From the NCBI GenBank assembly GCA_963971425.1, contig OZ020519.1:12602028-12666027 (forward strand): a DNA stretch of 64,000 nucleotides, written 5' to 3'. The position numbers were made by a program, and so were the translations under genes. The notes beneath the pieces were generated by a model, which saw only the letters and a list, made by a program, of their open reading frames with translations, did not search any database and was not told the origin of the DNA. Shown here one piece after another: positions 1 through 64,000 of the stretch (position 1 is its first letter; the number at the start of each line of letters is the position of its first letter). The stretch comes from Bryoerythrophyllum caledonicum. Lineage: Eukaryota > Streptophyta > Bryopsida > Pottiales > Pottiaceae.

Positions 1-1112
1 TAAGGGTACATTACAATATTTCATGTCGTATGTGATCGACTATGTACAGGAATATGGATCATGGCAGTTTCGTGGATCTCCGAACCGAACTGCTGTTGAG
101 ATTTTTAAAGGTAGAAGTACTTTACAAGCCCAATCTGCTTATTTAAGTAGGGGAACTCCAAATGTTCCACCTTTTGCTTATGCGGCATTGAGCCCCGAGT
201 TTTCATCAATGCACACAGGAAGACTTAGACCTACTAGTGCATCCAATGAAAATCTCTTGTCCTCCTCCAAGTGATACGGTAAGGGCATTATATAATAGCG
301 GCGGAAATATGAACAATGCTGTAGTCGATGGAATTAGAGAGAGGGAGTGTTTCACAAAGACATTGAACGAGGTGAACATGGGGGTGACATTCAATGAGCA
401 TGTAAACTTGAGGGGAATGAAGAACATGGATTGTGCTGCAACCGGTATTCCGCAAGCTTTGACACCGATCAAAGACATGGCTGTGGTTGACTATCGATCC
501 GTATCTCCATACACTCCACTTGTACAAGGAGGCAACAACGCAATATCGGAGTCTATACGGCGTGGTCATGCATCACATGCAGCAGTTCTTAGGGACCTCG
601 CAGTGATTGACAATATGGATCAAACAACAAGACGGGCTATGCAACGAAGAGCAGAAACTGAGTACGCGCATCATATGAGAGTAAATGACGGCACACAATT
701 TACAGTGTTGACTGACTCAACCGGGAAAATTGTTACTTTGAAATTGAAGGTGACTTCCATGATCAAGAACCTAATCAAGTAGCATGTGGACGTGGGACAA
801 GTCCACTACAATGATGATGACAAACAATTTGTTTTCATTGAGAATGTTGTCCGTTCTCACTTTCTCTTTGAACCTCCATTGAAATTTAATTGATTCCCAG
901 ACTATATGAGGAAGAAGTTGGAGAAGATTCGTAGTGCTTATCGCAAGCACTGGGAAGAATTTGGAACAAAGCATGACGATTGCCCAGCAAAGGCGTATCG
1001 GTCATTGTTGTTCTGGTGGCAAAGCCCAACAGGGTCAAATAAGGGACATAGGATGCGAGAGATGAACCGAGCACATAAAGGTCACCGTAAAGGAGGAGCG
1101 CATGAAGGATAG
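1..1112 (+). pseudogene. Degenerate transposon-like protein region (possibly transposase_24/CACTA-type)
   Basis: Three plus-strand reading stretches lie close together in different frames: 23-274, 237-782 and 906-1112. The third reads MRKKLEKIRSAYRKHWEEFG and continues to a basic tail with EMNRAHKGHRKGG. That arrangement (R/K-rich helix with YRKHW, then an asparagine-arginine-histidine-glycine block) recalls the plant transposase_24 proteins of CACTA elements, but the match is by eye and weak. Between 782 and 906 the frame RSHFLFEPPLKFN runs into FPDYMRKKL across a stop codon, so the region is a broken coding sequence rather than three genes. The 237-782 stretch (about 180 residues) has no motif I recognise. 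The 5' end lies outside the window. It could instead be a low-expression host gene with missed introns. Confidence 0.35.
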
Positions 1113-1119
1113 CCAGGAA

Positions 1120-1812
1120 GTATCCCAAATATGTTGCATGAGGTTGATTCACATGTAAGTTCTAAGTGAAAGCATACACACAATAAAAAAACATTTAGAG
1201 CATACCGTGGACGGTGTGACGATGTTATTGGAGTGATCGTCACGATATACTTGCTGTGGAATAATAAGCGAGGGAAACTTACAGACTTCTTTGAAAAGTA
1301 TATGATGGAGATAGTATTTATGGTGGTTCTCAGAGTAGTATGTTTTTGGGCAAAGAATGAAATTTATTTCGGTCGTAGCTAGAATATTCTTACTAGTGTG
1401 GTTGCATTTGTAGTAAGTTCCGTAGGAGAATTTATGAAGGACAAATTTATTGTAGGAGCAGTTAATTATTAGTGTGTGAAGGTATCGAATTGGAAACATG
1501 TATCTTTCAACTTGAATAGATAATGGGGGGGGTGAAATATTGTTGGCAAATGTAACATGGGAGAAGCTTAGTAATGAATCCCAAATTGAATGTGGGAACG
1601 TAAATAAGATAATTTGCACGTGTATTAGAGTCGTAATCTGTGAATTATCTATTTTACTCGGTAATATTTTAATGACAAAGATGGGGCTATCATGTGTTTT
1701 CTACTATTGCTAATGAGTTTGTGGATTATTTCATTGGTTTTTTGACACATTGTTTATTAACGTGGAGGATGTATAGATTAATCCACCAAGCAAATCTGAT
1801 GCTGGAAGGGTC
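1120..1812. other. AT-rich gap, no gene seen
   Basis: No convincing coding region, RNA gene or repeat was seen. Open stretches on the minus strand are low-complexity and look accidental. Confidence 0.5.
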
Positions 1813-2118
1813 ATGGGCAATACCATGGTCACTCATGAAGACCCTAGCCTCATCGTCATAGCAAAAGAATTAGACGAGTTAAAGCAGACCATGCAAGAGA
1901 TGAGGACGAGGATGGATGCTTTACCAGTACTCATGGATGAGCTTCGGCGACTTCTCTTACAAAGGAACAATACATTGCCATTGTCGAATTCCGAGAATGT
2001 TGTTCTCACTTCTGTTAAAGTAGGATTGGAAGGACATGCATCCGTGAACAAGCATGCGCACTATATTGTGGAGGGCTCCGTACAAAACAGAAATGTAAGA
2101 GGGAAACAAATAATCTAG
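1813..2118 (+). CDS. Short coiled-coil ORF, probable transposon protein piece
   Basis: A 101-residue stretch that begins with a methionine and has a heptad-like helix (ELDELKQTMQEMRTRMDALP) in its first half. It lies in the same orientation as the transposase-like fragments at 1-1112 and the acidic ORF that follows, so it may be the next piece of the same decayed element. Predicted coiled-coil regions after the conserved domain are common in plant CACTA accessory proteins, but nothing here proves that origin. No catalytic motif is visible. Function unknown. Confidence 0.3.
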   Translation: MGNTMVTHEDPSLIVIAKELDELKQTMQEMRTRMDALPVLMDELRRLLLQRNNTLPLSNSENVVLTSVKVGLEGHASVNKHAHYIVEGSVQNRNVRGKQII

Positions 2119-2143
2119 GGCTTTTGACTATATAGATAGTATA

Positions 2144-2497
2144 GTGGTTTCCGGACTTGAGTCATTGAAGACCGAATCTTGTTTTGTGCAGATGATGGAG
2201 ACTGTCAACCACGAAAGTGGGCAAAGATGCACGGGGATGGAGAATTTTCCATTATCAACGAGCGTTGAATACGAAATAGGTCACGCAGCGTTAGAAGCAG
2301 ATATTATGGAGACAACTGAAGATAAAACTGATACGGATGATGTCAACGATGTCGAAATCATAGAGGACCTAGAGTGTAGGGGCAAAAACATAGAAACGCC
2401 GCTGGCAGTGCTGAAACGAAAAGCATGTGAAAATATCAGCGGAGAAGATGAAAGTGAGTTAATCAATATCACTGAATGCGATGTGGATATCCCTTGA
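2144..2497 (+). CDS. Acidic ORF of unknown function
   Basis: A 117-residue open stretch, rich in aspartate and glutamate (EDKTDTDDVNDVEIIEDLE). It starts 26 bp after the previous ORF and is in the same orientation, so both may belong to one decayed transcript. No domain is recognised. An acidic linker of a transposon-encoded or DNA-binding protein is one possibility, inferred only from composition. The continuation at 2620-2865 has a basic end (RPRRGKNK) but no recognised domain. Confidence 0.25.
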   Translation: MVSGLESLKTESCFVQMMETVNHESGQRCTGMENFPLSTSVEYEIGHAALEADIMETTEDKTDTDDVNDVEIIEDLECRGKNIETPLAVLKRKACENISGEDESELINITECDVDIP

Positions 2498-2499
2498 AG

Positions 2500-3553
2500 T
2501 ACTTCATATGCATTTGCTCACAAATTTTTCATTGAAATTCAAATTTTGCTATACTCATGTGTTACGGAGAATGAGAATGTAGATGTATGTGCTAGATTAT
2601 TGACTTCAAATTCTACCTAATGCATTGTAGAGTAAAGATATTGATAATATTGGATGGAAACTCAGGTGGTGCAAGCACAATGTTAGGGCCGGCATTGGTA
2701 AAGACTGCGAGGACGTTGGCAACAGAGGGCATGAAAAGTAATGGCAGTGGTTCTACATTTCAAGTGGACGAAGCAAATTATGCGAGGTGCGAAGGCAATA
2801 TTGTTCACATAGAAGAAGATCGTCCACGACGGGGGAAGAATAAGGTGACTGGAATTAGGCAATGACAACGACGTAAAAGAAAATATGATGATTGTGTACC
2901 ACCCTCAACACTGAAACCAAAAAAAAATCAGGTACTCATTTGCTAATACGTCGATATTGTTGGAATCACCGATGGATAAGGAATTGGTCCAATTGGACAA
3001 GCAGAAAGTGCGCAAAATTTATAAGACTTTCTAGGAGCTGTGAAGTGATAACTTTGATGAAAATCTGTAGTTCAAAGCAAGAAGAAGGATGCGAAGTGTA
3101 ATTATGGAATAGAGGAGGTGCTTGAAAAGTGAAGATTTATGGTAACATTATATTGTAAGAACAAACTAGATCAGGTAAACATTGTGTATTATTGAACGCG
3201 TTCACTGAGAATTAGGTATGCATGTGAAGAGCCGGAAATGCCTTCAGTACAAGGGACACCCAACAAATATTATTCTATATTTAGACATAGTGTCTAAATT
3301 TATATAGTGTAAATGCTATAATTAAAGATTAATAATGGATATTTAGGACAATAAAACAATGTACACCTTTTGTTTTATAAGATGAATGAATCCAAGGAAA
3401 TTATAATGATGCATTCTTGTAACTTCTAAGGAACTCGAGAGTATATGGAATAGGAGAATAATTAATGTGTCTCGTATATAGATGTTATAGTATTTGGAAG
3501 TTATTGGTTGAGGAAATACTAATGAGTTTTAAGCATGACAGGTTAAGTATCCA
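2500..3553. other. AT-rich gap, degenerate coding scraps only
   Basis: Short plus-strand reading frames (2620-2865, 2892-3101, 3465-3683) show no recognisable domain and overlap in several frames. Nothing else is seen. Confidence 0.4.
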
Positions 3554-3889
3554 TTGCCTGCCAACAAGGAAGTATGGGTCATGCATCCTGCGTACGCCGA
3601 CATTCCGGTGGCATTGGAAAAAACAAGTTACAGTTTTAAGACCACCAAAAGTACACTACTATCATCACCTTGGCAAAGTCTGACATGGGAAGCTGGCATG
3701 CAACTTGTAGAAATAAAGAAAGTTTATCAATGTGGTGTTAAGGTAATGCATCCTACCAATCAACCTAATAAAGGGGTGATTACTCTGGATAATGTGCAAG
3801 ACGTCAATTTCTCGAAGGAGGCCTTAGTCATGTGGGGGACGGAGTATTTAATATTGATTGCTTCACCCTTCACAAAAAAGAAGAAGTGA
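3554..3889 (+). CDS. ORF of unknown function
   Basis: A 111-residue plus-strand frame with protein-like composition (WVMHPAYADIPVALEKTSYS, then TWEAGMQLVEIKKVY and VITLDNVQDVNF). It ends in a lysine run and a stop codon. The position and orientation match the preceding degenerate pieces, so it may be the 3' part of the same mobile-element gene, or a surviving exon of a host gene. I do not recognise the family. Confidence 0.25.
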   Translation: MPANKEVWVMHPAYADIPVALEKTSYSFKTTKSTLLSSPWQSLTWEAGMQLVEIKKVYQCGVKVMHPTNQPNKGVITLDNVQDVNFSKEALVMWGTEYLILIASPFTKKKK

Positions 3890-4398
3890 AATGTTGAGGT
3901 ACATATTCCACCAGTGCTTGAGCAATGGTATATCATAGTTGTTTGTAGAAGCATAAATGAACAACTTCAAAGTCGTCAGCACTATGCGTGCGAAGGGAAG
4001 GTCTAGATCAAAGATGTTGATCTTATGAACTAGAGCATTCAGACATAATATAGTTATGTTATTAAGAAGTGACATGAAACCATTGGTCTTGTTGTACTTC
4101 AGAAGTAATATTTTATGTTTCACATATACTAGTGGAACTATTTGTCTTTTAATTTCCATGCATTGGTCTGGACTCTCTATGAAGTGAATATGTGTTTACA
4201 TATAACCTAGATGTATGTTTTTTTGGAATGTAATGAATAAGATGGAAAATACAAAAGGGTATGTGGTGAAATTTAGCTGTATAGATTATAATCTAGAATC
4301 AATGATTTAAAATCGAGTTTTGGAAAAATTCATCTTCTGATATAATTATTTATATTACATGTGAAATTATATTCACCAAAAAAAAGAATGATGTAGGA
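3890..4398. other. AT-rich gap
   Basis: No coding region or structured repeat was recognised between the last ORF and the minisatellite. Confidence 0.5.
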
Positions 4399-5560
4399 TG
4401 GAATACATATTGGAAATCATACCCTGAATCATACTTGGAATCATACCCGGAGTAATACCTAGATTCATACCTCATTTCTTACTCAGAATTATACCTAGCC
4501 TTATACTTAAAATCATACCAAGAATCATATCCGGATTCCTACCGGGATTCATACCTGGAAAAATATCCGAATTCATATGAGGAATCATACCCAAAATTAT
4601 ACCCGGAATCATACCCGAAATCATAACTGGAATCATACCCGACATTATACCCGGATTTATACCCAAAATTATACCCGGAATCATACCCAAAATTATACCC
4701 GGAATCATACCCGAAATTATACCCGGAATCATATCCGAAATCATATCCGGAATCATACCCGGAATCATATCCGGAATCATACCCGGAATCATATCCGGAA
4801 TCATATCCGGAATCATATCCGGAATCATATCCGGAATCATACCCAGAATCATATCCGGAATCATACCCAGAATCATATCCGGAATCATACCCGGAATCAT
4901 ATCCGGAATCATACCCGGAATCATATCCGGAACCATACCCGGAATCATATCCGGAATCATACCCGAAATCATATCCGGAATCATACCCAGAATCATATCC
5001 GGAATCATATCCGGAATCATATCCGGAATCATACCCGGAATCATATCCGGAATCATACCCGGAATCATATCCGGAATCATACCCGGAATCATATCCGGAA
5101 TCATACCCGGAATCATATCCGGAACCCTAAACCCGGAATCATATCCGGAATCATACATGTAACTATACCTGGAATCACGCCCGGAATCATGCCCGAGATC
5201 ATACCCAGAATCATACCTGGAATCATACCCGGAATCAAGTGAGGACTTATACCCGGATTCATACCCAGAATCTTGCCCGGAATCATACCTAGAATCTTGC
5301 CCGGAATCATACCCAGATTTATACCCAAATTCATACCTGGATACATACCAAAAATCATATCCGGGTTCTTACCCGGATTCATACGTAGCTACATACCTTG
5401 ATTCATACCTTTGTTTATAACCGACATGAAATCCCGTATCATACCCAAATTCATACCTAGATTCAAACTTGGTATCATACCCGATTTTGTACCCGATTTC
5501 ATACCAGGTATCGTATTCGGTTTCATATCCAGTATCATATCCGGATACGTGTCGAGAACA
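4399..5560. repeat. 12-bp minisatellite, about 95 units
   Basis: Tandem array of the 12-bp unit TCATAYCCGGAA, often alternating as a 24-bp pair in which Y is C then T. The core from about 4690 to 5125 is nearly perfect; the flanks (4399-4690 and 5130-5560) hold decayed units. Because 12 is divisible by three, long open frames run on both strands (RNHTRNHI-type on plus, MIPDMIPG-type on minus). These are an artefact of the repeat and I do not call them genes. The unit contains the palindrome TCCGGA. Confidence 0.95.
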
Positions 5561-6060
5561 CACAAGAAACTACAAAGATGAGGTAACTTTTAGAAACTGC
5601 TATAGTACATGACATGTTTATTTCTCACTAGACGTTAACAATGGTGAGATGCATTAAGTCAAGTGCACGTGTTAGCACACTGGAGCTTCTCACCGGACTT
5701 TAGCAATAGGCAGGTGCATCATGCTGGCTGCACGTGTCAACATACGGGATGGAAACCTCATCTGAAGTAAAATGTGGTAAATATGGAAAAATGGAGGATA
5801 AAGTAAAATCGTCATTTTACAGTGTCGAAAGGGGGCACGGAGGGAGAGGGGCTACTGGGAACTGAGGTTCCAGCACCCCGACCAACGCCCACAGTCCAAC
5901 TTTTCTTATAGTGCAAGGGATTGTTGCAAGGAATGAGGCCCTTCATTCTCATTTTGAATGAAGGAATCCCACACAAAGGCAAAATATGCAAGTCATATGA
6001 CGCCTTGGCTTTTTCACATCTCTTGTCAGTAAAAATATCCGGTCCTAATCTCGCCAACAG
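5561..6060. other. Intergenic gap
   Basis: About 500 bp without a supported gene. The minus-strand frame at 5812-6189 overlaps a plus-strand coding remnant and is probably a shadow. Confidence 0.4.
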
Positions 6061-6898
6061 ATAAGCACATGACTTGCATGGCAAAATTGTAAGAGCTAGC
6101 TTTGCTAGAGTGTATGATTTTGAAGTAACGCGGGTAGAAAAAAAGGATTTTCTGAGTTTGTCTGGGTCAAAATCCCTTCTCCGGAGCAAGCGGCCAAAGT
6201 AAAGGACTATAGAGTCTCATTCAACAATGAGATCTTCATGCCAATCTTTGCAACCCGGAAGATGGATGAGGATGAGATTGCCAAAAAGAATTGCCTAATT
6301 CTAATTGCAAAGAATCTAAACAAAACAAAAAATGAAAAAGAATTAGCAGATGGGATCCTCCATACTTGGGGAAGAGAATGTGGTAGATACATTCTTCAAG
6401 CTTGAGCATGGGCGACATGTTGGCACTTGTAACATTGAGTGTCTAAATGCAACGGTATATAAGAAATTTGTCAAACAAAGTTAAAAATTCCATGGTAAAT
6501 ATATCATGTTTATCCCCCACCCTAAAAGTTTGAACGGTAGTAACAAACCAAGTGCTGATGAATTAACAAGACTATGTTTCACGGATGTAAACTTGGCTGT
6601 TGCTAACGCAGTAATTGCCATGGAAAACGGCCCAAGCGAAGGCAGTGGTGTCACCCTACAATAACTTTGGAGAGAAATGAAAACCATGAAAGGAGAAATT
6701 GTGGAAGGAGCGAGACAATATGCGGATATGGTGCAAGCGAACACGGTCAAATCACTTAGAGGGGAAATGTCGACTCTCCGATCTCAACTGATTGCAACCA
6801 TCATGGCGGTGGAAACACAAGCATCAGAACGATGGACACGTCAAACTAATAGCGTCAAACAACGCTACAACCAAAAACAATATAAGATATATATATAC
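6060..6898 (+). pseudogene. Degenerate RRM-like / coiled-coil ORF, probably element-encoded
   Basis: Plus-strand protein similarity is spread over more than one frame, with about 3-5 breaks in all. The first part carries PSPEQAAKVKDYRVSF, then an RRM-like pattern: a hydrophobic strand LILIAKNLN, a helix, and GRHVGTCNIECLN as an RNP1-like strand. Next come HGKYIMFIPHPKSL and SADELTRLCFTDVN. The last part (6677-6898) is a helical stretch suited to a coiled coil. RRM followed by coiled coil is seen in ORF1-type proteins of some mobile elements, so a dead element is my inference; the family is not identified. A polymorphic-looking AT tract and an (AAC)n array follow directly. Confidence 0.35.
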
Positions 6899-6964
6899 TA
6901 AAATACATGTTTAAAAAATCCAATATATATATATATCATAGTATACTTATATACTAAAAACAAA

Positions 6965-6970
<6 letters not shown>

Positions 6971-7038
<68 letters not shown>

Positions 7039-7039
7039 C
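6971..7039. repeat. (AAC)23 microsatellite
   Basis: Uninterrupted run of 23 AAC triplets just 3' of the degenerate RRM-like ORF. Confidence 0.98.
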
Positions 7040-8659
7040 TACTTCAAACACCATGGACTTCTACTTCTACTTCAACTTCAAAAACCGTGGCCCCATGCCC
7101 AACCTAGTCAAAACAAACCCAACGACACGCAAAAAAAGAGCAAAAATGTACTTTATCCCGGGTACCAGCAAGTGTGATTAGCAAAAAAAGAGGACCATGC
7201 TCTACATATAGCAAATGGAATCAACAAGGTTGTTATTAAGGGAGTTGATTGAACATTTAGATTGTGACATTATCCCTCTCGGGTTCACCAGGATCCTGAG
7301 TGCTTGATGATGCCATATAGGCTAATATCTTTGATACGTTGTTTACACTTCAAATGCTCAATTTGTAAACACTAAAGTGTAAGCATTTGAAGGCAGCTTG
7401 TAAAGGAATTTGATTGTGCACTTCTCAACTGATATCTATGCAACACTAGTCTGATACCTTAAATACTTGAGGTGCTTGCATTGCCTCTAGTTGGCGGCGG
7501 ATTGGAGCTTATGATTTTTTAGAGTTTTCATGGGAGGGCTTTCTAAAGGAGAAAGGGAGGATGTCAAATGTGCCAAACAATGTGAAAATTTTTATGCACC
7601 AAAATAGATTGCCAAAAAACTCATACCCCTTTTTCTACATTAATGAAATGTATGAGTAGTAATGGTAATCAATGCTCTTGTATCCTACCCCATGCTTGCA
7701 TGTTGTACCTCAAGTTCCTAAAAGGTTGACTAGTGGTGTCCCCACACCTATTTCAAGCCAAATCACCATGTGCATGTGGTTTAAGTTACTAACATAAGAC
7801 CATAAGACCATAAGATTTGACCTCCCTTTACTTTCAGGAGAACTTTCTTGTGGAATGATTTTTGGGCGTCATGTATAAGGTGAGGCGTGCATGAGAGGGC
7901 CTCATGGAAGGTGAGGGACTGTCCGACAAAGGCCTTTTCCGACGTAACACCGAGATGGGTGACTCTATATCTCCTATTTGTGCAGGAAAACCGATTGTGA
8001 GGTTTGGTAAGTCCCTATTGGGTGGAAGAATTTGTGTTAGGTTTTGTGAGTCTTCCTTAGCATGGTATTCCTCGGGGAGAGGGACTCCAAAATGGATGGC
8101 CACAAAACCCGTCCAGATGTTAGGATTTGGATGTGGAGATCTTCCTTGGTTTTTTCTTGGAGAGTGGGAGGACTACCAACCTTTGTCACTTTTGTTTTGG
8201 TCTTGGATTAAGAATGTTAGCCGGCTGGCTTGTACTTCTCTGATCCTGCAATTGAGTGTTGTGAAACGTTTGTCCAAAAAATAATTGGAAATTCATGTGC
8301 GCGGACTTGGAAGACTTGTTCGCCACAATCAAGCATCCATAAAGGGATTCGCACACTTATATACATGTTTTTTTGGTAGTAGATGTACTACTCAAGTACC
8401 TTCTGCAAATTCACAAGTATTGAAGCAATTTACAAGCATTAATGCAATAGTCTAGGTTATTACAAAACTTGTCATCCACTTCATAGTTGTATTAATCATA
8501 CAAATGTCCCCCCAGAACAAATTATTTGAAAAGTTATGAGAATGCAAAATGACATTGAAATGTGAAAAATGAGGTGTCTGCAAAATTGATTTTTTACCCC
8601 CAAAGAAAGGACATTTGGACTAGATAGAGCTTTGGTAACTAACGGTGGCTCAAGAGTAT
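7040..8659. other. Gene-poor gap
   Basis: No supported gene. A plus-strand frame at 7904-8284 (126 residues) has no recognisable domain and overlaps a minus-strand frame; either may be chance. Short duplicated strings (catttgaa... and ttacaagcatt...) are present but no element ends were found. Confidence 0.4.
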
Positions 8660-9677
8660 CTGTCGGCTCTCTATAAATATTACTCCTCCGAAGCGGGATT
8701 TTTGGTATCACTTATGAAGTTATAACATATAACGTTTATAGAACTAGATACCAACAATTAGTAACACTTACAAAAATAACACTTATGAAACTCAATACTG
8801 AAAGTTAGTAACATTTAAAGAAATAACACTTATGAAACTTGATAATGATGATTAATAACATTTAATGAAATAACACTTGTAAGACTTCAAAGAAAAATCC
8901 ATAACATATAGAGAATATTAAAGTTGAAAATACAAAAATATAAACCATATTGCAACTAAATTCAATTCAACTAAACTCAACTAAATTCAACTAAATTGAG
9001 CTCTATCAACGAAAGAATCCATAGTGGATTGATGGGTATCTTCCATATGGGCAATTGTCACATCTTGCAAAAGAGTTTGAACCAAGTTGATGCGTGATGA
9101 AACATCACGTGGTCTTTGCTGAAGGAATTTCTTCACAATATAGAGTGCACCTTCAACTGTGTCAAGTCCTACCACCTCGTCTACGGCATCATTTATAACC
9201 TCATTTGCAACAATCTCCAAGTCTTTGGAAGGAAGCATGTCTAGGATATCCTCCTCAGTAAGTTCATAGTGATTATTTAAATCAAAGTCTACCTCATAGT
9301 TTATGAACTCATGAGCGTCTATAACATCGCTATCTTTTAGGTCTGAAGATAAAAGTGAAAGCCGATGAAGCAAATCTCCAACTTCATCAACCTCACTTGC
9401 AATCCTTGTTGCAAATCTCTCCCTCTCAAGTACAAAAGATATGGTATATATTCATGTGAAGTAATTAAATCTTTTAAAAACAAGTTCTATTATGATGTTT
9501 TTGCCAAAAGTAACACTTATAGAATCATTTTAACAAAGAGGGGAGCGGAACACGTTATAACACTTAACATATAACACTGACTAGTGTTAATTTTGAAGTT
9601 TTTCTTGGAGCAAGATTTTTAGTAACACTTATGCAATTCTAACACTTATAGAGGTAACATTTATAGAGAGTCGGCTG
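8660..9677 (-). mobile_element. Pogo/Tigger-like DNA transposon remnant with TIRs
   Basis: The two ends are inverted copies: left CTGTCGGCTCTCTATAAAT (from 8660), right, read on the minus strand, CAGCCGACTCTCTATAAAT (ending 9677). A TA follows the right end, and a TA lies one base outside the left end, as expected for a Tc1/mariner superfamily target. Just inside both ends are short direct repeats of the form AACACTTATGAAA. The element is about 1.02 kb and retains only the C-terminal part of a transposase, so it is a deletion derivative. The superfamily assignment rests on the TA target and on the protein tail at 8987-9373. Confidence 0.6.
8987..9373 (-). pseudogene. C-terminal tail of a pogo/Tigger-type transposase
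   Basis: A 128-residue minus-strand frame. It reads ELTEEDILDMLPSKD, then an acidic linker, then GALYIVKKFLQQRPRDV and, near the end, HQSTMDSFV. This order (LT-EDI motif, acidic spacer, helical L-R/K-FLQQ segment, and a closing STMDSF like the QSTITDFF tail) is the usual C-terminus of DDE_1 (CENP-B/Tigger) transposases. The DNA-binding and catalytic parts are missing. It lies inside the TIR pair at 8660-9677 and is therefore a relic of that element's gene. A host-domesticated protein is unlikely given the truncation. Confidence 0.5.
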
Positions 9678-10235
9678 TAGTGGACCAACCCCCGACATGT
9701 CCATCATTAGCAAAAAGTGGCTTTTCCAAAAAAAAATACAACTCAGATGGTTCTCTCTCTCTCGCTACAAAGCCACATTTGTTGCAAAATGATTTAGCCA
9801 ACAAGAAGGTATTGATTAAAAGGAAACTTATTCTCTTGTTCTCAACATGACTTTTTTTGTTAATCTTATGGCATTAGAGACTCTTATGGATTATCACATC
9901 CACTAAATCGATGTTACTATTGCCTTTTTTTCATGATTTACTGAAAGAATCTCTCTCTCTTTGTGTATATATATATATCTCTCTTATGTAAAAGATTACA
10001 GTGCGTTTGGTAAAGTCGGGCCCATAGCTGTGGGCTTACCTATGACCACTAACCCATAACCACCCACAAGCCATTTATTGTTGAAACAAGACAAAGTTCA
10101 AGTAAGTTTAAGTTAAAATATTTAATATATTCTATTTTTAGTAAAGTTATACACTTACTTAATTAGGGTTGTCTTTGGCCTGTTGGACACAATGGACACC
10201 TACTAGTATATATATAACTCAACATGAAGGCTATG
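9678..10235. other. Low-complexity gap
   Basis: CT-rich and AT-rich microsatellite-like stretches (for example around 9750-9770 and 9950-9985), with no gene seen. Confidence 0.5.
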
Positions 10236-11051
10236 TTAACCCCTAAAGGACCGATGTCCCCTCGGGGGACGTTTTGAGTTTGGGTAAGGTACCACGTTCT
10301 CAATTCTAAGCATTATTTTCTGAGATTTTTTATTGAATGGCCAACTTTTGATTAGCTTTGCATAGACACAAATTTCGTAGAATTCCGACTTACGGTTCAA
10401 AAGTTACAATTTATTTTCACTTACATATACAAATAGTGCAGCAGTTTAGTGTGACATATCACAAATACTTTCACCAAACTTTAATAACTTCTAAATTCAA
10501 TAGAAATTCGAGTTTTTGTCCATTTAAAAGAAAGAAAATGTCCTCTTGGAAAAGAAATTGAGATCTTTTCATCTACCGTACGGATTTGTGAATTTCAAAT
10601 ATTTGAGAAGGATATGATATATGCAAAATATAAAGTGTATTGTTGATTCTCGGCACATAGGTGCATTCCAAGATTTTTTAGGACATCTTCTACACCTCTT
10701 CTACTTCTAAAATTTGGTGCACATGTGCCTTACATGATCCTTTTCAAGTTAACACAATAAAATCATGGCCCGTAGTGCAAAAATTTTCCATAGAAGGTGG
10801 TCGAAGTTTGTTGAAGGTGTATAGTATGACCCGAAAAAGAGATTATGTCGCACTTCAAAGGCTAATATCTTTCAATCCGTGCGGTCATACTTACCAAAAA
10901 TTTCACCACACACTCTCATACAAGTCTAGTACAAGATCCTACGGTTAAATTTTCAAAAAAATGATTTTGTATCATTTTGTGTCGAATGCGCTGAAAATGG
11001 CAGTTTTGGAGTGTTTTTGAGGAAAAATTGCCTTGGTCCTTTAAGGGTTAA
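10236..11051 (+). mobile_element. TTAA-bounded repeat, copy A (A-type, 816 bp)
   Basis: Begins TTAACCCCTAAAGGACC at 10236 and ends GGTCCTTTAAGGGTTAA at 11051, so the ends are inverted repeats bounded by TTAA. Just inside the left end lies the palindrome GTCCCCTCGGGGGAC (10256-10270). Internally it carries CCGTACGG and, near the right, the motif CTTTCAATCCGTGCGGTC shared by the other classes. No transposase is encoded. The A-type copies at 23361 and 23914 are in the opposite orientation. TTAA target plus CCC-starting termini is the piggyBac pattern; the link to an autonomous element is inferred. Confidence 0.8.
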
Positions 11052-11183
11052 ACCCGACAATTAAGACAAAATTGGTTTATTATTAAAATCCGTATACAGA
11101 CACAAACTATCCACTCAAGAATGATATGAAGTACTTGATTCATTAATTCTCAATCATAGATTTTTAAAAAACAGATCCAATCA

Positions 11184-11185
<2 letters not shown>

Positions 11186-11235
<50 letters not shown>
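11186..11235. repeat. (TA)n microsatellite
   Basis: About 48 bp of alternating T and A with one interruption near the 3' end. Confidence 0.95.
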
Positions 11236-11239
11236 AAAG

Positions 11240-12196
11240 ATTACGGTCTGGTAAAGCCGGGCCAATGGCCGTGGACTTGCCTATAATTGAAAGTTAAGTC
11301 ACTCAAGTTAAACTAAAATGTTGGATGAAATTGGTCACGCATTTAGAATCGTGGACCCACAGTCTTCCACACCGAAATTCGTAGACCCATGGCCGTCATT
11401 CCTCCTACAGTTAAGATTAATTTGCTTCATATTCTCAAAAGTGGTAGGCTGAGCGCCAATCGTTATGGGATATAGACCATGGTGATTTAGTGGAGGATGG
11501 CAGCACTTCTTGAACTACATATTTCAGCGGGATCAACTCCCTCATACGTCCCACAACCATTCTGGTAGCAGCCCTGTTATTGTAACAAAGCATGGATGCC
11601 CGTATGCAACTCTGGAGTTTCATGAGGCAAAACACTCCCAGCACCAAGATGGAGAGTTTCATGAGGCAAAATACTCCGAGCACCGAGATGGAGAGTTAGA
11701 GGATGGCTACACGATGAAGAGTTGACACTCCCTCGCACCATCACCATTTCAATGTGCTCTCTAACCATTTCGCAAATCAGATTTTTTTTTCCAAACTGTG
11801 GACTAAAAGCGTGTGAACTGTGTGCAGTTGAAAGCGCCGGAACTGCGTGCATTTGAGCAACCACATTCATAACGCGTCCCGGGAATGAGCAGCGGGTTTG
11901 AATGCATGCTGCATTGTGTGGTCGGAGCTCGATAGGTGATGAATTCTGGGTTGAAGACTTTGTGGAATAGGGTTTACAGTGATCATCATTATTTGAGAGT
12001 TTAGGGTTTTAGGGATTTAAACTAAATTTGTTGCTTTTGTGTGCAGATTTCACGATGTTGGAACTTGGTTGGGACTTTGTCACGTATTGACAAGTTTGCA
12101 GTCTTGAAATTTCAGAAATTTCTTGATGGATTTTTTGAGAGTAAGTTTTATCTCTATTGATGTTCATTGAGTTTAAACAATGTTGATTGCAATGTA
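11240..12196. other. Gap with a possible non-coding or 5' exon region
   Basis: No firm gene. A stretch near 12047-12139 is flanked by a CAG acceptor-like site and a GTAAGT donor-like site and reads in one frame SRIDKFAVLKFQKFLDGFFE. It may be an upstream exon of the plus-strand gene at 14079-15267, but its phase does not join that gene's first recognised exon directly. Confidence 0.3.
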
Positions 12197-13865
12197 CAGT
12201 GGTCAGCAGAAGTGTTCGGACAGGACGCTTCCACTTCCAATATGAGCTAGTTTTCTTACATAACTCACATTCAAGTTGTAAAAATTTAAACATACAATCA
12301 CATAGTTACAAAAAACATGTAACATAACATTCATAATAAAAAATGTCAATCAAGAAATCAATCAAAAATAAAACACATGATGTGGGTGTCCAATTCTTTA
12401 TGCAAAAAGTGAAGTGGTTATCTATTTACATTGAAAACAAAGCCATGAGCTACAAAATCAAGCTAAAAACTTGAATGTAGAATCATGAGGACTACCTAAA
12501 AACTTGAATGTACAATCATAATGACTACCATCGTGTATAGCCACCTTTTGCTTGATAAACATCTGCAGCTCTCTCAGGCATAGACATGATCAATTTCCTC
12601 ACGGTATCAATCTCAATGCTATACCAAATTTCTTGCAATTTCTCCCACAAATCCTTCTTGTTAGTGGGTTTCTTCTTTGACATTCTCATACGACGATCTA
12701 CTTCATTCCAAAGGTGTTCTATAGGATTCAAGTCAGGAGATTGAGCCGGATGCCAAATTAGTTGAAACTTCTGTGCTAACAACCAATCTGTAACATACTT
12801 AGAAGTATGTTTGGGATCGTTGTCGTGCTGAAAAATAACATTCTCCTCTCCTAAATCATACATGTGTATAGTATTCATGAGCTCCATCTCCAAAATTTCA
12901 CGATACACAAACTTATCCATGTTTCCTTCTATAAGACGAAGGTTGCCAATTCCCTCCCAAGTCATACATCCCCAAACCATAATGTTTCCACCTCCAAATT
13001 TGATAGTAGGTTGCACATGCTGATCTAAAAGATGCTCTCCTCTCTTCCTCCAACAATACTGCCTCCCATCTGAGCCAAACAAATTGAATTTTGACTCATC
13101 TTAAAAAACCACATAACTCCAGTCCATCCAACTTGCATGCCTACACTTCTTTGCCCATGCATATCGACGTGCTTTGTGTTTCTTTGACAAGAATGGCTTC
13201 TTAGTTTTCACTCGTGCTCTCAATCCTTGCCTCTGAAGACATCTTCTAATTGTATCATCACTCAAATCCAATCCTTGAGATCGCATTTCTCTACCCACTG
13301 CTGCAGCTGTACCATTAGATGGTGCATTCAACAACCTTACAACCTCACGATCACCACGTTCATCAAGAATTCGAGGTCTCCCTTGTGAAGGAGCATCTCT
13401 CAAATGACCTCTCATTGTAAACCTCCGCACAATAGCATGGCAAGTGCTTCGAGAGATGCCTAGAACCGCTGAATTTTCGGAGTACGAATTCCCTCTCTCA
13501 TGCATCTGAAGAACTAACTTACGTTCAGCAAGAGTCCTTCTAGGAGCCATAGCTAATCAAGAGCAATCTTATTCAATCACAATGTGTCTTGAAATGCAAG
13601 AGGTCTCCATAAATACATGTCGATTCTCAAGATTTTTCAGATGCACAACTTGTGTGCATAATGAATTGGACACCCATGATTGACACATCATGAACTGCAG
13701 CCCATGCAAGTGGCTCAATGTGAATGATGGTACTCTTTCTAGTTTACAAGTGGCTCTTTAGTTATAATTAGCTGAAAAAATCAACACCTACCTACCAAAC
13801 TCGACAAGTGTTACTATTAAATTGAGATTGTAATTACTGTCCGAACACTTCTGCTGACCACTGTA
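12195..13865 (-). mobile_element. Tc1-like DNA transposon 1 (1667 bp plus TA duplication)
   Basis: Perfect 27-bp terminal inverted repeats: 12197-12223, opening CAGTGGTCAGCAGAAGTG, and its exact reverse complement at 13837-13863. Both are flanked by TA (12195-12196 and 13864-13865), the Tc1/mariner target duplication. One transposase gene fills the minus strand. The identical TIRs suggest a young insertion, though the gene carries one nonsense codon. The insertion lies between possible exons of the plus-strand C2HC/coiled-coil gene, hence possibly in an intron or 5' UTR. The TIRs differ from those of the second Tc1 element at 47.4 kb, so the two are separate families. Confidence 0.95.
12525..13550 (-). 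pseudogene. Tc1 DD34E transposase with one nonsense codon
   Basis: Two minus-strand frames, 13550-13101 and 13100-12525, are in the same phase and separated only by a TAA at 13101-13103. Together they give about 341 residues, the normal Tc1 length. The N-terminus has paired helix-turn-helix segments (LVLQMHERGNSYSENSAVLGISRSTCHAIV) and the GRPR linker. The DDE core shows the first Asp in DESKFN right after the stop, FQHDNDPKHT, and SPDLNPIEHLW with 34 residues between the second Asp and the Glu. In relatives the residue before the first Asp is commonly Ser, so TCA to TAA is the likely single change. Everything else looks intact, so death is recent. Trans-mobilisation by a live relative remains possible. 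Confidence 0.93.
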
Positions 13866-14078
13866 AGTGCAACGATGCTCATAGTTGACTTCAAACAATG
13901 CATTGAGTTCATGTTACGATGCCTTGCACTAAGATTGTTCATTCTGTAACTTATTGATTCTAACAGTGCATTGAGTTTCTGCAATGATGCCTTGCAACTC
14001 GATTGTTTATTCTGCAACGACGCTTTGAATTTGAAGAATGATGCTCATCCTGTAAAACACATCTATAGTATTTTGCAG
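13866..14078. repeat. Local degenerate repeats next to Tc1 element 1
   Basis: The flank of the transposon contains two or three imperfect copies of a segment reading roughly gcattgagttt...gcaatgatgccttgcaac, about 75 bp apart. A related gttcattgagtttaaacaatg lies just left of the element. They predate the insertion; their function is unknown. Confidence 0.5.
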
Positions 14079-15267
14079 GTTGATGGTCAGACGCGAGATG
14101 GTGCACCGGATGTGGCAGCAAATTCAAAGCCGAGATGCCATGATCTACGATTTGCAGGTGCAAATCGTTACAGTTGCAGCCCTCTTTTGATACTACTCTT
14201 TTCTCTCTCTTAATAGCTATACTAGATCAATGGAAGAGCTTGGTTGTCATGTTGTACCATGAACCTTAGTCGCCTTTCTTTTCATTGAGCTGATCATAGG
14301 AATTGAGAGCTGTGTAGGACTGATTTTATATGAGAACAAAGGTTTGAAGAACTTAAATCTCATGTGTATTAGTATAAAACCGTACGAGAAGATAAATGCA
14401 ACCTCCAATAGTAGGATTTTGAGGAATTTAAGAGGGGAAGGGTTTAAGAGCCCGCAAAGCAATAGGGAGGGGGCGGAGTAGTGGCCGTGATCGGAGCATG
14501 TGCAGACCCAATCTCTGTACACAAGCTCTGAAATTAAGCGAGCCAAACTATACCTTATTCAAACAATCTCCATCTCTAACCAAGCCTCAATTTTTCATTC
14601 TAAAGACCCACACTATTGAACCCAAGACTTTAAATTTTCCTTTTCACTTGACCCAATTCTCTCAATTTAGTATGATCTTCCAACCCAAAATTCGTTGGAT
14701 GAAATTAGGCAGATAATGTTAACTGGATGGTAGCAGAAATACAATGGTAAACGCACCCCACACATGATCTTCCACAAATCAATCCCAACTTCGATCTCGC
14801 TTCATATACTCCTGCCTGGAACTCTAAGCGCCAAAATGTATGGTTTATATGAGGGAGCAAAAAATTGTGTGATTATCACTTCATTATCATCACCTTTGGG
14901 TCTGGTGAATCCACACTCGGCAATTTTGTGAACATGGATTGATTTATTGCTGCTCAATTTGCTTTGTATAAGGGTTAGGTGACTCATGGACGGTAATCGC
15001 AGTGTGTGGAGTGCTCATTCTGCACGAAAAGGAAGAATCGGTTCAAGTTTCAGCTTGCAATGCATGTTGAAGAATGCCTGTAGTAAGGTAAATTTTTCAT
15101 GAACTTTGTTTAGGCACTATGTTTGCATTTTCTGTGTTTGGAAACATGATTTTTCATGTGAGATGTGCTGTTGCAGCGACTCGGCTTTTGACTCTTTGGT
15201 GCGGGAGCTTAAGGAGTTGGAGTCTCAATTGCCTGCGGAGGTTTTTAAAGAGTCAGTGACAAGCAAA
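14079..15267 (+). CDS. Small C2HC-finger / coiled-coil gene, at least three exons
   Basis: Three plus-strand exons join in phase. Exon 14079-14157 (acceptor TTTTGCAG, donor GTGCAA) contains ATG at 14083 and reads RREMVHRMWQQIQSRD. Exon 15003-15079 (acceptor CGCAG, donor GTAGTA) reads CVECSFCTKRKN then MHVEEC, a Cx2C...Hx3C pattern suited to one zinc. Exon 15177-15267 (acceptor TTGCAG, donor GTACGT) reads DSLVRELKELESQLPAEVF, an amphipathic helix. The split Leu codon between exons 2 and 3 is restored by splicing, which supports the model. I do not know the family, and no further exon with an in-phase junction was found downstream, so it may be partial. The start at 14083 is assumed; a possible upstream exon lies near 12047. 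Confidence 0.5.
14200..14990 (+). other. Probable intron of the C2HC/coiled-coil gene
   Basis: Lies between exon 14079-14157 and exon 15003-15079. It is AT-rich and holds no supported coding region. Confidence 0.4.
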
Positions 15268-15730
15268 GTACGTGTGGATCAATTTATACAATATAACTGG
15301 ATGATTCTTCCAATAAAGGTTTGAAGAAAGAATGGTTGCTCTTCGGAATTTGTTGTCGCTTTGTCTTCTATTGCTGTTTGTTTTGTCGTCGATGTGAATC
15401 TGAACAGTTTCTTAGGGTTTGACGGGTATGGTGATAGATTAGAACATGATATACACAGCTAAGATGATAGTTTTTCTCTTTTTTGGCATCGACGTTAGTT
15501 GACGTTTCCGACTCTCCATGTCTAGATTACTTTGATTCGTGCAATGTTGAATCCTTTTTCTCTTAGATACAGGTGGGTTTTGAATTGCAACGTCAATTCC
15601 GAATTCTACATGTATGGTGTCTGTATTTGAACATGATTGGTTGAGATATTGAAATGAGCTGCAAATGAAAGATGTAAGTCTTGCTAAACTTGAATACATT
15701 TTCTGTATTCTTCAAAGCAAAATAAGCGAT

Positions 15731-15842
15731 GGTGCTGCAAGTGGCCATTGATGTCTCCAACTTGGGCATGGACTACCTTCACCAAATCAATCTTATTCAT
15801 CGTGACCTTAAAGCACCAATTCTTCTCATGGACAACAACGAG
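15731..15842 (+). pseudogene. Protein kinase exon fragment (plant Raf/STY-like)
   Basis: Reads VAIDVSNLGMDYLHQINL then IHRDLKAPILLMDNNE, followed by a GTATGG donor-like site. This is the helix E and catalytic-loop exon typical of plant Raf-like/STY kinases (family form [23 protein letters not shown]). The Asn that should complete HRDLKxxN is replaced (API in place of AAN), which would remove a magnesium ligand. No glycine loop, DFG or APE exon was recognised around it. I read it as an isolated, inactive exon copy. Whether it was once joined to the exons at 14.1-15.3 kb is unknown. Confidence 0.7.
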
Positions 15843-16433
15843 GTATGGAGCACCATTGATTGATCATTTCTTGAAAAAGAGAGAGTTTTGAAGCTGCTTA
15901 ATCAGGTATTTGCATATATGATGGTAAACCTCTTTCACGTCCCGTCTGCTTTTCAGCTGTGGGTGTTCTCATTTTGTCCCGTTGGGATAAATAGCCCAAT
16001 TCTACAAGCAAGCCTTTGGAGCTTCTTTGCAAACATGTATATGGAGTATTGTGCAGTGATTGAGATTATCAAGTAATGGGAAGGTCAATTAGGCATAGTG
16101 ACAGTCTTAAATTTGCTGCTGCCGAGTAGCATGCATTACGTTTCAATTACACACATTCAATTTAGGACTTCATCTTTAGTTTTTGGGAGAAATTGTGATT
16201 GCCCTCGAAATGCCCTCATTGAACTCTGAAGTTGTGTAGGTTTGATTGAGATCAACTCAATACCCTTGGGGGACAAATGATTTCACTTTGAGCACAATTA
16301 TCTTTCAAAAATTCATATGGCTCAAACTCACAAATTATATACCACATCATCTCATTGAACCCTTAAAACGGCAGTCTAGATCCGAATATATTGGGCGGTA
16401 TATCTTTGTAGAATACAAAAAAATGTATTAAAA
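15843..16433. other. Gap without supported gene
   Basis: AT-rich. Only short frames with no recognisable domain are present. Confidence 0.5.
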
Positions 16434-16585
16434 TATAGCAAGACTTACATTCTTGGATTAGAAACTCTTCAAGTAACATTTTTCATTTGGAGGTCATTTC
16501 AAAATCTACATTTCATCATGTTTAAATATGTCATTATACATGTAGAATATTGTGGCTGCTAGTGCTACGTTTTGACATTTAAGAA
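16434..16585 (+). repeat. Dispersed repeat E, copy 1
   Basis: Shares a stretch with copies near 40560-40722, 54531-54665 and 63300-63440: the common order is ...ACTCTTCAA...GGTCATTTCAAAATCT...ATCATGTTTAAATA...AATATTGTGGC..., ending by TTTAAG-like bases. The right end in other copies is TTTAAAGGTTAA-like, so it may be a worn member of the TTAA-bounded group. Confidence 0.55.
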
Positions 16586-16739
16586 ATAAGTTCATGTGAC
16601 GAGGAAAAGATGGGAACATGGATTGGAGCTTGGAAAGAAGGATGGGACACGAAAGAAAGAAAGTTGCTAAGTTGCTCTGTTGGGGACAATGGGTCAATAT
16701 ACTAGTATATATACATATAAACCAAGTTCAATATGCTTC

Positions 16740-18700
16740 GATGTAATCTGGTAAGCAGTCCACTTGAAACTGGCATGCGCAATTCAGTGCCAACAACAAA
16801 AATTTCACTCATGAAGAACTACAATATGGCCAAAGTGCCTCATAAAAATGTAGTTGGTAGCCTCTAGTATTTGGTTACATGCACAAGATGGGATATAAAT
16901 TACCTAGTTAACCATCTTGCTTAGTTTATGCAATCACCCGGACCAATACATTGGTTGGGCATTAAACAAGTGTTCCGATATATACAAGGAAAATATATTA
17001 CAGACTTACATATGGCGGTAAAGATTTTAATCCTTCCGAAAATCATTTTCTTGAAGGTTGTAGTGATGCGGATTGGGCCCCTACTATTGAAAGTCAATGT
17101 TCTTCATCCAATTATCTTTATAAACTAGATTCTTCTTACCTTAAATCATAGCAAAACCATGAACAACCTATTGTTGCATAATCATCTACGGAGGCAGAAT
17201 GTATTCCAATAGCAACTACAACAAAAGAACTTTTATGGCTCCAAGCCATTTTTCAAGAACTTGGATACAAGTTTAGTAGTTTACACTTCCAAATACTTTA
17301 TTTTGTGATAATCAGTCATGTATTGCCTTGACTGAGAATAAAAAAATTCATGATCGATCAAAACATATTGATATCCAATTCCATTTTATAAGGAATAAAG
17401 TAAAAGGTTGATCCCTCAAGCTATCTTTTACTCGTACAACTACAATGTGGACCAACATCTTGACTAAGTATTTATCTTAAATCAAGCATCAAGATTTTAT
17501 TGAAGGCATTGACAACCATGCTTCCTCACATTCAAAGTGGAGGGGGTAACAACTTAACAAGTCTATTCTCTTTTTGGAAGCAAAAATATTTCAAACTATA
17601 TTTTCATCAAGCTTTATTGAGCTTCAAAGTTTTATTTCAATTAAATTATCCTATGTAGCTGAAGGAGGCTGTTAAAGGAAGATTTCACCTCAAGCTCAAG
17701 TGAAAACTATTACCCACGCTCATTTAAACAGAAGTTCCAGAATTGTAAGACAAAAGTTTGGAACCGGACTTTTACTAGATCTGAAACTCCGAATTCAATC
17801 CAGATCTGAATTTAGATTTGAATCTAGAGTTCGTTGGAACTTTGTTTCCAAAGTTTTTCTTAGGTTTAACTCACAGTTCCAGAGTTTTCACAATAGATTC
17901 CACCAAATCAGATTAAACCCACAACAAATCCACACTTGTTTCTAACTTTAACACACTAGATTTGAGTAAGTTTTAGTAGATCAAGCTAGATCTATATCAG
18001 ATCTAGTGTATTTAAGTCGGATCTACACTACCCACAACCAAATTTCACCACAAATGCTCTTCTAACAACAAGATCTACTCACACCTTCAAATCCTAATAC
18101 AAACACACAATAAATAGTAGCAAAGTCTTGCTTTACTTCCTCAAACTTCTATATAGTTTACATCCACATTTACTCTAATCCTAGATCCACACAACACATT
18201 CACAAGTCACTAGCTCTCTAATCACACCTCTGTACACTCTAAGTTGCCACACATCAATAGAAGAGAAGAAAAGAAGAGGATCCCCCAAGTCCAAGAAGGA
18301 GGTTCTCCACTCCCTCCAAAATCCTAATTATCCACAATTAGATGAAAGATGTCTAGACATATGACATCCATATCCGGACACTGTTATCCACTGTCAAGTC
18401 CGGACAATTTCATACATTGTCCCTACTTTTTTACCTATAACTACTAACTAATCCAAAAAATTACTACCTGGACCTCACAATAGGCTAATTCTCTAGATAT
18501 CAAAGGCGTGTTAGACTTAGATTTATTTTATTGTATTAGATAGTTACTACTCTAGACCATACTAAAGGTTGTATCCTTATGATACACCAAGAGACACTAT
18601 ATCTCTTCTATATTAAAGCCTTGTAAAACACATGAAAATTATTATCAATAAAATGTGTTTTATGTTTTTTTTTCTCTCTAGTATTTTCCTCACGCAAGGT
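16740..18700 (+). mobile_element. Ty1/copia-type LTR retrotransposon remnant (fossil)
   Basis: The plus strand up to about 17540 resembles the 3' part of a copia polyprotein: end of reverse transcriptase and RNase H, then a purine-rich tract (near 17540), followed by an AT-rich LTR-like region to about 18700. Only the 3' half is present; the capsid, protease and integrase parts were not found. It is clearly broken, with many changes, and looks old. No matching 5' LTR was found in the window, so age cannot be judged from LTR divergence. Confidence 0.7.
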
Positions 18701-21369
18701 ACATTAAAGGCCATTTTGATTTGGGACATGGACCGTGACAACCTTCATCCATGCAATGAGTGAGGTAAATCCTAGCTTTGGGGGATGTCTAGTCCTCACC
18801 CTTCAATTCCATCATCCTCACTTCAGATTAACTAGCAACTTCTTACTTTGCTTCACACCATAGGTTAATTCAAAGTGTCACTACCTTCATAAACACCTTA
18901 AGGATATTTTGATAATACATTACATTCACAAGGTCATCATCAAGAAGTGCCACATTATTCTCAAAAGAAGAATAATGTAAAGATTGAGAATGACCATGAC
19001 AAGTTAACTATTTAATGCATAATCGACCCTGATACGATCAATTTTTGCTATTTAACTTATAACTCTTTCTACAGCACTCCATTGTCTTTTGCTTCCTTTG
19101 AACATAGGACAAGCTTCTCAGTTGCTTTGTGGCCGATCATTCCACTCTTCAATCCCTACAAGCCTCAACAAACTATACCAATTTCCTTGAAACAAAGTTG
19201 TAGATTTTAGAAATGAAATGTATCCAATGCGTACATGATTTGATAGTCTAATCTACTACACTTGTAGATTATCTTGCATGTGCTGGTCCACTTAGGCATT
19301 AAAGGGTTAATAGGATCCAATGGAAACCATTTTCCATTCTTCACTGTGATACACCTCATATGCATTTGTCACTCCCTTCAAATATACCCCAAGAATGAAT
19401 AGAGAATATAGTTAGCTCCCTTTACTAAAGCATCTGATACAACAACAATCTCATCATAACAATCAGCTTGGTCCAAAACAAATCTTCTCTCATTACACGA
19501 GCATGTAATAACTTCTATGTCATTACCCACTCTTTCCATTATAACAACCACTCAATAAAGCAATCTTTATATATAGCAGACAAAACAAACATGGTTGTTG
19601 TAAAGAGAACTGCGGACTAAACATCTTGTGTAAAAGAGATGTTCAATTGATTCTTGAAGTCCATTCTTCACCTCCTAAGGTAAAGAATGATCATTCACAA
19701 ACTTCAAAAAAATAGGTTGCCATTTTTTTTGGATGGAAAAGTGCCACGTTACCCATTCTCCAAACATTGAGAATGAGCAAAAAGGGGTGTGATCGACCAC
19801 TCCCTATGGCACAACACTCCTCCATAAATCACCATCAAAGTCCAAATCACATGTGCTAGATGAGTTATTCACCAAAGCTCATATCCTCAAAAATGCTCAA
19901 CTTCGTATTGCAGCACCATGAACTGAAAATCTTCAAATCATCTGCAAGAAGCTTGAGGAATAGAGTAATAAACTCTCAAGAAAACTCACCGTTTCACAAC
20001 AATCTCGTCAAGCAGCTTCACATGCCGAAGAGTATCTGCCAATAACACATCGCCGCCTATCACACAACTGCGTACTTGTAGAATGTCAATGTCTCCGCGC
20101 TCCAACGATGAAGCATCTTTCGAAGAATAAACCTTTCAAAGAGATCATGCCGTGCCGAGTCCAACCAGATGCAAATCCAGTCACTTCAGCATGTAATCAG
20201 AAGACACAGCCATACGAAGGGTGCGCCACATGAAGAAGTGTACCTGTGAGACTTCGCACATACGACGTTCTCGAGTAGAGAGAAGTTGTTACTACGTCTG
20301 TGGGTTACCTTTCCTGAAGAAGCCAGGGATCAGCTTCCTAAAGAGCTTTCCAAAGGACTCCGTCGAGTCCGAGGGGTTCTCCTTTCGTTTCGCATCCTGT
20401 GGTAGTTAGAATTATCTTTTTTTTTCTTTGTATTGGTGACTTTTTGTGGTTAGATTTGGTGAGTTACCAATAGGTAGGATTCTGGTAGGTTAACTGACGG
20501 GTAGTAGCAGTTAGTTTCCCAATAGGTTAGAAACAGTGCAGTTAAGTGGTTGGTGGTAACCAACCAAACCAATCCGGTAGTATAAGTCAGGACAAAGTCG
20601 ATTGGAAAGACAGTCTCTTTGTGTGTAGTGCAGGAACTGCTCCTTCGACGGATTGGAAGTATTAGTTGAATGTTGGTAGTTTTCTTTGGTGACTGTGATG
20701 TGATGTGTGAGAGAGTACTATTGGAGAAATAAAATATGATTTTGGAAATCTGTGTGATTGGAGATTGATGTTGATGTGAGTAAGTTGTGAATGGAGATGA
20801 TCTGAACCCAATTGGAGACGAACCAGCATGGGTGCATGCCATGGCCTAGTTGCCAATTGGTGAATTGTACTGAATGTGATTACCGTACGCTACGGTCAGT
20901 TTCGGCAAGCAAGTGCCGAAGCAAATTTTCTTTTTTGTCACATTGATTTGACACATAGGTATTGCACGAGTATCACCTAGATCTTACACGGGTGTCACCT
21001 TGGTATTACATAGGTATTGCCTAGCCAAATCTCTTGAAATTTCCAAAATTTTGGACAAGTCACCATTTTGAATTAATTATGTACAAAACTGACCATAGCA
21101 TAGGGTAATACCCATGGGGATTTGAGTTATCCATTGGGAGAAGAGCTGATTGAGGGATAATCTAATTGGAGCATTATTAGACCTGCGTCTGAATTATAAA
21201 ATTATGAAAATAAATAAAAATGGTGTGTGAAGAGAATGTGATTGAGACTATTGGAGAATAGTAATAAAATACAGACTAATTGGAGAACTGTTGAGGGAGT
21301 GTCGTTGTAGACAGATTGAAGAAACCAATGAAGAAGCCATGTTGAGTGGTGTGAGATTATGCCGAGTGA
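18701..21369. other. Long gene-poor stretch
   Basis: No supported gene in about 2.7 kb. A TTAAAGGGTTAA-like string near 19299-19312 may be one end of a worn TTAA-type repeat. The minus-strand frame at 20450-20842 and plus-strand frames at 19860-20045 and 20221-20409 have no recognisable domains. Confidence 0.45.
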
Positions 21370-21708
21370 TTGGGTGAAATGCCTAGAGCAAGGCTCACCA
21401 ATAGGCAGTTAATTGATAAGTTGAGAGGACTGTTAAGCCTTAAATATGAGAGAATACATTATTTGGGAAGACAAATTAACATGGTGGATTTAGAGACGAA
21501 GAAGAAAATTTGTGAAGAGATACATATATTGTTGAACAAAGACACACCGATTGGAGCGGTGTTGAGAGAAGAAGATTACCAATGGTTAATCAAATTTGAA
21601 CCTGAGTACAAGTGGACGGGAATCATACGAGAGCCTTGCAGCATCGAAGCGGTGATGTTCTGGCAACTTGGAGTATATTACGAAGACCATGGAGTAGAAG
21701 ATTATTGA
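21370..21708 (+). CDS. Small hypothetical ORF, 112 aa
   Basis: Charged, soluble-looking protein: MPRARLTNRQLIDKLRG, then a helical stretch LGRQINMVDLETKKKICEEI and DYQWLIKFEPEYKWTG, ending GVYYEDHGVEDY. The composition is protein-like and there are no simple repeats, which argues weakly for real coding. No motif, transmembrane segment or signal peptide is visible and no homologue comes to mind. Neighbours on both sides are repeats, so it may be a mobile-element passenger. Start could be MGEMPR or MPRARL three codons later. Confidence 0.3.
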   Translation: MGEMPRARLTNRQLIDKLRGLLSLKYERIHYLGRQINMVDLETKKKICEEIHILLNKDTPIGAVLREEDYQWLIKFEPEYKWTGIIREPCSIEAVMFWQLGVYYEDHGVEDY

Positions 21709-22306
21709 AGATACATCTTGCACCAATAGGAGGTCAGTTATTGGTTATAAGTATGATAAACGACAATGACCGACAATCGAAGACCTTGTCGGTCGTGTTC
21801 ATGGTCAGCTACGTTGAGGCACCTTGAAACATCACTCCAGGATAGGGTCTGTGTTTTCAAGCGTGAACATAGCACCACTCCAAGCTGAAGAACTAGGCAT
21901 AAAAAAGAGAACAGAAGTGCAAAAGAGGAGTGTTGAACGTACTAGTTGAGTGAATAAATTTAGAGCTCCCGCTGCACAAAAACGTCTGCAAACTGCAAAC
22001 TATGGCAACAAGTCGGCAACTATCCGTTTGCAGACGTTGTGTGAAAAGTGCAAGTTAAGAAACAAGAGGTCGCCTGCAGACCGGGCCCGGGGAATCCCCA
22101 CCAAGCTGCCTGGCCGGCCACGCCAACGGCGTCGCGAGGAAACTTGTGCCCTGCTCCCCAGGCCCTAAACCTGCTGCTCCGTCCAGTTATAGCTTAGGTC
22201 AGATGTGAGCCTCAGTCAACAGTCCGAGACAATCATGCCAGGATCTCTGCAGACTTGGAAGATTCTCTGCAGTGCGGTGCAGTACAGTGGCGTGGACAGG
22301 AAACCG

Positions 22307-22847
22307 ATTTGACAGGAAACCCCCCACGCTCAGGCTTACCAGGTGGGGAGGAGGTGGTGGGGCCAAAACCTGGCCCCTATTTTGTTTTTGGATGGGGGCC
22401 TAAATTTAGCCGGGGGTCTCTTAAACTAAATTAGCGCCGTAGGCCCAGTTTGGTAAAAAAAAAGCCAAGAAAAGCCTCTGACCCCCCAAAATGGGACGGC
22501 TAGAAAAATGAGCCCATGCAATAAAGACAGGGCCCCACCTCGGGTAATTCCGAGCGTGGGGGGTTTCGTGTCCACGCCACAGGAAACCCCCCAAGCTCGG
22601 ACTTACCCGAGGTGGGTCCCGTCTTTACTGCATGGGCTCATTTTTCTTGGCCCCCCATTTTGGGAGGATCAGTGGCTTTTTTTTGGCTTTTTTTTTTTAC
22701 CAAACTTGGCCTACGGCCCCAATTTAGTTTAAAATACCCCTGGCTAAATTTAGGCCCCCATCCAAAAACAAAATAAGGGCCAGGTTTTGGCCCCACCACC
22801 TCCTCCTCCACCTGGTAAGTCCAAGCATGGGGGGTGTCCTGTCAAAT
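22307..22847. mobile_element. Fold-back pair of GC-rich MITEs
   Basis: Two copies of one about 265-bp element lie head to head: 22311-22572 and, inverted, 22578-22843, separated by a few bases. Outer ends read ATTTGACAGGAAACC and, on the other side, CCTGTCAAAT. Shared internal landmarks are GGTGGTGGGGCCAAAACC, TTTTGTTTTTGGATGGGG and GAGCCCATGCAATAAAGACA-like segments. The single copy at 61100-61364 has the same order, which defines the element. Transcription through this region would give a long hairpin. No TSD is evident and no protein is encoded; superfamily unknown. Confidence 0.85.
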
Positions 22848-22893
22848 TGCAATACAGTACCGTTCACCCTCTTTAACCCCCAACCCTTTAACG

Positions 22894-22915
22894 AGGGCGG
22901 TGTGCACACCGCCCT
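22894..22915. repeat. Perfect 22-bp palindrome
   Basis: The arms AGGGCGGTGTG and CACACCGCCCT are exact reverse complements with no spacer, followed by AAAA. It lies 47 bp right of the fold-back MITE pair. Cause unknown; it may be a MITE relic. Confidence 0.85.
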
Positions 22916-23360
22916 GAAAAATCCACATAGATTTGTCAACAAAAATATTAACAAAGTCTACATCGCGGATACATTCCACTATTGACTTTTTTCATGAAAA
23001 TCATTGTAGTCTCCTAAATGCCTTAACCGATGGAAGATTGGGAAGATGGGTTAGATGCAGGAAACCGAAGCGCATCACTGCTCCAACAAGTGAAAATTGA
23101 TTGAACGGTTGGATCAACCGTAGTCTTCCAAAATTGACTCAATTGACCACTTTATGGTCGCTTTGTCCTTAAACACTGGAGCAACCAATTTCTGGCTACG
23201 CGGATGACATTTGTGGATGATCAGTGACGTAAATGGGCGATCGGCATCCAATTTCTTTGTAGAGAATTAATTGAATGTATAAGCATTGGATGATGATGAA
23301 ACTTGCCTCATTGAGGTAATCATGTTTTATCCAAGAAAGAAAATGTTTGTGATTCGGATC

Positions 23361-25006
23361 TTAACCCTGAAACGCCCAAGGCAATTTCCCCTCTAAAACA
23401 CTCCAAAATTGCCATTTGCAATGCATTCAACACAAAATGATACAAAATGTTTTTTTAAAGAACCTAACCGTAGGATCTTGTACTAAAGCCGTATAAGAGT
23501 GTGTGGTGAAAATTTAGGTACGTTTGATGGCACGGATTGAAAGTTATCAACCTTTGAAGTGAGGCATGAACTCTTTTGGAGGTGATAACAAACTTTAACA
23601 AACTTCGACCACCTTCTATGGCAAATTTTTGCACTACATGGAGTGATTTTATTTTTTTAAGTTGAAAAGGATCATGTTAGGCACATGTGCACCAAATTAT
23701 AGAAGTAGAAGAGGGGTAGAAGATGTCCTTTAAAATCTTGCAATGCAACTATGTCTTGAGTTTCAACAATACACATTAAATTTTGCATACATCATATCCT
23801 TCTCATATTTTTGAAATTCAAAACTCCCTATGGTAGATGCAAAGATATCTATTTCCTTTCCAAGAAGATTTTTTTTTCTTGTAAATAGACAAAAATTCGA
23901 GTTTTTTTTTAATTTAACCCCTAAAGGACCAAGGCAATTTTCCCTCAAAATCACTCCAAAACAGCCATTTTCAGCGCATTCAACACAAAATGATATAGAA
24001 TGTTTTTTCTGAAAACTTAACCGTAGGATCTTGAACTAGATTTGTGTAAGAGTGTGTGGTGAAAATTTTGGTAAGTTTGACCGCACAGATGAAAGATCTT
24101 AGCCTTTGAAGTAAGATATAAACTCTTTTTGAGGTCATACTAAACACCTTCAACAAACTTCGACCACCTTCTATGGAAAATTTTTGCACTAAGGGCCGTG
24201 AATTTATTGTCTAAACTTGAAAAGGATCATGCTAGGCACATGTACAAGAAATTTTAGAAGTAGAAGAGGTGTAGAAGATGTCCTAAAAAATCCTGCAATG
24301 CAACTGTGTGCTAGGAATCAACAATACACGTTATATTTTGCATATACCATATCCTTCTCAAAATTTTGAAATTCAAAAATCCGTACGGTAGATGCAAAGA
24401 TCTCAATTTTGTTTCCAAGAGGAAATTTTCTTTCTTTTAAATGGACATATACTTGATTTTTTATTGAATTTAGAAGTTATTAAAGTTTAGCAACAATATT
24501 TGTGATATGTCACACCAAATTGCTGCACTATTTGCATATGGAAGTGAAAATAAATTGTTACTTTTGAACTGTAAGTCAAAATTCTACAAAATTCTACAAA
24601 ATTCTACAAAATTCTACGCGAAGCTAATAAAAAGTTGTTCATTCAATAAACAATCTCAGAAAATAATGCCTAGAATTGAGAACGTGGTACCTTACCCAAA
24701 CTCAAAATGTCCCCCGAGGGGACTTTGGTCCTCTCGGGGTTAATATTTATTGAAGTTTTGCGACAATATTTGTAATATGTCACACTAGATCGATGCACTA
24801 TTTGCATATGTTAGTGAAAAAAGCTTGTATCTTTTGTAGCTTGTAACGTAGGTCGGATTTCTACAAAACTTATGTCTATGCGAAGCTAATAAAAAGTTGC
24901 CCATTCGATAAATAATCTCATAAAATAAAGCCTAGAATTGAGAACGTGGTACCCTACCCAAACTCAAAATGTCCCCCGAGGGGACTCTTGGGCATTTAGG
25001 GGTTAA
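23361..25006 (-). mobile_element. TTAA-bounded repeat B (A-type), nested in D1
   Basis: Runs from TTAACCCTGAAACGCCC (23361) to CATTTAGGGGTTAA (25006), opposite in orientation to copy A. After removing the inner C copy it is about 820 bp, matching copy A (816 bp). It keeps the subterminal palindrome GTCCCCCGAGGGGAC (24971-24985). The flanking TTAA on both sides continues into D1 sequence, so TTAA is the duplicated target. Confidence 0.9.
23914..24743 (-). mobile_element. TTAA-bounded repeat C (A-type), nested in B
   Basis: Innermost element: TTAACCCCTAAAGGACC at 23914 to CTCTCGGGGTTAA at 24743 (830 bp). It carries its own hairpin GTCCCCCGAGGGGAC (24709-24723) and CCGTACGG. The B sequence resumes immediately after (TTAATATTTATTGAAGTTTT), with TTAA present on both sides. 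No coding capacity. Confidence 0.92.
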
Positions 25007-25522
25007 CATAGTGGATTTGAGAAACTTCTAACTTTAGCTCTAAATCTGAATTTGTACTATTAAATTAATAAATTAAAAAGTTGAATCCAACAAGTAAAAT
25101 GAAGTTTATAGAGTCTAGTTTCCATTCCAATTTGAAATTCTGAAAAACACGTAAAATTGAATAAGTTATCGCAACTTTAAATTTGGACCTATAACCGACT
25201 TTCTACTTTCAGCTGAATGCGGAAATTTCATTTACACCACAAGTATTGGCACTATGATGTGCTCCTCTGATGAAATTTTCAGAATTTTTATGCACAATTT
25301 GTAACTAATATGAATTTTCTTCACATCTTCTTCAAAAATCACAATGGTTTCAAATTTTCACAAAAGAATCTGAGATTTTTGTGACACAATCAGAACATGC
25401 AATTGCATCTCCAAAAAATGAAAAGAAGAATTTTACTTGTATTGATTGAAAAATTTAGAGCACATAGTTGAATGGAAATTGGGATTATTCCACGGTCATA
25501 GGCTCCAACGTTTAAGGACTAA

Positions 25523-27340
25523 TCCCTAAACATTAGAATGTGCCGCTAGTGGCCACCTACAACGTATGCCGAGCTAAACATTGTATGGCGGGACCATAGG
25601 CTAGATTCAGTGAAAATTTTGACTTCAGTGTGGGTATCGAAGGCATCATAGTGGAATAGAAGCCATATCGGGGGTACCAAAGGCTATGGAAGGCCATAAT
25701 GGCCACTTCACTGCTCCATCAAAATAGCATGTAGATGCTCAATTGGCAAGTCCACCCAAGCTAATCACGGAAAACTTTTGCCACCATTCCAATTTTGAAT
25801 TGAAGTGATTGATTGAAGCCTATGTCAGGTTGTATGTTTGGCATCAATATGTAGATACAATTCCTGACTGACATTTAAGGGTTAAATGTAAATGGTTGGG
25901 AGCGGGCCAAAAACATAATACTTATCGAATCGTAACACATTACGAAAATAACACTCATAACATTTGGAAAAAAATCAATAACACATATTGAAAATAATAT
26001 TTATAAAGCTTGAAAAAGAAATTTATAACATTTATGAAAATCAAGTTTATAATACTTAAAAGATAAATGTAACGCATCAAAGATCACATTTTTAAGACTT
26101 CAAACATAGATTTAGAATTCTTATAATACTTAAAAAATAAATGTATGACACATATCAAAGATCACATTTCTAAGATTTCAAAGTTCATAGATCTAGAACT
26201 TTTATCAAAGTAAATAACGAAACTTCAATAATATATCAATATAAAATCAACTAAGCTGATTTAGAATAAGAATTTATTGGTGGTTTGCCGAGATTCTTTC
26301 ACACCAATTGCAAACTTTCTTGTAAAGATATCAAACATACTTCACATCTGAAAGACCGTTCTCTCCGCTTGCTCCCTAACCAGCGATTGTGACTCAATCC
26401 CCAACCCCCTCACTTCTCCATGAACCCCTTTAACCAACGTCCCTTAAACCGACTGATCCCTCCCAGCAACTGATCCATGCCATCAATCACTCCCCCCACA
26501 CTCTGCGATACTCTAATGGACTGCCATTTTCCTCTGACCGACTACCACTCACAAATTCTCTCCCAAATCTTTCTGTCCCACGAGTATAGTGATCTAGGTC
26601 AGCAACCACTTAAATGCTACATTATAATTTCGGATTTGGGGTTTATATCTCACCCTCTCTTTCCACTTATGATGACAGCTTACACTGTAATCAAAGAAAT
26701 ATCTGGGTTTTATAATAACTCAAAAGTGCCAACTGCCACTACAAGAACAATTCCAAGAAGATCTCAGAACTTGGAAAAGAACAATTCAACATAGGAAACC
26801 CAGATAGTAAGTGCGTTGGAACTCATGGTCACAAAATTCCCGTATGTAGATCATACTGTCCATCTCACCCTCTTTCATAAAAGGTGAAAGCTCACACTGT
26901 CATCAAAGAAATATCTGGTTGCCAAAATAACTCGAAAGTGCCGACTGCCACCACAACGCAATTGCAAGAATGACCTCCGAAATCAGAAAGAGAACAAATA
27001 AACAGACAAAACCCAAACCTAACAACCACTTCAATATCGTTCCAGCGCACTTACAGAAGCAGAATTCCACCAGACAAAAAAACAAGATTCTTGAGGAACG
27101 TAACCGCCTACAATCTCTACCTTACACGATAACAATTTCCCAAAGACCCTGCTCCGCATCCGCAAAACCATCTGCCATCAACACATCGGTAACATCACAC
27201 ACTTCACTACAACCAATGAAATCCAAAAACCAACTTGATGAGTGCATCTAAAACAACCCGTAGTTACGCCATGGTAACGAGTCGTGGTGCAGTTCCCCAT
27301 TCCGCATAAGGCTATTTAGTACCTGGAACCGCACAAAGTA
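25523..27340. other. Gap with repeat ends and AT-rich direct repeats
   Basis: ACATTTAAGGGTTAA at 25871-25885 is a right end of the TTAA group without a recognised left end. From 25930 to 26240 there are short direct repeats of the form AATAACAC...CATAACATTT, similar to those in the pogo-like remnant at 8.7-8.9 kb. Between 26.5 and 27.3 kb two similar segments (near 26680-26760 and 26890-26960, sharing ATCAAAGAAATATCTGG and AGTGCCGACTGCCAC-like strings) look like an old local duplication. No gene is supported. Confidence 0.5.
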
Positions 27341-27351
27341 ACAGAACCGTG

Positions 27352-27789
27352 TCAGATCACGCCACAGGGATGACAGTAGACAAACAGGCTCTGTATACGA
27401 GGCTTACCTATACCGAACAATTTAGCGAAAAAACCAGGTTGCTTTGCCGGAGGCCCGTTGGACGACCCCGAGGCAGTTCCGTCGGACGAGATAATGGCTT
27501 GACCATCGCGACGAAAGATCCCTTTCCAATTGTATTTGGGGTCTTCTTCGGTTTTCTCGTTAATGATATGGACCGTACTGTACTCCTGGCAGTCATCGGA
27601 GCTGAGAACTATTGCATCTGGATCGCCCTCTTGCACCGCGCACCAGTACTCACGGTACGTCGAGTTTGAATCCACTTTGATGCTGTAACTTTCCCCTGAT
27701 TTGAGATTCTTCAGCTTCCGGTACACTCCTGAGGTCCCTTCCTTCAGAATGAATTCTGCCTTGGTTTTGTTCTCCACCTTAGTCCTCAT
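27352..27789 (-). CDS. Small soluble protein of unknown function
   Basis: Reads MRTKVENKTKAEFILKEGTS, then a beta-rich stretch with GVYRKLKNLKSGESY, NSTYREYWCAVQ, IVLSSDDCQEYSTV and a Ser/Gly/Pro-rich tail. Composition and codon use look real. Near the end, AG-GTAAGC at about 27402-27408 resembles a splice donor; if used, an exon beginning after TTCCAG near 27320 would add only a few residues. The start lies only 25 bp downstream of the stop codon of the neighbouring membrane-protein gene on the same strand and in another frame, an unusually tight arrangement for a plant. I recognise no family. Length about 125-145 residues. Confidence 0.6.
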   Translation of the reverse strand: MRTKVENKTKAEFILKEGTSGVYRKLKNLKSGESYSIKVDSNSTYREYWCAVQEGDPDAIVLSSDDCQEYSTVHIINEKTEEDPKYNWKGIFRRDGQAIISSDGTASGSSNGPPAKQPGFFAKLFGIGKPRIQSLFVYCHPCGVI

Positions 27790-27814
27790 CTCGCTAGGGG
27801 TGGATGCCCTTGTC

Positions 27815-28834
27815 TCAGTCCCCAGATGTCAAGATATCGCACAGGATCGCCAAATACGAGAGGATGAAGATGACGGTGAAGACGAGTAGTGAAAGAATCA
27901 CCAGAAACTGGTCCCGCTGGAAGGACTTGGCCGGAATTGGTGTCAGATGGTCTATCGTGTCCTCGGCGAAATCGAATCTCTGTGGACCTTTTCTTTGCAG
28001 AGTGAGCGCCCTTCGTTGTAGCTCCTACAAAAACACCAACAGAGTTCAAACCTAACCCTTTGCTGCAGATAGAACTACGATTCGAGGGTTTAGGGTTCAG
28101 AATTTAGGCAAGAAAGAACCGAGAACTGATATATACAATGAACTAATACACACGAGAGGCATGGAACTCACTGCTGTGATTTGTTTCTCGGACTGGATTG
28201 TGAGCTCCAACGACTTGAGAGTGCGGAACTTGTAGGCGATGCCGCCAATGGTGACGCACGTCCCAAACACTGTCAAGACGATGGGGGACCAGATCTTACC
28301 GCACACCGGCTCGTCCTTGTACGTCGACGTGAGCTGCGTTACGGCGGTGAGGACGACGCCTTGGAACACCGCGTACCACCCGATGATGTTGAAGATCTGG
28401 CTGGTGACGTCGGCGCTCCGGGTCTCTCTCCGGAAAACCCTGTTGCTCAACTCCGCCTCTCGTCGCTGCCACTCCTTCAACGCCTTCTTGTGCTTGGGAT
28501 AGCGGTCGAGCTGGAGCAAGTTCGTCACCTCCGTCAAGGCGATGGGTGGGAATGCACCTTTCCTTGCAGGATTACTGTTTCCAGCGGCCGCCTCCTTCGC
28601 AAGCCGATCGATCCGCTCCCCAGCCTCTCGCAGACTCACTTCGGCAGCCCGAAGGTCGTCCTCCGCCGCTTGAATCGCACTCGCAATTTCAGGAGACACC
28701 ACGTCGCACGCCGCGCGTCTGTCCTCGCGAAACTCGTTGACAAAGGTATGAATGTCTTCAGCCCTAAGCTCAACCTCCGCAGCTATCTGAAGAGCTCGAT
28801 CGCGAAAATCTGCAACGGTGTACTCGTTTTCCAT
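27815..28834 (-). CDS. Coiled-coil membrane protein, two exons
   Basis: Exon 1 is 28834-28172 and exon 2 is 28024-27815, joined by a GTGAGT...GTAG intron in phase 0 (EKQITA then ELQRRAL). The product is about 290 residues. Residues 1-80 are charged and helical; about 85-150 (DLRAAEVSLREAGERIDRL and ALKEWQRREAEL) favour a coiled coil. Three hydrophobic segments follow: NIIGWYAVFQGVVLTAV, IVLTVFGTCVTIGGIAY, and in exon 2 FLVILSLLVFTVIFILSYL near the C-terminus. There is no signal peptide. The start at 28834 is chosen for its strong GCCATGG context; an in-frame ATG 42 bp upstream gives 14 more residues. The family is not recognised; it resembles plant three-TM coiled-coil proteins in layout only. 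Confidence 0.75.
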
Positions 28835-29686
28835 GGCAGACCAGTAATTTGTGCAGCGATCTATCGACACGGTCACAAATCAAGGCTACAAGGAACCCAA
28901 CGTCACTCTCTCACTCAGTCACCACGCAATTTTCAGGGGGCCCACCACCGTGTGAGCAAACCACTGCTGCCGCACCTCGACACTAAGGGCTCCTCGGAAT
29001 CGGGACAGCGCCTCTGCCCGATTTTAGAAAATTCTGCCCGCCCAGTGGGGTCTCTTCAGCCCCCGCCCCACAGCCCGACCTCTGCCCCCCAATACCCGGC
29101 GTCGCCTCATGCCCGCCTTCAACCCCTAAACCCTATCCCGCAGCCACCGGCTTGCACACTCCCGAAGACCACCGTCTTGCCCAGGCTCCGCAGCCACCGT
29201 CTTGCCCAGGCTCGCACACTCCCGAGGGCCAAACCCTCTCCGCAAAATGGAGAAGACGGCGCTGAATAAGGCGTTGTTTGTGGTGTCGTGTAGAATCTCG
29301 CAGAAATCATTGCCTTAGCTTCTAGGGTTTCAGTTTTTTTTAGGCCTCCGACTCTCGGTTCAAGATGCATCTCCATCGGATCCTTTCAAAGCTCACAGGA
29401 ATTTTCTTGGACTTGAACACCAAGTTCGCTCCTATTTCCACCAACACCATCCACTCCAAAATTGATGTTGGAGAAGAGCTCCAACGGAATCTTGATGTGC
29501 GAATTTAGAGCGTTGTAAGTAGAAGTGTGAATGCAAGCAGAGTCATGCTTAATGATGTGCATGTGCATTTGCGATCTTTGGGTATGGAATGTGTAGTACG
29601 AGTGAGTGTAAGCATATTCATGTGTAACGATGTGCGTGTGCATTTTGCACCGTCACGGTGCAATCACAGTTGACGGTAAGGAAAGG
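28835..29686. other. GC-rich upstream region, no gene seen
   Basis: Upstream region of the membrane-protein gene, C-rich around 29000-29250 with a short repeated segment reading CCGAAGACCACCGTCTTGCCCAGGC-like. The long plus-strand frame (28181-29269) is mainly the reverse shadow of the gene and is not called. Confidence 0.5.
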
Positions 29687-30345
29687 TTAAGCATCTAAGC
29701 CCAAATAATGGGAGGGGTTTGAAGATGTGAGTAACCAAAACTTCTCATTCTCTTTCATATCTTGAAAATCGAAGACAATGACTAGGCCTTTGGAGCGATC
29801 GTATGTCCAGTGTGAAAAAGCGTGGAGGGTAGCGGCATACCCCTCTGTATTCACATAGTTCAAATTGTTGGTGTATCTGATCCAATTTCCCTGCAAGTAC
29901 CTCTCCATCTCGTAATATTTGCCCCACTCCTTGAACCAACTTCCACTGTAGTCACCAATGTGAACTCCACAAGCTTGTAGTCTCCGGTGTAGCTTCCTTT
30001 GTAGGATAAAAACAACATATGAGAACTTCATGGGGAATATGACAGGTGGTAAAATTTCATGTAGATTACTTGGCCGTTTGTCTAAGCTATCCAGTACTTG
30101 ACGATAATATATGACGTAATCTTGTAACATCATTACTGCAACATCCTTTACATAAATAGCAGCCACATGTGGACAGTACAGTACCTGGCAAGCTCCGAGT
30201 TGAATTTCTCTACCATATATGCTGCCAATGTCTGTACCTCCATTTGCTCAAAATAGGCTTTCTGGTGCATGCACCTTGTTCACATCTTGCCCCAGAGGCT
30301 TCTTGAATCTTTTCACCACCATCCTGCATGAAATAGTACATGATG
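29687..30345 (-). CDS. Alpha-type protein kinase-like gene (partial, perhaps broken)
   Basis: The 3' ORF (30166-29687) has the alpha-kinase C-lobe signature: MERYLQGNWIRYTNN, GYAATLHAFSHWTYDRS and GLVIVFDFQ, matching the family form E-Y-G-F-KYN...AFSH-TY...LVV-DLQG. An upstream exon (about 30345-30185, donor GTACTG) carries the N-lobe: MVVKRFKKPLGQ and YFEQMEVQTLAAYMVEKFN, as in other alpha-kinases. Alpha-kinases are Ser/Thr kinases unrelated in sequence to ordinary kinases. The usual D-Q-G after the strand reads FDFQD, and the C-terminal zinc-binding part is weak. The two N-lobe pieces are in different frames with no credible intron between them, so the copy may be inactivated. An unseen 5' exon is likely. 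Confidence 0.7.
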
Positions 30346-30626
30346 TTTAAGCTAGAAATAACACGAGACTACAACCTCTGAGAAAACGGGCGTCCAATGA
30401 GACAATATAATTCAGCAATGATTTCTTAAAACGAGATTCAAGTCAATGAAGGTATATGGTTCGTCAAAAATTCTAATGCTACGCACCTGTATGCAACTGG
30501 TGGTTGGTGCACAATTGCATGGTAGGGCCACCTTATGCTTCCATCGCCAGAGAAAGGAGATCGTTCGATCTGCACCCTTGAATCCAACATCTCCTCCATG
30601 TCCAGGTTTCCATTTGTGGCCAGAAA

Positions 30627-30988
30627 TTAACCCTTAAACGTCAGAGCCAGCCCAAGGGGCTTAGTTTCTACAAAATCTTCTCTGTAGCTCTTCCTGTACT
30701 CAACTTTTCACTTATTTTTTTATATCATTCTAATCACCTTCTTTTGATGCATTCACGAAGTGAAATTTTACAATTCAAATCACAATTTGTATGAGTGATT
30801 TGTGCTTTGAAAGGATTGTGGTAGGTAGGTTGATAACCTTGTAGGAGGTTGCAAGCTCATCATTGATTGGTTTATTCATGATGCCCAAGTTCAAAAAGTG
30901 CACTATTCATTGATGTCCAAGTACAGAAGATGCCGTGATCCAATTTCGGGCTGCCCGCCCAGGCCATGAATTGTCGTTTAAGGGTTAA
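30627..30988 (+). mobile_element. TTAA-bounded short repeat F (362 bp)
   Basis: Ends TTAACCCTTAAACGTCA (30627) and TTGTCGTTTAAGGGTTAA (30988) are near-perfect inverted repeats bounded by TTAA. Too short to encode anything. Third size class of the TTAA group. Confidence 0.85.
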
Positions 30989-31097
30989 AAAAGTCCTCCA
31001 AACTATTCGGAAACCTAGTCACAAGGTGCCATTCCTCCCATATCGTTACTGCACAGGCATGCGTATACCATTTGCGTTGTAGACTGATTAAGGAACG

Positions 31098-32051
31098 TTA
31101 ACCCCTAAAGGACCAAGTGTCCAAATTTGGCTTTTTGAAAAATCGGTCAGGTTCCTATGGTGTCAATTTCGAGCATTCCACTTTGAAATTTTTACTATAG
31201 AAAGACATTACCAAGAGCTCAGTGGGAAAACATTTTTTTTCCGAAATTGGACATTTGATGAAAAAGTTATAGGGTTTTGAATTTTAAATGGGGTCAGCGG
31301 GCACCTCGGGCACCTCCAAAAACTTTTGATAGGACACTCTATTGATAGTGAGATTTTCAGTACTCGCAAGTAATATTATTTCCCTTCATGTTGTCAAAAA
31401 AAAGTTCTTGTCTTTAGTGAAAAATAGCATACCAACCCAAGTCAAACATTTTCACACATTGTCACTCATTGTCGGGCAAGGTACCAAAAATACTTCTTCT
31501 TTTCCACATAAAACCTAGAGATCTTCATATTTTTCACTTTTTATTTTTTCCACAACAATATGTAATGTAAACCTTCATATTAACCATTCGGATTATCAAT
31601 CGAAAACATATTAAGTTAAAAAAAAATTAAAGTGTGAATTAACAAATTTCGAGCCTCCACTCCTTGCACACTTGTTTTGAATATGCTACACCCAGTCTCT
31701 ACCTCTAAAAATTGGTGTGTAAGGAGCTAACATCATGCTTAACAAGATGGTAATAGATTAAGACCTTTTGTAGTGAAATTTTTTGACATCAACTGAAGTC
31801 AAAGTCTGCTGATCCACTAAAGGCAGGGAAGAAAATGAACCATTTGCTTGACTTCAAACACTATAATCTTTCAATCCGTACGGTCAAAGTTTATGAAATT
31901 TTGTACATGTATTACTTAATAATCCTTTATTGAGATCCTACGGTCAAAACTAAAAATCAAAGTTTTTGTTACCTTCTTTGTTCATTGCACTAGAATCCAT
32001 TAATTTTGAAGTGTTTTTGGTGTAAAACTGTCTTGGTACCTTAGGGGTTAA
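31098..32051 (+). mobile_element. TTAA-bounded repeat G1 (G-type, 954 bp)
   Basis: From TTAACCCCTAAAGGACC to TTGGTACCTTAGGGGTTAA. Internally it has CTTTCAATCCGTACGGTC and GATCCTACGGTC, motifs shared with A-type copies. It is nearly identical over its whole length to G2 at 41734-42691, which implies recent movement or conversion. No ORF. Confidence 0.92.
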
Positions 32052-32590
32052 GCAGTGACTGCCTGCGAGGAAATGCTTATTACAACAATGCTTAATTACA
32101 ACAATGCTAATTACAACAATGCTCATTAGCATTTTCTCGAAGACAGTGAGCATTTTTTGAGTGATGCTGTTGACATGAACAAAGAGATAGCAGAGAATAC
32201 GGCAGTCATCCTGAAGAGTTTAGAGCACAGTGCCAATGTTGCGGCCTTTCTTGTCCCCTGCTGAATCCTTGTCGCTGATTGATCCTCCGGAATGAAACTC
32301 GGAGCCATGGCAGGGCGCGTGAACGATGTGCACAAGCACCCGAGTCCGAGACTTCCAGCTCCGAGGAGCGACGCGCTCCAGACCAGAGAAGAAGTCCTCA
32401 GCATCATGGCCACCTTCTCCAGCGAGCATGTGTCATTGGAGGCATGGTCATTATTTCCGAAGACAGCATGGGCATTGCGCTAGTGAATGGCACCGGCAGC
32501 GGTAGAAGCGCTACAAAAGTCTTAATTTCGTGATTTTCATCTCCGCAGTATTCCGCTTGAGCTGCTTATTCCTCGGCCGATTGGCTGCGA
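32052..32590. other. 3' flank of the minus-strand kinase
   Basis: Contains overlapping minus- and plus-strand frames (32126-32533) with no recognised domain. A short duplicated string (AATTACAACAATGCT) lies at 32090-32125. It may hold 3' exons or UTR of the kinase gene. Confidence 0.35.
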
Positions 32591-33139
32591 AATTGGACCT
32601 AACTCCGCTTGACTTCTTCGATTTCATCGCCTCAGATTTCCGATCAAGCTGCTTGTTTCTCAACAGGTAGGACTCGCCGTGCCGCAATTCCACCGGTTTT
32701 GTAGTTCTTCGATCTCATCGCCGCAGATTTCCGCTCAGGCTGCTTAATCCTCGGTAGATCGGCTGCGGAATTGGAGCTCGCTCCGCTTGACTCCTTCGAT
32801 TTCATCTCCGCTAGTAGCTGCTCGAGCTTTGTATTGTACAAATGAACGCCATAGGGAGCGGTAGCTGAGCTACGAATTTCCATTTTACTAATTCCATGGT
32901 CCTCCTTCAATTCCTGCAGAAGCTCCTTATTCCTCAGGCGAACAGCTGCGGGATTGGAGCTCGCTCCGCTTGACTCCTTCGATTTCATCTCCGCTAGTAG
33001 CTGCTCGACCTCTCTATTGTACGAATGAACGCCATGGGGAGTGGTAGCTGAGCTACGAATTTCCATTTTACTAATTCCATGGTCCTCCTTCAAGTCCTGC
33101 AGGAGCTCCTTATTCCTCAGGCGAACAGCTGCGGGATTG
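32590..33139 (-). repeat. 183-bp tandem coding repeat in the kinase tail
   Basis: Two full 183-bp units, 32957-33139 and 32774-32956, each encode 61 residues. Two shorter, decayed half-units lie at about 32700-32773 and 32590-32700. Unit landmarks are NPAAVRLRNKELLQ, KEDHGISKMEIRSSAT and EQLLAEMKSKESSGASS. The last half-units fall in another frame beyond the stop codon. Confidence 0.9.
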
Positions 33140-34225
33140 AGTGACTTCTTCGATTCCAAACCACCTGAAGAGTCGGTTGGCTTGGGGGCCGTGAGAGGTG
33201 GAATCATCTCCAGTAGTCTGTCACAAATGGTGGAGAAAGTAAGTCTTCGCGCAGGGATTTCCCAGCACGATTGCAAGAGAGCATTCAAGGGCGTGGATTG
33301 GATTGCGGCAGGCAATGTTGGCTTTAATCCATGATACACGACTTCGTCCACAAGCTCTCTCCACATCAGATTTGAATACGGGACTTCACCGGTCACGATC
33401 TGAAAGCACGTCAGACCAAAGCTGTACACATCGGCACTGAGCAGCCAGTCATCAATGACCAATCGACTTGCCGTGTCGTCGCCTCCATCAGAATCTGAAC
33501 CTAGAGACTTCTCGTCGAACACCGAACGCAGATACTCAGGTGCTTTCCACTGCGCCATGTCCAGCTTGCGTGCCCCAGATGAGGCAAACGGCATGCTCTT
33601 ACTCGTGGTCCGAATTAAACCAAAGTCCGCCAACTTTACTACGATCCCTTCCTTTCCCTCGTCCAAGTAATCGACAAGAACATTTCTAGGCTTCAGATCA
33701 CCGTGTGCTATCTTATGTTCATGCAGGTGCTTCATGCCCCTGGCGATCTGCAACATAATATCGACAGCTTCTCGAAAATCAAGAGGCGAAGGACTAGTGT
33801 CAGGAGTACCGGCTTGCTCCCGCTGGACTCCGCCTGGACTCTATCTTCTTCTGGAGAAAGCTCACGAGATCATCGTCCATGTATTCCAAGACAAGGGAGC
33901 AGCTTCTGTCGTCCAAAGTCACGCCATACGTCTTCACAAGATTCTCGCACATGTCAAGGCCTACCAAAACAGAGGCCTCCAATTCAAAGATGTTCTTCGG
34001 CACGCCCACGAAATCCTTCCTTGCATAACTCACTCCGTCCTTCATTGCATACCTCACTCCGTTCTTCATTATTGTCTCGTACACAATACTGCGCAGACCT
34101 ATACCCAACAATCTCCTGCTTGGCAAATCCCTTGACTGGAACTCAAGTAACGTTTTTGAGGCAGCGCTTCCGCCTTCTTTTCCCCTAGTCTCCGTGGCCA
34201 TCACATCTCGTTCAAGGCTCATCAT
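32644..34225 (-). pseudogene. Protein kinase gene with one frameshift
   Basis: N-lobe frame 34225-33800: GIGLRSIVYE (glycine loop), YAMKDG/YARKDF (beta-3 lysine candidates), then LVLEYMDDDLVSFLQ. C-lobe frame to 32644: DFREAVDIMLQIARGMKHLH, HGDLKPRNVLV (His-Gly-Asp in place of HRD), LADFGLIR (normal DFG), KAPEYL (APE) and ADVYSFGLTCFQIVTGE. The two frames overlap in sequence order and are linked by a one-step frameshift near 33815; no splice pair explains it. The family is the plant TKL/RLK-like type. C-terminal repeats of 61 residues follow the kinase domain. If the shift is real the protein is non-functional. An assembly error is possible. The divergent kinase at 35791 is a paralogue-like neighbour. 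Confidence 0.8.
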
Positions 34226-35790
34226 GGTAACAGAAGCGCAGGTTTATCACCACGGAACAAGCATATTGAGATTACATGCTTGGAGATTGTTACCCACAAA
34301 CACGAGACCTTGACCTTACATCAGACCTACTATGTGCCTCTACTCACAGATTGCTCCTGAATACTCTATCCTCTTGACACCAAGTCCCCATTCTCTATGC
34401 TACAACACAAGTGCATCACACAAATGGGAGAGCAAAAGTGAGACCACTGATGCCAAAACCCTAGAACTGGAGGTGCGACTAGGAAAACCAACGAAATCTG
34501 TGGAAATGATCCAAACGTTTACCTCTTGGCCGGTTGACAAACCGCGAGGCAAGGTGGAGTTTCTAGGATCACTCTAGTTTGGTAGCAGGAGCTTGCAAGG
34601 CGGGGGTGGAGAAAACCTGACCCCTCCCCTAAGAACCCGTCCCTCCACCTCGGAATCCAAATCCAACAGGCTTAAACACCTCATTGATTTCTCTTCCTCG
34701 TGGGGATGCCATCAAGCCTTGTGCAAGCTGCGACCTGGAGGTAGAGTAGAGTGGGTCAAAGAGTCCTACAGTAGTCCTTTGGTGGGATCCGAGCCTATTC
34801 CCCATTGATTTCCATTTGTTGGTGCAGTGGGGCATCTACAGCGCTGTGATACCTTTGACGATGCTGTCGCAACTTGCAAAGTCGTATTTGGAAGGAACAT
34901 GACGGAGCTGAAGCTCTTTCAGCCTTCTGCTCGATCCTGGTTACCGAAGAGGGAAGGAGGTTTCAGCGCCGCCGGCGTTCATAGTCCAGACGGGCGATGC
35001 GGTCTTTTAGGCATTGTAACGAACTTGGTTTCGCAACAACGGATATGATCTTGTCGGAAGTACCGTAAGTAATGTCCTGTCCTAATTTTCTTCCCATGGA
35101 TTGAATGGTGCATAAGTGTAGGCGAGTGAGTGGAGCGTTCGTGAGCTGTTTGACACTGTTTCGCATCTATGGTGTCAAGAATTTTACTGGTGTCGTATTC
35201 AAGAGCTCCTTGGTTACAGTGCACCATCGCTCCTCTTGTAATCTCTGGTTCTTGTGTGTCTCCGTGACTGCTTTCTTTTCATGCTCCTGAATGATTCTCT
35301 CTCATTGCTTTTGAGCATTACCGTGGCATCCTATCCTTGAGTCTAACGACGTAAATATCAGGATGCTTTGTTGTTTAGAACCTGTGGAGTGCATGGTGGG
35401 CGTCGTTTGTCTTTAGCCGCGGTGAAGTGTTGAAGGCAAGAGCTGATGATACAACCTTGTGACCTAAAAACATCGCTTCAGTTTCTGTCAGTATGGTATT
35501 TTGTAGATAGGGTTCCATGCCTTGTAAGAGAGAGTCTGACCTGATTTTGGTATGATTGTACCTTGAGCTTTAGAAATTTCAGTGGAATTGCTACTTTGAA
35601 ATCTTAAACTAGACCCACATTGGTTTCCTTGAGAAGTCAGCATCTGGCTCTTATGTTGACATGTGTAGTCCGACATTTGTTTGCAGATTCTGTATAGAGC
35701 CTCAAGACATCAGTTCAGACTCTATATTGTTTTCTTCATGGTTTTATCGGCATACTTCAAGTCAGCTGAGTCATAATTCAAGAGTACACC
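34226..35790. other. Shared 5' region between two divergent kinase genes
   Basis: About 1.56 kb between head-to-head kinase starts. It should contain both promoters and probably 5' UTR introns. Small frames (34827-35048, 35105-35290) are not recognised as proteins. No TATA box was chosen with confidence. Confidence 0.5.
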
Positions 35791-37260
35791 ATGACGATGC
35801 AATGTGATCCTGCGAAGTTGCGAGTTATAGGCGAAGCTGATGTGATTGAGCACTTCCATCTACCGCAATGTCACATAAGCAGCTTGCCAGAGGGTGTCCC
35901 TTTTAAGCGCGATCAATATGTTGTGTCTCTAACCGTTGCCGAGTCTGCTGAATTCATCAAATGGAAGTTTGTCAGGTTGTCTAGGCATTTGATTCCTATC
36001 TATAAAGGCGAACGGTTGAAGGACTTGCGGAAGCATTGCAAAACTGCTCATGCTTCCGAGGAGTTTTTTCTCACGGCTGCTAGGAATCTATGGTTAAGGA
36101 CAATCATCTGTACTGTTGACAGCAAAGATGCGAAAGCTTTTATTCGCAGTAACGTTTTACCGTACGAGTCCTATTGGAGGAGGCCTCTGGGAGATGAGCC
36201 AAGCAGTAGAGTACACTTTCCTTCTCATATTATCGAGGAAGTAGACGACCATAGACTGACATTAGGCAAAGCACTGAGCGAATGGAAGAGTAAAAGCCGG
36301 CCAGAAGATGTCGGTGGAGAAGAATGTGACGTTAGCAAGCACAAAGAAGACGATCAACGCAGGCCCGCGAAGACGTTTTGGGCGGTACGGGATGGGGTGC
36401 TGATAGAGAAACTTAACAAAGGTGGTCTTCTTTGGCAGGTGACATGGAGAGGTGGTACCTTCGTCAAGAAAGTTGCAGCTGGGGTCACTAAGTTTAAAAG
36501 AGAGGTTAATGCTATGGAAAATCTATGTCACCCGCATATTGTATACATCTTTGGCATCCATGGTCCGATCTCTGACGAGCAGGGCTCCTTGTACATGGAG
36601 TACATGGACAATGATCTGCATGCTCTCATTATTGACATACATCGCGAGGGTGGCGACAACGGTCCTCCATTCACGCACTACAACTCGGTTGACATTCTTT
36701 TGCAAATTGCAAAAGCAATGGCATACATGCACCGGAATGAAGTGATTCACGGAGACTTGAAGTCGTCAAATGTCCTCGTCAACAAGTTCGAGATAACCGA
36801 AAATCAATGTCGTTACTTGGTTAAAGTCGCTGATTTTGACGATTCTCGGAGGATAGTTTCACCTTTCGAACCAGCACCTGGAAGCACTCTATATGCTGCG
36901 CCTGAAGTACTCAAGTTTCGTGACAGGCCCTTGGAAGTTTCTATTCGGACGCCTGAATATATTGATGTCTACAGCTTTGGTCTTGTAGCATTTGAGGTTC
37001 TTACAGGAAAAACCATGCCCGAAATCACTATGGGCAGGGACTCGAGCGAGTTTAAGGAGGAAGTAATGAAAGGTGATTGGAAACCTTCTCTTCGTTCTGA
37101 ATGCAGACAAGATAAGTTTCTACGCATTGATGTCTTGATGTCACTCATCGAGCGTTGTTGGGACACTGGGACATCAGAACGATCACCACAAAGACCCCTC
37201 TTTCCAGAGATTGTTGAAGTTCTCAACGCCGTCAGAGAACAAATTCCGGTATTTTATTGA
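35791..37260 (+). CDS. Intact protein kinase with novel N-terminal domain, 489 aa
   Basis: Residues about 1-190 form a compact region I do not recognise (EADVIEHFHLPQCHISSLPE, EFIKWKFVRLSRHLIPIY, RPLGDEPSSRVHFPSHI). The kinase domain spans about 200-485: weak glycine loop (NKGGLLWQVTWRGG), beta-3 lysine in FVKKVA, helix-C Glu in FKREVNAME, then YMEYMDNDLHALI, VIHGDLKSSNVLV near residue 320 (HGD for HRD), VADFDDSRR near 348 (DFD for DFG), AAPEVL and DVYSFGLVAFEVLTG. The Lys, catalytic Asp and DFG Asp are kept, but the changed glycine loop and DFG suggest reduced or altered activity. It has one exon and ATG with no upstream competitor. Bryophytes have kinase-NB-LRR receptors; no NB domain is seen here. 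Confidence 0.9.
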   Translation: MTMQCDPAKLRVIGEADVIEHFHLPQCHISSLPEGVPFKRDQYVVSLTVAESAEFIKWKFVRLSRHLIPIYKGERLKDLRKHCKTAHASEEFFLTAARNLWLRTIICTVDSKDAKAFIRSNVLPYESYWRRPLGDEPSSRVHFPSHIIEEVDDHRLTLGKALSEWKSKSRPEDVGGEECDVSKHKEDDQRRPAKTFWAVRDGVLIEKLNKGGLLWQVTWRGGTFVKKVAAGVTKFKREVNAMENLCHPHIVYIFGIHGPISDEQGSLYMEYMDNDLHALIIDIHREGGDNGPPFTHYNSVDILLQIAKAMAYMHRNEVIHGDLKSSNVLVNKFEITENQCRYLVKVADFDDSRRIVSPFEPAPGSTLYAAPEVLKFRDRPLEVSIRTPEYIDVYSFGLVAFEVLTGKTMPEITMGRDSSEFKEEVMKGDWKPSLRSECRQDKFLRIDVLMSLIERCWDTGTSERSPQRPLFPEIVEVLNAVREQIPVFY

Positions 37261-39460
37261 TCCAATCTTGTAATTTCAAATCTTGAAAGCATTTTACCTT
37301 GTACATAAGCTGATTGTAGAGCCATTTTCGGATTGCATGCTACAGTAGATGTTCGTGGCTGTAATGACCACGAACGTTCTGGACCAGGGTAAATGAAGTC
37401 CTTGGCACTCTATCAGGAAGCGATAAAACACAACGTCGCCATGATGACGATTTTATTACTGACCCTGGGATGTTGTAGGAGGATTATCCTGAGATGTTGC
37501 AGCAAGAGGATGCTCATGAGGCGTTGCAAGCGGAGGACGCTTCTCATGAGGTGTTGCACCCAGAGGAAGTTCCTGAGGCTAGTACTTTTAAGTTAACAAT
37601 GGATTCTTCTCCTGCGAAGAGTCGGGCATTAAGAATAATGGTTTCAGAGGAGTGTTTCCATTATGAGTGACTAATTCTCTACCGTGGTTGGCTTTTGATG
37701 AACAGAGAGCTAAGCCTCGTCGATCGAAAAAATTGATGAAATGGCTCAAGCGCTTCTCGTGTGCAAGTGGGGGGAATGTCCAAGATTGACGAGTGAGTAG
37801 AGAATTTGGAATGAGATCAAAGCCAGTCATCGCCATATTGCTGATATTGGCCAATTGCAGGTAGTGAAGGGCTACACTAATTAGATGTATCAACCAGAAG
37901 CCTTGAAAACTATGCCGTTCACTCTATATAGTGTGGATTCATTATTGATGTAATCACCTACGCTAATCTGCATCAAATACGTGCTTATCAAGTTCTGCTT
38001 GGGTATTCAATTCAAGCAAGTGTGTGCCACTCGATGTTTGGATGTATATTTCCGATTAGTGTAGGAATTCGAACTACTCTGGTCCACTTTATATGGAGTG
38101 AATGGTGTAGTCACAAATCAAACTATTTTCAGTGGCCAAAATAACAGGGATTACAAACTATACAAACTCTCTTCTACATAAACCCTAGAAAACCTAAAGA
38201 AACCTTGATTTGCTCGAAACACCTTATAAAACCTCAAATCACAATGGATTTTATTGGCCAGCTCATAGTAAATTCATCGCAAAGTATCAAAACCTCAATG
38301 TTTCCTTCTAACTCTCTGTCACGGGATGTGTCGGGAGGCCTTCCGCATCTTAGTTGTTTTCATAGATTTGTGTTACTTAATCTACGTGTATATGTGTGGG
38401 ATGTGTGGCCAAGTTCTCTTTTCATCCGGCGGATGGCTTTCATCCGCCTAGGGTTTGAGATAGGTATTCGGCGGCGCGCACGTCCTTGGCTTGACATCTT
38501 TGTCAACTCCCAAGCTTTGTGAGTTAGGTGAAGAGTACCAGTTGCGTGTTTTTACTTGTAAGTGATGGTGGTTGCCATTAGTAAAACCTCGTGCATACTT
38601 TCCTCTACTTGCACTCATTGATTCTTCCTTTTGGTGCGTAACTCTGGATTGCGTAGGATCTACAACTATCTTATTTAACAAATATCACCATCTTTTTTCT
38701 TTAATTTCTGTTACTTTCGTTGTGAGAAGTTGCAAAAGAGTAAAAGAAGAGTAGAAGAGAAGTGCATATTTCTTATTTCCGAGATTGCACAAGTTTTTGT
38801 GCAAAATGTATACATAGATTTTTCTTTATAATTTTCATCACTTTGGATTAAAAGAGTGCTTTGAAACTTTGAGAGAATACTTGGGTATTACTAGTTATAC
38901 TTTTTGCAAGTATTGTGAAAACTAGGTGTTAAAAACTACACTGAAGATCACATTTAGTGTATGGGCGCAAATAGAGTACTTACCATAGTACACTATTTGT
39001 GAAAAAGTTTGCAATTAGTGTTAGATGCCAATGTCATTAATAACACCACCAAACAACCGCCTACTGGTTGTCATACTTTTATTCTCCTTAACCTTAATTG
39101 ATTTCCGTTAGGCTTTTAAGTTTACATTAGTTAACTTATTTAACCTTAAAAACTGAACTACAAAACTTATATTTAGTATTACCTCTTTTTTTACAAAGTT
39201 TAGCACATTAATAGAGGAACTTATTACTACACTAAATAATGCATTTATTGTATGTCACACTAATTGGTTTATGAATACTTTAATTTTTTACTCTTGGTGA
39301 ATATTCTTACTAATTATGTCTACAATGATCTGCCTCTTTGAGTAATATAGATAATTGTGCTCTTAGTTGAAATACTCAGCAAATGTAAAAAATGTAGCAT
39401 TTGTAAATCAATTAGTGCGACGTACACTAAATGCAATATTTAGTGTAGTCTTTACATGCT
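37261..39460. other. Gene-poor 3' flank
   Basis: No supported gene in about 2.2 kb. Near 37460-37590 there is a degenerate repeat of GAGGATG/GAGGTGTTGCA-type strings; other frames are short and unrecognised. Confidence 0.45.
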
Positions 39461-39462
39461 CC

Positions 39463-39582
39463 ACATCCTGCCCCACATAATACATCAAGCACATCATGCC
39501 CCCACATAATACATCAAGCACATCATGCCCCCACATAATACATCAAGCACATCATGCCCCCACATGATACATCAAGCACATG
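39463..39582. repeat. 29-bp tandem repeat, four units
   Basis: Four near-identical units beginning TGCCCCCACATAATACATC, with single-base differences in the first and last. Confidence 0.95.
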
Positions 39583-40490
39583 GCACAAGCTTGGTGGTCT
39601 CTCAGCTTGAAACCTTCCATACCAAACGAAAGAGCTTATTTGGTCTTTCAATCCTTAAAAGACGGAGTCTATGATCGTGGCATCAATCCCATTTTTCATT
39701 CTTCTATGTGCTCTAATTTTTCATCAAATAGAATTGGAAATATTTAAACTTTATTTCTCAAAGATGAGACCACATGTTTAGAATATGTCACAAAAACTAG
39801 AATTTTTTTTCAATTTTTTTCAAATTATTGTGTTTTTGTAAAGAAATTTTGAAGAAAATTCACATCATGTACAAATCATATGTATAGAACATGGTAATTT
39901 TACAAAAGGTGTACATTATTTTTCCAAAACTTGTGGTTTTAATGAATGTTTTTCCGTATTCAACTAAAGCTAGGAAATTGGTCAACCACAGGTACAGGTC
40001 CAAAGTTCAAATTGCAATAAATTACTCAATTTTATGTATTTTCTATAATTACAAATTGGAATGGAAACTAGAGTTTGTAAATGTCTTTTCATTAGGTGAA
40101 CTCAAGCTCAAAAACTACCATTTCAATGACTTGTAAATTACATTTGTAGTGCTTGAGCTAGATGTTTCTAAAATTCACTACATTGAGGTACATGACACAA
40201 ACATTTTCTTCTTAAGATATAACAAAATTACTTTAAAGAGGTAGATCTCATCATCATCTTATACTTTCACAAGGTTTGTGAACTCTCCTAAAAAAGAATT
40301 GGATAAAAAATGGTCATATATATTGATTTTCATCCTTAAATGTCATGGGAGAAGCCACTTTTTGGCTCTTGAGTCCTTTAGCCCTTAATCCCTTCATGTT
40401 GTCTAGGCTATGGCGCATCCACAATTTACAGCGTAATAGATTTTGAGGCATAGATAGATTTTGAGGCAATAGCCATGCCGGCCTTAAAGG
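39583..40490. other. AT-rich gap
   Basis: No gene was seen. The bases near 40350-40395 (CTTTAGCCCTTAATCCC) and 40482-40495 resemble worn ends of TTAA-type repeats. Confidence 0.45.
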
Positions 40491-40491
40491 A

Positions 40492-40722
40492 TTAAACGTC
40501 AGTCAAAAACCGCATGCACATGATTGTATTTCGCTCTATAGGATACATAAACACTATTTGAATTTAGCAAGACTTACACCCTTAGATTGAAAATTCTTCA
40601 ACTAACTCCTTTCATTTGGCGGTCATTTCAAAATCTGAAATTTATCATGTTTAAATACGCCATTATTCGTGCACAATATTGTGGCCACCATTCGCTGGTT
40701 CTAACGTTTAGGGAGTTGAGGA
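40492..40722 (+). repeat. Dispersed repeat E, copy 2
   Basis: Aligns in order with E copies at 16434, 54531 and 63300: AAATTCTTCAAC...GGTCATTTCAAAATCT...ATCATGTTTAAATACG...AATATTGTGGCCACCA. The left end is TTAAACGTCAGTC, resembling repeat F's terminus. It directly abuts D2. Confidence 0.6.
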
Positions 40723-41453
40723 TTAACCCTCGAACGCTTGCAAAGCCAGAAATCGGCTTTTTGGATGACTTTTGGAATGATAATCAATGTATACAATCAT
40801 TTTCATCCAAATTTGTTTTGTGGAATTTGTTCAATGTGTAAGTATTAGATTATGAAGAAACTTACTTTATTGAGGTAATCATGGTAAATCCAAAAAATGA
40901 TTATATGTGATATGATGTTCAATGTAGTGTAGTTTACGAACTTTTAACCGTAGGTCCAAATTTGAATTTGAGCTATTACAACGGTATTCTTTCAATTTGT
41001 GTCCAAGTAATCAAGTGATTTTTTGGATGCCTATCTTCCATTCCAATTCAAAAATTTGTAAAGTTTGTAAAATTGAATAACTTATGCAATTTTAACTTTG
41101 GACCTACACCCTCAGGTGACCAATTTTCTAATTTTAGATGAATATGGTACCATTTTATTGCACCACAAGCTTTGGCACTAAAAAATACACCTTCGATGAA
41201 TTTTACAAAATGATTAAGCATAATCTATATTTGATATGGACTTTCTTCACTTTTTCTTCAGAAAATCATGGTAAGTTTAAATTCTTCATAAAGAAATCGT
41301 GTATTTTTTGTGACACAATCAAAACATGTCATCTCATCTTTGAAGAAGAAAATAAAAAAATGTACACAAATGCTTTATAAGAAATGAGTGCACAGAACAT
41401 AATGGAAATTGGGTTTGGTTCCACGGTAATAGGCCCCGGCAATCAAGGGTTAA
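40723..41453 (+). mobile_element. TTAA-bounded repeat D2 (D-type, 731 bp)
   Basis: From TTAACCCTCGAACGC to GGCAATCAAGGGTTAA. Uninterrupted sibling of the outer element D1; where D1 holds the B insertion after TTAA, D2 reads TTCAA. No coding capacity; the reading frame inside (41138-41380) is AT-rich chance. Confidence 0.85.
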
Positions 41454-41733
41454 GTGAACTAGATACACCTGCCTCTTGGAACCAACAATTCCAAAATTGG
41501 CTAAACCAATCCGAAAAGTTAGAAGAAAAATTGGACTTCTAATGATACATTGTAAAATTCTTGAAATAATAAGGAAAATTAGCCAAAATGCTGATAGCAA
41601 AAGGAGTGGTTAGTTACCTTTTACGATGATATTTGTGGATATCACATAGGTATAACATGGGTGTCATCCAGGTATATCATGGATGATACCGGGCATGGCC
41701 TAGGTTTCTGCACCTCTTACGTACTTGAATAGC
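41454..41733. other. Short gap between two TTAA repeats
   Basis: 280 bp with direct repeats of GGTATAACATGGGTGTCATCCAGG-type strings near 41640-41690; no gene. Confidence 0.5.
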
Positions 41734-42691
41734 TTAACCCCTAAAGAACCAAGTGTCCAAAACGGGCTTTTTGAAAAATCAGTCAGGTTCCTATGGTGTC
41801 AATTTTCAACATTCCACTTTGAAATTTTTACTATAGAAAGACATTACCAAGAGCTCAGTGGGAAAACAATTTTTTCCTAAATTGGACATTTGATGAAAAA
41901 GTTATAGGGTTTTGAATTTTAAATGGGGAGGGCGGACACCTCGGGCACCTCCAAAAACTTTTGATAGGACACTCTAGACTATTGAAAGTGAGATTTTCAT
42001 TACTCGCAAGTAATATTATTTCCCTTCATGTTGTCAAAAAAAAGTTCTTGTCTTTAGTGAAAAGTAGCATACCAACCCAAGTCAAACATTTTCACACATT
42101 GTCACTCATTGTCGGGCAAGGTACCAAAAAAACTTCTTCTTTTCCACATAAAACCTAGAGATCTTCATATTTTTCACTTTTTATTATTTCCACAACAGTA
42201 TGTAATGTAAACCTTCTTATTAACCATTCGGATTATCAATCAAAAACATATTAAGTTCAAAAAAAATTAAAGTGTGAATTAACAAATTTTGAGCCTCCAC
42301 TCCTTGCACACTTGTTTTGAATATGCTACACCCAGTCTCTACCTCTAAAAATTGGTGTGTGAGGAGCTAACATCATGCTTAACAAGATGGTAATAGATTT
42401 AGACCTTGTGTAGTGAAATTTTTTGACACCAACAGAAGTCAAAGTCTCCTGATCCACTAAACGCAGGGAAGAAAATGAACCATTTGCTTGCCTTCAAACA
42501 CTATAATCTTTCAATCCGTGCGGTCAAAAATTATGAAATTTTGAACATGTATTACTTGATAAGCCTTTATTGAGATCCTACAGTCAGAACTAAAAATAAA
42601 AGTTTTTGTTACCTTCTATATCCATTGCACTAGAATCCAACAATTTTGAAGTGTTTTTGGTGTAAAACTGTCTTGGTACCTTAGGGGTTAA
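41734..42691 (+). mobile_element. TTAA-bounded repeat G2 (G-type, 958 bp)
   Basis: From TTAACCCCTAAAGAACC to TTGGTACCTTAGGGGTTAA, same orientation as G1 and nearly identical to it over its whole length, apart from small indels such as near 41976. It has the CTTTCAATCCGTGCGGTC core. The short plus-strand frame at 41961-42158 is inside it and is not a gene. Confidence 0.92.
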
Positions 42692-43944
42692 CTAACTAAT
42701 TCAAAGTGTAGGTTGTAACATTTCTAATATGTTTAGAAAATTGATTCTGAGATCACTGCTCAAGCTGTACCTTTGAACTCGTTACAGATAATCAAGCGTG
42801 AACATCAGAGCTGAGTTTGATTACATATATATCAGAACAAAAGGTCAAAACTCATGGTCACTTTGTCTCCACCCTCGCAACCCTCGTTCAGAAAGTTGTC
42901 CGCCTGTTCTGATCCGGGATCTCGTCAGCGCTGACAGACCACTGTATCATTCATAGTGTTCATCAACTGCTCACCATCCTCGTTGCTTTGCAGACAATCT
43001 ATTCAACATCTGGTGTCTGCAATCGGAATATTCGGTTCTGACTGAGTCTGCTCTGCGCTTGTGTGATCGACAACTTGATGCGCTCTTTGACAAATTGTTT
43101 ATCTTGCGCCTCAGGCTAGAGTGTAGGATATGATGCACGTCTCGGTGGAGACAGATGCACCTAGACTTGTGTGCACTTGAAGGTGGAGGTTTACACTACC
43201 TAGGGTCTGCTTTCGAGGTCTGTTCGGAAGGGGTTGCAGACATCTTCTTCCCAGGTTGATGGTATCTTCGTGGCCGGTATGCACTGACTCTTATGATTGT
43301 GATCTTCAGTGTTGCCATTTGGGGTGCTTTCGAATGGCTGTTGGTGATGATTGTGAATGCTGTCCGTGCTTTAGGCTGATGGAGCAGAGATTTTCGTGAG
43401 ATTCTTTCAGTTTGTGCTTGGCCCTGGAGGGAAGAAGGTTTCGGGTGAAGTCGGATGGGGAACTCTTCTTCATGTGCACCAGGTCGTGGTGAATCGAGCC
43501 GGGCCAACTACGAGCAGGTGAGATCTGTCCAACCTTCTGCACGAGGCATTCCACTCTTTCTCGTTTGTATTCTTACATGTGGATCTTGGTCCGGGCATTC
43601 TTTGTAACTAGCTCATGGTAACAGGCTTAGATTCGAGCGGATTATTTTTTGTTATCAAAGTGGCCGTCTGACGAAACCGTATGTTACTCTGCTCTTTGTT
43701 TCAACACATCTGCAGGGACTCCAGTTGGCTATTTCCTCTGAATATTCACGGGGTAGCACGGTCGTGGATCGCTTCGGACCCAGACAGAATGTGCCGCACC
43801 CCAGGCATACCTGCATCTTGAGGAACGCTCGATTATAATATGACTGCAATAAATATGTCCTGCCCGATAAGGAAGACGTCTGCGAAAGCGAAGGCATCGT
43901 AAACTAGCAACTCACATCGGCGGTCCTTCCCTTATGCTTCTAGG
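42692..43944. other. 5' flank of the TIR-NB-LRR gene
   Basis: About 1.25 kb without a recognised domain. It may contain promoter and 5' UTR exons of the receptor gene. Frames on both strands at 43196-43897 are mutually overlapping and not supported. Confidence 0.45.
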
Positions 43945-44616
43945 GTGCTTTGTGCAATCTCATTCCAATGTTTCCTCTTAACTGATGCCTTCACTATATG
44001 GTGCAGCTCCTTGCAGCTTGACGGGGTGAAACATAAAGTTTTCATCAGCCATTCTGGAGCACAGAAGGACTTCGCGGAGCAGTTGTGTGTAGATCTGGAA
44101 AGGCGAGGGTTCCTGTGGCCATTCTTCGACCAGAGACAACACAGTCTGCCCAAGGGCAAGGATTTCGTGCCTCTCATCCAGGAAGCAGCCCGACAGTGTC
44201 ATGTTGCTGTGATAGTATTGTCGGAGGAGTTCTTATGTTCGAAGTGGCCCATGATAGAGCTTGCTGAGTTTCACGGTGCACAACAAGCGGGGAACCCACG
44301 GCTGTACATGCTCCCACTTTTCTACAAGTTGTCGGCGAAGGATCTGGATGAGAAGGCCATTGAGGAGCGTTGGGTGCCCAAGTGGAGACAAATAATCGGC
44401 GATGGTGACACACGGAACGACGTGGCGAAATGGAGTGGTGCTGTTCGAGCGCTGCGGAAGATAAATGGCGTGGTGTTTGGTCGGAAGGGACCGTCGGAGG
44501 TGGCTTACCGGGAGGATATCGTGCAGTGCATTTTCAGGTTGTCGTCTTCAGACTTGCTATACGGCAGTTCTCGGAAGATGGTCGGTTACAGTCGAGTTTG
44601 CGAGGTTGGTGCCTAA
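43945..44616 (+). CDS. TIR-NB-LRR immune receptor, TIR exon
   Basis: First recognised exon of a multi-exon receptor gene running to about 47246. After residue 28 it reads HKVFISHSGAQKDFAEQLC, then PFFDQRQHSLPKGKDF, VAVIVLSEEF and SKWPMIELAEF. These are the TIR strands and helices. The Glu in PMIEL is the position of the NAD-cleaving glutamate of plant TIR domains, so NADase activity is possible. The first 24 residues look intronic; splice acceptors GTGCAG (before 44007) and TTGCAG (before 44017) lie in frame, so the true exon probably starts there, with the start codon further 5'. The exon likely ends at CGAG-GTTGGT near 44605. A small in-phase exon may follow at 44688. The TIR type is like those of bryophytes. 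Confidence 0.88.
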   Translation: MLCAISFQCFLLTDAFTIWCSSLQLDGVKHKVFISHSGAQKDFAEQLCVDLERRGFLWPFFDQRQHSLPKGKDFVPLIQEAARQCHVAVIVLSEEFLCSKWPMIELAEFHGAQQAGNPRLYMLPLFYKLSAKDLDEKAIEERWVPKWRQIIGDGDTRNDVAKWSGAVRALRKINGVVFGRKGPSEVAYREDIVQCIFRLSSSDLLYGSSRKMVGYSRVCEVGA

Positions 44617-44954
44617 GCCCATTTTGGTGTGTTAATATTGTATCGTGAAGGATAGGATTCTTATCGTCGTCATTGCTTGTATTGTAGGTGGATGATGAGT
44701 TAGACATTGGCGAGTTAGAGCAATTAGGCTGCTGGAATAATGAGAACAACTAACATGTGACTCTATTGCCGAGGAGTTGTTCAAAACATACAAGTCGATG
44801 TGCATGTTTGATGAGGCAGCCTGGTTGAACTGACAATGTTTCTGGCTTAGGCGTGTTGTGGTGTACAGTGTTGGTTAGTTGGGTGGCATTCAAACGTTTG
44901 GTGGAGATAATTGGTGTGAGGGAGTTGTGTGGTAGACTTGTGGAATGTGTTTAG

Positions 44955-46405
44955 GTGCACCTGCTTAAATCACATTGTGGCATTCAGATGGTGCGTGGTC
45001 AATTTGTGAGAAGCACGAGAGGAGGCCCATCATATCTGGGCTTGTATGGAGTGAGTGGAGCAGGGAAGACAACCTTGTCCAAGGCCTTGTGCGACGAGTT
45101 TTGCGGAGAGTATATGGGTCGGGTGTGCCACGTGGACTTGGGTGAAGGTCGAAGATTGGGCAAGGCGTGGGATAAAGACCGGAATGCGAAGTGGCGATTG
45201 AGGCGGGTGAAGCGGATGCTTAAGACACTATGTGGTCTTGATAAAGAAGTGTTGGATCGAATGAGAGATGTTGATGAGGTACTTTGATTTAGTTATGGCA
45301 AATGCTTGGACATTGTCTTTCATTGAAGGTCATTGTAGTGCAGTTGCTCTTTGTTGGGGGAGGAGATTTTGTATTGAAGGTGATGGGGGTGCTCGCTGAT
45401 GGGTGGTGCTTGAATGATCTTTGGCAGGGCTTGACGGTATTGCAGAGTCGCCTAAAGCGAGAGCCTGTGTTGCTAGCCATTGACAATGTCACGAATGAGA
45501 ACAGTTCTTGGAAGGAAGCTCATGAGTACTTGCGGTGTGGTTTCCATCTTGGGAGCAGAATCGTGATCACATCACGGAGCAAAGTGAATGTTGGGAACTT
45601 GGTGCCGGACGTCCAATTTTGTGTGGCAATGCCAAGCTTGTGTGCGACGGAAGCAGGAGAATTGTGTTTGAGAAGTGCTGCTCCGTCAATGTCCATCTTT
45701 GGGTTGAGTGTCAAAGAAAAAAGATTTCTTGGGCGGTGCATTCGTGGGTGCTTGTATAGCGATCCGGGCCGAGTTGGGGTATTATGTGATGTTGGCAGAG
45801 ATGAGGTTGGGCTTCTATCTGAGTATTGTGCGTACGATTTATGGGAGATGAGTTTTTATCCAATGGCATTGTCGGCGTTAGGCGATTTCTTCCGCCGATA
45901 TTTTAGTAACAATGACATGTTGCAATGGATGGGTTTCTTTGAAGAGGAGAAGGACCCGCTTTGGGATGTATGGAAATTGCCAGATGGTATTGGAGGGATT
46001 TTTGGGTTGCAATTCCATTCATTACCATCAAGCGAGCAACTTCTTTTTTTGGATATTGTCTTCTTTGAAAAGGTTCGGGAATTTGAACCTTGGCCTTCCA
46101 GTCTACATTGGGACATGCTTTGTCGAATGCATGAGGAGACAAGACCAAGTATGATTAGACGAGTAAGTACCTTGTTGATTGCTTTGTCGTGCTTCCATTT
46201 TGGTCGAAGGGAAGTTGAATTGTGTTGTCAACCTAGTGCTTGGATGATTGTAAGAGAGGAAGTTAATGTGTTACAGAAGTGTGTGGATGCTGATGTGAGA
46301 GTGGGATGGTGTGTTGCAGTTGCAAGATTTGGAGAGGTCTGGTATGATAACATTGGATTGGGAATTATTTCAAATTTTTGGTATCATGCAAATACTGATG
46401 CATGA
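44955..46405 (+). CDS. TIR-NB-LRR immune receptor, NB-ARC exons
   Basis: Exon about 44955-45277 opens after a CAG acceptor and holds the P-loop GLYGVSGAGKTTLSKALCDEF, then VCHVDLGEG; it ends before a GTACTT donor-like site. The next frame, 45302-46405 (probably from a GAAG acceptor near 45328), holds Walker B REPVLLAIDNV, the RNBS-B motif GSRIVITSRS and a C-terminal ARC-like helical part (FPYP-type elements such as MSFYPMALSALGDFF). It therefore has the ATP-binding switch needed for receptor oligomerisation. The frame ends at a stop just before the MHD motif, which continues in another frame (see next entry). The cell location is cytosolic or nuclear by family. The exon boundaries are estimates. 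Confidence 0.85.
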
Positions 46406-47246
46406 TTTATACCGTCGATTTGTAGTGTGGTACATGACAAACCATGGAATAAAAGGGTTGAAGAGTGCATGGTGTGTGACTAAACCACAAGGATTGACTT
46501 CTAATAGGGATAGTGTGGTAAGAGACATATTGAGGCTACGAGTGGTTGATGTAAGCCTGCCTAGAGCGAGGGTGTTGTCAAGCAATATGATGCAAGTGGT
46601 GCACAAGCTTGAGGTGTTGGTTTTGGATTCATGCCCCAACTTGAGAGAGCTGAACCTTGAGGAGATGGTGAGTCTACGGATTTTGATTATCCATAAATTG
46701 GAGAACTTGGAGAGTGTGACTTTGGGTGGGAGTCATGGCACAAGGGAGAGTGGAGGCATTTTGGATGTGTTGGAAATAGTGGAGTTGAAGTATTTGGGAT
46801 CGCTTGTGTATGGTCCGGACATGAGGCGTTGTACGTCGTTGTATAGGTATACAGCAGCTAAGTGCCCAAGCATGACAAACATGGACGGAATGGAGTGCCC
46901 TCACTTGAGGGAATTGAATCTTGAATGGTTGGCTGGGCACCAAATGGGAAGGCTACCAAATGTGAGTGTGCTTCATTCGTTAGAGTGGTTTCATGTTACT
47001 GTGATGTGCGGCAATCTTTTGAGTGATGTGGAGGCATCAAGAGGAATTGAGTTAAGGAATCTTGGGAAGCCATATTGGAGAGTAGTTGAGCAGGTTATCA
47101 TGTATCTTCGCATGGAATGGGTTGAGAGTGTTTCGCCTGGAATGTTTGGAGTTCAGTGGAAGCACAGACCCATGTATGGTGGCCAAATGGAGGAGTTGTG
47201 TGTTGTTATAGATTCTAGTGGAGTAGAGTACAGATGGAGTACTTAA
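46311..47246 (+). CDS. TIR-NB-LRR immune receptor, MHD and LRR part
   Basis: Reads LMHDLYRRFVVWYMT, the conserved MHD motif at the end of NB-ARC, then a degenerate LRR region with LEVLVLDSCPNLRELNL, MVSLRILIIHKLENLESVTL, LEIVELKYLGSLVYGP and LRELNLEWLAGHQMG. Only about five repeats are visible, few for this class. This frame differs from the upstream NB frame, with about 90 bp of overlap and no convincing intron. Either a small intron I have missed or a frameshift near 46340-46390 separates them; if a frameshift, the gene is inactive. The 3' end is at a TAA at 47244-47246. The 3' flank is duplicated at 52.1-52.4 kb. Confidence 0.8.
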   Translation: MLQLQDLERSGMITLDWELFQIFGIMQILMHDLYRRFVVWYMTNHGIKGLKSAWCVTKPQGLTSNRDSVVRDILRLRVVDVSLPRARVLSSNMMQVVHKLEVLVLDSCPNLRELNLEEMVSLRILIIHKLENLESVTLGGSHGTRESGGILDVLEIVELKYLGSLVYGPDMRRCTSLYRYTAAKCPSMTNMDGMECPHLRELNLEWLAGHQMGRLPNVSVLHSLEWFHVTVMCGNLLSDVEASRGIELRNLGKPYWRVVEQVIMYLRMEWVESVSPGMFGVQWKHRPMYGGQMEELCVVIDSSGVEYRWST

Positions 47247-47386
47247 GATTGTAGTGGAAGAGAATACACAATTGACAATTTGTAGGGATTGTGATTGACA
47301 TACATTCTAGGGAATGTGTAGTGGTAGAGAGCCTATTCCATTGTGTTTCATCACTTTAGATTATTGAAAGTATGAGACCACTTACA

Positions 47387-48974
47387 TACAGTGACAAACA
47401 AAACCGAGTACAAAATCTGAAAGTGCAACTTTCAAGATCAGTTACAAAAATTTCAATGATTGCTTTATAAATCTGAAAGTTGCATGGAACAATACACACA
47501 GTCTTGTACACATGTGCAAAGTTGCACATCAAATTGATAACTAAACATCCTTCTACAAAGTCAAAGCAACAACTCTATCTCGTACTCAGTATTGTTCAAA
47601 GAAAATCTTCAAACTTCAATATTTAGTCCAATAACCTTTTGCTTCCAAAACGGCTGAAATCCTTCTTGGCATACTATTGTATAGTTTCTCACAATCTTCT
47701 GCATCAAAACTAGGGTAAATACTACAAACATTCTCCCACAATTCTTGAACTCCTCTTGGCCTTGGAGTGACTTGGCTTAAACGCTGTTTGAGAAGGGCCC
47801 AGAAATGTTCCATTGGATTCAAATCTGGAGATTGAGCTGGCCAATCAAGGAGCTGAAATGGCTGTGAAGAGAGCCAAAACTGAACACTTTTTGCCGTATG
47901 TTTGGGATCATTATCATGTTGAAAAACCACCTTACTAGGATCTAAGTTGTAATTTTGTATGGTACTTTGCAAGTAGGTTTCTAAATTTTTTTTGTACAAG
48001 TGTTGCTCCATTCTACCTTCAATTTGATACCAAGCACCCGGCCCAAAAGCAGTCATACAACCCCAAATCATGATTGAACCACCACCATGCTTGACAGTTT
48101 GACTAACATGTTTAGGTCCAGGTCGTTCTCCTTCTCTCAACCAACACCAAGATCTACCATCTGAGTTGATTAGGTTCACCTTTGTCTCATCACTGAAAAT
48201 AACCCGTCTCCAATCATCAACGGTCCAATTCTTGTATTTATGAGCAAAACTCAACCTTGCAAGAACATGTCTTCTGGCAAGTAGAGGCTTCTTTTGTTGC
48301 ACACAAGCACCCAAACCAGCTTCTCTCAAAGCACGCCTCAAGGTGATGTCGGAGAAGTGTTTACCTATTTTTTCTCGAAGTTGTTTTGCAGCTGCACTTG
48401 CCGTTTTGAGACTACCAGCAGTGACAAGGTGCACACCAAGCCGCTTCTCTTGCTCTCCTAAAACCTTTGGACGTCCTCCTCTTTGCTTTTCTATTTCACC
48501 ACTAATCTCCCTCCTCAGATGAGCTACTGAAGACTGACTCATTCCAAGTGAGTCAGCAACTTTTCTTGTAGAAACACCACTCCTAAGTTGCACCAATGCT
48601 TGGTGCTTCAATGATTCACACAACCGAGGCATAGAGATACAATTGACAAATCAACTCTCACTACAGATAGTACACAACAAGAGCAACACAAAAAAAAAAA
48701 AACGCCCTCAAATCTTGCAACAAGGAATGCACAATGGAATTTCGAAATTCAGCAAGAAGAAGCAACCAAAACTGAGTACGCACGTCTGTGTGCTTATACA
48801 GCACTTTCCTCAGAAACTACACGTCAAATGATAATGAGATTTTTCATCCATATAGAGGACTGGATGAATACACATAATGGAAAAGTAATTATATCAATTG
48901 ACTTACGTGTCAGTTGGAAGGATCAATGAACTTTGAGTGTTCAGATTTTGTACTCGGTTTTGTTTGTCACTGTA
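47387..48974 (-). mobile_element. Tc1-like DNA transposon 2, apparently intact (1584 bp plus TA duplication)
   Basis: Perfect 33-bp TIRs at 47389-47421 (CAGTGACAAACAAAACCG...) and 48940-48972, flanked by TA at 47387-47388 and 48973-48974. One full-length transposase gene occupies the minus strand. The related locus at 52381-52412 has the same flanks with a single TATA-like CATAT and no element: collapsing one TA from the filled site gives a 32-bp sequence differing from the empty one at three positions. That fixes the exact boundary and target. With identical TIRs and an open transposase it could still be active. Confidence 0.97.
47616..48632 (-). CDS. Tc1 DD34E transposase, full length, 338 aa
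   Basis: Starts MPRLCESLKHQALVQL; a helix-turn-helix (GVSTRKVADSLGMSQSSV) is followed by the RGGRPK linker. A second helical part runs to LRRALREAGLGA. The catalytic core shows FSDETKVN (first Asp), FQHDNDPKHT (second Asp) and SPDLNPMEHFW (Glu), with 34 residues between the second and third, hence DD34E. KHGGGSIMIWGCM and the closing VLEAKGYWTKY are typical. Length equals the usual 340. No stops or frameshifts. It cuts and pastes its own DNA at TA sites. Typical plant mariner-like transposases are DD39D, so this clade is unusual in a plant. The ATG at 48630-48632 is the first in frame. Confidence 0.97.
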   Translation of the reverse strand: MPRLCESLKHQALVQLRSGVSTRKVADSLGMSQSSVAHLRREISGEIEKQRGGRPKVLGEQEKRLGVHLVTAGSLKTASAAAKQLREKIGKHFSDITLRRALREAGLGACVQQKKPLLARRHVLARLSFAHKYKNWTVDDWRRVIFSDETKVNLINSDGRSWCWLREGERPGPKHVSQTVKHGGGSIMIWGCMTAFGPGAWYQIEGRMEQHLYKKNLETYLQSTIQNYNLDPSKVVFQHDNDPKHTAKSVQFWLSSQPFQLLDWPAQSPDLNPMEHFWALLKQRLSQVTPRPRGVQELWENVCSIYPSFDAEDCEKLYNSMPRRISAVLEAKGYWTKY

Positions 48975-48992
48975 TGTAGACCCTTCAATCTT

Positions 48993-49300
48993 TTAACCCT
49001 TGAGAGCTTAAGGCAATTTTTCCTCATCAAGAACTCCAAATTTGCCACATCCAAAAAGTGGGAAGAAAATCTAATTTTGAAGTAAATTTTTGGAATAGTC
49101 ATTGGAAGATCTTGAAATAGAATTCTATGTAAGCCCATCATATGTTTTGAGTTGTAATTAACGACATGGATTGAAAAGATTATAATGTTTGAAGTCAAGA
49201 AAATGGGTATGTTTTCTTCTGTGCTTTGAGTGGATCAATAGACTTTGACTTCACTTGGTATCAAACTTAAGGGTCCTATCAAGAAGATTGGCGTGTATAT
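48993..49300 (-). repeat. TTAA-type repeat H1, partial
   Basis: Starts TTAACCCTTGAGAGCTTAAGGC at 48993 and continues AATTTTTCCTCATC..., GATTGAAAAGATTATAATG, GACTTTGACTTCACTTGG. These align with the G-type right half in reverse orientation and with H2 at 52410, with which it shares its flank because of the receptor duplication. It is truncated at about 49300. Confidence 0.65.
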
Positions 49301-51480
49301 TCTAACAAATCATCCCTACTTCTTGTCTTCTACTTTATCTAAAGATAACATATAATAAAAGTTAGATTTAGAATGCAATTTGATGATGTCTAAGATTTGG
49401 CTTTGTCAATAAGGAGAAGTATTATTCACCTGATAAATGTTATATATAGGCAAATCTAGGGCATGATTGAGTTGTTATTATAACTTCATTTCTCCTATAG
49501 GTTACAATTTTTTTATTCTAGTGTTTATAGATGGAACTCCATACTTTATTGTTTCTTTTCATTCTCCTTCATTTTCTAGTTATTCCCCACCGTTGCATTT
49601 TGGACTCCGATTTCAATTGGTACTAAATTTTATGAAATCATAACTTTTTTAACCAATTTAAATGATTTCAAGTTAATATTTAATATTTTATTATCGTTTC
49701 ATATATATTTTATCAAACAATGTAAGTATTTTTTGAGATCTGCATGAATCTTGTATCACATGAGTAGGTTAATGTAATTGTTATATAGTTTATGATGTAA
49801 CAACCATATGCTAGACCAATTCATTATATTGGTGACTGTAAGTACCAAACATACTTTTGTGAAAATCTCTAGAGATGCAAATATATGGTACGATTCAAAA
49901 TGTTTAGTTTATTGAAATGTTTTGTGTTCTAAGTAGATTCTATACATACAAAGGATATTTCTAGTTCATGAAATCAATAGAAATCGAATTGCACATATTG
50001 CAATGAACCCGCAAGTTGCCGAATTGTAAAGTATGGCTACCTCTAAAATGCAACTTTTGAACTTGAATAGTTCTCTGCATAAATGCTCTGAGAAATGCTA
50101 CATCTTACTAGAGTGTAGATAACCTCTTTAATATGACAAGTTTGGGAAACCAAATAGTGTTGCAATAGCAAGGTGTCACATAATTGTTAATATGACACTT
50201 TGATCCCAAATGTTGTATTATCAAGGTTTCATTAAAATGTACAATATCAAATGTCTTAAGGTTCCCAAACACTATCTATAAGAGAAGAGATTGCCAAAAG
50301 GTATTTACAAGAAAGAAGAACCTAATCTATGATGCACGTGTTCCCAACACAATTAGATGTTCACAATACATGAATTCCCTTCATAACATGACAAAATGGG
50401 GGTCTCAAAGTGTCACAATAACATATGTAATAGTCGTCTTATAGAGGAAGATCAAGACTACAACTTTTGGTTGCGAGAAATATTGATGAGGTTGTCATAA
50501 AATGGAGTGTTGTAATAGAAACATTTTAGACTGTATCACTAAAGCTTTGTAGTCCTCAAAGGGTGCAAATGCAATGGCATACTTTCAATCATTTCAAAAA
50601 AAGGTTTACAAATGATCCATACCGTAAGAGGATTCAATGATCATAATGCAACGAAAACCAGACATCAAAGAATACCTCATGACTTGAATTCAGAGAATGT
50701 GCTATAATGAATTTTAGAACTATTTTCCAACACTCATTTCAAATTACAAAAGACACAAATAGTGACACATTATCAACGCAGATATGCAAATGTTCAGACA
50801 TTAGCTCCTACAAGATCCCAACCATGAGATGAAAGAAATGGACTTATAAGCGTATGAAAGACAATGTCATTTCCTGAAACTCTCAACTCAACGGTAAACC
50901 TCTACAAAATTGTTGCTCAAGGGAATAATATCTAATCATCAAAATATTGAACACTTGACACACTATGGCATTAGTCAGTAGAATAGAGGTCATAATGGCT
51001 CCATGAAAACATTGTAACAGATAGCATTCACTCATAGGCGAGATGTTTTCCGACCCTTAATGATTCGTGGAGCACGTGAGATCGCTTAAACGTGTGGATG
51101 TTGTCTACACAATCAATTGTAGCTGCAGCTCTAGATGCATGTCCTAGTATCGAGATGGGATTATCTACTTTGCCTATTGCAGCCTAAGACTCTGCAAGGT
51201 GTTGACCTCCGTAGACTTAAAAGCTCAACTTCCTGCGCCTCGGAGAGTTCTTTGCAAAGTTTTGGGCTACGAAGTTCATTAGCTCCTCCTTGCTCACCTC
51301 TTTCAGGTTCTACGTGAGACAAGGAAATAACTTGGGCTAAAGTTGAACGGAGCATTTTGAAAACATAGCAATTTCCTCAAGTGTACCTCAACTTGCGGTG
51401 TGTCGAAAGTCAAAGCTCGATCCTTGCTTTCTTCCTAGTAGACTCTACTCTCTTTGCCCAGGTTCTTTTGCTTTTGAAGT
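49300..51480. other. Long AT-rich gap
   Basis: About 2.2 kb without a supported gene. The interval 51135-51355 has overlapping frames on both strands and no recognisable domain. Confidence 0.5.
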
Positions 51481-51482
51481 TT

Positions 51483-52390
51483 GATCTAGACCACACAAAA
51501 TGTTTGGAATGTGGTGTTGAATTCTTTGGGGCAATGCCAAGCTTATGTCCGACAGAAGCAGAAGACTCTGTTTTTGAGAAGTGCTGCACCATCCATGTCA
51601 TCTTTGGGCTGACTAATGTTTTTGAGAAGTATTCACTGCTAAGGAGTTACGATTTCTTGGGCGGTATATTCAAGGGTGCTTGTATAAAGATCCGGGACGA
51701 GTTAGGGATGTAATTGGTGGTGGAGGAGATGCAATAATTAGGCTTCTATCTGAGTTCTCTCGTGGCACAACGAAGAGTGGGGGGTATTTTAGGTGCATTA
51801 GAAATAGTGGTGTTGAAGAAGCTAAAATACCTAGTGTATGTTCCGAACATGAGGCGGTGCTCGTCGTTGTAGAGATATTGTGTAAGGGAGTGTCCAAGCA
51901 TGACAAACACGGACATAATACATCGATCTTACTTAAGACTTTTGGAGTTGTCCAGGTTGGTTAAGCACCAATTGGCAAGTCTACCAAATATAAGTGCGCT
52001 ACATTTATTAGATAGTTATTTTGTTAATTTGTGTTGCGGTGTTCTTTTGAGTGATGTGGAGGCGTCAAGAGGAATCCGGTTAAAGGATCTTGGGAAGCCA
52101 TATTAGAGGGTGGTCGAGAAGGTTAATATGTATGTGCACACGGAATGGGTAGAGAGTGATTTATTTGGTGGGTTTAAATTTTAATGGTCTTACGCATCTA
52201 AATTTATTCACATCTTTGGACTCAGTAAGAAGGAAACATGCATTGTCAAAGTGTCTAGTGGAGGATATTATTAATGTCGTAACCCAACAATATTGATGGA
52301 CGTACGTACTATTCAAGGTGTAGTGGCAAAGGGCCTATTCCATTGAGTTTTCATCACGCTTTATTATTGAAAGTAAGTGACCACTTGCAT
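51483..52390 (+). pseudogene. Internally deleted copy of the TIR-NB-LRR gene
   Basis: Left part 51483-51755 matches 45570-45830 of the receptor gene (shared ATGCCAAGCTT, ACGGAAGCAG/ACAGAAGCAG, TTCTTGGGCGG, GGCTTCTATCTGAGT). At about 51755 the match jumps to 46735 (GGCACAA.GA.AGTGG, GAGTTGAAG/GTGTTGAAG), an internal deletion of roughly 900 bp in this copy. It then continues through SNPSMT-type LRR sequence (46860-47090) to the 3' flank, with stops in the former frame. It lacks the TIR, P-loop and MHD. It lacks the Tc1 insertion seen in the intact copy, so the duplication predates that insertion, or this copy simply escaped it. Confidence 0.88.
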
Positions 52391-52409
52391 ATTTAGAACC
52401 TTCAATCTT

Positions 52410-53300
52410 TTAATGCATAAGAGCCCAAGGCAGTTTGTCCCAAAAGCCTTGCAAATGGTACCACAACCAAAAAGTGGCAAGAAAATCTAATTTTGAAGGA
52501 AACTGCTAGAATTCCTAACTATAAGATCATAAGACAGAGATTTATAATGATTCACCATACTTTTGGAATCCACCGCAGGGCTTGAAAAGAATTTAGTGTG
52601 TGAAGTCAAAAATGTGGTTTATTTTCTTTTGAGCATTGAGTTGATCAACTGGCTTTGACTTCATTGTGTATCAAATGTTTGCACTATTCAAGGATTATAT
52701 CTTTCACCATTGCCTTTGCCATGATTTTAGGTCCTTGTGTATGAATTTTTAGAGGAAGAGTGAGGCGTAGCATATTTAAAGCAATTGTGCGAGAAGTAAA
52801 GGCTGAGAAATTGCCATTTCACAATTTGTTTTTAGTAATCTTGGTATGTAATAGAATCATAAGCTAAACAATGAACAAGAAAGTTCTCAACACATATTGT
52901 TGTCAACAAAACAAAATATGAAGACCTTATGTAGAAAAGATAAAGTATTTTCTCTTAGTTGCCTAGCATTTGTTTAAATGTTTGACTCGTGTTGGAATGT
53001 ATTTTTTGCACTACAGACAAGAAATGTTTTTTGACGTCTTCAAAGAAGCCTGCATTATTCTTTATATGTACAAAACATCCCATTGACAACATAAATTATT
53101 ACCAAAAATGTTGGAGCTACCCAAAGTCCCCTTATTTACTACGATGGGTAGCCACTTTCAAGCCATAAAATAAAATATCATACCTTCATAGAGCTCTTAT
53201 CACTCACAATCTAAAACAATCATTTTTTAATGATTATTTTCTTTGGAGTCCTAAGAACTTGCCCAACAACAACTCTGCCCCCTAGGGTCCCATCTGTGGA
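52410..53300 (-). mobile_element. TTAA-type repeat H2 (G-like, reverse orientation), worn
   Basis: Begins TTAATGCATAAGAGCCC and aligns in order with the reverse of G1: GACTTTGACTTC..., ATTGTTGTCAACAAAACAAAATATGAAGACC, AATGTTTGACTCGTGTTGG, ACAGACAAGAAATG...TTTTTTGAC. It fades near 53270-53300 (CCCCCTAGGGTCC). More diverged than G1/G2, hence older. Confidence 0.7.
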
Positions 53301-53795
53301 ACATGAGTACTTTACCTAATGAATGTGTTTAAATTTTTATTTCCATCAAAAGATGCAAACAAAATTTCTAATTTATAGCACCCATATTACAGGTGGGAGG
53401 TTTGTCCTCCATCAGAACGCACATATTCAATTTGAACTTTGCTTTAGACCTTAGAGGTATCTTGAAAGTCGAGTCTTTCTAGAGTGGGAAGCCTCGGTCA
53501 AAAGAGAGGGTGCAACAGGTTTCCAAGAGCATGTGTCTTTTTCTGAATACAAACTCAGTATGAAACGCCACTATGTTATAGAAACTCAGTATGAAACGCC
53601 ACTATGAAACACTCACTATGAAAGGCTACAGTTGAAACGCCTGCAACTCGTACCTGGAAGGATCTTGTTGATCTCTCTCCGCTACGCCGAGCCGAACGTG
53701 AAGTTGCAAAACGTTGCGGAGGGTGAAGTTCGTTTGGTCTAAGGTGCATGTTAAACCTTAATAAAAAATAATTGGTTTAGGGTTAGAGCACATTG
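53300..53795. other. Gap with a short tandem duplication
   Basis: GAAACTCAGTATGAAACGCC occurs twice around 53550-53600 and a third, shorter form follows. No gene is seen. Confidence 0.6.
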
Positions 53796-53953
53796 AGCCG
53801 GGCACTGCGAGCGTGCTTCATCCAGGTGAAGTGCTTCAACGTGTTCGACGCCACCATTCCGTTCGGCGGGTACAAGAAGAGCGGCATTGGAGGGAGAAGG
53901 GCAAGTACGCCCTGGACAACTACGCGCACGTGAAGGAGATGGTGACGCACTGA
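53796..53953 (+). pseudogene. Aldehyde dehydrogenase C-terminal fragment
   Basis: Reads [32 protein letters not shown], then after a one-base deletion near 53889 [19 protein letters not shown] and a stop at 53951-53953. This is the end of a class 2 NAD-dependent aldehyde dehydrogenase (family form [30 protein letters not shown]). The catalytic Cys and Glu lie upstream and are absent. The GC-rich codons stand out from the AT-rich neighbourhood. No introns or full gene is near, so this is a stray copy of a 3' end. It could be a retrocopy or the remains of an ectopic duplication. Confidence 0.92.
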
Positions 53954-54530
53954 GCAGCATCAGACTGAAATGAGTAGGTATCAGTTGTTACGTTCTCTTA
54001 GTTTATTTCAGTACTGTATCAGTTGGATATGAATTGAACCATTGATCGAATGTTACGTTCTCTTTGTAAGGAAGTGGTCTAGTTTTTTAAAGTGTACTTT
54101 AGAGTTCATTGCTTTGTCCCACGCTTGAGTGGAAGTAGTGATCGCCCTTTCTAAGATTCTCGTTTTACGCGTCTCATTTTAAAGGTCTACCATTTGAAAA
54201 GAAAGTTCTGTACTCTGAGCGAGACCTAAATACTCGGAAAATGATTCTAAGGACTTTTTGAAGTCTTACTCGTGTCCATGATACATACTTTGTTATGAGT
54301 CGGTAGTCATGTGTAGAACAAACTAATTTTTTATTAATCTGTTCAAAACGTAGTATGTAGTTGTTCGAACCAATTATTTTTGAGCCTCGGCACAAATACT
54401 GAACTGATTATCGTCTATTTCAAGAGTACTGAAATCTGGTTTACAGCGGCCTAGCCTGCAATATAGTAACTTTCGGAGACTCTTCTGAATGGTTGTCCAG
54501 GTCAAAATATATAGTGCCCTTCGTGATCAC
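53954..54530. other. Gap, no gene seen
   Basis: Unremarkable AT-rich sequence. A minus-strand frame at 54174-54395 has no recognisable domain. Confidence 0.5.
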
Positions 54531-54800
54531 AGTCGATTGAAGAATCTTGAACTAACAGATTCATTTTGTACGTTAGTTGAATATCGGAATCTTCCAATGT
54601 TCAAATACATGTTTACACTGTGGTCACCAGTGGCACCTTTTGATCTTAAAGGGTTGAAGGTTTTTTTACTAGAGAACAGGAGTTAGTGTTTGTACTAGCT
54701 TTATTTTTGTTTGAATTGTTCCCGGGAGTGTCACCTTCTGGCCTTCAAGGGTTGAAGGTTTAGGCGTGTTTTTTAATAGAGGACAAGAGTTAGTTTGGTG
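54531..54800 (+). repeat. Repeat E copy 3 with a local duplication
   Basis: 54531-54665 aligns with E copies (GAATCTTGAACTAACAGATTC...TGTGGTCACCAGTGGCACC...CTTAAAGGGTTGAAGG). The segment containing GGGTTGAAGGTTT...AGAGAACAGGAGTTAGT is repeated at 54745-54800, about 100 bp on. Confidence 0.6.
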
Positions 54801-55390
54801 TATAAGCTTAATTTGTTCACAGATGATCCACACTGCAACTTGTGAGTGAGTGGCTCCTCCTAACAACTTTGTGAATATCTCACTGTCCTCTGCTGGCGTC
54901 TCTTATTTGCAATGTGCAGTTACAGTTAAGAAAGAGGTGATACGGCAGGTTATTTTTGTAGAGGTTTCTGTGTCTAGTTGAAGCGGTGCCAGTGCGGTTA
55001 CTTGTATCAGATGTGGAGTGTCCTTGAGAATATAGATACCCCCTTCTTTCTACTTAGCTGAGGTCTTGATACGTTAGCGGGTGTGATTCTATCATGAACC
55101 GAGTCAGGGTGTCAGTTCTACCGAATTCGATCTTTCTTGATAGCCGCCATATCAGAGAATAGTTTTGGGGGAGATGGTTATCATAGTTGCAATATTGGAG
55201 CGCATCTTTCTAGTAACAGCTCAGTTGCGTGGTCAAATCACATATTCACTTCACTTGTGATGCAATGGGATGCGGAGACTTGGCGGGATAGCGGCTTCTG
55301 GGGGAGCAACGGCAACGTCTTCCTTTCGATATCAATTCATTGGCTATTCATACTCGTAGTTTATCATTTTCATTGTATGCATTCAAATTG
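54801..55390. other. Gap with a possible short plus-strand exon
   Basis: The frame at 55137-55391 has no recognised domain; it may belong with the small ORF at 55420 or be chance. Confidence 0.35.
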
Positions 55391-55419
55391 AGACTGAATT
55401 TGAATTCCAATTTTATAGA

Positions 55420-55850
55420 TGGCCTTCCCGGGCGGTGCAGGTGATGCATTTGGCCGTGGTGATACAGGCGGAGTACCTTGGTGGGATTCAAATGTACGAG
55501 CTTCACAATCATTTTTCAACCCTACAAATCCTGCATCAATATCTACATTTAATGTCTCTATTCTCCTGAATTTTATGGCAAGTCTTTCATAATTTTGAGG
55601 TTTTTTGCTCATTTCTATTGTAGTTGATGATTTGTGTTATTTTAAGTTTCTGTTTGGGTTTCTTAGGGTCCAATAATGCTTCAGTCTATGGTAAGAGATG
55701 TAAGGTGAAATCATTGATTGTTGTTTTGCATGTACAAGTTTGTCCTTTTTAATTCTGATTTTGTTTTGCTTCATTCAAGTGTAGGGAGAGGGTCAGCAAG
55801 TATTTCAACCACCTCCTCTTGTATATACAGACTCTTGTCAAAGAAAGTCG
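55420..55850 (+). CDS. Possible small spliced gene, function unknown
   Basis: An ATG in good context opens MAFPGGAGDAFGRGDTGG and continues GVPWWDSNVRASQSFF. Downstream, AG|GGTCCAATAATG...ATG|GTAAGAG and TGTAG|GGAGAGGGTCAGCAAG look like further exon edges. The gene would run into the antisense end of the LCB1 fragment. I recognise no family and the splice model is a guess. Confidence 0.25.
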
Positions 55851-55857
55851 ATCTTAC

Positions 55858-58800
55858 GCTGTGATGAGATCTCCAGCCTTGCAGAACGCGGGAATCACAC
55901 TTGTAGTGGTCACTAAGCCATAGGAATACAGAATTGAATCTTGAGTTCCCATGAAATCAGCAATTTTCTTCTCAAACTCCAAATGCACATCTGCCAACTT
56001 CAAACATTGTGAGTTCCAATTATACAGGAAATTTTCTCGCCAAAAATACATGGCTAAGGTTCCATCAAGTCATCCAAAACATGGATAGGCAGCGTACCAA
56101 GAACGTAATCATTCATATTAAAAACACATACGGAAAATTTCGATGCTATGGCTGATATTGAACCTTTACAGCTAACATCGGACATGTGCCTCAAAAGGGG
56201 CTCGCTGCTTACCCATTGTGCCAACAAGCTCCAACTCCATATTTGTCTACTGCATCATTACAAGTTTCCGGTAAAAATCGAAGAAACATCCCGCTCCAGT
56301 TCAATATATCCACATGATGAGCAAATGAGCACGTTGAATACATGGAGACTTTCACGAGACGAAACCTTCCTACGAAGACCAAAATCAATAGGACCACTAC
56401 TTCACGAAGCCTAAACAGAGGTGCTTATCACACAAAATGCAACTTTCAAAGTTGTAGCGTACTACCTTGACTTTGGGGTCCCAAATAATCTGCCGTAGTC
56501 ATGTTTATGACATCCTTGCCATCAACTATGGAGTGCGGACCTGCTGCACTGTAAAATAAGACATAAGAGTATTATTGTTGAATGGTCAATAATCTAATCA
56601 TTTACTGCATTCATTTTCGGGGAAGAAACTCGCAAACCCTAAAATAAGATGGCAGTTATTAAAGCCCTTCGAAAACATTCCAACAAGAGACCTCTAAGCT
56701 TAAATTAACCCTGGATGTCCAACAACTTTACATTGCGTAAGACAGAGCCACAAGCTAGAAGCCATTAGCTAGAAACCATGCAATTCATCGACGCCTCATA
56801 GACACGTGAATGGATGATTAACCATATACCCCGGGCTAGGCTTCTTCAAGCTAAGTTCAAAATTATACCAACACAAAGTCCCAGAATATCATAATTGGAA
56901 TACAAGTGAAAGATCCTCTCATAGCCAAGGTTCTCAGGTCTGTCTATGCACCTTTCGCGAACAGAACTGTTCATTTCCATGTCATTTGTGACTGGCGGGT
57001 GTAGGGGTTCAGGAGTCCCTTCTTCACATTATTGGTCAATCTCCTGCACAACCATTTCTCCACCATAAGCGAGGTAGGACAATCCGGAGATTTCCACTTC
57101 CTTAAGAGAAACTCAAAACTCCGCTTCTTTATACACTCAAATTCCGCTGAATACATAAATTTGAAATATATACATGCGAGTTCGCTTAGCTGCACATACT
57201 AAAGACAAGATCATGAGCTACAAATATGATAAGAAATTGTTTTGCTGGTACCAAAATCCAACATGTACTGAACTAGAAGAAACATCCAACTCACACTCGA
57301 TGCATGGAACGTCACAAAAAACAAAAGGTGATTGTACATGTCTCTGCACATTGAGTAAAAAAATTCAGAGTTGATTCTAGTACCAAATTACACACGTTCA
57401 CTGGACCCCTACATTGGCATCGGTCATAATTGCCAATCTAGCCTGAAAAGCAACTTCGCAGCAAGAAATCATTCCTGACTGAATTCCTTCTTTCGATAAA
57501 CTGACACGTCATGTACTAAACCTCAATTGTTATGTCCACTAAGTAAGAGTTTCGACGAGGCTTTCGGGACAGACTACCAATACTATCCATATCACAAAAT
57601 TCAAAATGTTGATTATCCACACGTAACCACATCACTCGCCCTAACCAGCTAACCCTCGGTATTCACAGCAGCAAGACAATTGATTCGCCAATTTCATGCT
57701 AAGAGGCTGTAATTCGAAAGCTTGAGACAGAAAGTGCGGCGAAGCTTACAGTCTCAGTGAGAGCCCGATTCTCCGGCGTATAACTCTGCTGCAGAAGCAG
57801 GTAACAAACAAGCAAAGTCTCCAGCAACAAATGCCCTTCCATCAAACATAATTCCCTTCTTTTAGCCCTTCACCGCCACAACTTAGGTCAATTCACTCTC
57901 CTAGCTACAGATCCATCCAACACTCCCTCCTCCACCTCCTCATCCCTACTATCAAACCAGCGCCTCAGCTGAAAGCTACAATCCCCACTGTCGCACTGTC
58001 ACGCTCCCCGCACGTCCTCCGAGATCGAATAATACGCGACAAAAGAAAGAAAAAAATCCTAAACAACAAAAAGCACAAACCTCCCCGTCCTCCAACGCGC
58101 TAAAGGGCGGTTTACATTATAGACCAGAGCCGTGACCAAGGAAAATGGATTAATTCCATGGCCACACTTCATGGTCACACTTCATGGTCACACTTCCATG
58201 GTCACACTTCATAAAAATGTCATTTTTAAAGCCCTTGGGCCTCTCACTAAGTGTGAACCAAACTTGGACCGGGAGGAATGACCATGTACTAAAATGTGGG
58301 CGTGCTGATTTTCTAAATGAATGCCTTAAAAGGGCAGTATTGCCTAAAATAACAAAGAAAATAAAAGAGGCCAAAAAGACACGAAGGGTGGCCGCCATTG
58401 TATCTACAGTAACGTTGAGCCCCTACTCAACCAAACAAAAAAAAATCCAGTAGGGTTCTTCTCCATTCAGAGCACTTCCTAACTCCAAGAATTTTGTTTT
58501 TATTCTCTCTAAATAACTACATAAAGTTACTTCTTTTGATAGATCAAAGTCTGTTTTTTCTGAAAATGACATGCTCATTACTTATTTTTTGTCCATATGG
58601 ACACAAACATGTCATCAAATTAATTGATAGAACCATCACATCATTCATTCTCATGAACAAGTCACAGTTTCTAGAGCAAAAAGATTTTCTAAACAACCTT
58701 GACAAGTGAGCATGCAGTGAAGAAATTAATTAGAGAGTCATACTAGTGAACTTTGAGAAGTTGTTTAACACATGAACTAGTCATAGTCTTGATCAAAGGT

Positions 58801-60612
58801 AATCTTTGATCAGTGACTCATGAGCATGTAGTCTTGAAGCAGACTAGGACATTCACTACTAGTGAGTATTGGAAAGTAAGCAAAAGTGACATTTTCTCAA
58901 GTAACTGAACAAATTGACTCAACCAAGGTCCATGCATACATCTCTCCCCCTGCATGTCTCTTGAAGTGAAATTGCAACTATATTCATAGTCTCTGAAAGT
59001 CAAGAAAACAGCAAAGTAAGAACTCAACAACAAAAAATCTTCTAGAGATGCAGGAGTTGTGAGTCATGGTTACAAAAGTAAGGTTTTTTGTTCCACTAAT
59101 TTGAGCAAGTTGTAGAAGCTCATGAGGTGGAGACCCTCACCTGTATCCATGCACAACCACAACACACAGTTGAAGTTAGTACGTAGACGAGGTGTCTTAA
59201 GGTCTTCCCACAGTTGTTATCCTCTTCACATGTGCTATCAAACAAACATCCAAACATGTAAAACATATTTGCAATCAAAAACCTAATATATACATAAACT
59301 TCTGAACCTGAGACAAATCAGCTGTTGAGACATTGCTTGGACAATAGGCATATCAACGTCAATTGTGCTCATCAGTAAACCTCTTCCTCCACAATCATGT
59401 AACCACACCAATGGATCACGTTGTTTCAATCTTCACAACGTAGCCTCCTGCCCACCGCCATTGACACAAGTAGGAACGTCACTTGTGTGTGTCTGTGCAC
59501 ATAAACACCTTCCGAGTGCTTTATATAGTGCTTTGAATTCTATGACCGTGGTGTACCCTATGACCAAACTTGCAATCAGAGAGTTTATTTCAGCCATCAA
59601 TTGGAAGGATTTGATTTGATTTGGCGTTATCACAAGAAGATGTGATTCCATATTGATGAAATGTAGGTGAACTCACAATAATATGTGATCTCCATATCAT
59701 TGAAATGTAGGTGAGCTAATTGGAATAAACATGAAGCAACTGTCATAGAAGTTGTCACTTCATTGGAATAGGAAGAATGAAAACAACCCTACTTCATGTC
59801 ATTATGTTCATATTCATACATTCACTAGAATAGTGTATGGTATGTTTACTCGATTTGACATGTAGTTAGTGGTTTTAAGGCACAAAGTTCGAGTCCTATC
59901 TTTTTCCACTAATTAACTAGTAATTCAACTATCCATTCATAGTCCCATTGTACAACTTCCCTTCAATAGCATAGAGGAGGGAGGGTGGGACTTTAAATCG
60001 TCTACTTTAGGATAGAAATAGGGTTTATGTTGTGCATTTTTTCCAAAATGTCACACATATGATTAAGAATAGCTTCTTGTATCTTTAGTACAAGAAGTTT
60101 TAAAATCATTTTGACTAGATTGTCTAATGTAAATTCTTTGTTGCATATGTTGCTCAACATAATGCAAAAAAAATAAAAAAAAATAAAAATCAATTTAAAA
60201 ATAATAAACATCATTTCAGGCTTAGGGTCTCCTCGTTTCAGCAATGAGAGAATCCTTTTAGCCTCTCTCACTGCAAAATCCAGGGGACCCTCCAACATTA
60301 TTCATTAGGCCTATTTCTAGGCCTTTTGAGGACCTCAACTCCTTTGGTCACTTTTCTTTTTTCCTCGTAGTCTAAACCCAAGTCATCCCGGGACGAGTTG
60401 ATGGAGCCAATCACTGATTTTAGAGGGTCATGGGACGAGTTCTTGGTCCGTAGTGTAAACCGCCCCTAAGAAGCAAAACATCGCCACAGAAAACACGAAT
60501 GCGGGCACGCACCGTGAACGTGGACGCCAAAGATGACCGCGTCCGTGAGCGGCACGTCCGGCAGCATCGCCATGACGTTGTCCTTCAACTCCAGCAACAT
60601 TGTCGTCGCCAT
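55858..60612 (-). pseudogene. LCB1: Serine palmitoyltransferase LCB1-like gene, 5' half, inactivated
   Basis: Six minus-strand exons: 60612-60513 (MATTMLLELKDN...FGVHVH), 57835-57750 (GHLLLETLLVCYLLLQQSYTPENRALTET), 57043-56952 (EIDQ, TAA stop, CEEGTPEPLHPPVTN), 56548-56466 (SAAGPHSIVDGKDVIN), about 56268-56213 (DAVDKYGVGAC) and 55990-55858 ([37 protein letters not shown]). Most splice phases join exactly. LCB1 is the regulatory subunit of the ER enzyme that condenses serine and palmitoyl-CoA, the first step of sphingolipid synthesis; exon 2 is its single membrane anchor. It is broken by the TAA in exon 3 and a 17-bp loss after GVGAC that removes GPRGFYG. No exons follow 55858, so the 3' half is missing. 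A 2.36-kb element sits in intron 1. A functional copy must lie elsewhere. Confidence 0.88.
58101..60469. mobile_element. Harbinger-like non-autonomous element in LCB1 intron 1
   Basis: Bounded by TAA direct repeats (58101-58103 and 60467-60469) and by inverted ends AGGGCGGTTTACATTATAG (from 58104) and, on the other strand, GGGGCGGTTTACACTACGG (ending 60466). The three-base TAA target and G-rich ends fit PIF/Harbinger/Tourist. Length 2363 bp. Near the left end is a short tandem array of CATGGTCACACTTC (58158-58212). No transposase or Myb-like frame is recognised, so it is non-autonomous or a deletion product. It lies wholly within the intron between exons 1 and 2. Confidence 0.75.
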
Positions 60613-61099
60613 CCCTGCCTCCTTGCTCGCCTCCTCTCATCTCATCTCCCCTCATCTCCTCTTCTTTCAATCAATCTATCAAACTCCAACAAGCTGCTCT
60701 CCTCCTCCGGCTTCGGGGCATGTCGATGTCGTCGACTCCACCTACTCCTCCGCCATCGCTGCTCTCCTCTCTATCTCTCTCTCTAATGACCTCTCTAGTG
60801 AGCTCTTGCTTTCATTGCCTGTGTCGATCAACTCCGGGAAGACGACCCAAACGCGTCACTGATCTTCTGGTTCCTAGAGTTCTCTCATTGAATGTACTCC
60901 GTGCCAGGTTTGGGTGTTTGTCCTCTTTTGCTAGGGTGACGGGTTTAAGGTTGGTGGCGGGTTTAATGTGGGTGACGAGTTTGGGTTGTGGTGGGAAAGG
61001 GGGCGTTGTCCTACGGACAGGCACACCGTGAAGCTTTTCTTTGTTGCGCTTTCATTTCTAGTTTAACTTCGTCTACAAGACCAAGGCATTGTACAATTT
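60613..61099. other. GC-richer 5' region of the LCB1 fragment
   Basis: Pyrimidine-rich (CTCCT/TCTC) upstream region with overlapping frames on both strands; none matches a known protein. Likely promoter/5' UTR sequence of the LCB1-like gene. Confidence 0.4.
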
Positions 61100-61364
61100 G
61101 ACAGGATATCCCCACGCTCAAACTTACTGTGTGGAGCCACAAGGTGGTGGGGCCAAACTCGGCCCCTATTTTGTTTTTGGATGGGTCCCTATTTATGGCA
61201 AAGGAGGGACCTCGTAGGTTAACAATAGCCATGGGCCCCAAATTTATCCAAAAAATTCCAAAAAAAGCCTCTGGAACCCCCAAAATAAGAGGGCCAGAAA
61301 TGTGACTCCATGCAATTAAGATGGGGCCCACCTTAGGTAAGTCCGAGCGTGGGGATATCCTGTC
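61100..61364 (+). mobile_element. GC-rich MITE, single copy (265 bp)
   Basis: Inverted ends GACAGGATATCCCCACGCTC (from 61100) and its near-complement ending 61364 (GAGCGTGGGGATATCCTGTC). Internally GGTGGTGGGGCCAAACTC and TTTTGTTTTTGGATGGG match both arms of the fold-back at 22307-22847. No obvious target duplication. Superfamily unknown. Confidence 0.85.
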
Positions 61365-61599
61365 CGCGCCAGCATTGTAGAGGAGTCTCTCTACTTTGTT
61401 GATTACTAGCACATTGCCCGTTGTTCCCAACTCGCTAACCTAGTGCCCTTAGTTTAATCCCTATCTGATGATCATCCATCCATGTGACCAACCCCTAAAA
61501 GTTGATTCCAACCTGTCAACCTCATACCAGTGCTTTGGGGTGCCCATTTCTACGGCTTTGGGGTGCGCATCTCTACATTATAATAAAGATAAATTGCCG

Positions 61600-61752
61600 A
61601 GATGAGCTTTGAGAGAATCTAATTGTAGGATTTTCTTTCTAAACAAATATGAGATTATGTAATAAAAATTCTCTGATTTTTTACCGTACGGATTGAAAGA
61701 AAATTGCATTCAAAGTGAAAACTTTTGTTAACTTGGTCCTTTAGGGGTTATG
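61600..61752 (+). repeat. Right-end fragment of a TTAA-type repeat
   Basis: Contains CCGTACGG and ends CTTGGTCCTTTAGGGGTTA, the right terminus of A/G-type copies. The last TTAA reads TTAT. Left part missing. Confidence 0.7.
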
Positions 61753-61981
61753 GATGCAAAGGAGCCTGCAGTGGAACAGTTGGATAAACCCACACCCATG
61801 TATGATGTTGATAACTGAAGGTGGACACGCATATTTTGGTCCAACAAGCAGTTTTTTTGAGGGTGGGTGCTTGTTTTTCTAGCTCTCTTTTCTTGGAGGG
61901 TCTAGAGGCTTTTATGGCACATTGTATGCTAAATTTGGTATTTGAGGCTCCACATTGTCTCAGGAAGTTCACCTTTGTGAG

Positions 61982-62911
61982 TTAACTCCTATAGGACCAA
62001 AGTCTCCTTCGGGGGGATTTTTGATTTTGTGCAGGTTCCTAAATTTAAAAAAAAAATCCTTTTTCTCTGAAATTTTTATTCTAGATTGCCTCTGATAAGA
62101 GCTTCGTGGGCATATTTTTATTTTATTTTTTGGATTTGTGGTTTGAAAGTTAGTACCACTTAAAGCCAAACGTAGGGACACCGCGCACCTCCAAAATTTT
62201 TGACAAAAGTTTCTATTGACATTGAGATTTTTCACACATATAAATAATATTTCCTTTTCTGGAAATTTTCAAAAAAAAATCTTGTCTTTAGTGTAAAAAG
62301 GCATTTTATTCCAAGTCAATCATTTTCACACATTGTCGGGCAACGGGGGAAAAAAACTTCATCTTTTCTACACAAAACCTAGAGATCTTCATATTTTTCA
62401 CTTTTTATTTTTTCAACAAAAATATGTGGTGAAACCATCTTATCGACCGTTTGGTTTATCATTTGAATACATACGTAGTTCACAAAAAATAAAACGTGAA
62501 ATGGCAATTTTTGAACCTCCACTCCTTGCACACTTGTTTTGAATATGCTACACTCCTTTTTTACCTCTAAAAATTGGTGTTTCAGGAAATAACATCATGC
62601 TTAAGACAGTGGTAAAAGATTTAGACCTTGTACAATGCAAAAATTTGATACAAAGTGAAGTCAAAGTCTGCTGATCTACTCATCACAAGGAAGAAAATGA
62701 ACCATTGATTTGACTTTAAACACTAAAATCTATCAATCCGTGCGGTGGATTGCAACCAAAATTTTATGGCACGTTTGTATAGAACTCTTTTTAAGATCTT
62801 ACGGTTGAAAATCCAAAATTCACTTTAAAATGGGATTTTCATGTCTCTTTTTGGTAGTGGCAATTTGGACTGGTTTTAGAGTGAAAGTGGTCGTGGTCCT
62901 TTGGGGGTTAA
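61982..62911 (+). mobile_element. TTAA-bounded repeat G3 (G-type, 930 bp), diverged
   Basis: From TTAACTCCTATAGGACC to TGGTCCTTTGGGGGTTAA. Collinear with G1 (TCACACATTGTCGGGCAA, ACACAAAACCTAGAGATC, TCAATCCGTGCGGT) but with many differences, so older. No ORF. Confidence 0.88.
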
Positions 62912-63284
62912 ACACTAACGGGGGTTTTCACTTATTTTTTAAAGGAGCTCCACCAGCCCTTATTTCTTTGTTTTAGTGGAATAGCCACAGTGCTTATAAA
63001 GGCCAAGGAGCTGCATCACCTCTAGTTTTCTGCTGAAACCATACAAAAGTCAATTTTCTCCATAAATACCCATTTTGGAGAATTCATCTCCATAAACATA
63101 GATTTGTACATCATTTTTGGCGACATGTTGGAGTCCCGGCTATTTATTTGTGGCAATATCGCAATATGGCAACGGCCATTGATGAAGTTTTGGCAATGTA
63201 AAATCTTAATTTTCCCACTTTTTGGGGAATATTTTTTTTTGGAAGAAAAATCGCCTATTTGGCCTTGGATGGACAAAAAAATAA
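62912..63284. other. Gap, no gene seen
   Basis: AT-rich; overlapping frames at 63022-63406 on both strands have no recognisable domain. Confidence 0.5.
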
Positions 63285-63440
63285 GGGTTGGGCTCTACCA
63301 AAAAGTAATAGGGGAAAAACATTCTTCAACCTACATGTTTGAGGTCATTTCAGTTTCTCAACCTTATCATGTTCAGGTTCGACACCATACATTTAGAATA
63401 TTGTAGCCACAATGGCACCTTATGATGTTTAAAGGTTAAG
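63285..63440 (+). repeat. Dispersed repeat E, copy 4
   Basis: Aligns with the other E copies and has the best preserved right end, GATGTTTAAAGGTTAAGG, after AATATTGTAGCCACAATGG. This suggests that E also ended at TTAA. Confidence 0.6.
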
Positions 63441-64000
63441 GTACTTTGAGCTTGCTCATACTTAGATACTTAGAACTCTAATTTGGTCAATAGAAAGGTA
63501 TTTGAAAATGATATTTTTGCAGTAAAATAGTGGTAGTTGGAGATGTGGCATGGCAAACAATTTTCTGGATGAAAATTTGATATGGATTGTGGAGATAGGA
63601 TGTAGGTACGTTGGATATTGAAGTTTAGTGTAGAAGCCAAGTGTTGTACGATGTAGTGTACAATGCAGCAACAGATGAGAAGCTGAAAAACCAGGCTCCA
63701 CTCTCCATCACACGCATCCCTTCCGCCATCAGCCTTCCGTTGGAGCCTGTTTGTTTTGGGAAGCCTGTTTGTTTTGGGAACCCTGCTTCATGTGGTCGAG
63801 CAGGCTCTGTCCTCCCGTACAAGCTTGGATTGTCTTCCACCTTCGTGTGAAGAGCGCGCCATCACTTCCACAGGTATGCATGCATCTAAACTTAAGTCCT
63901 TGTGTCTCCCTCGATTTCTTATGGCTTATGTAATTCTTATACATTAGAACACCACACTGCTAAATACAATATTCTACATGCATGGTACCACATTTGAATA
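63441..64000. other. 3' edge of window, no gene supported
   Basis: Contains a direct duplication of GCCTGTTTGTTTTGGGAA (63746-63781) within overlapping short frames. A gene continuing beyond the window cannot be excluded. Confidence 0.4.

Follow-up and report, generated by a model that had tools for sequence, protein, structure and literature searches.

Probable piggyBac-type non-autonomous elements at TTAA sites in a 64,000-nt plant genome window

The piggyBac transposons are a group familiar mainly from animals. Elements of this superfamily generally have inverted repeats of 12-19 bp, CC(C/T)T termini and TTAA target-site duplications (PMC2872659). According to the same source, the coral (Acropora) CMITE families and the elements AmiPB1-AmiPB6 resemble the elements described here in their TTAA duplication, their short inverted repeats and the presence of non-autonomous copies linked to piggyBac. 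However, CMITEs are about 100 bp long and share a conserved middle, whereas our elements measure about 350-960 bp, reside in a plant and have no autonomous partner visible in the DNA analyzed (PMC2872659). The piggyBac element of T. ni shares TTAA with our elements, and CCCT ends and a left-end palindrome centered at bp 25 with some of them, but it is autonomous, encoding a 594-aa transposase, and it repeats the palindrome further inside its right end (PMC7351741). The bat element piggyBat also has a palindrome near its left tip, with no counterpart at its right end, and differs from our elements in that its left end has three repeats and it encodes a transposase itself (PMC11707139). Angiosperm PiggyBac MITEs bear the same superfamily name and likewise belong to plants, a comparison made from their listing alone, without sequences (PMC10004981).

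We analyzed a 64,000-nt stretch of DNA from Bryoerythrophyllum caledonicum, referred to as the window, for which a preliminary description had proposed piggyBac-like repeats. From their ends and target sites, we conclude that these repeats are very probably non-autonomous cut-and-paste elements of the piggyBac superfamily, mobilized by a transposase that would be encoded elsewhere.

Elements, lineages and target sites

Self-BLAST and inspection of ends identified 12 copies in the window, in keeping with the earlier count of at least ten: A1, A2, B, G1, G2, G3, G4, G5 (truncated), D1, D2, D3 and F. These copies, with an end-bearing fragment and two less certain candidates, are as follows.

10236..11051 (element 10240-11047), + strand: A1, TTAA on both sides; inverted repeats 12/14; left dyad GTCCCC(TCG)GGGGAC at bp 17-31
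19004..19310, no strand assigned: tentative small element H, 299 bp, single copy; TTAA/TTAA; inverted repeats 11/14; no dyad at bp 24-26
23162..25522 (pieces 23166-23360 and 25007-25518), + strand: D3, diverged, interrupted by B; flanks TTTG and TTAG
23361..25006, - strand: B, interrupted by A2 and lying within D3 at TTAA; inverted repeats 11/14
23914..24743, - strand: A2, inserted in B at TTAA; inverted repeats 12/14; 87.8% identity with A1
25519..25885, no strand assigned: weak candidate element I, 359 bp, which may be chance; CTAA/TTAA; inverted repeats 9/14
30627..30988, + strand: F, single copy in the window, TTAA on both sides; inverted repeats 12/14; left dyad AGCCC(AAG)GGGCT
31098..32051, + strand: G1, TTAA on both sides; inverted repeats 12/14; left dyad CCAAATTTGG at bp 20-29
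39648..40388, - strand: D2, diverged; TTAA on the left, TCAA on the right; left end starting GGG
40723..41453, + strand: D1, TTAA on both sides; inverted repeats 9/14; dyad AAAGCC(AGAAATC)GGCTTT at bp 16-34
41734..42691, + strand: G2, TTAA on both sides; inverted repeats 12/14; 94.6% identity with G1, stopping at the TTAA borders
48993..49265, - strand: G5, truncated; right part of what seems to be the G4 insertion itself, duplicated, as similarity to the G4 region crosses the border
52410..53312, - strand: G4, diverged; TTAA at the right end, left flank AAGT
61608..61751, - strand: fragment with an A-type end and flank ATAA; 61608-61717 matches A1
61982..62911, + strand: G3, TTAA on both sides; about 70% identity with G1

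The preliminary description had given ten start positions. All of them begin with TTAA and nine are element borders, but the TTAA at 23169 lies inside an element's own end, as D3 starts at 23166 after TTTG. Single unpaired ends were also seen at 22873 and 56705, neither with a convincing partner. Together the elements, with the fragment at 61608-61751 counted in and the tentative H and I left out, mask 9173 bases, or 14.3% of the window.

The copies fall into three lineages, A/B/G, D and F. The lengths of A1, A2 and B are about 815-830 bp, and their mutual identities are 80-88%. G1 and G2 are 94.6% identical across 959 aligned positions, G3 is about 70% identical to either, and G4 and G5 are more diverged. 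A and G share their last ~370 bp at 62-63% identity, G3 additionally matches the left end of A1, and judged by this similarity A and G are one lineage. D3 is 66-70% identical to D1 and D2, which, with no direct BLAST row between them, were aligned by MAFFT only. A single family comprising all the elements is ruled out, as self-comparison found no DNA match of D or F to A/G at E 1e-6. The similarity between G5 (48973-49265) and G4 (52390-52675) runs across the element border, and we therefore take the two, which look like one insertion copied along with its flank, as a single event; thus, the 12 copies represent 11 insertions plus one copy made by duplication. Within lineages, identities range from 95% down to 60-70%, which suggests several waves of movement.

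TTAA adjoins 19 of the 23 readable ends and stands on both sides of 8 of the 11 two-ended copies (the 23 ends exclude the ATAA-flanked fragment, H, I and the unpaired ends at 22873 and 56705). The four exceptions are all in diverged copies: TCAA in D2, TTTG and TTAG in D3, and AAGT in G4. TTAG and TCAA variants are reported for a few published piggyBac elements (PMC10813416).

The strongest evidence on the target site is the nest of three elements at 23162-25522, where A2 has inserted into B and B into D3. When A2 is removed and one TTAA kept, B aligns to A1 and A2 with no gap at the junction; when B is removed in the same way, D3 aligns to D1 and D2, again with no junction gap. Because both reconstructed empty sites align gaplessly with a single TTAA, insertion duplicates 4 bp, TTAA. 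At these two sites the relatives without an insertion have CTAA and TCAA, so the empty sites match in length and not letter for letter. A third possible empty site, beside D1 in a repeat also present at 16.4 kb and 63.3 kb, decides nothing, as the similarity stops at the insertion. An origin as PIF/Harbinger (Tourist) MITEs, with a 3-bp TAA/TTA duplication, is rejected because four bases are accounted for at both empty sites; moreover, with only 3 bp assigned to the duplication, the inverted repeats would no longer be symmetrical.

The association of TTAA with element ends also stands out against simulated sequence. TTAACCC occurs 20 times in the window, compared with means of 7.8, 4.9 and 6.4 in simulations of order 1, 3 and 4 (30 each; highest count, 14). 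We also counted pairs of TTAA words 100-3000 bp apart in which the 14 bases next to each word form an inverted repeat with at least 12 matches. The window contains 7 such pairs, against a mean of 0.05 in 20 order-2 simulations and 1 each for the control words AATT, TATA and ATAT. Five of the 7 are elements (A1, A2, G1, G2 and F), one pairs the ends of two nested elements, and one is situated in an unrelated foldback.

Terminal sequences and the left-end dyad

The inverted repeats match at 12/14 positions in A1, A2, G1, G2 and F, 11/14 in B and 9/14 in D1, with G3, D2, D3 and G4 outside this scoring. Of the 23 ends, 9 start with CCCC, as does one coral CMITE family (PMC2872659), 7 with CCCT, 3 with TCCT and 4 with other bases, so that the strict CC(C/T)T motif occurs at 7 of 23. 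The first two bases are both pyrimidines at 20 ends, both purines at one (the left end of D2, GG) and mixed at two.

Because the first bases had helped to pick the elements, bp 5-13 were tested alone. Over this interval, the 23 ends match the best of 8 published piggyBac ends (taken from PMC2872659, PMC7351741 and PMC6004289, as were the other published ends used here) at a mean of 5.8 positions, compared with 3.9 (SD 0.21) for shuffled sequences. None of 2000 shuffles scored as high, and this remained so (0/2000) without the closest element, AmiPB2, although these figures overstate independence because ends within a lineage are related. Taken by lineage, the shuffles scoring as high numbered 0 for A/B/G (15 ends), 9 for D (6 ends) and 13 for F (2 ends), each of 2000. 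AmiPB2 ends agree with those of A1 and B at up to 11 of 13 positions. A smaller comparison, of 12 of the 23 ends plus the tentative H, gave a mean of 6.2, and the verdict is unchanged with all 23.

Some left ends in each of the three lineages contain a dyad at a similar position. Its perfect arms measure 6 bp in A1, 5 in G1, 6 in D1 and 5 in F, and its centers fall at bp 24, 24.5, 25 and 25, respectively. The letters of the dyad vary among lineages while the position stays. The arms reach 5-6 bp in A1, A2, B, G1, D1, D2 and F, seven of the 11 left ends; at centers 24-26 the arms are 2-3 bp in G2, G3 and D3 and 4 bp in G4, and those of the tentative H and I are 2-3 bp. The 12 right ends have arms of 1-4 bp at centers 24-26, and those of A1, A2, G1 and G2 have A/T-rich 5-bp arms at centers 27-27.5. 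The dyad is therefore neither universal nor cleanly one-sided. With one copy per lineage (A1, D1 and F) and either end allowed, the combined p is 0.0019 when window sequence serves as background and 0.0004 when shuffles do.

The position of the dyad was first noticed in the window ends and compared with piggyBac only afterwards. In T. ni piggyBac, the left-end palindromic repeat occupies bp 17-33, with its center at bp 25, and is bound by a dimer of the C-terminal domain; our dyad measure, applied to the published letters, gives a 5-bp arm centered at 25.0 (PMC7351741). In piggyBat, palindromes each begin 3 bp after a motif, the first of which spans bp 11-16 (PMC11707139). Extrapolation from the third piggyBat palindrome would place the first near bp 19-32. 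The piggyBat right end has no palindrome, unlike the right ends of A and G, which carry weak A/T-rich dyads (PMC11707139).

Transposase class and alternative explanations

A Pfam search of 249 stop-to-stop frames of at least 58 aa, run at E up to 0.1, found no match to the piggyBac transposase domain DDE_Tnp_1_7 among the best 25 of 33 families and the best 25 of 31; this search covered the window apart from a satellite at 4300-5500 and four gene regions, the latter partly covered by separate scans, and could miss shorter or decayed transposase fragments. Within the frames scanned, this agrees with the earlier statement that the window encodes no piggyBac transposase. Since no transposase of a TTAA-targeting class was found in the window, the superfamily assignment rests on the ends. 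Exact searches with the end pattern, in a viral and a genome contig collection, and with an internal 21-mer, in the viral contig collection, returned 0 matches, neither collection being one of plant genomes.

As for its other content, the window carries two Tc1-type transposase genes. Its host genes are in keeping with a plant. A gene with a TIR domain has plant resistance proteins, e.g., flax L6 and RPP1, as its best solved matches; the source organisms of some matches are our assumption, a few weaker ones being presumably bacterial. The two best matches of a kinase gene at 35770-37257, which we take to be Arabidopsis MLKLs, are followed by B-Raf. The window has 0 tRNAs and 0 Rfam matches at gathering score.

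A class assigned from ends, with no transposase gene of a TTAA-using class seen in the window, leaves room for another superfamily that targets TTAA or for an undescribed transposase. Sola3, for example, prefers TTAA. We consider such an origin unlikely: the ends fit published piggyBac ends in all three lineages, and in several left ends the dyad is located where piggyBac-type transposases dock.

The elements might instead be non-autonomous members of the Kolobok superfamily, like the T2-MITEs of Xenopus, as Kolobok transposase also uses TTAA. For this reason, the proposal that TTAA targets with CCC-type ends are the hallmark of piggyBac is too strong. As described in PMC9587614, Kolobok elements make TTAA duplications and are present in chlorophytes and rhodophytes, and their termini are 5'-RR and YY-3'. 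The GG at the left end of D2 agrees with this pattern, but it is the only one of our 23 ends that begins with RR. Moreover, over bp 5-13 the 23 ends match 12 published Kolobok ends at a mean of 4.0 positions, no better than shuffles (4.3; 1774 of 2000 as high). We therefore regard a Kolobok origin as very unlikely.

Least probable of all is a Tc1/mariner (Stowaway-like) origin, in which elements with ACCC...GGGT ends and a TA duplication sit in TTAA: the letters, empty sites included, read the same whether divided as TTAA with CCC ends or TA with ACCC ends, and Tc1-type transposase genes occur in the same window, but a TA target predicts no fixed outer T and A, whereas TTAA stands at 19 of 23 ends of copies detected mostly by similarity and not by the TTAA word, and the intact Tc1-type element of the window has ends (CATACAGTGACAAAC) unrelated to those of the TTAA elements.

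The preliminary description's proposal of piggyBac-type non-autonomous elements is supported by the TTAA duplication, by the end sequences and by the dyad that several left ends carry where it would be expected.

A proposed mechanism and piggyBac elements in plants

Apart from the sequence signals required by a transposase, the elements seem to contain nothing. These signals are inverted repeats some 14 bp long, most of which begin with CCC, and, in several families, an imperfect palindrome whose center lies about 25 bp from the left tip. We propose a piggyBac-type transposase, presumably encoded at another place in the genome, whose core would contact the inverted repeats while a dimer of its C-terminal domain would bind the left-end palindrome. 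This transposase would then cut the element out and insert it at a new TTAA, leaving TTAA on both sides. Any present activity, like the docking on the dyad, is something we infer. A and G1 belong to one lineage, yet their palindromes differ in sequence while holding nearly the same position; this natural variation makes the docking model testable.

Elements of this kind are already on record in plants. PiggyBac is one of seven superfamilies listed for angiosperm MITEs (PMC10004981), has 1230 entries in the C-fern repeat table (PMC6890710) and is named among the superfamilies present in all groups in a survey of transposable elements (PMC4438587). Because these sources already list PiggyBac, the suggestion of a previously undescribed system goes too far. 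The words "piggy" and "TTAA" are absent from the main text of a MITE survey of 207 plant genomes (PMC12550479), and text matches in a moss paper are to the word "piggybacking" (PMC10619864). Within the open-licence literature, this is therefore an established kind of element, but one that seems little catalogued in plants and whose abundance in a plant seems to have gone largely unrecorded.

Work on plant MITEs assigns elements to a handful of superfamilies. If 14% of a plant window is of piggyBac type, pipelines built in this way may misfile or miss such elements. More tentatively, and with slightly less than even confidence, we suggest that this plant lineage hosts a large and long-lived population of piggyBac passengers, making up about one-seventh of the sampled sequence and driven by its own transposase with a palindrome-binding C-terminal domain. 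If this is true, piggyBac would rank among the major MITE superfamilies of some plants, one that has no category in current plant surveys.

A Tc1-type element within a duplicated stretch

A complete-looking Tc1-type element is located at 47383-48978. Its open reading frame encodes, from an ATG and with no interruption, a product of 338 amino acids that has DD34E spacing, and its two ends carry 37 identical bases and are flanked by TA. By comparison within the window, we observed that the sequence on either side (46733-47388 together with 48973-49265) is duplicated at 51760-52675, and that the former of the two copies is interrupted by the Tc1-type element. Another Tc1-type transposase gene, the second in the window, lies at 12528-13556 in a single frame broken by a stop codon.

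Other repeats and an alpha-kinase domain

The arms of a foldback element at 22307-22849 are 117 bp long and 94% complementary, and each half of this element matches 61094-61371 at 72-75%. A 12-bp unit is repeated about 80 times in an array at 4415-5384, where several frames are open on both strands. We also observed an alpha-kinase domain at 29690-30247 (E 5.5e-14), a domain that would not be expected in a seed plant and that may be of use in placing the host.

Internal features of the piggyBac-like elements

The non-autonomous piggyBac-like elements G1 (31098-32051, with TTAA borders) and G2 (41734-42691) have an overall identity of 94.6%, but the centre of their left palindrome, a dyad within the left end, contains three consecutive mismatches. 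The right parts of G1 (31102-32047 without borders) and of A1, a related element at 10240-11047, have internal motifs in common, including CAATCCGTGCGGTCA and AGATCCTACGGT; these motifs are perhaps additional protein sites.
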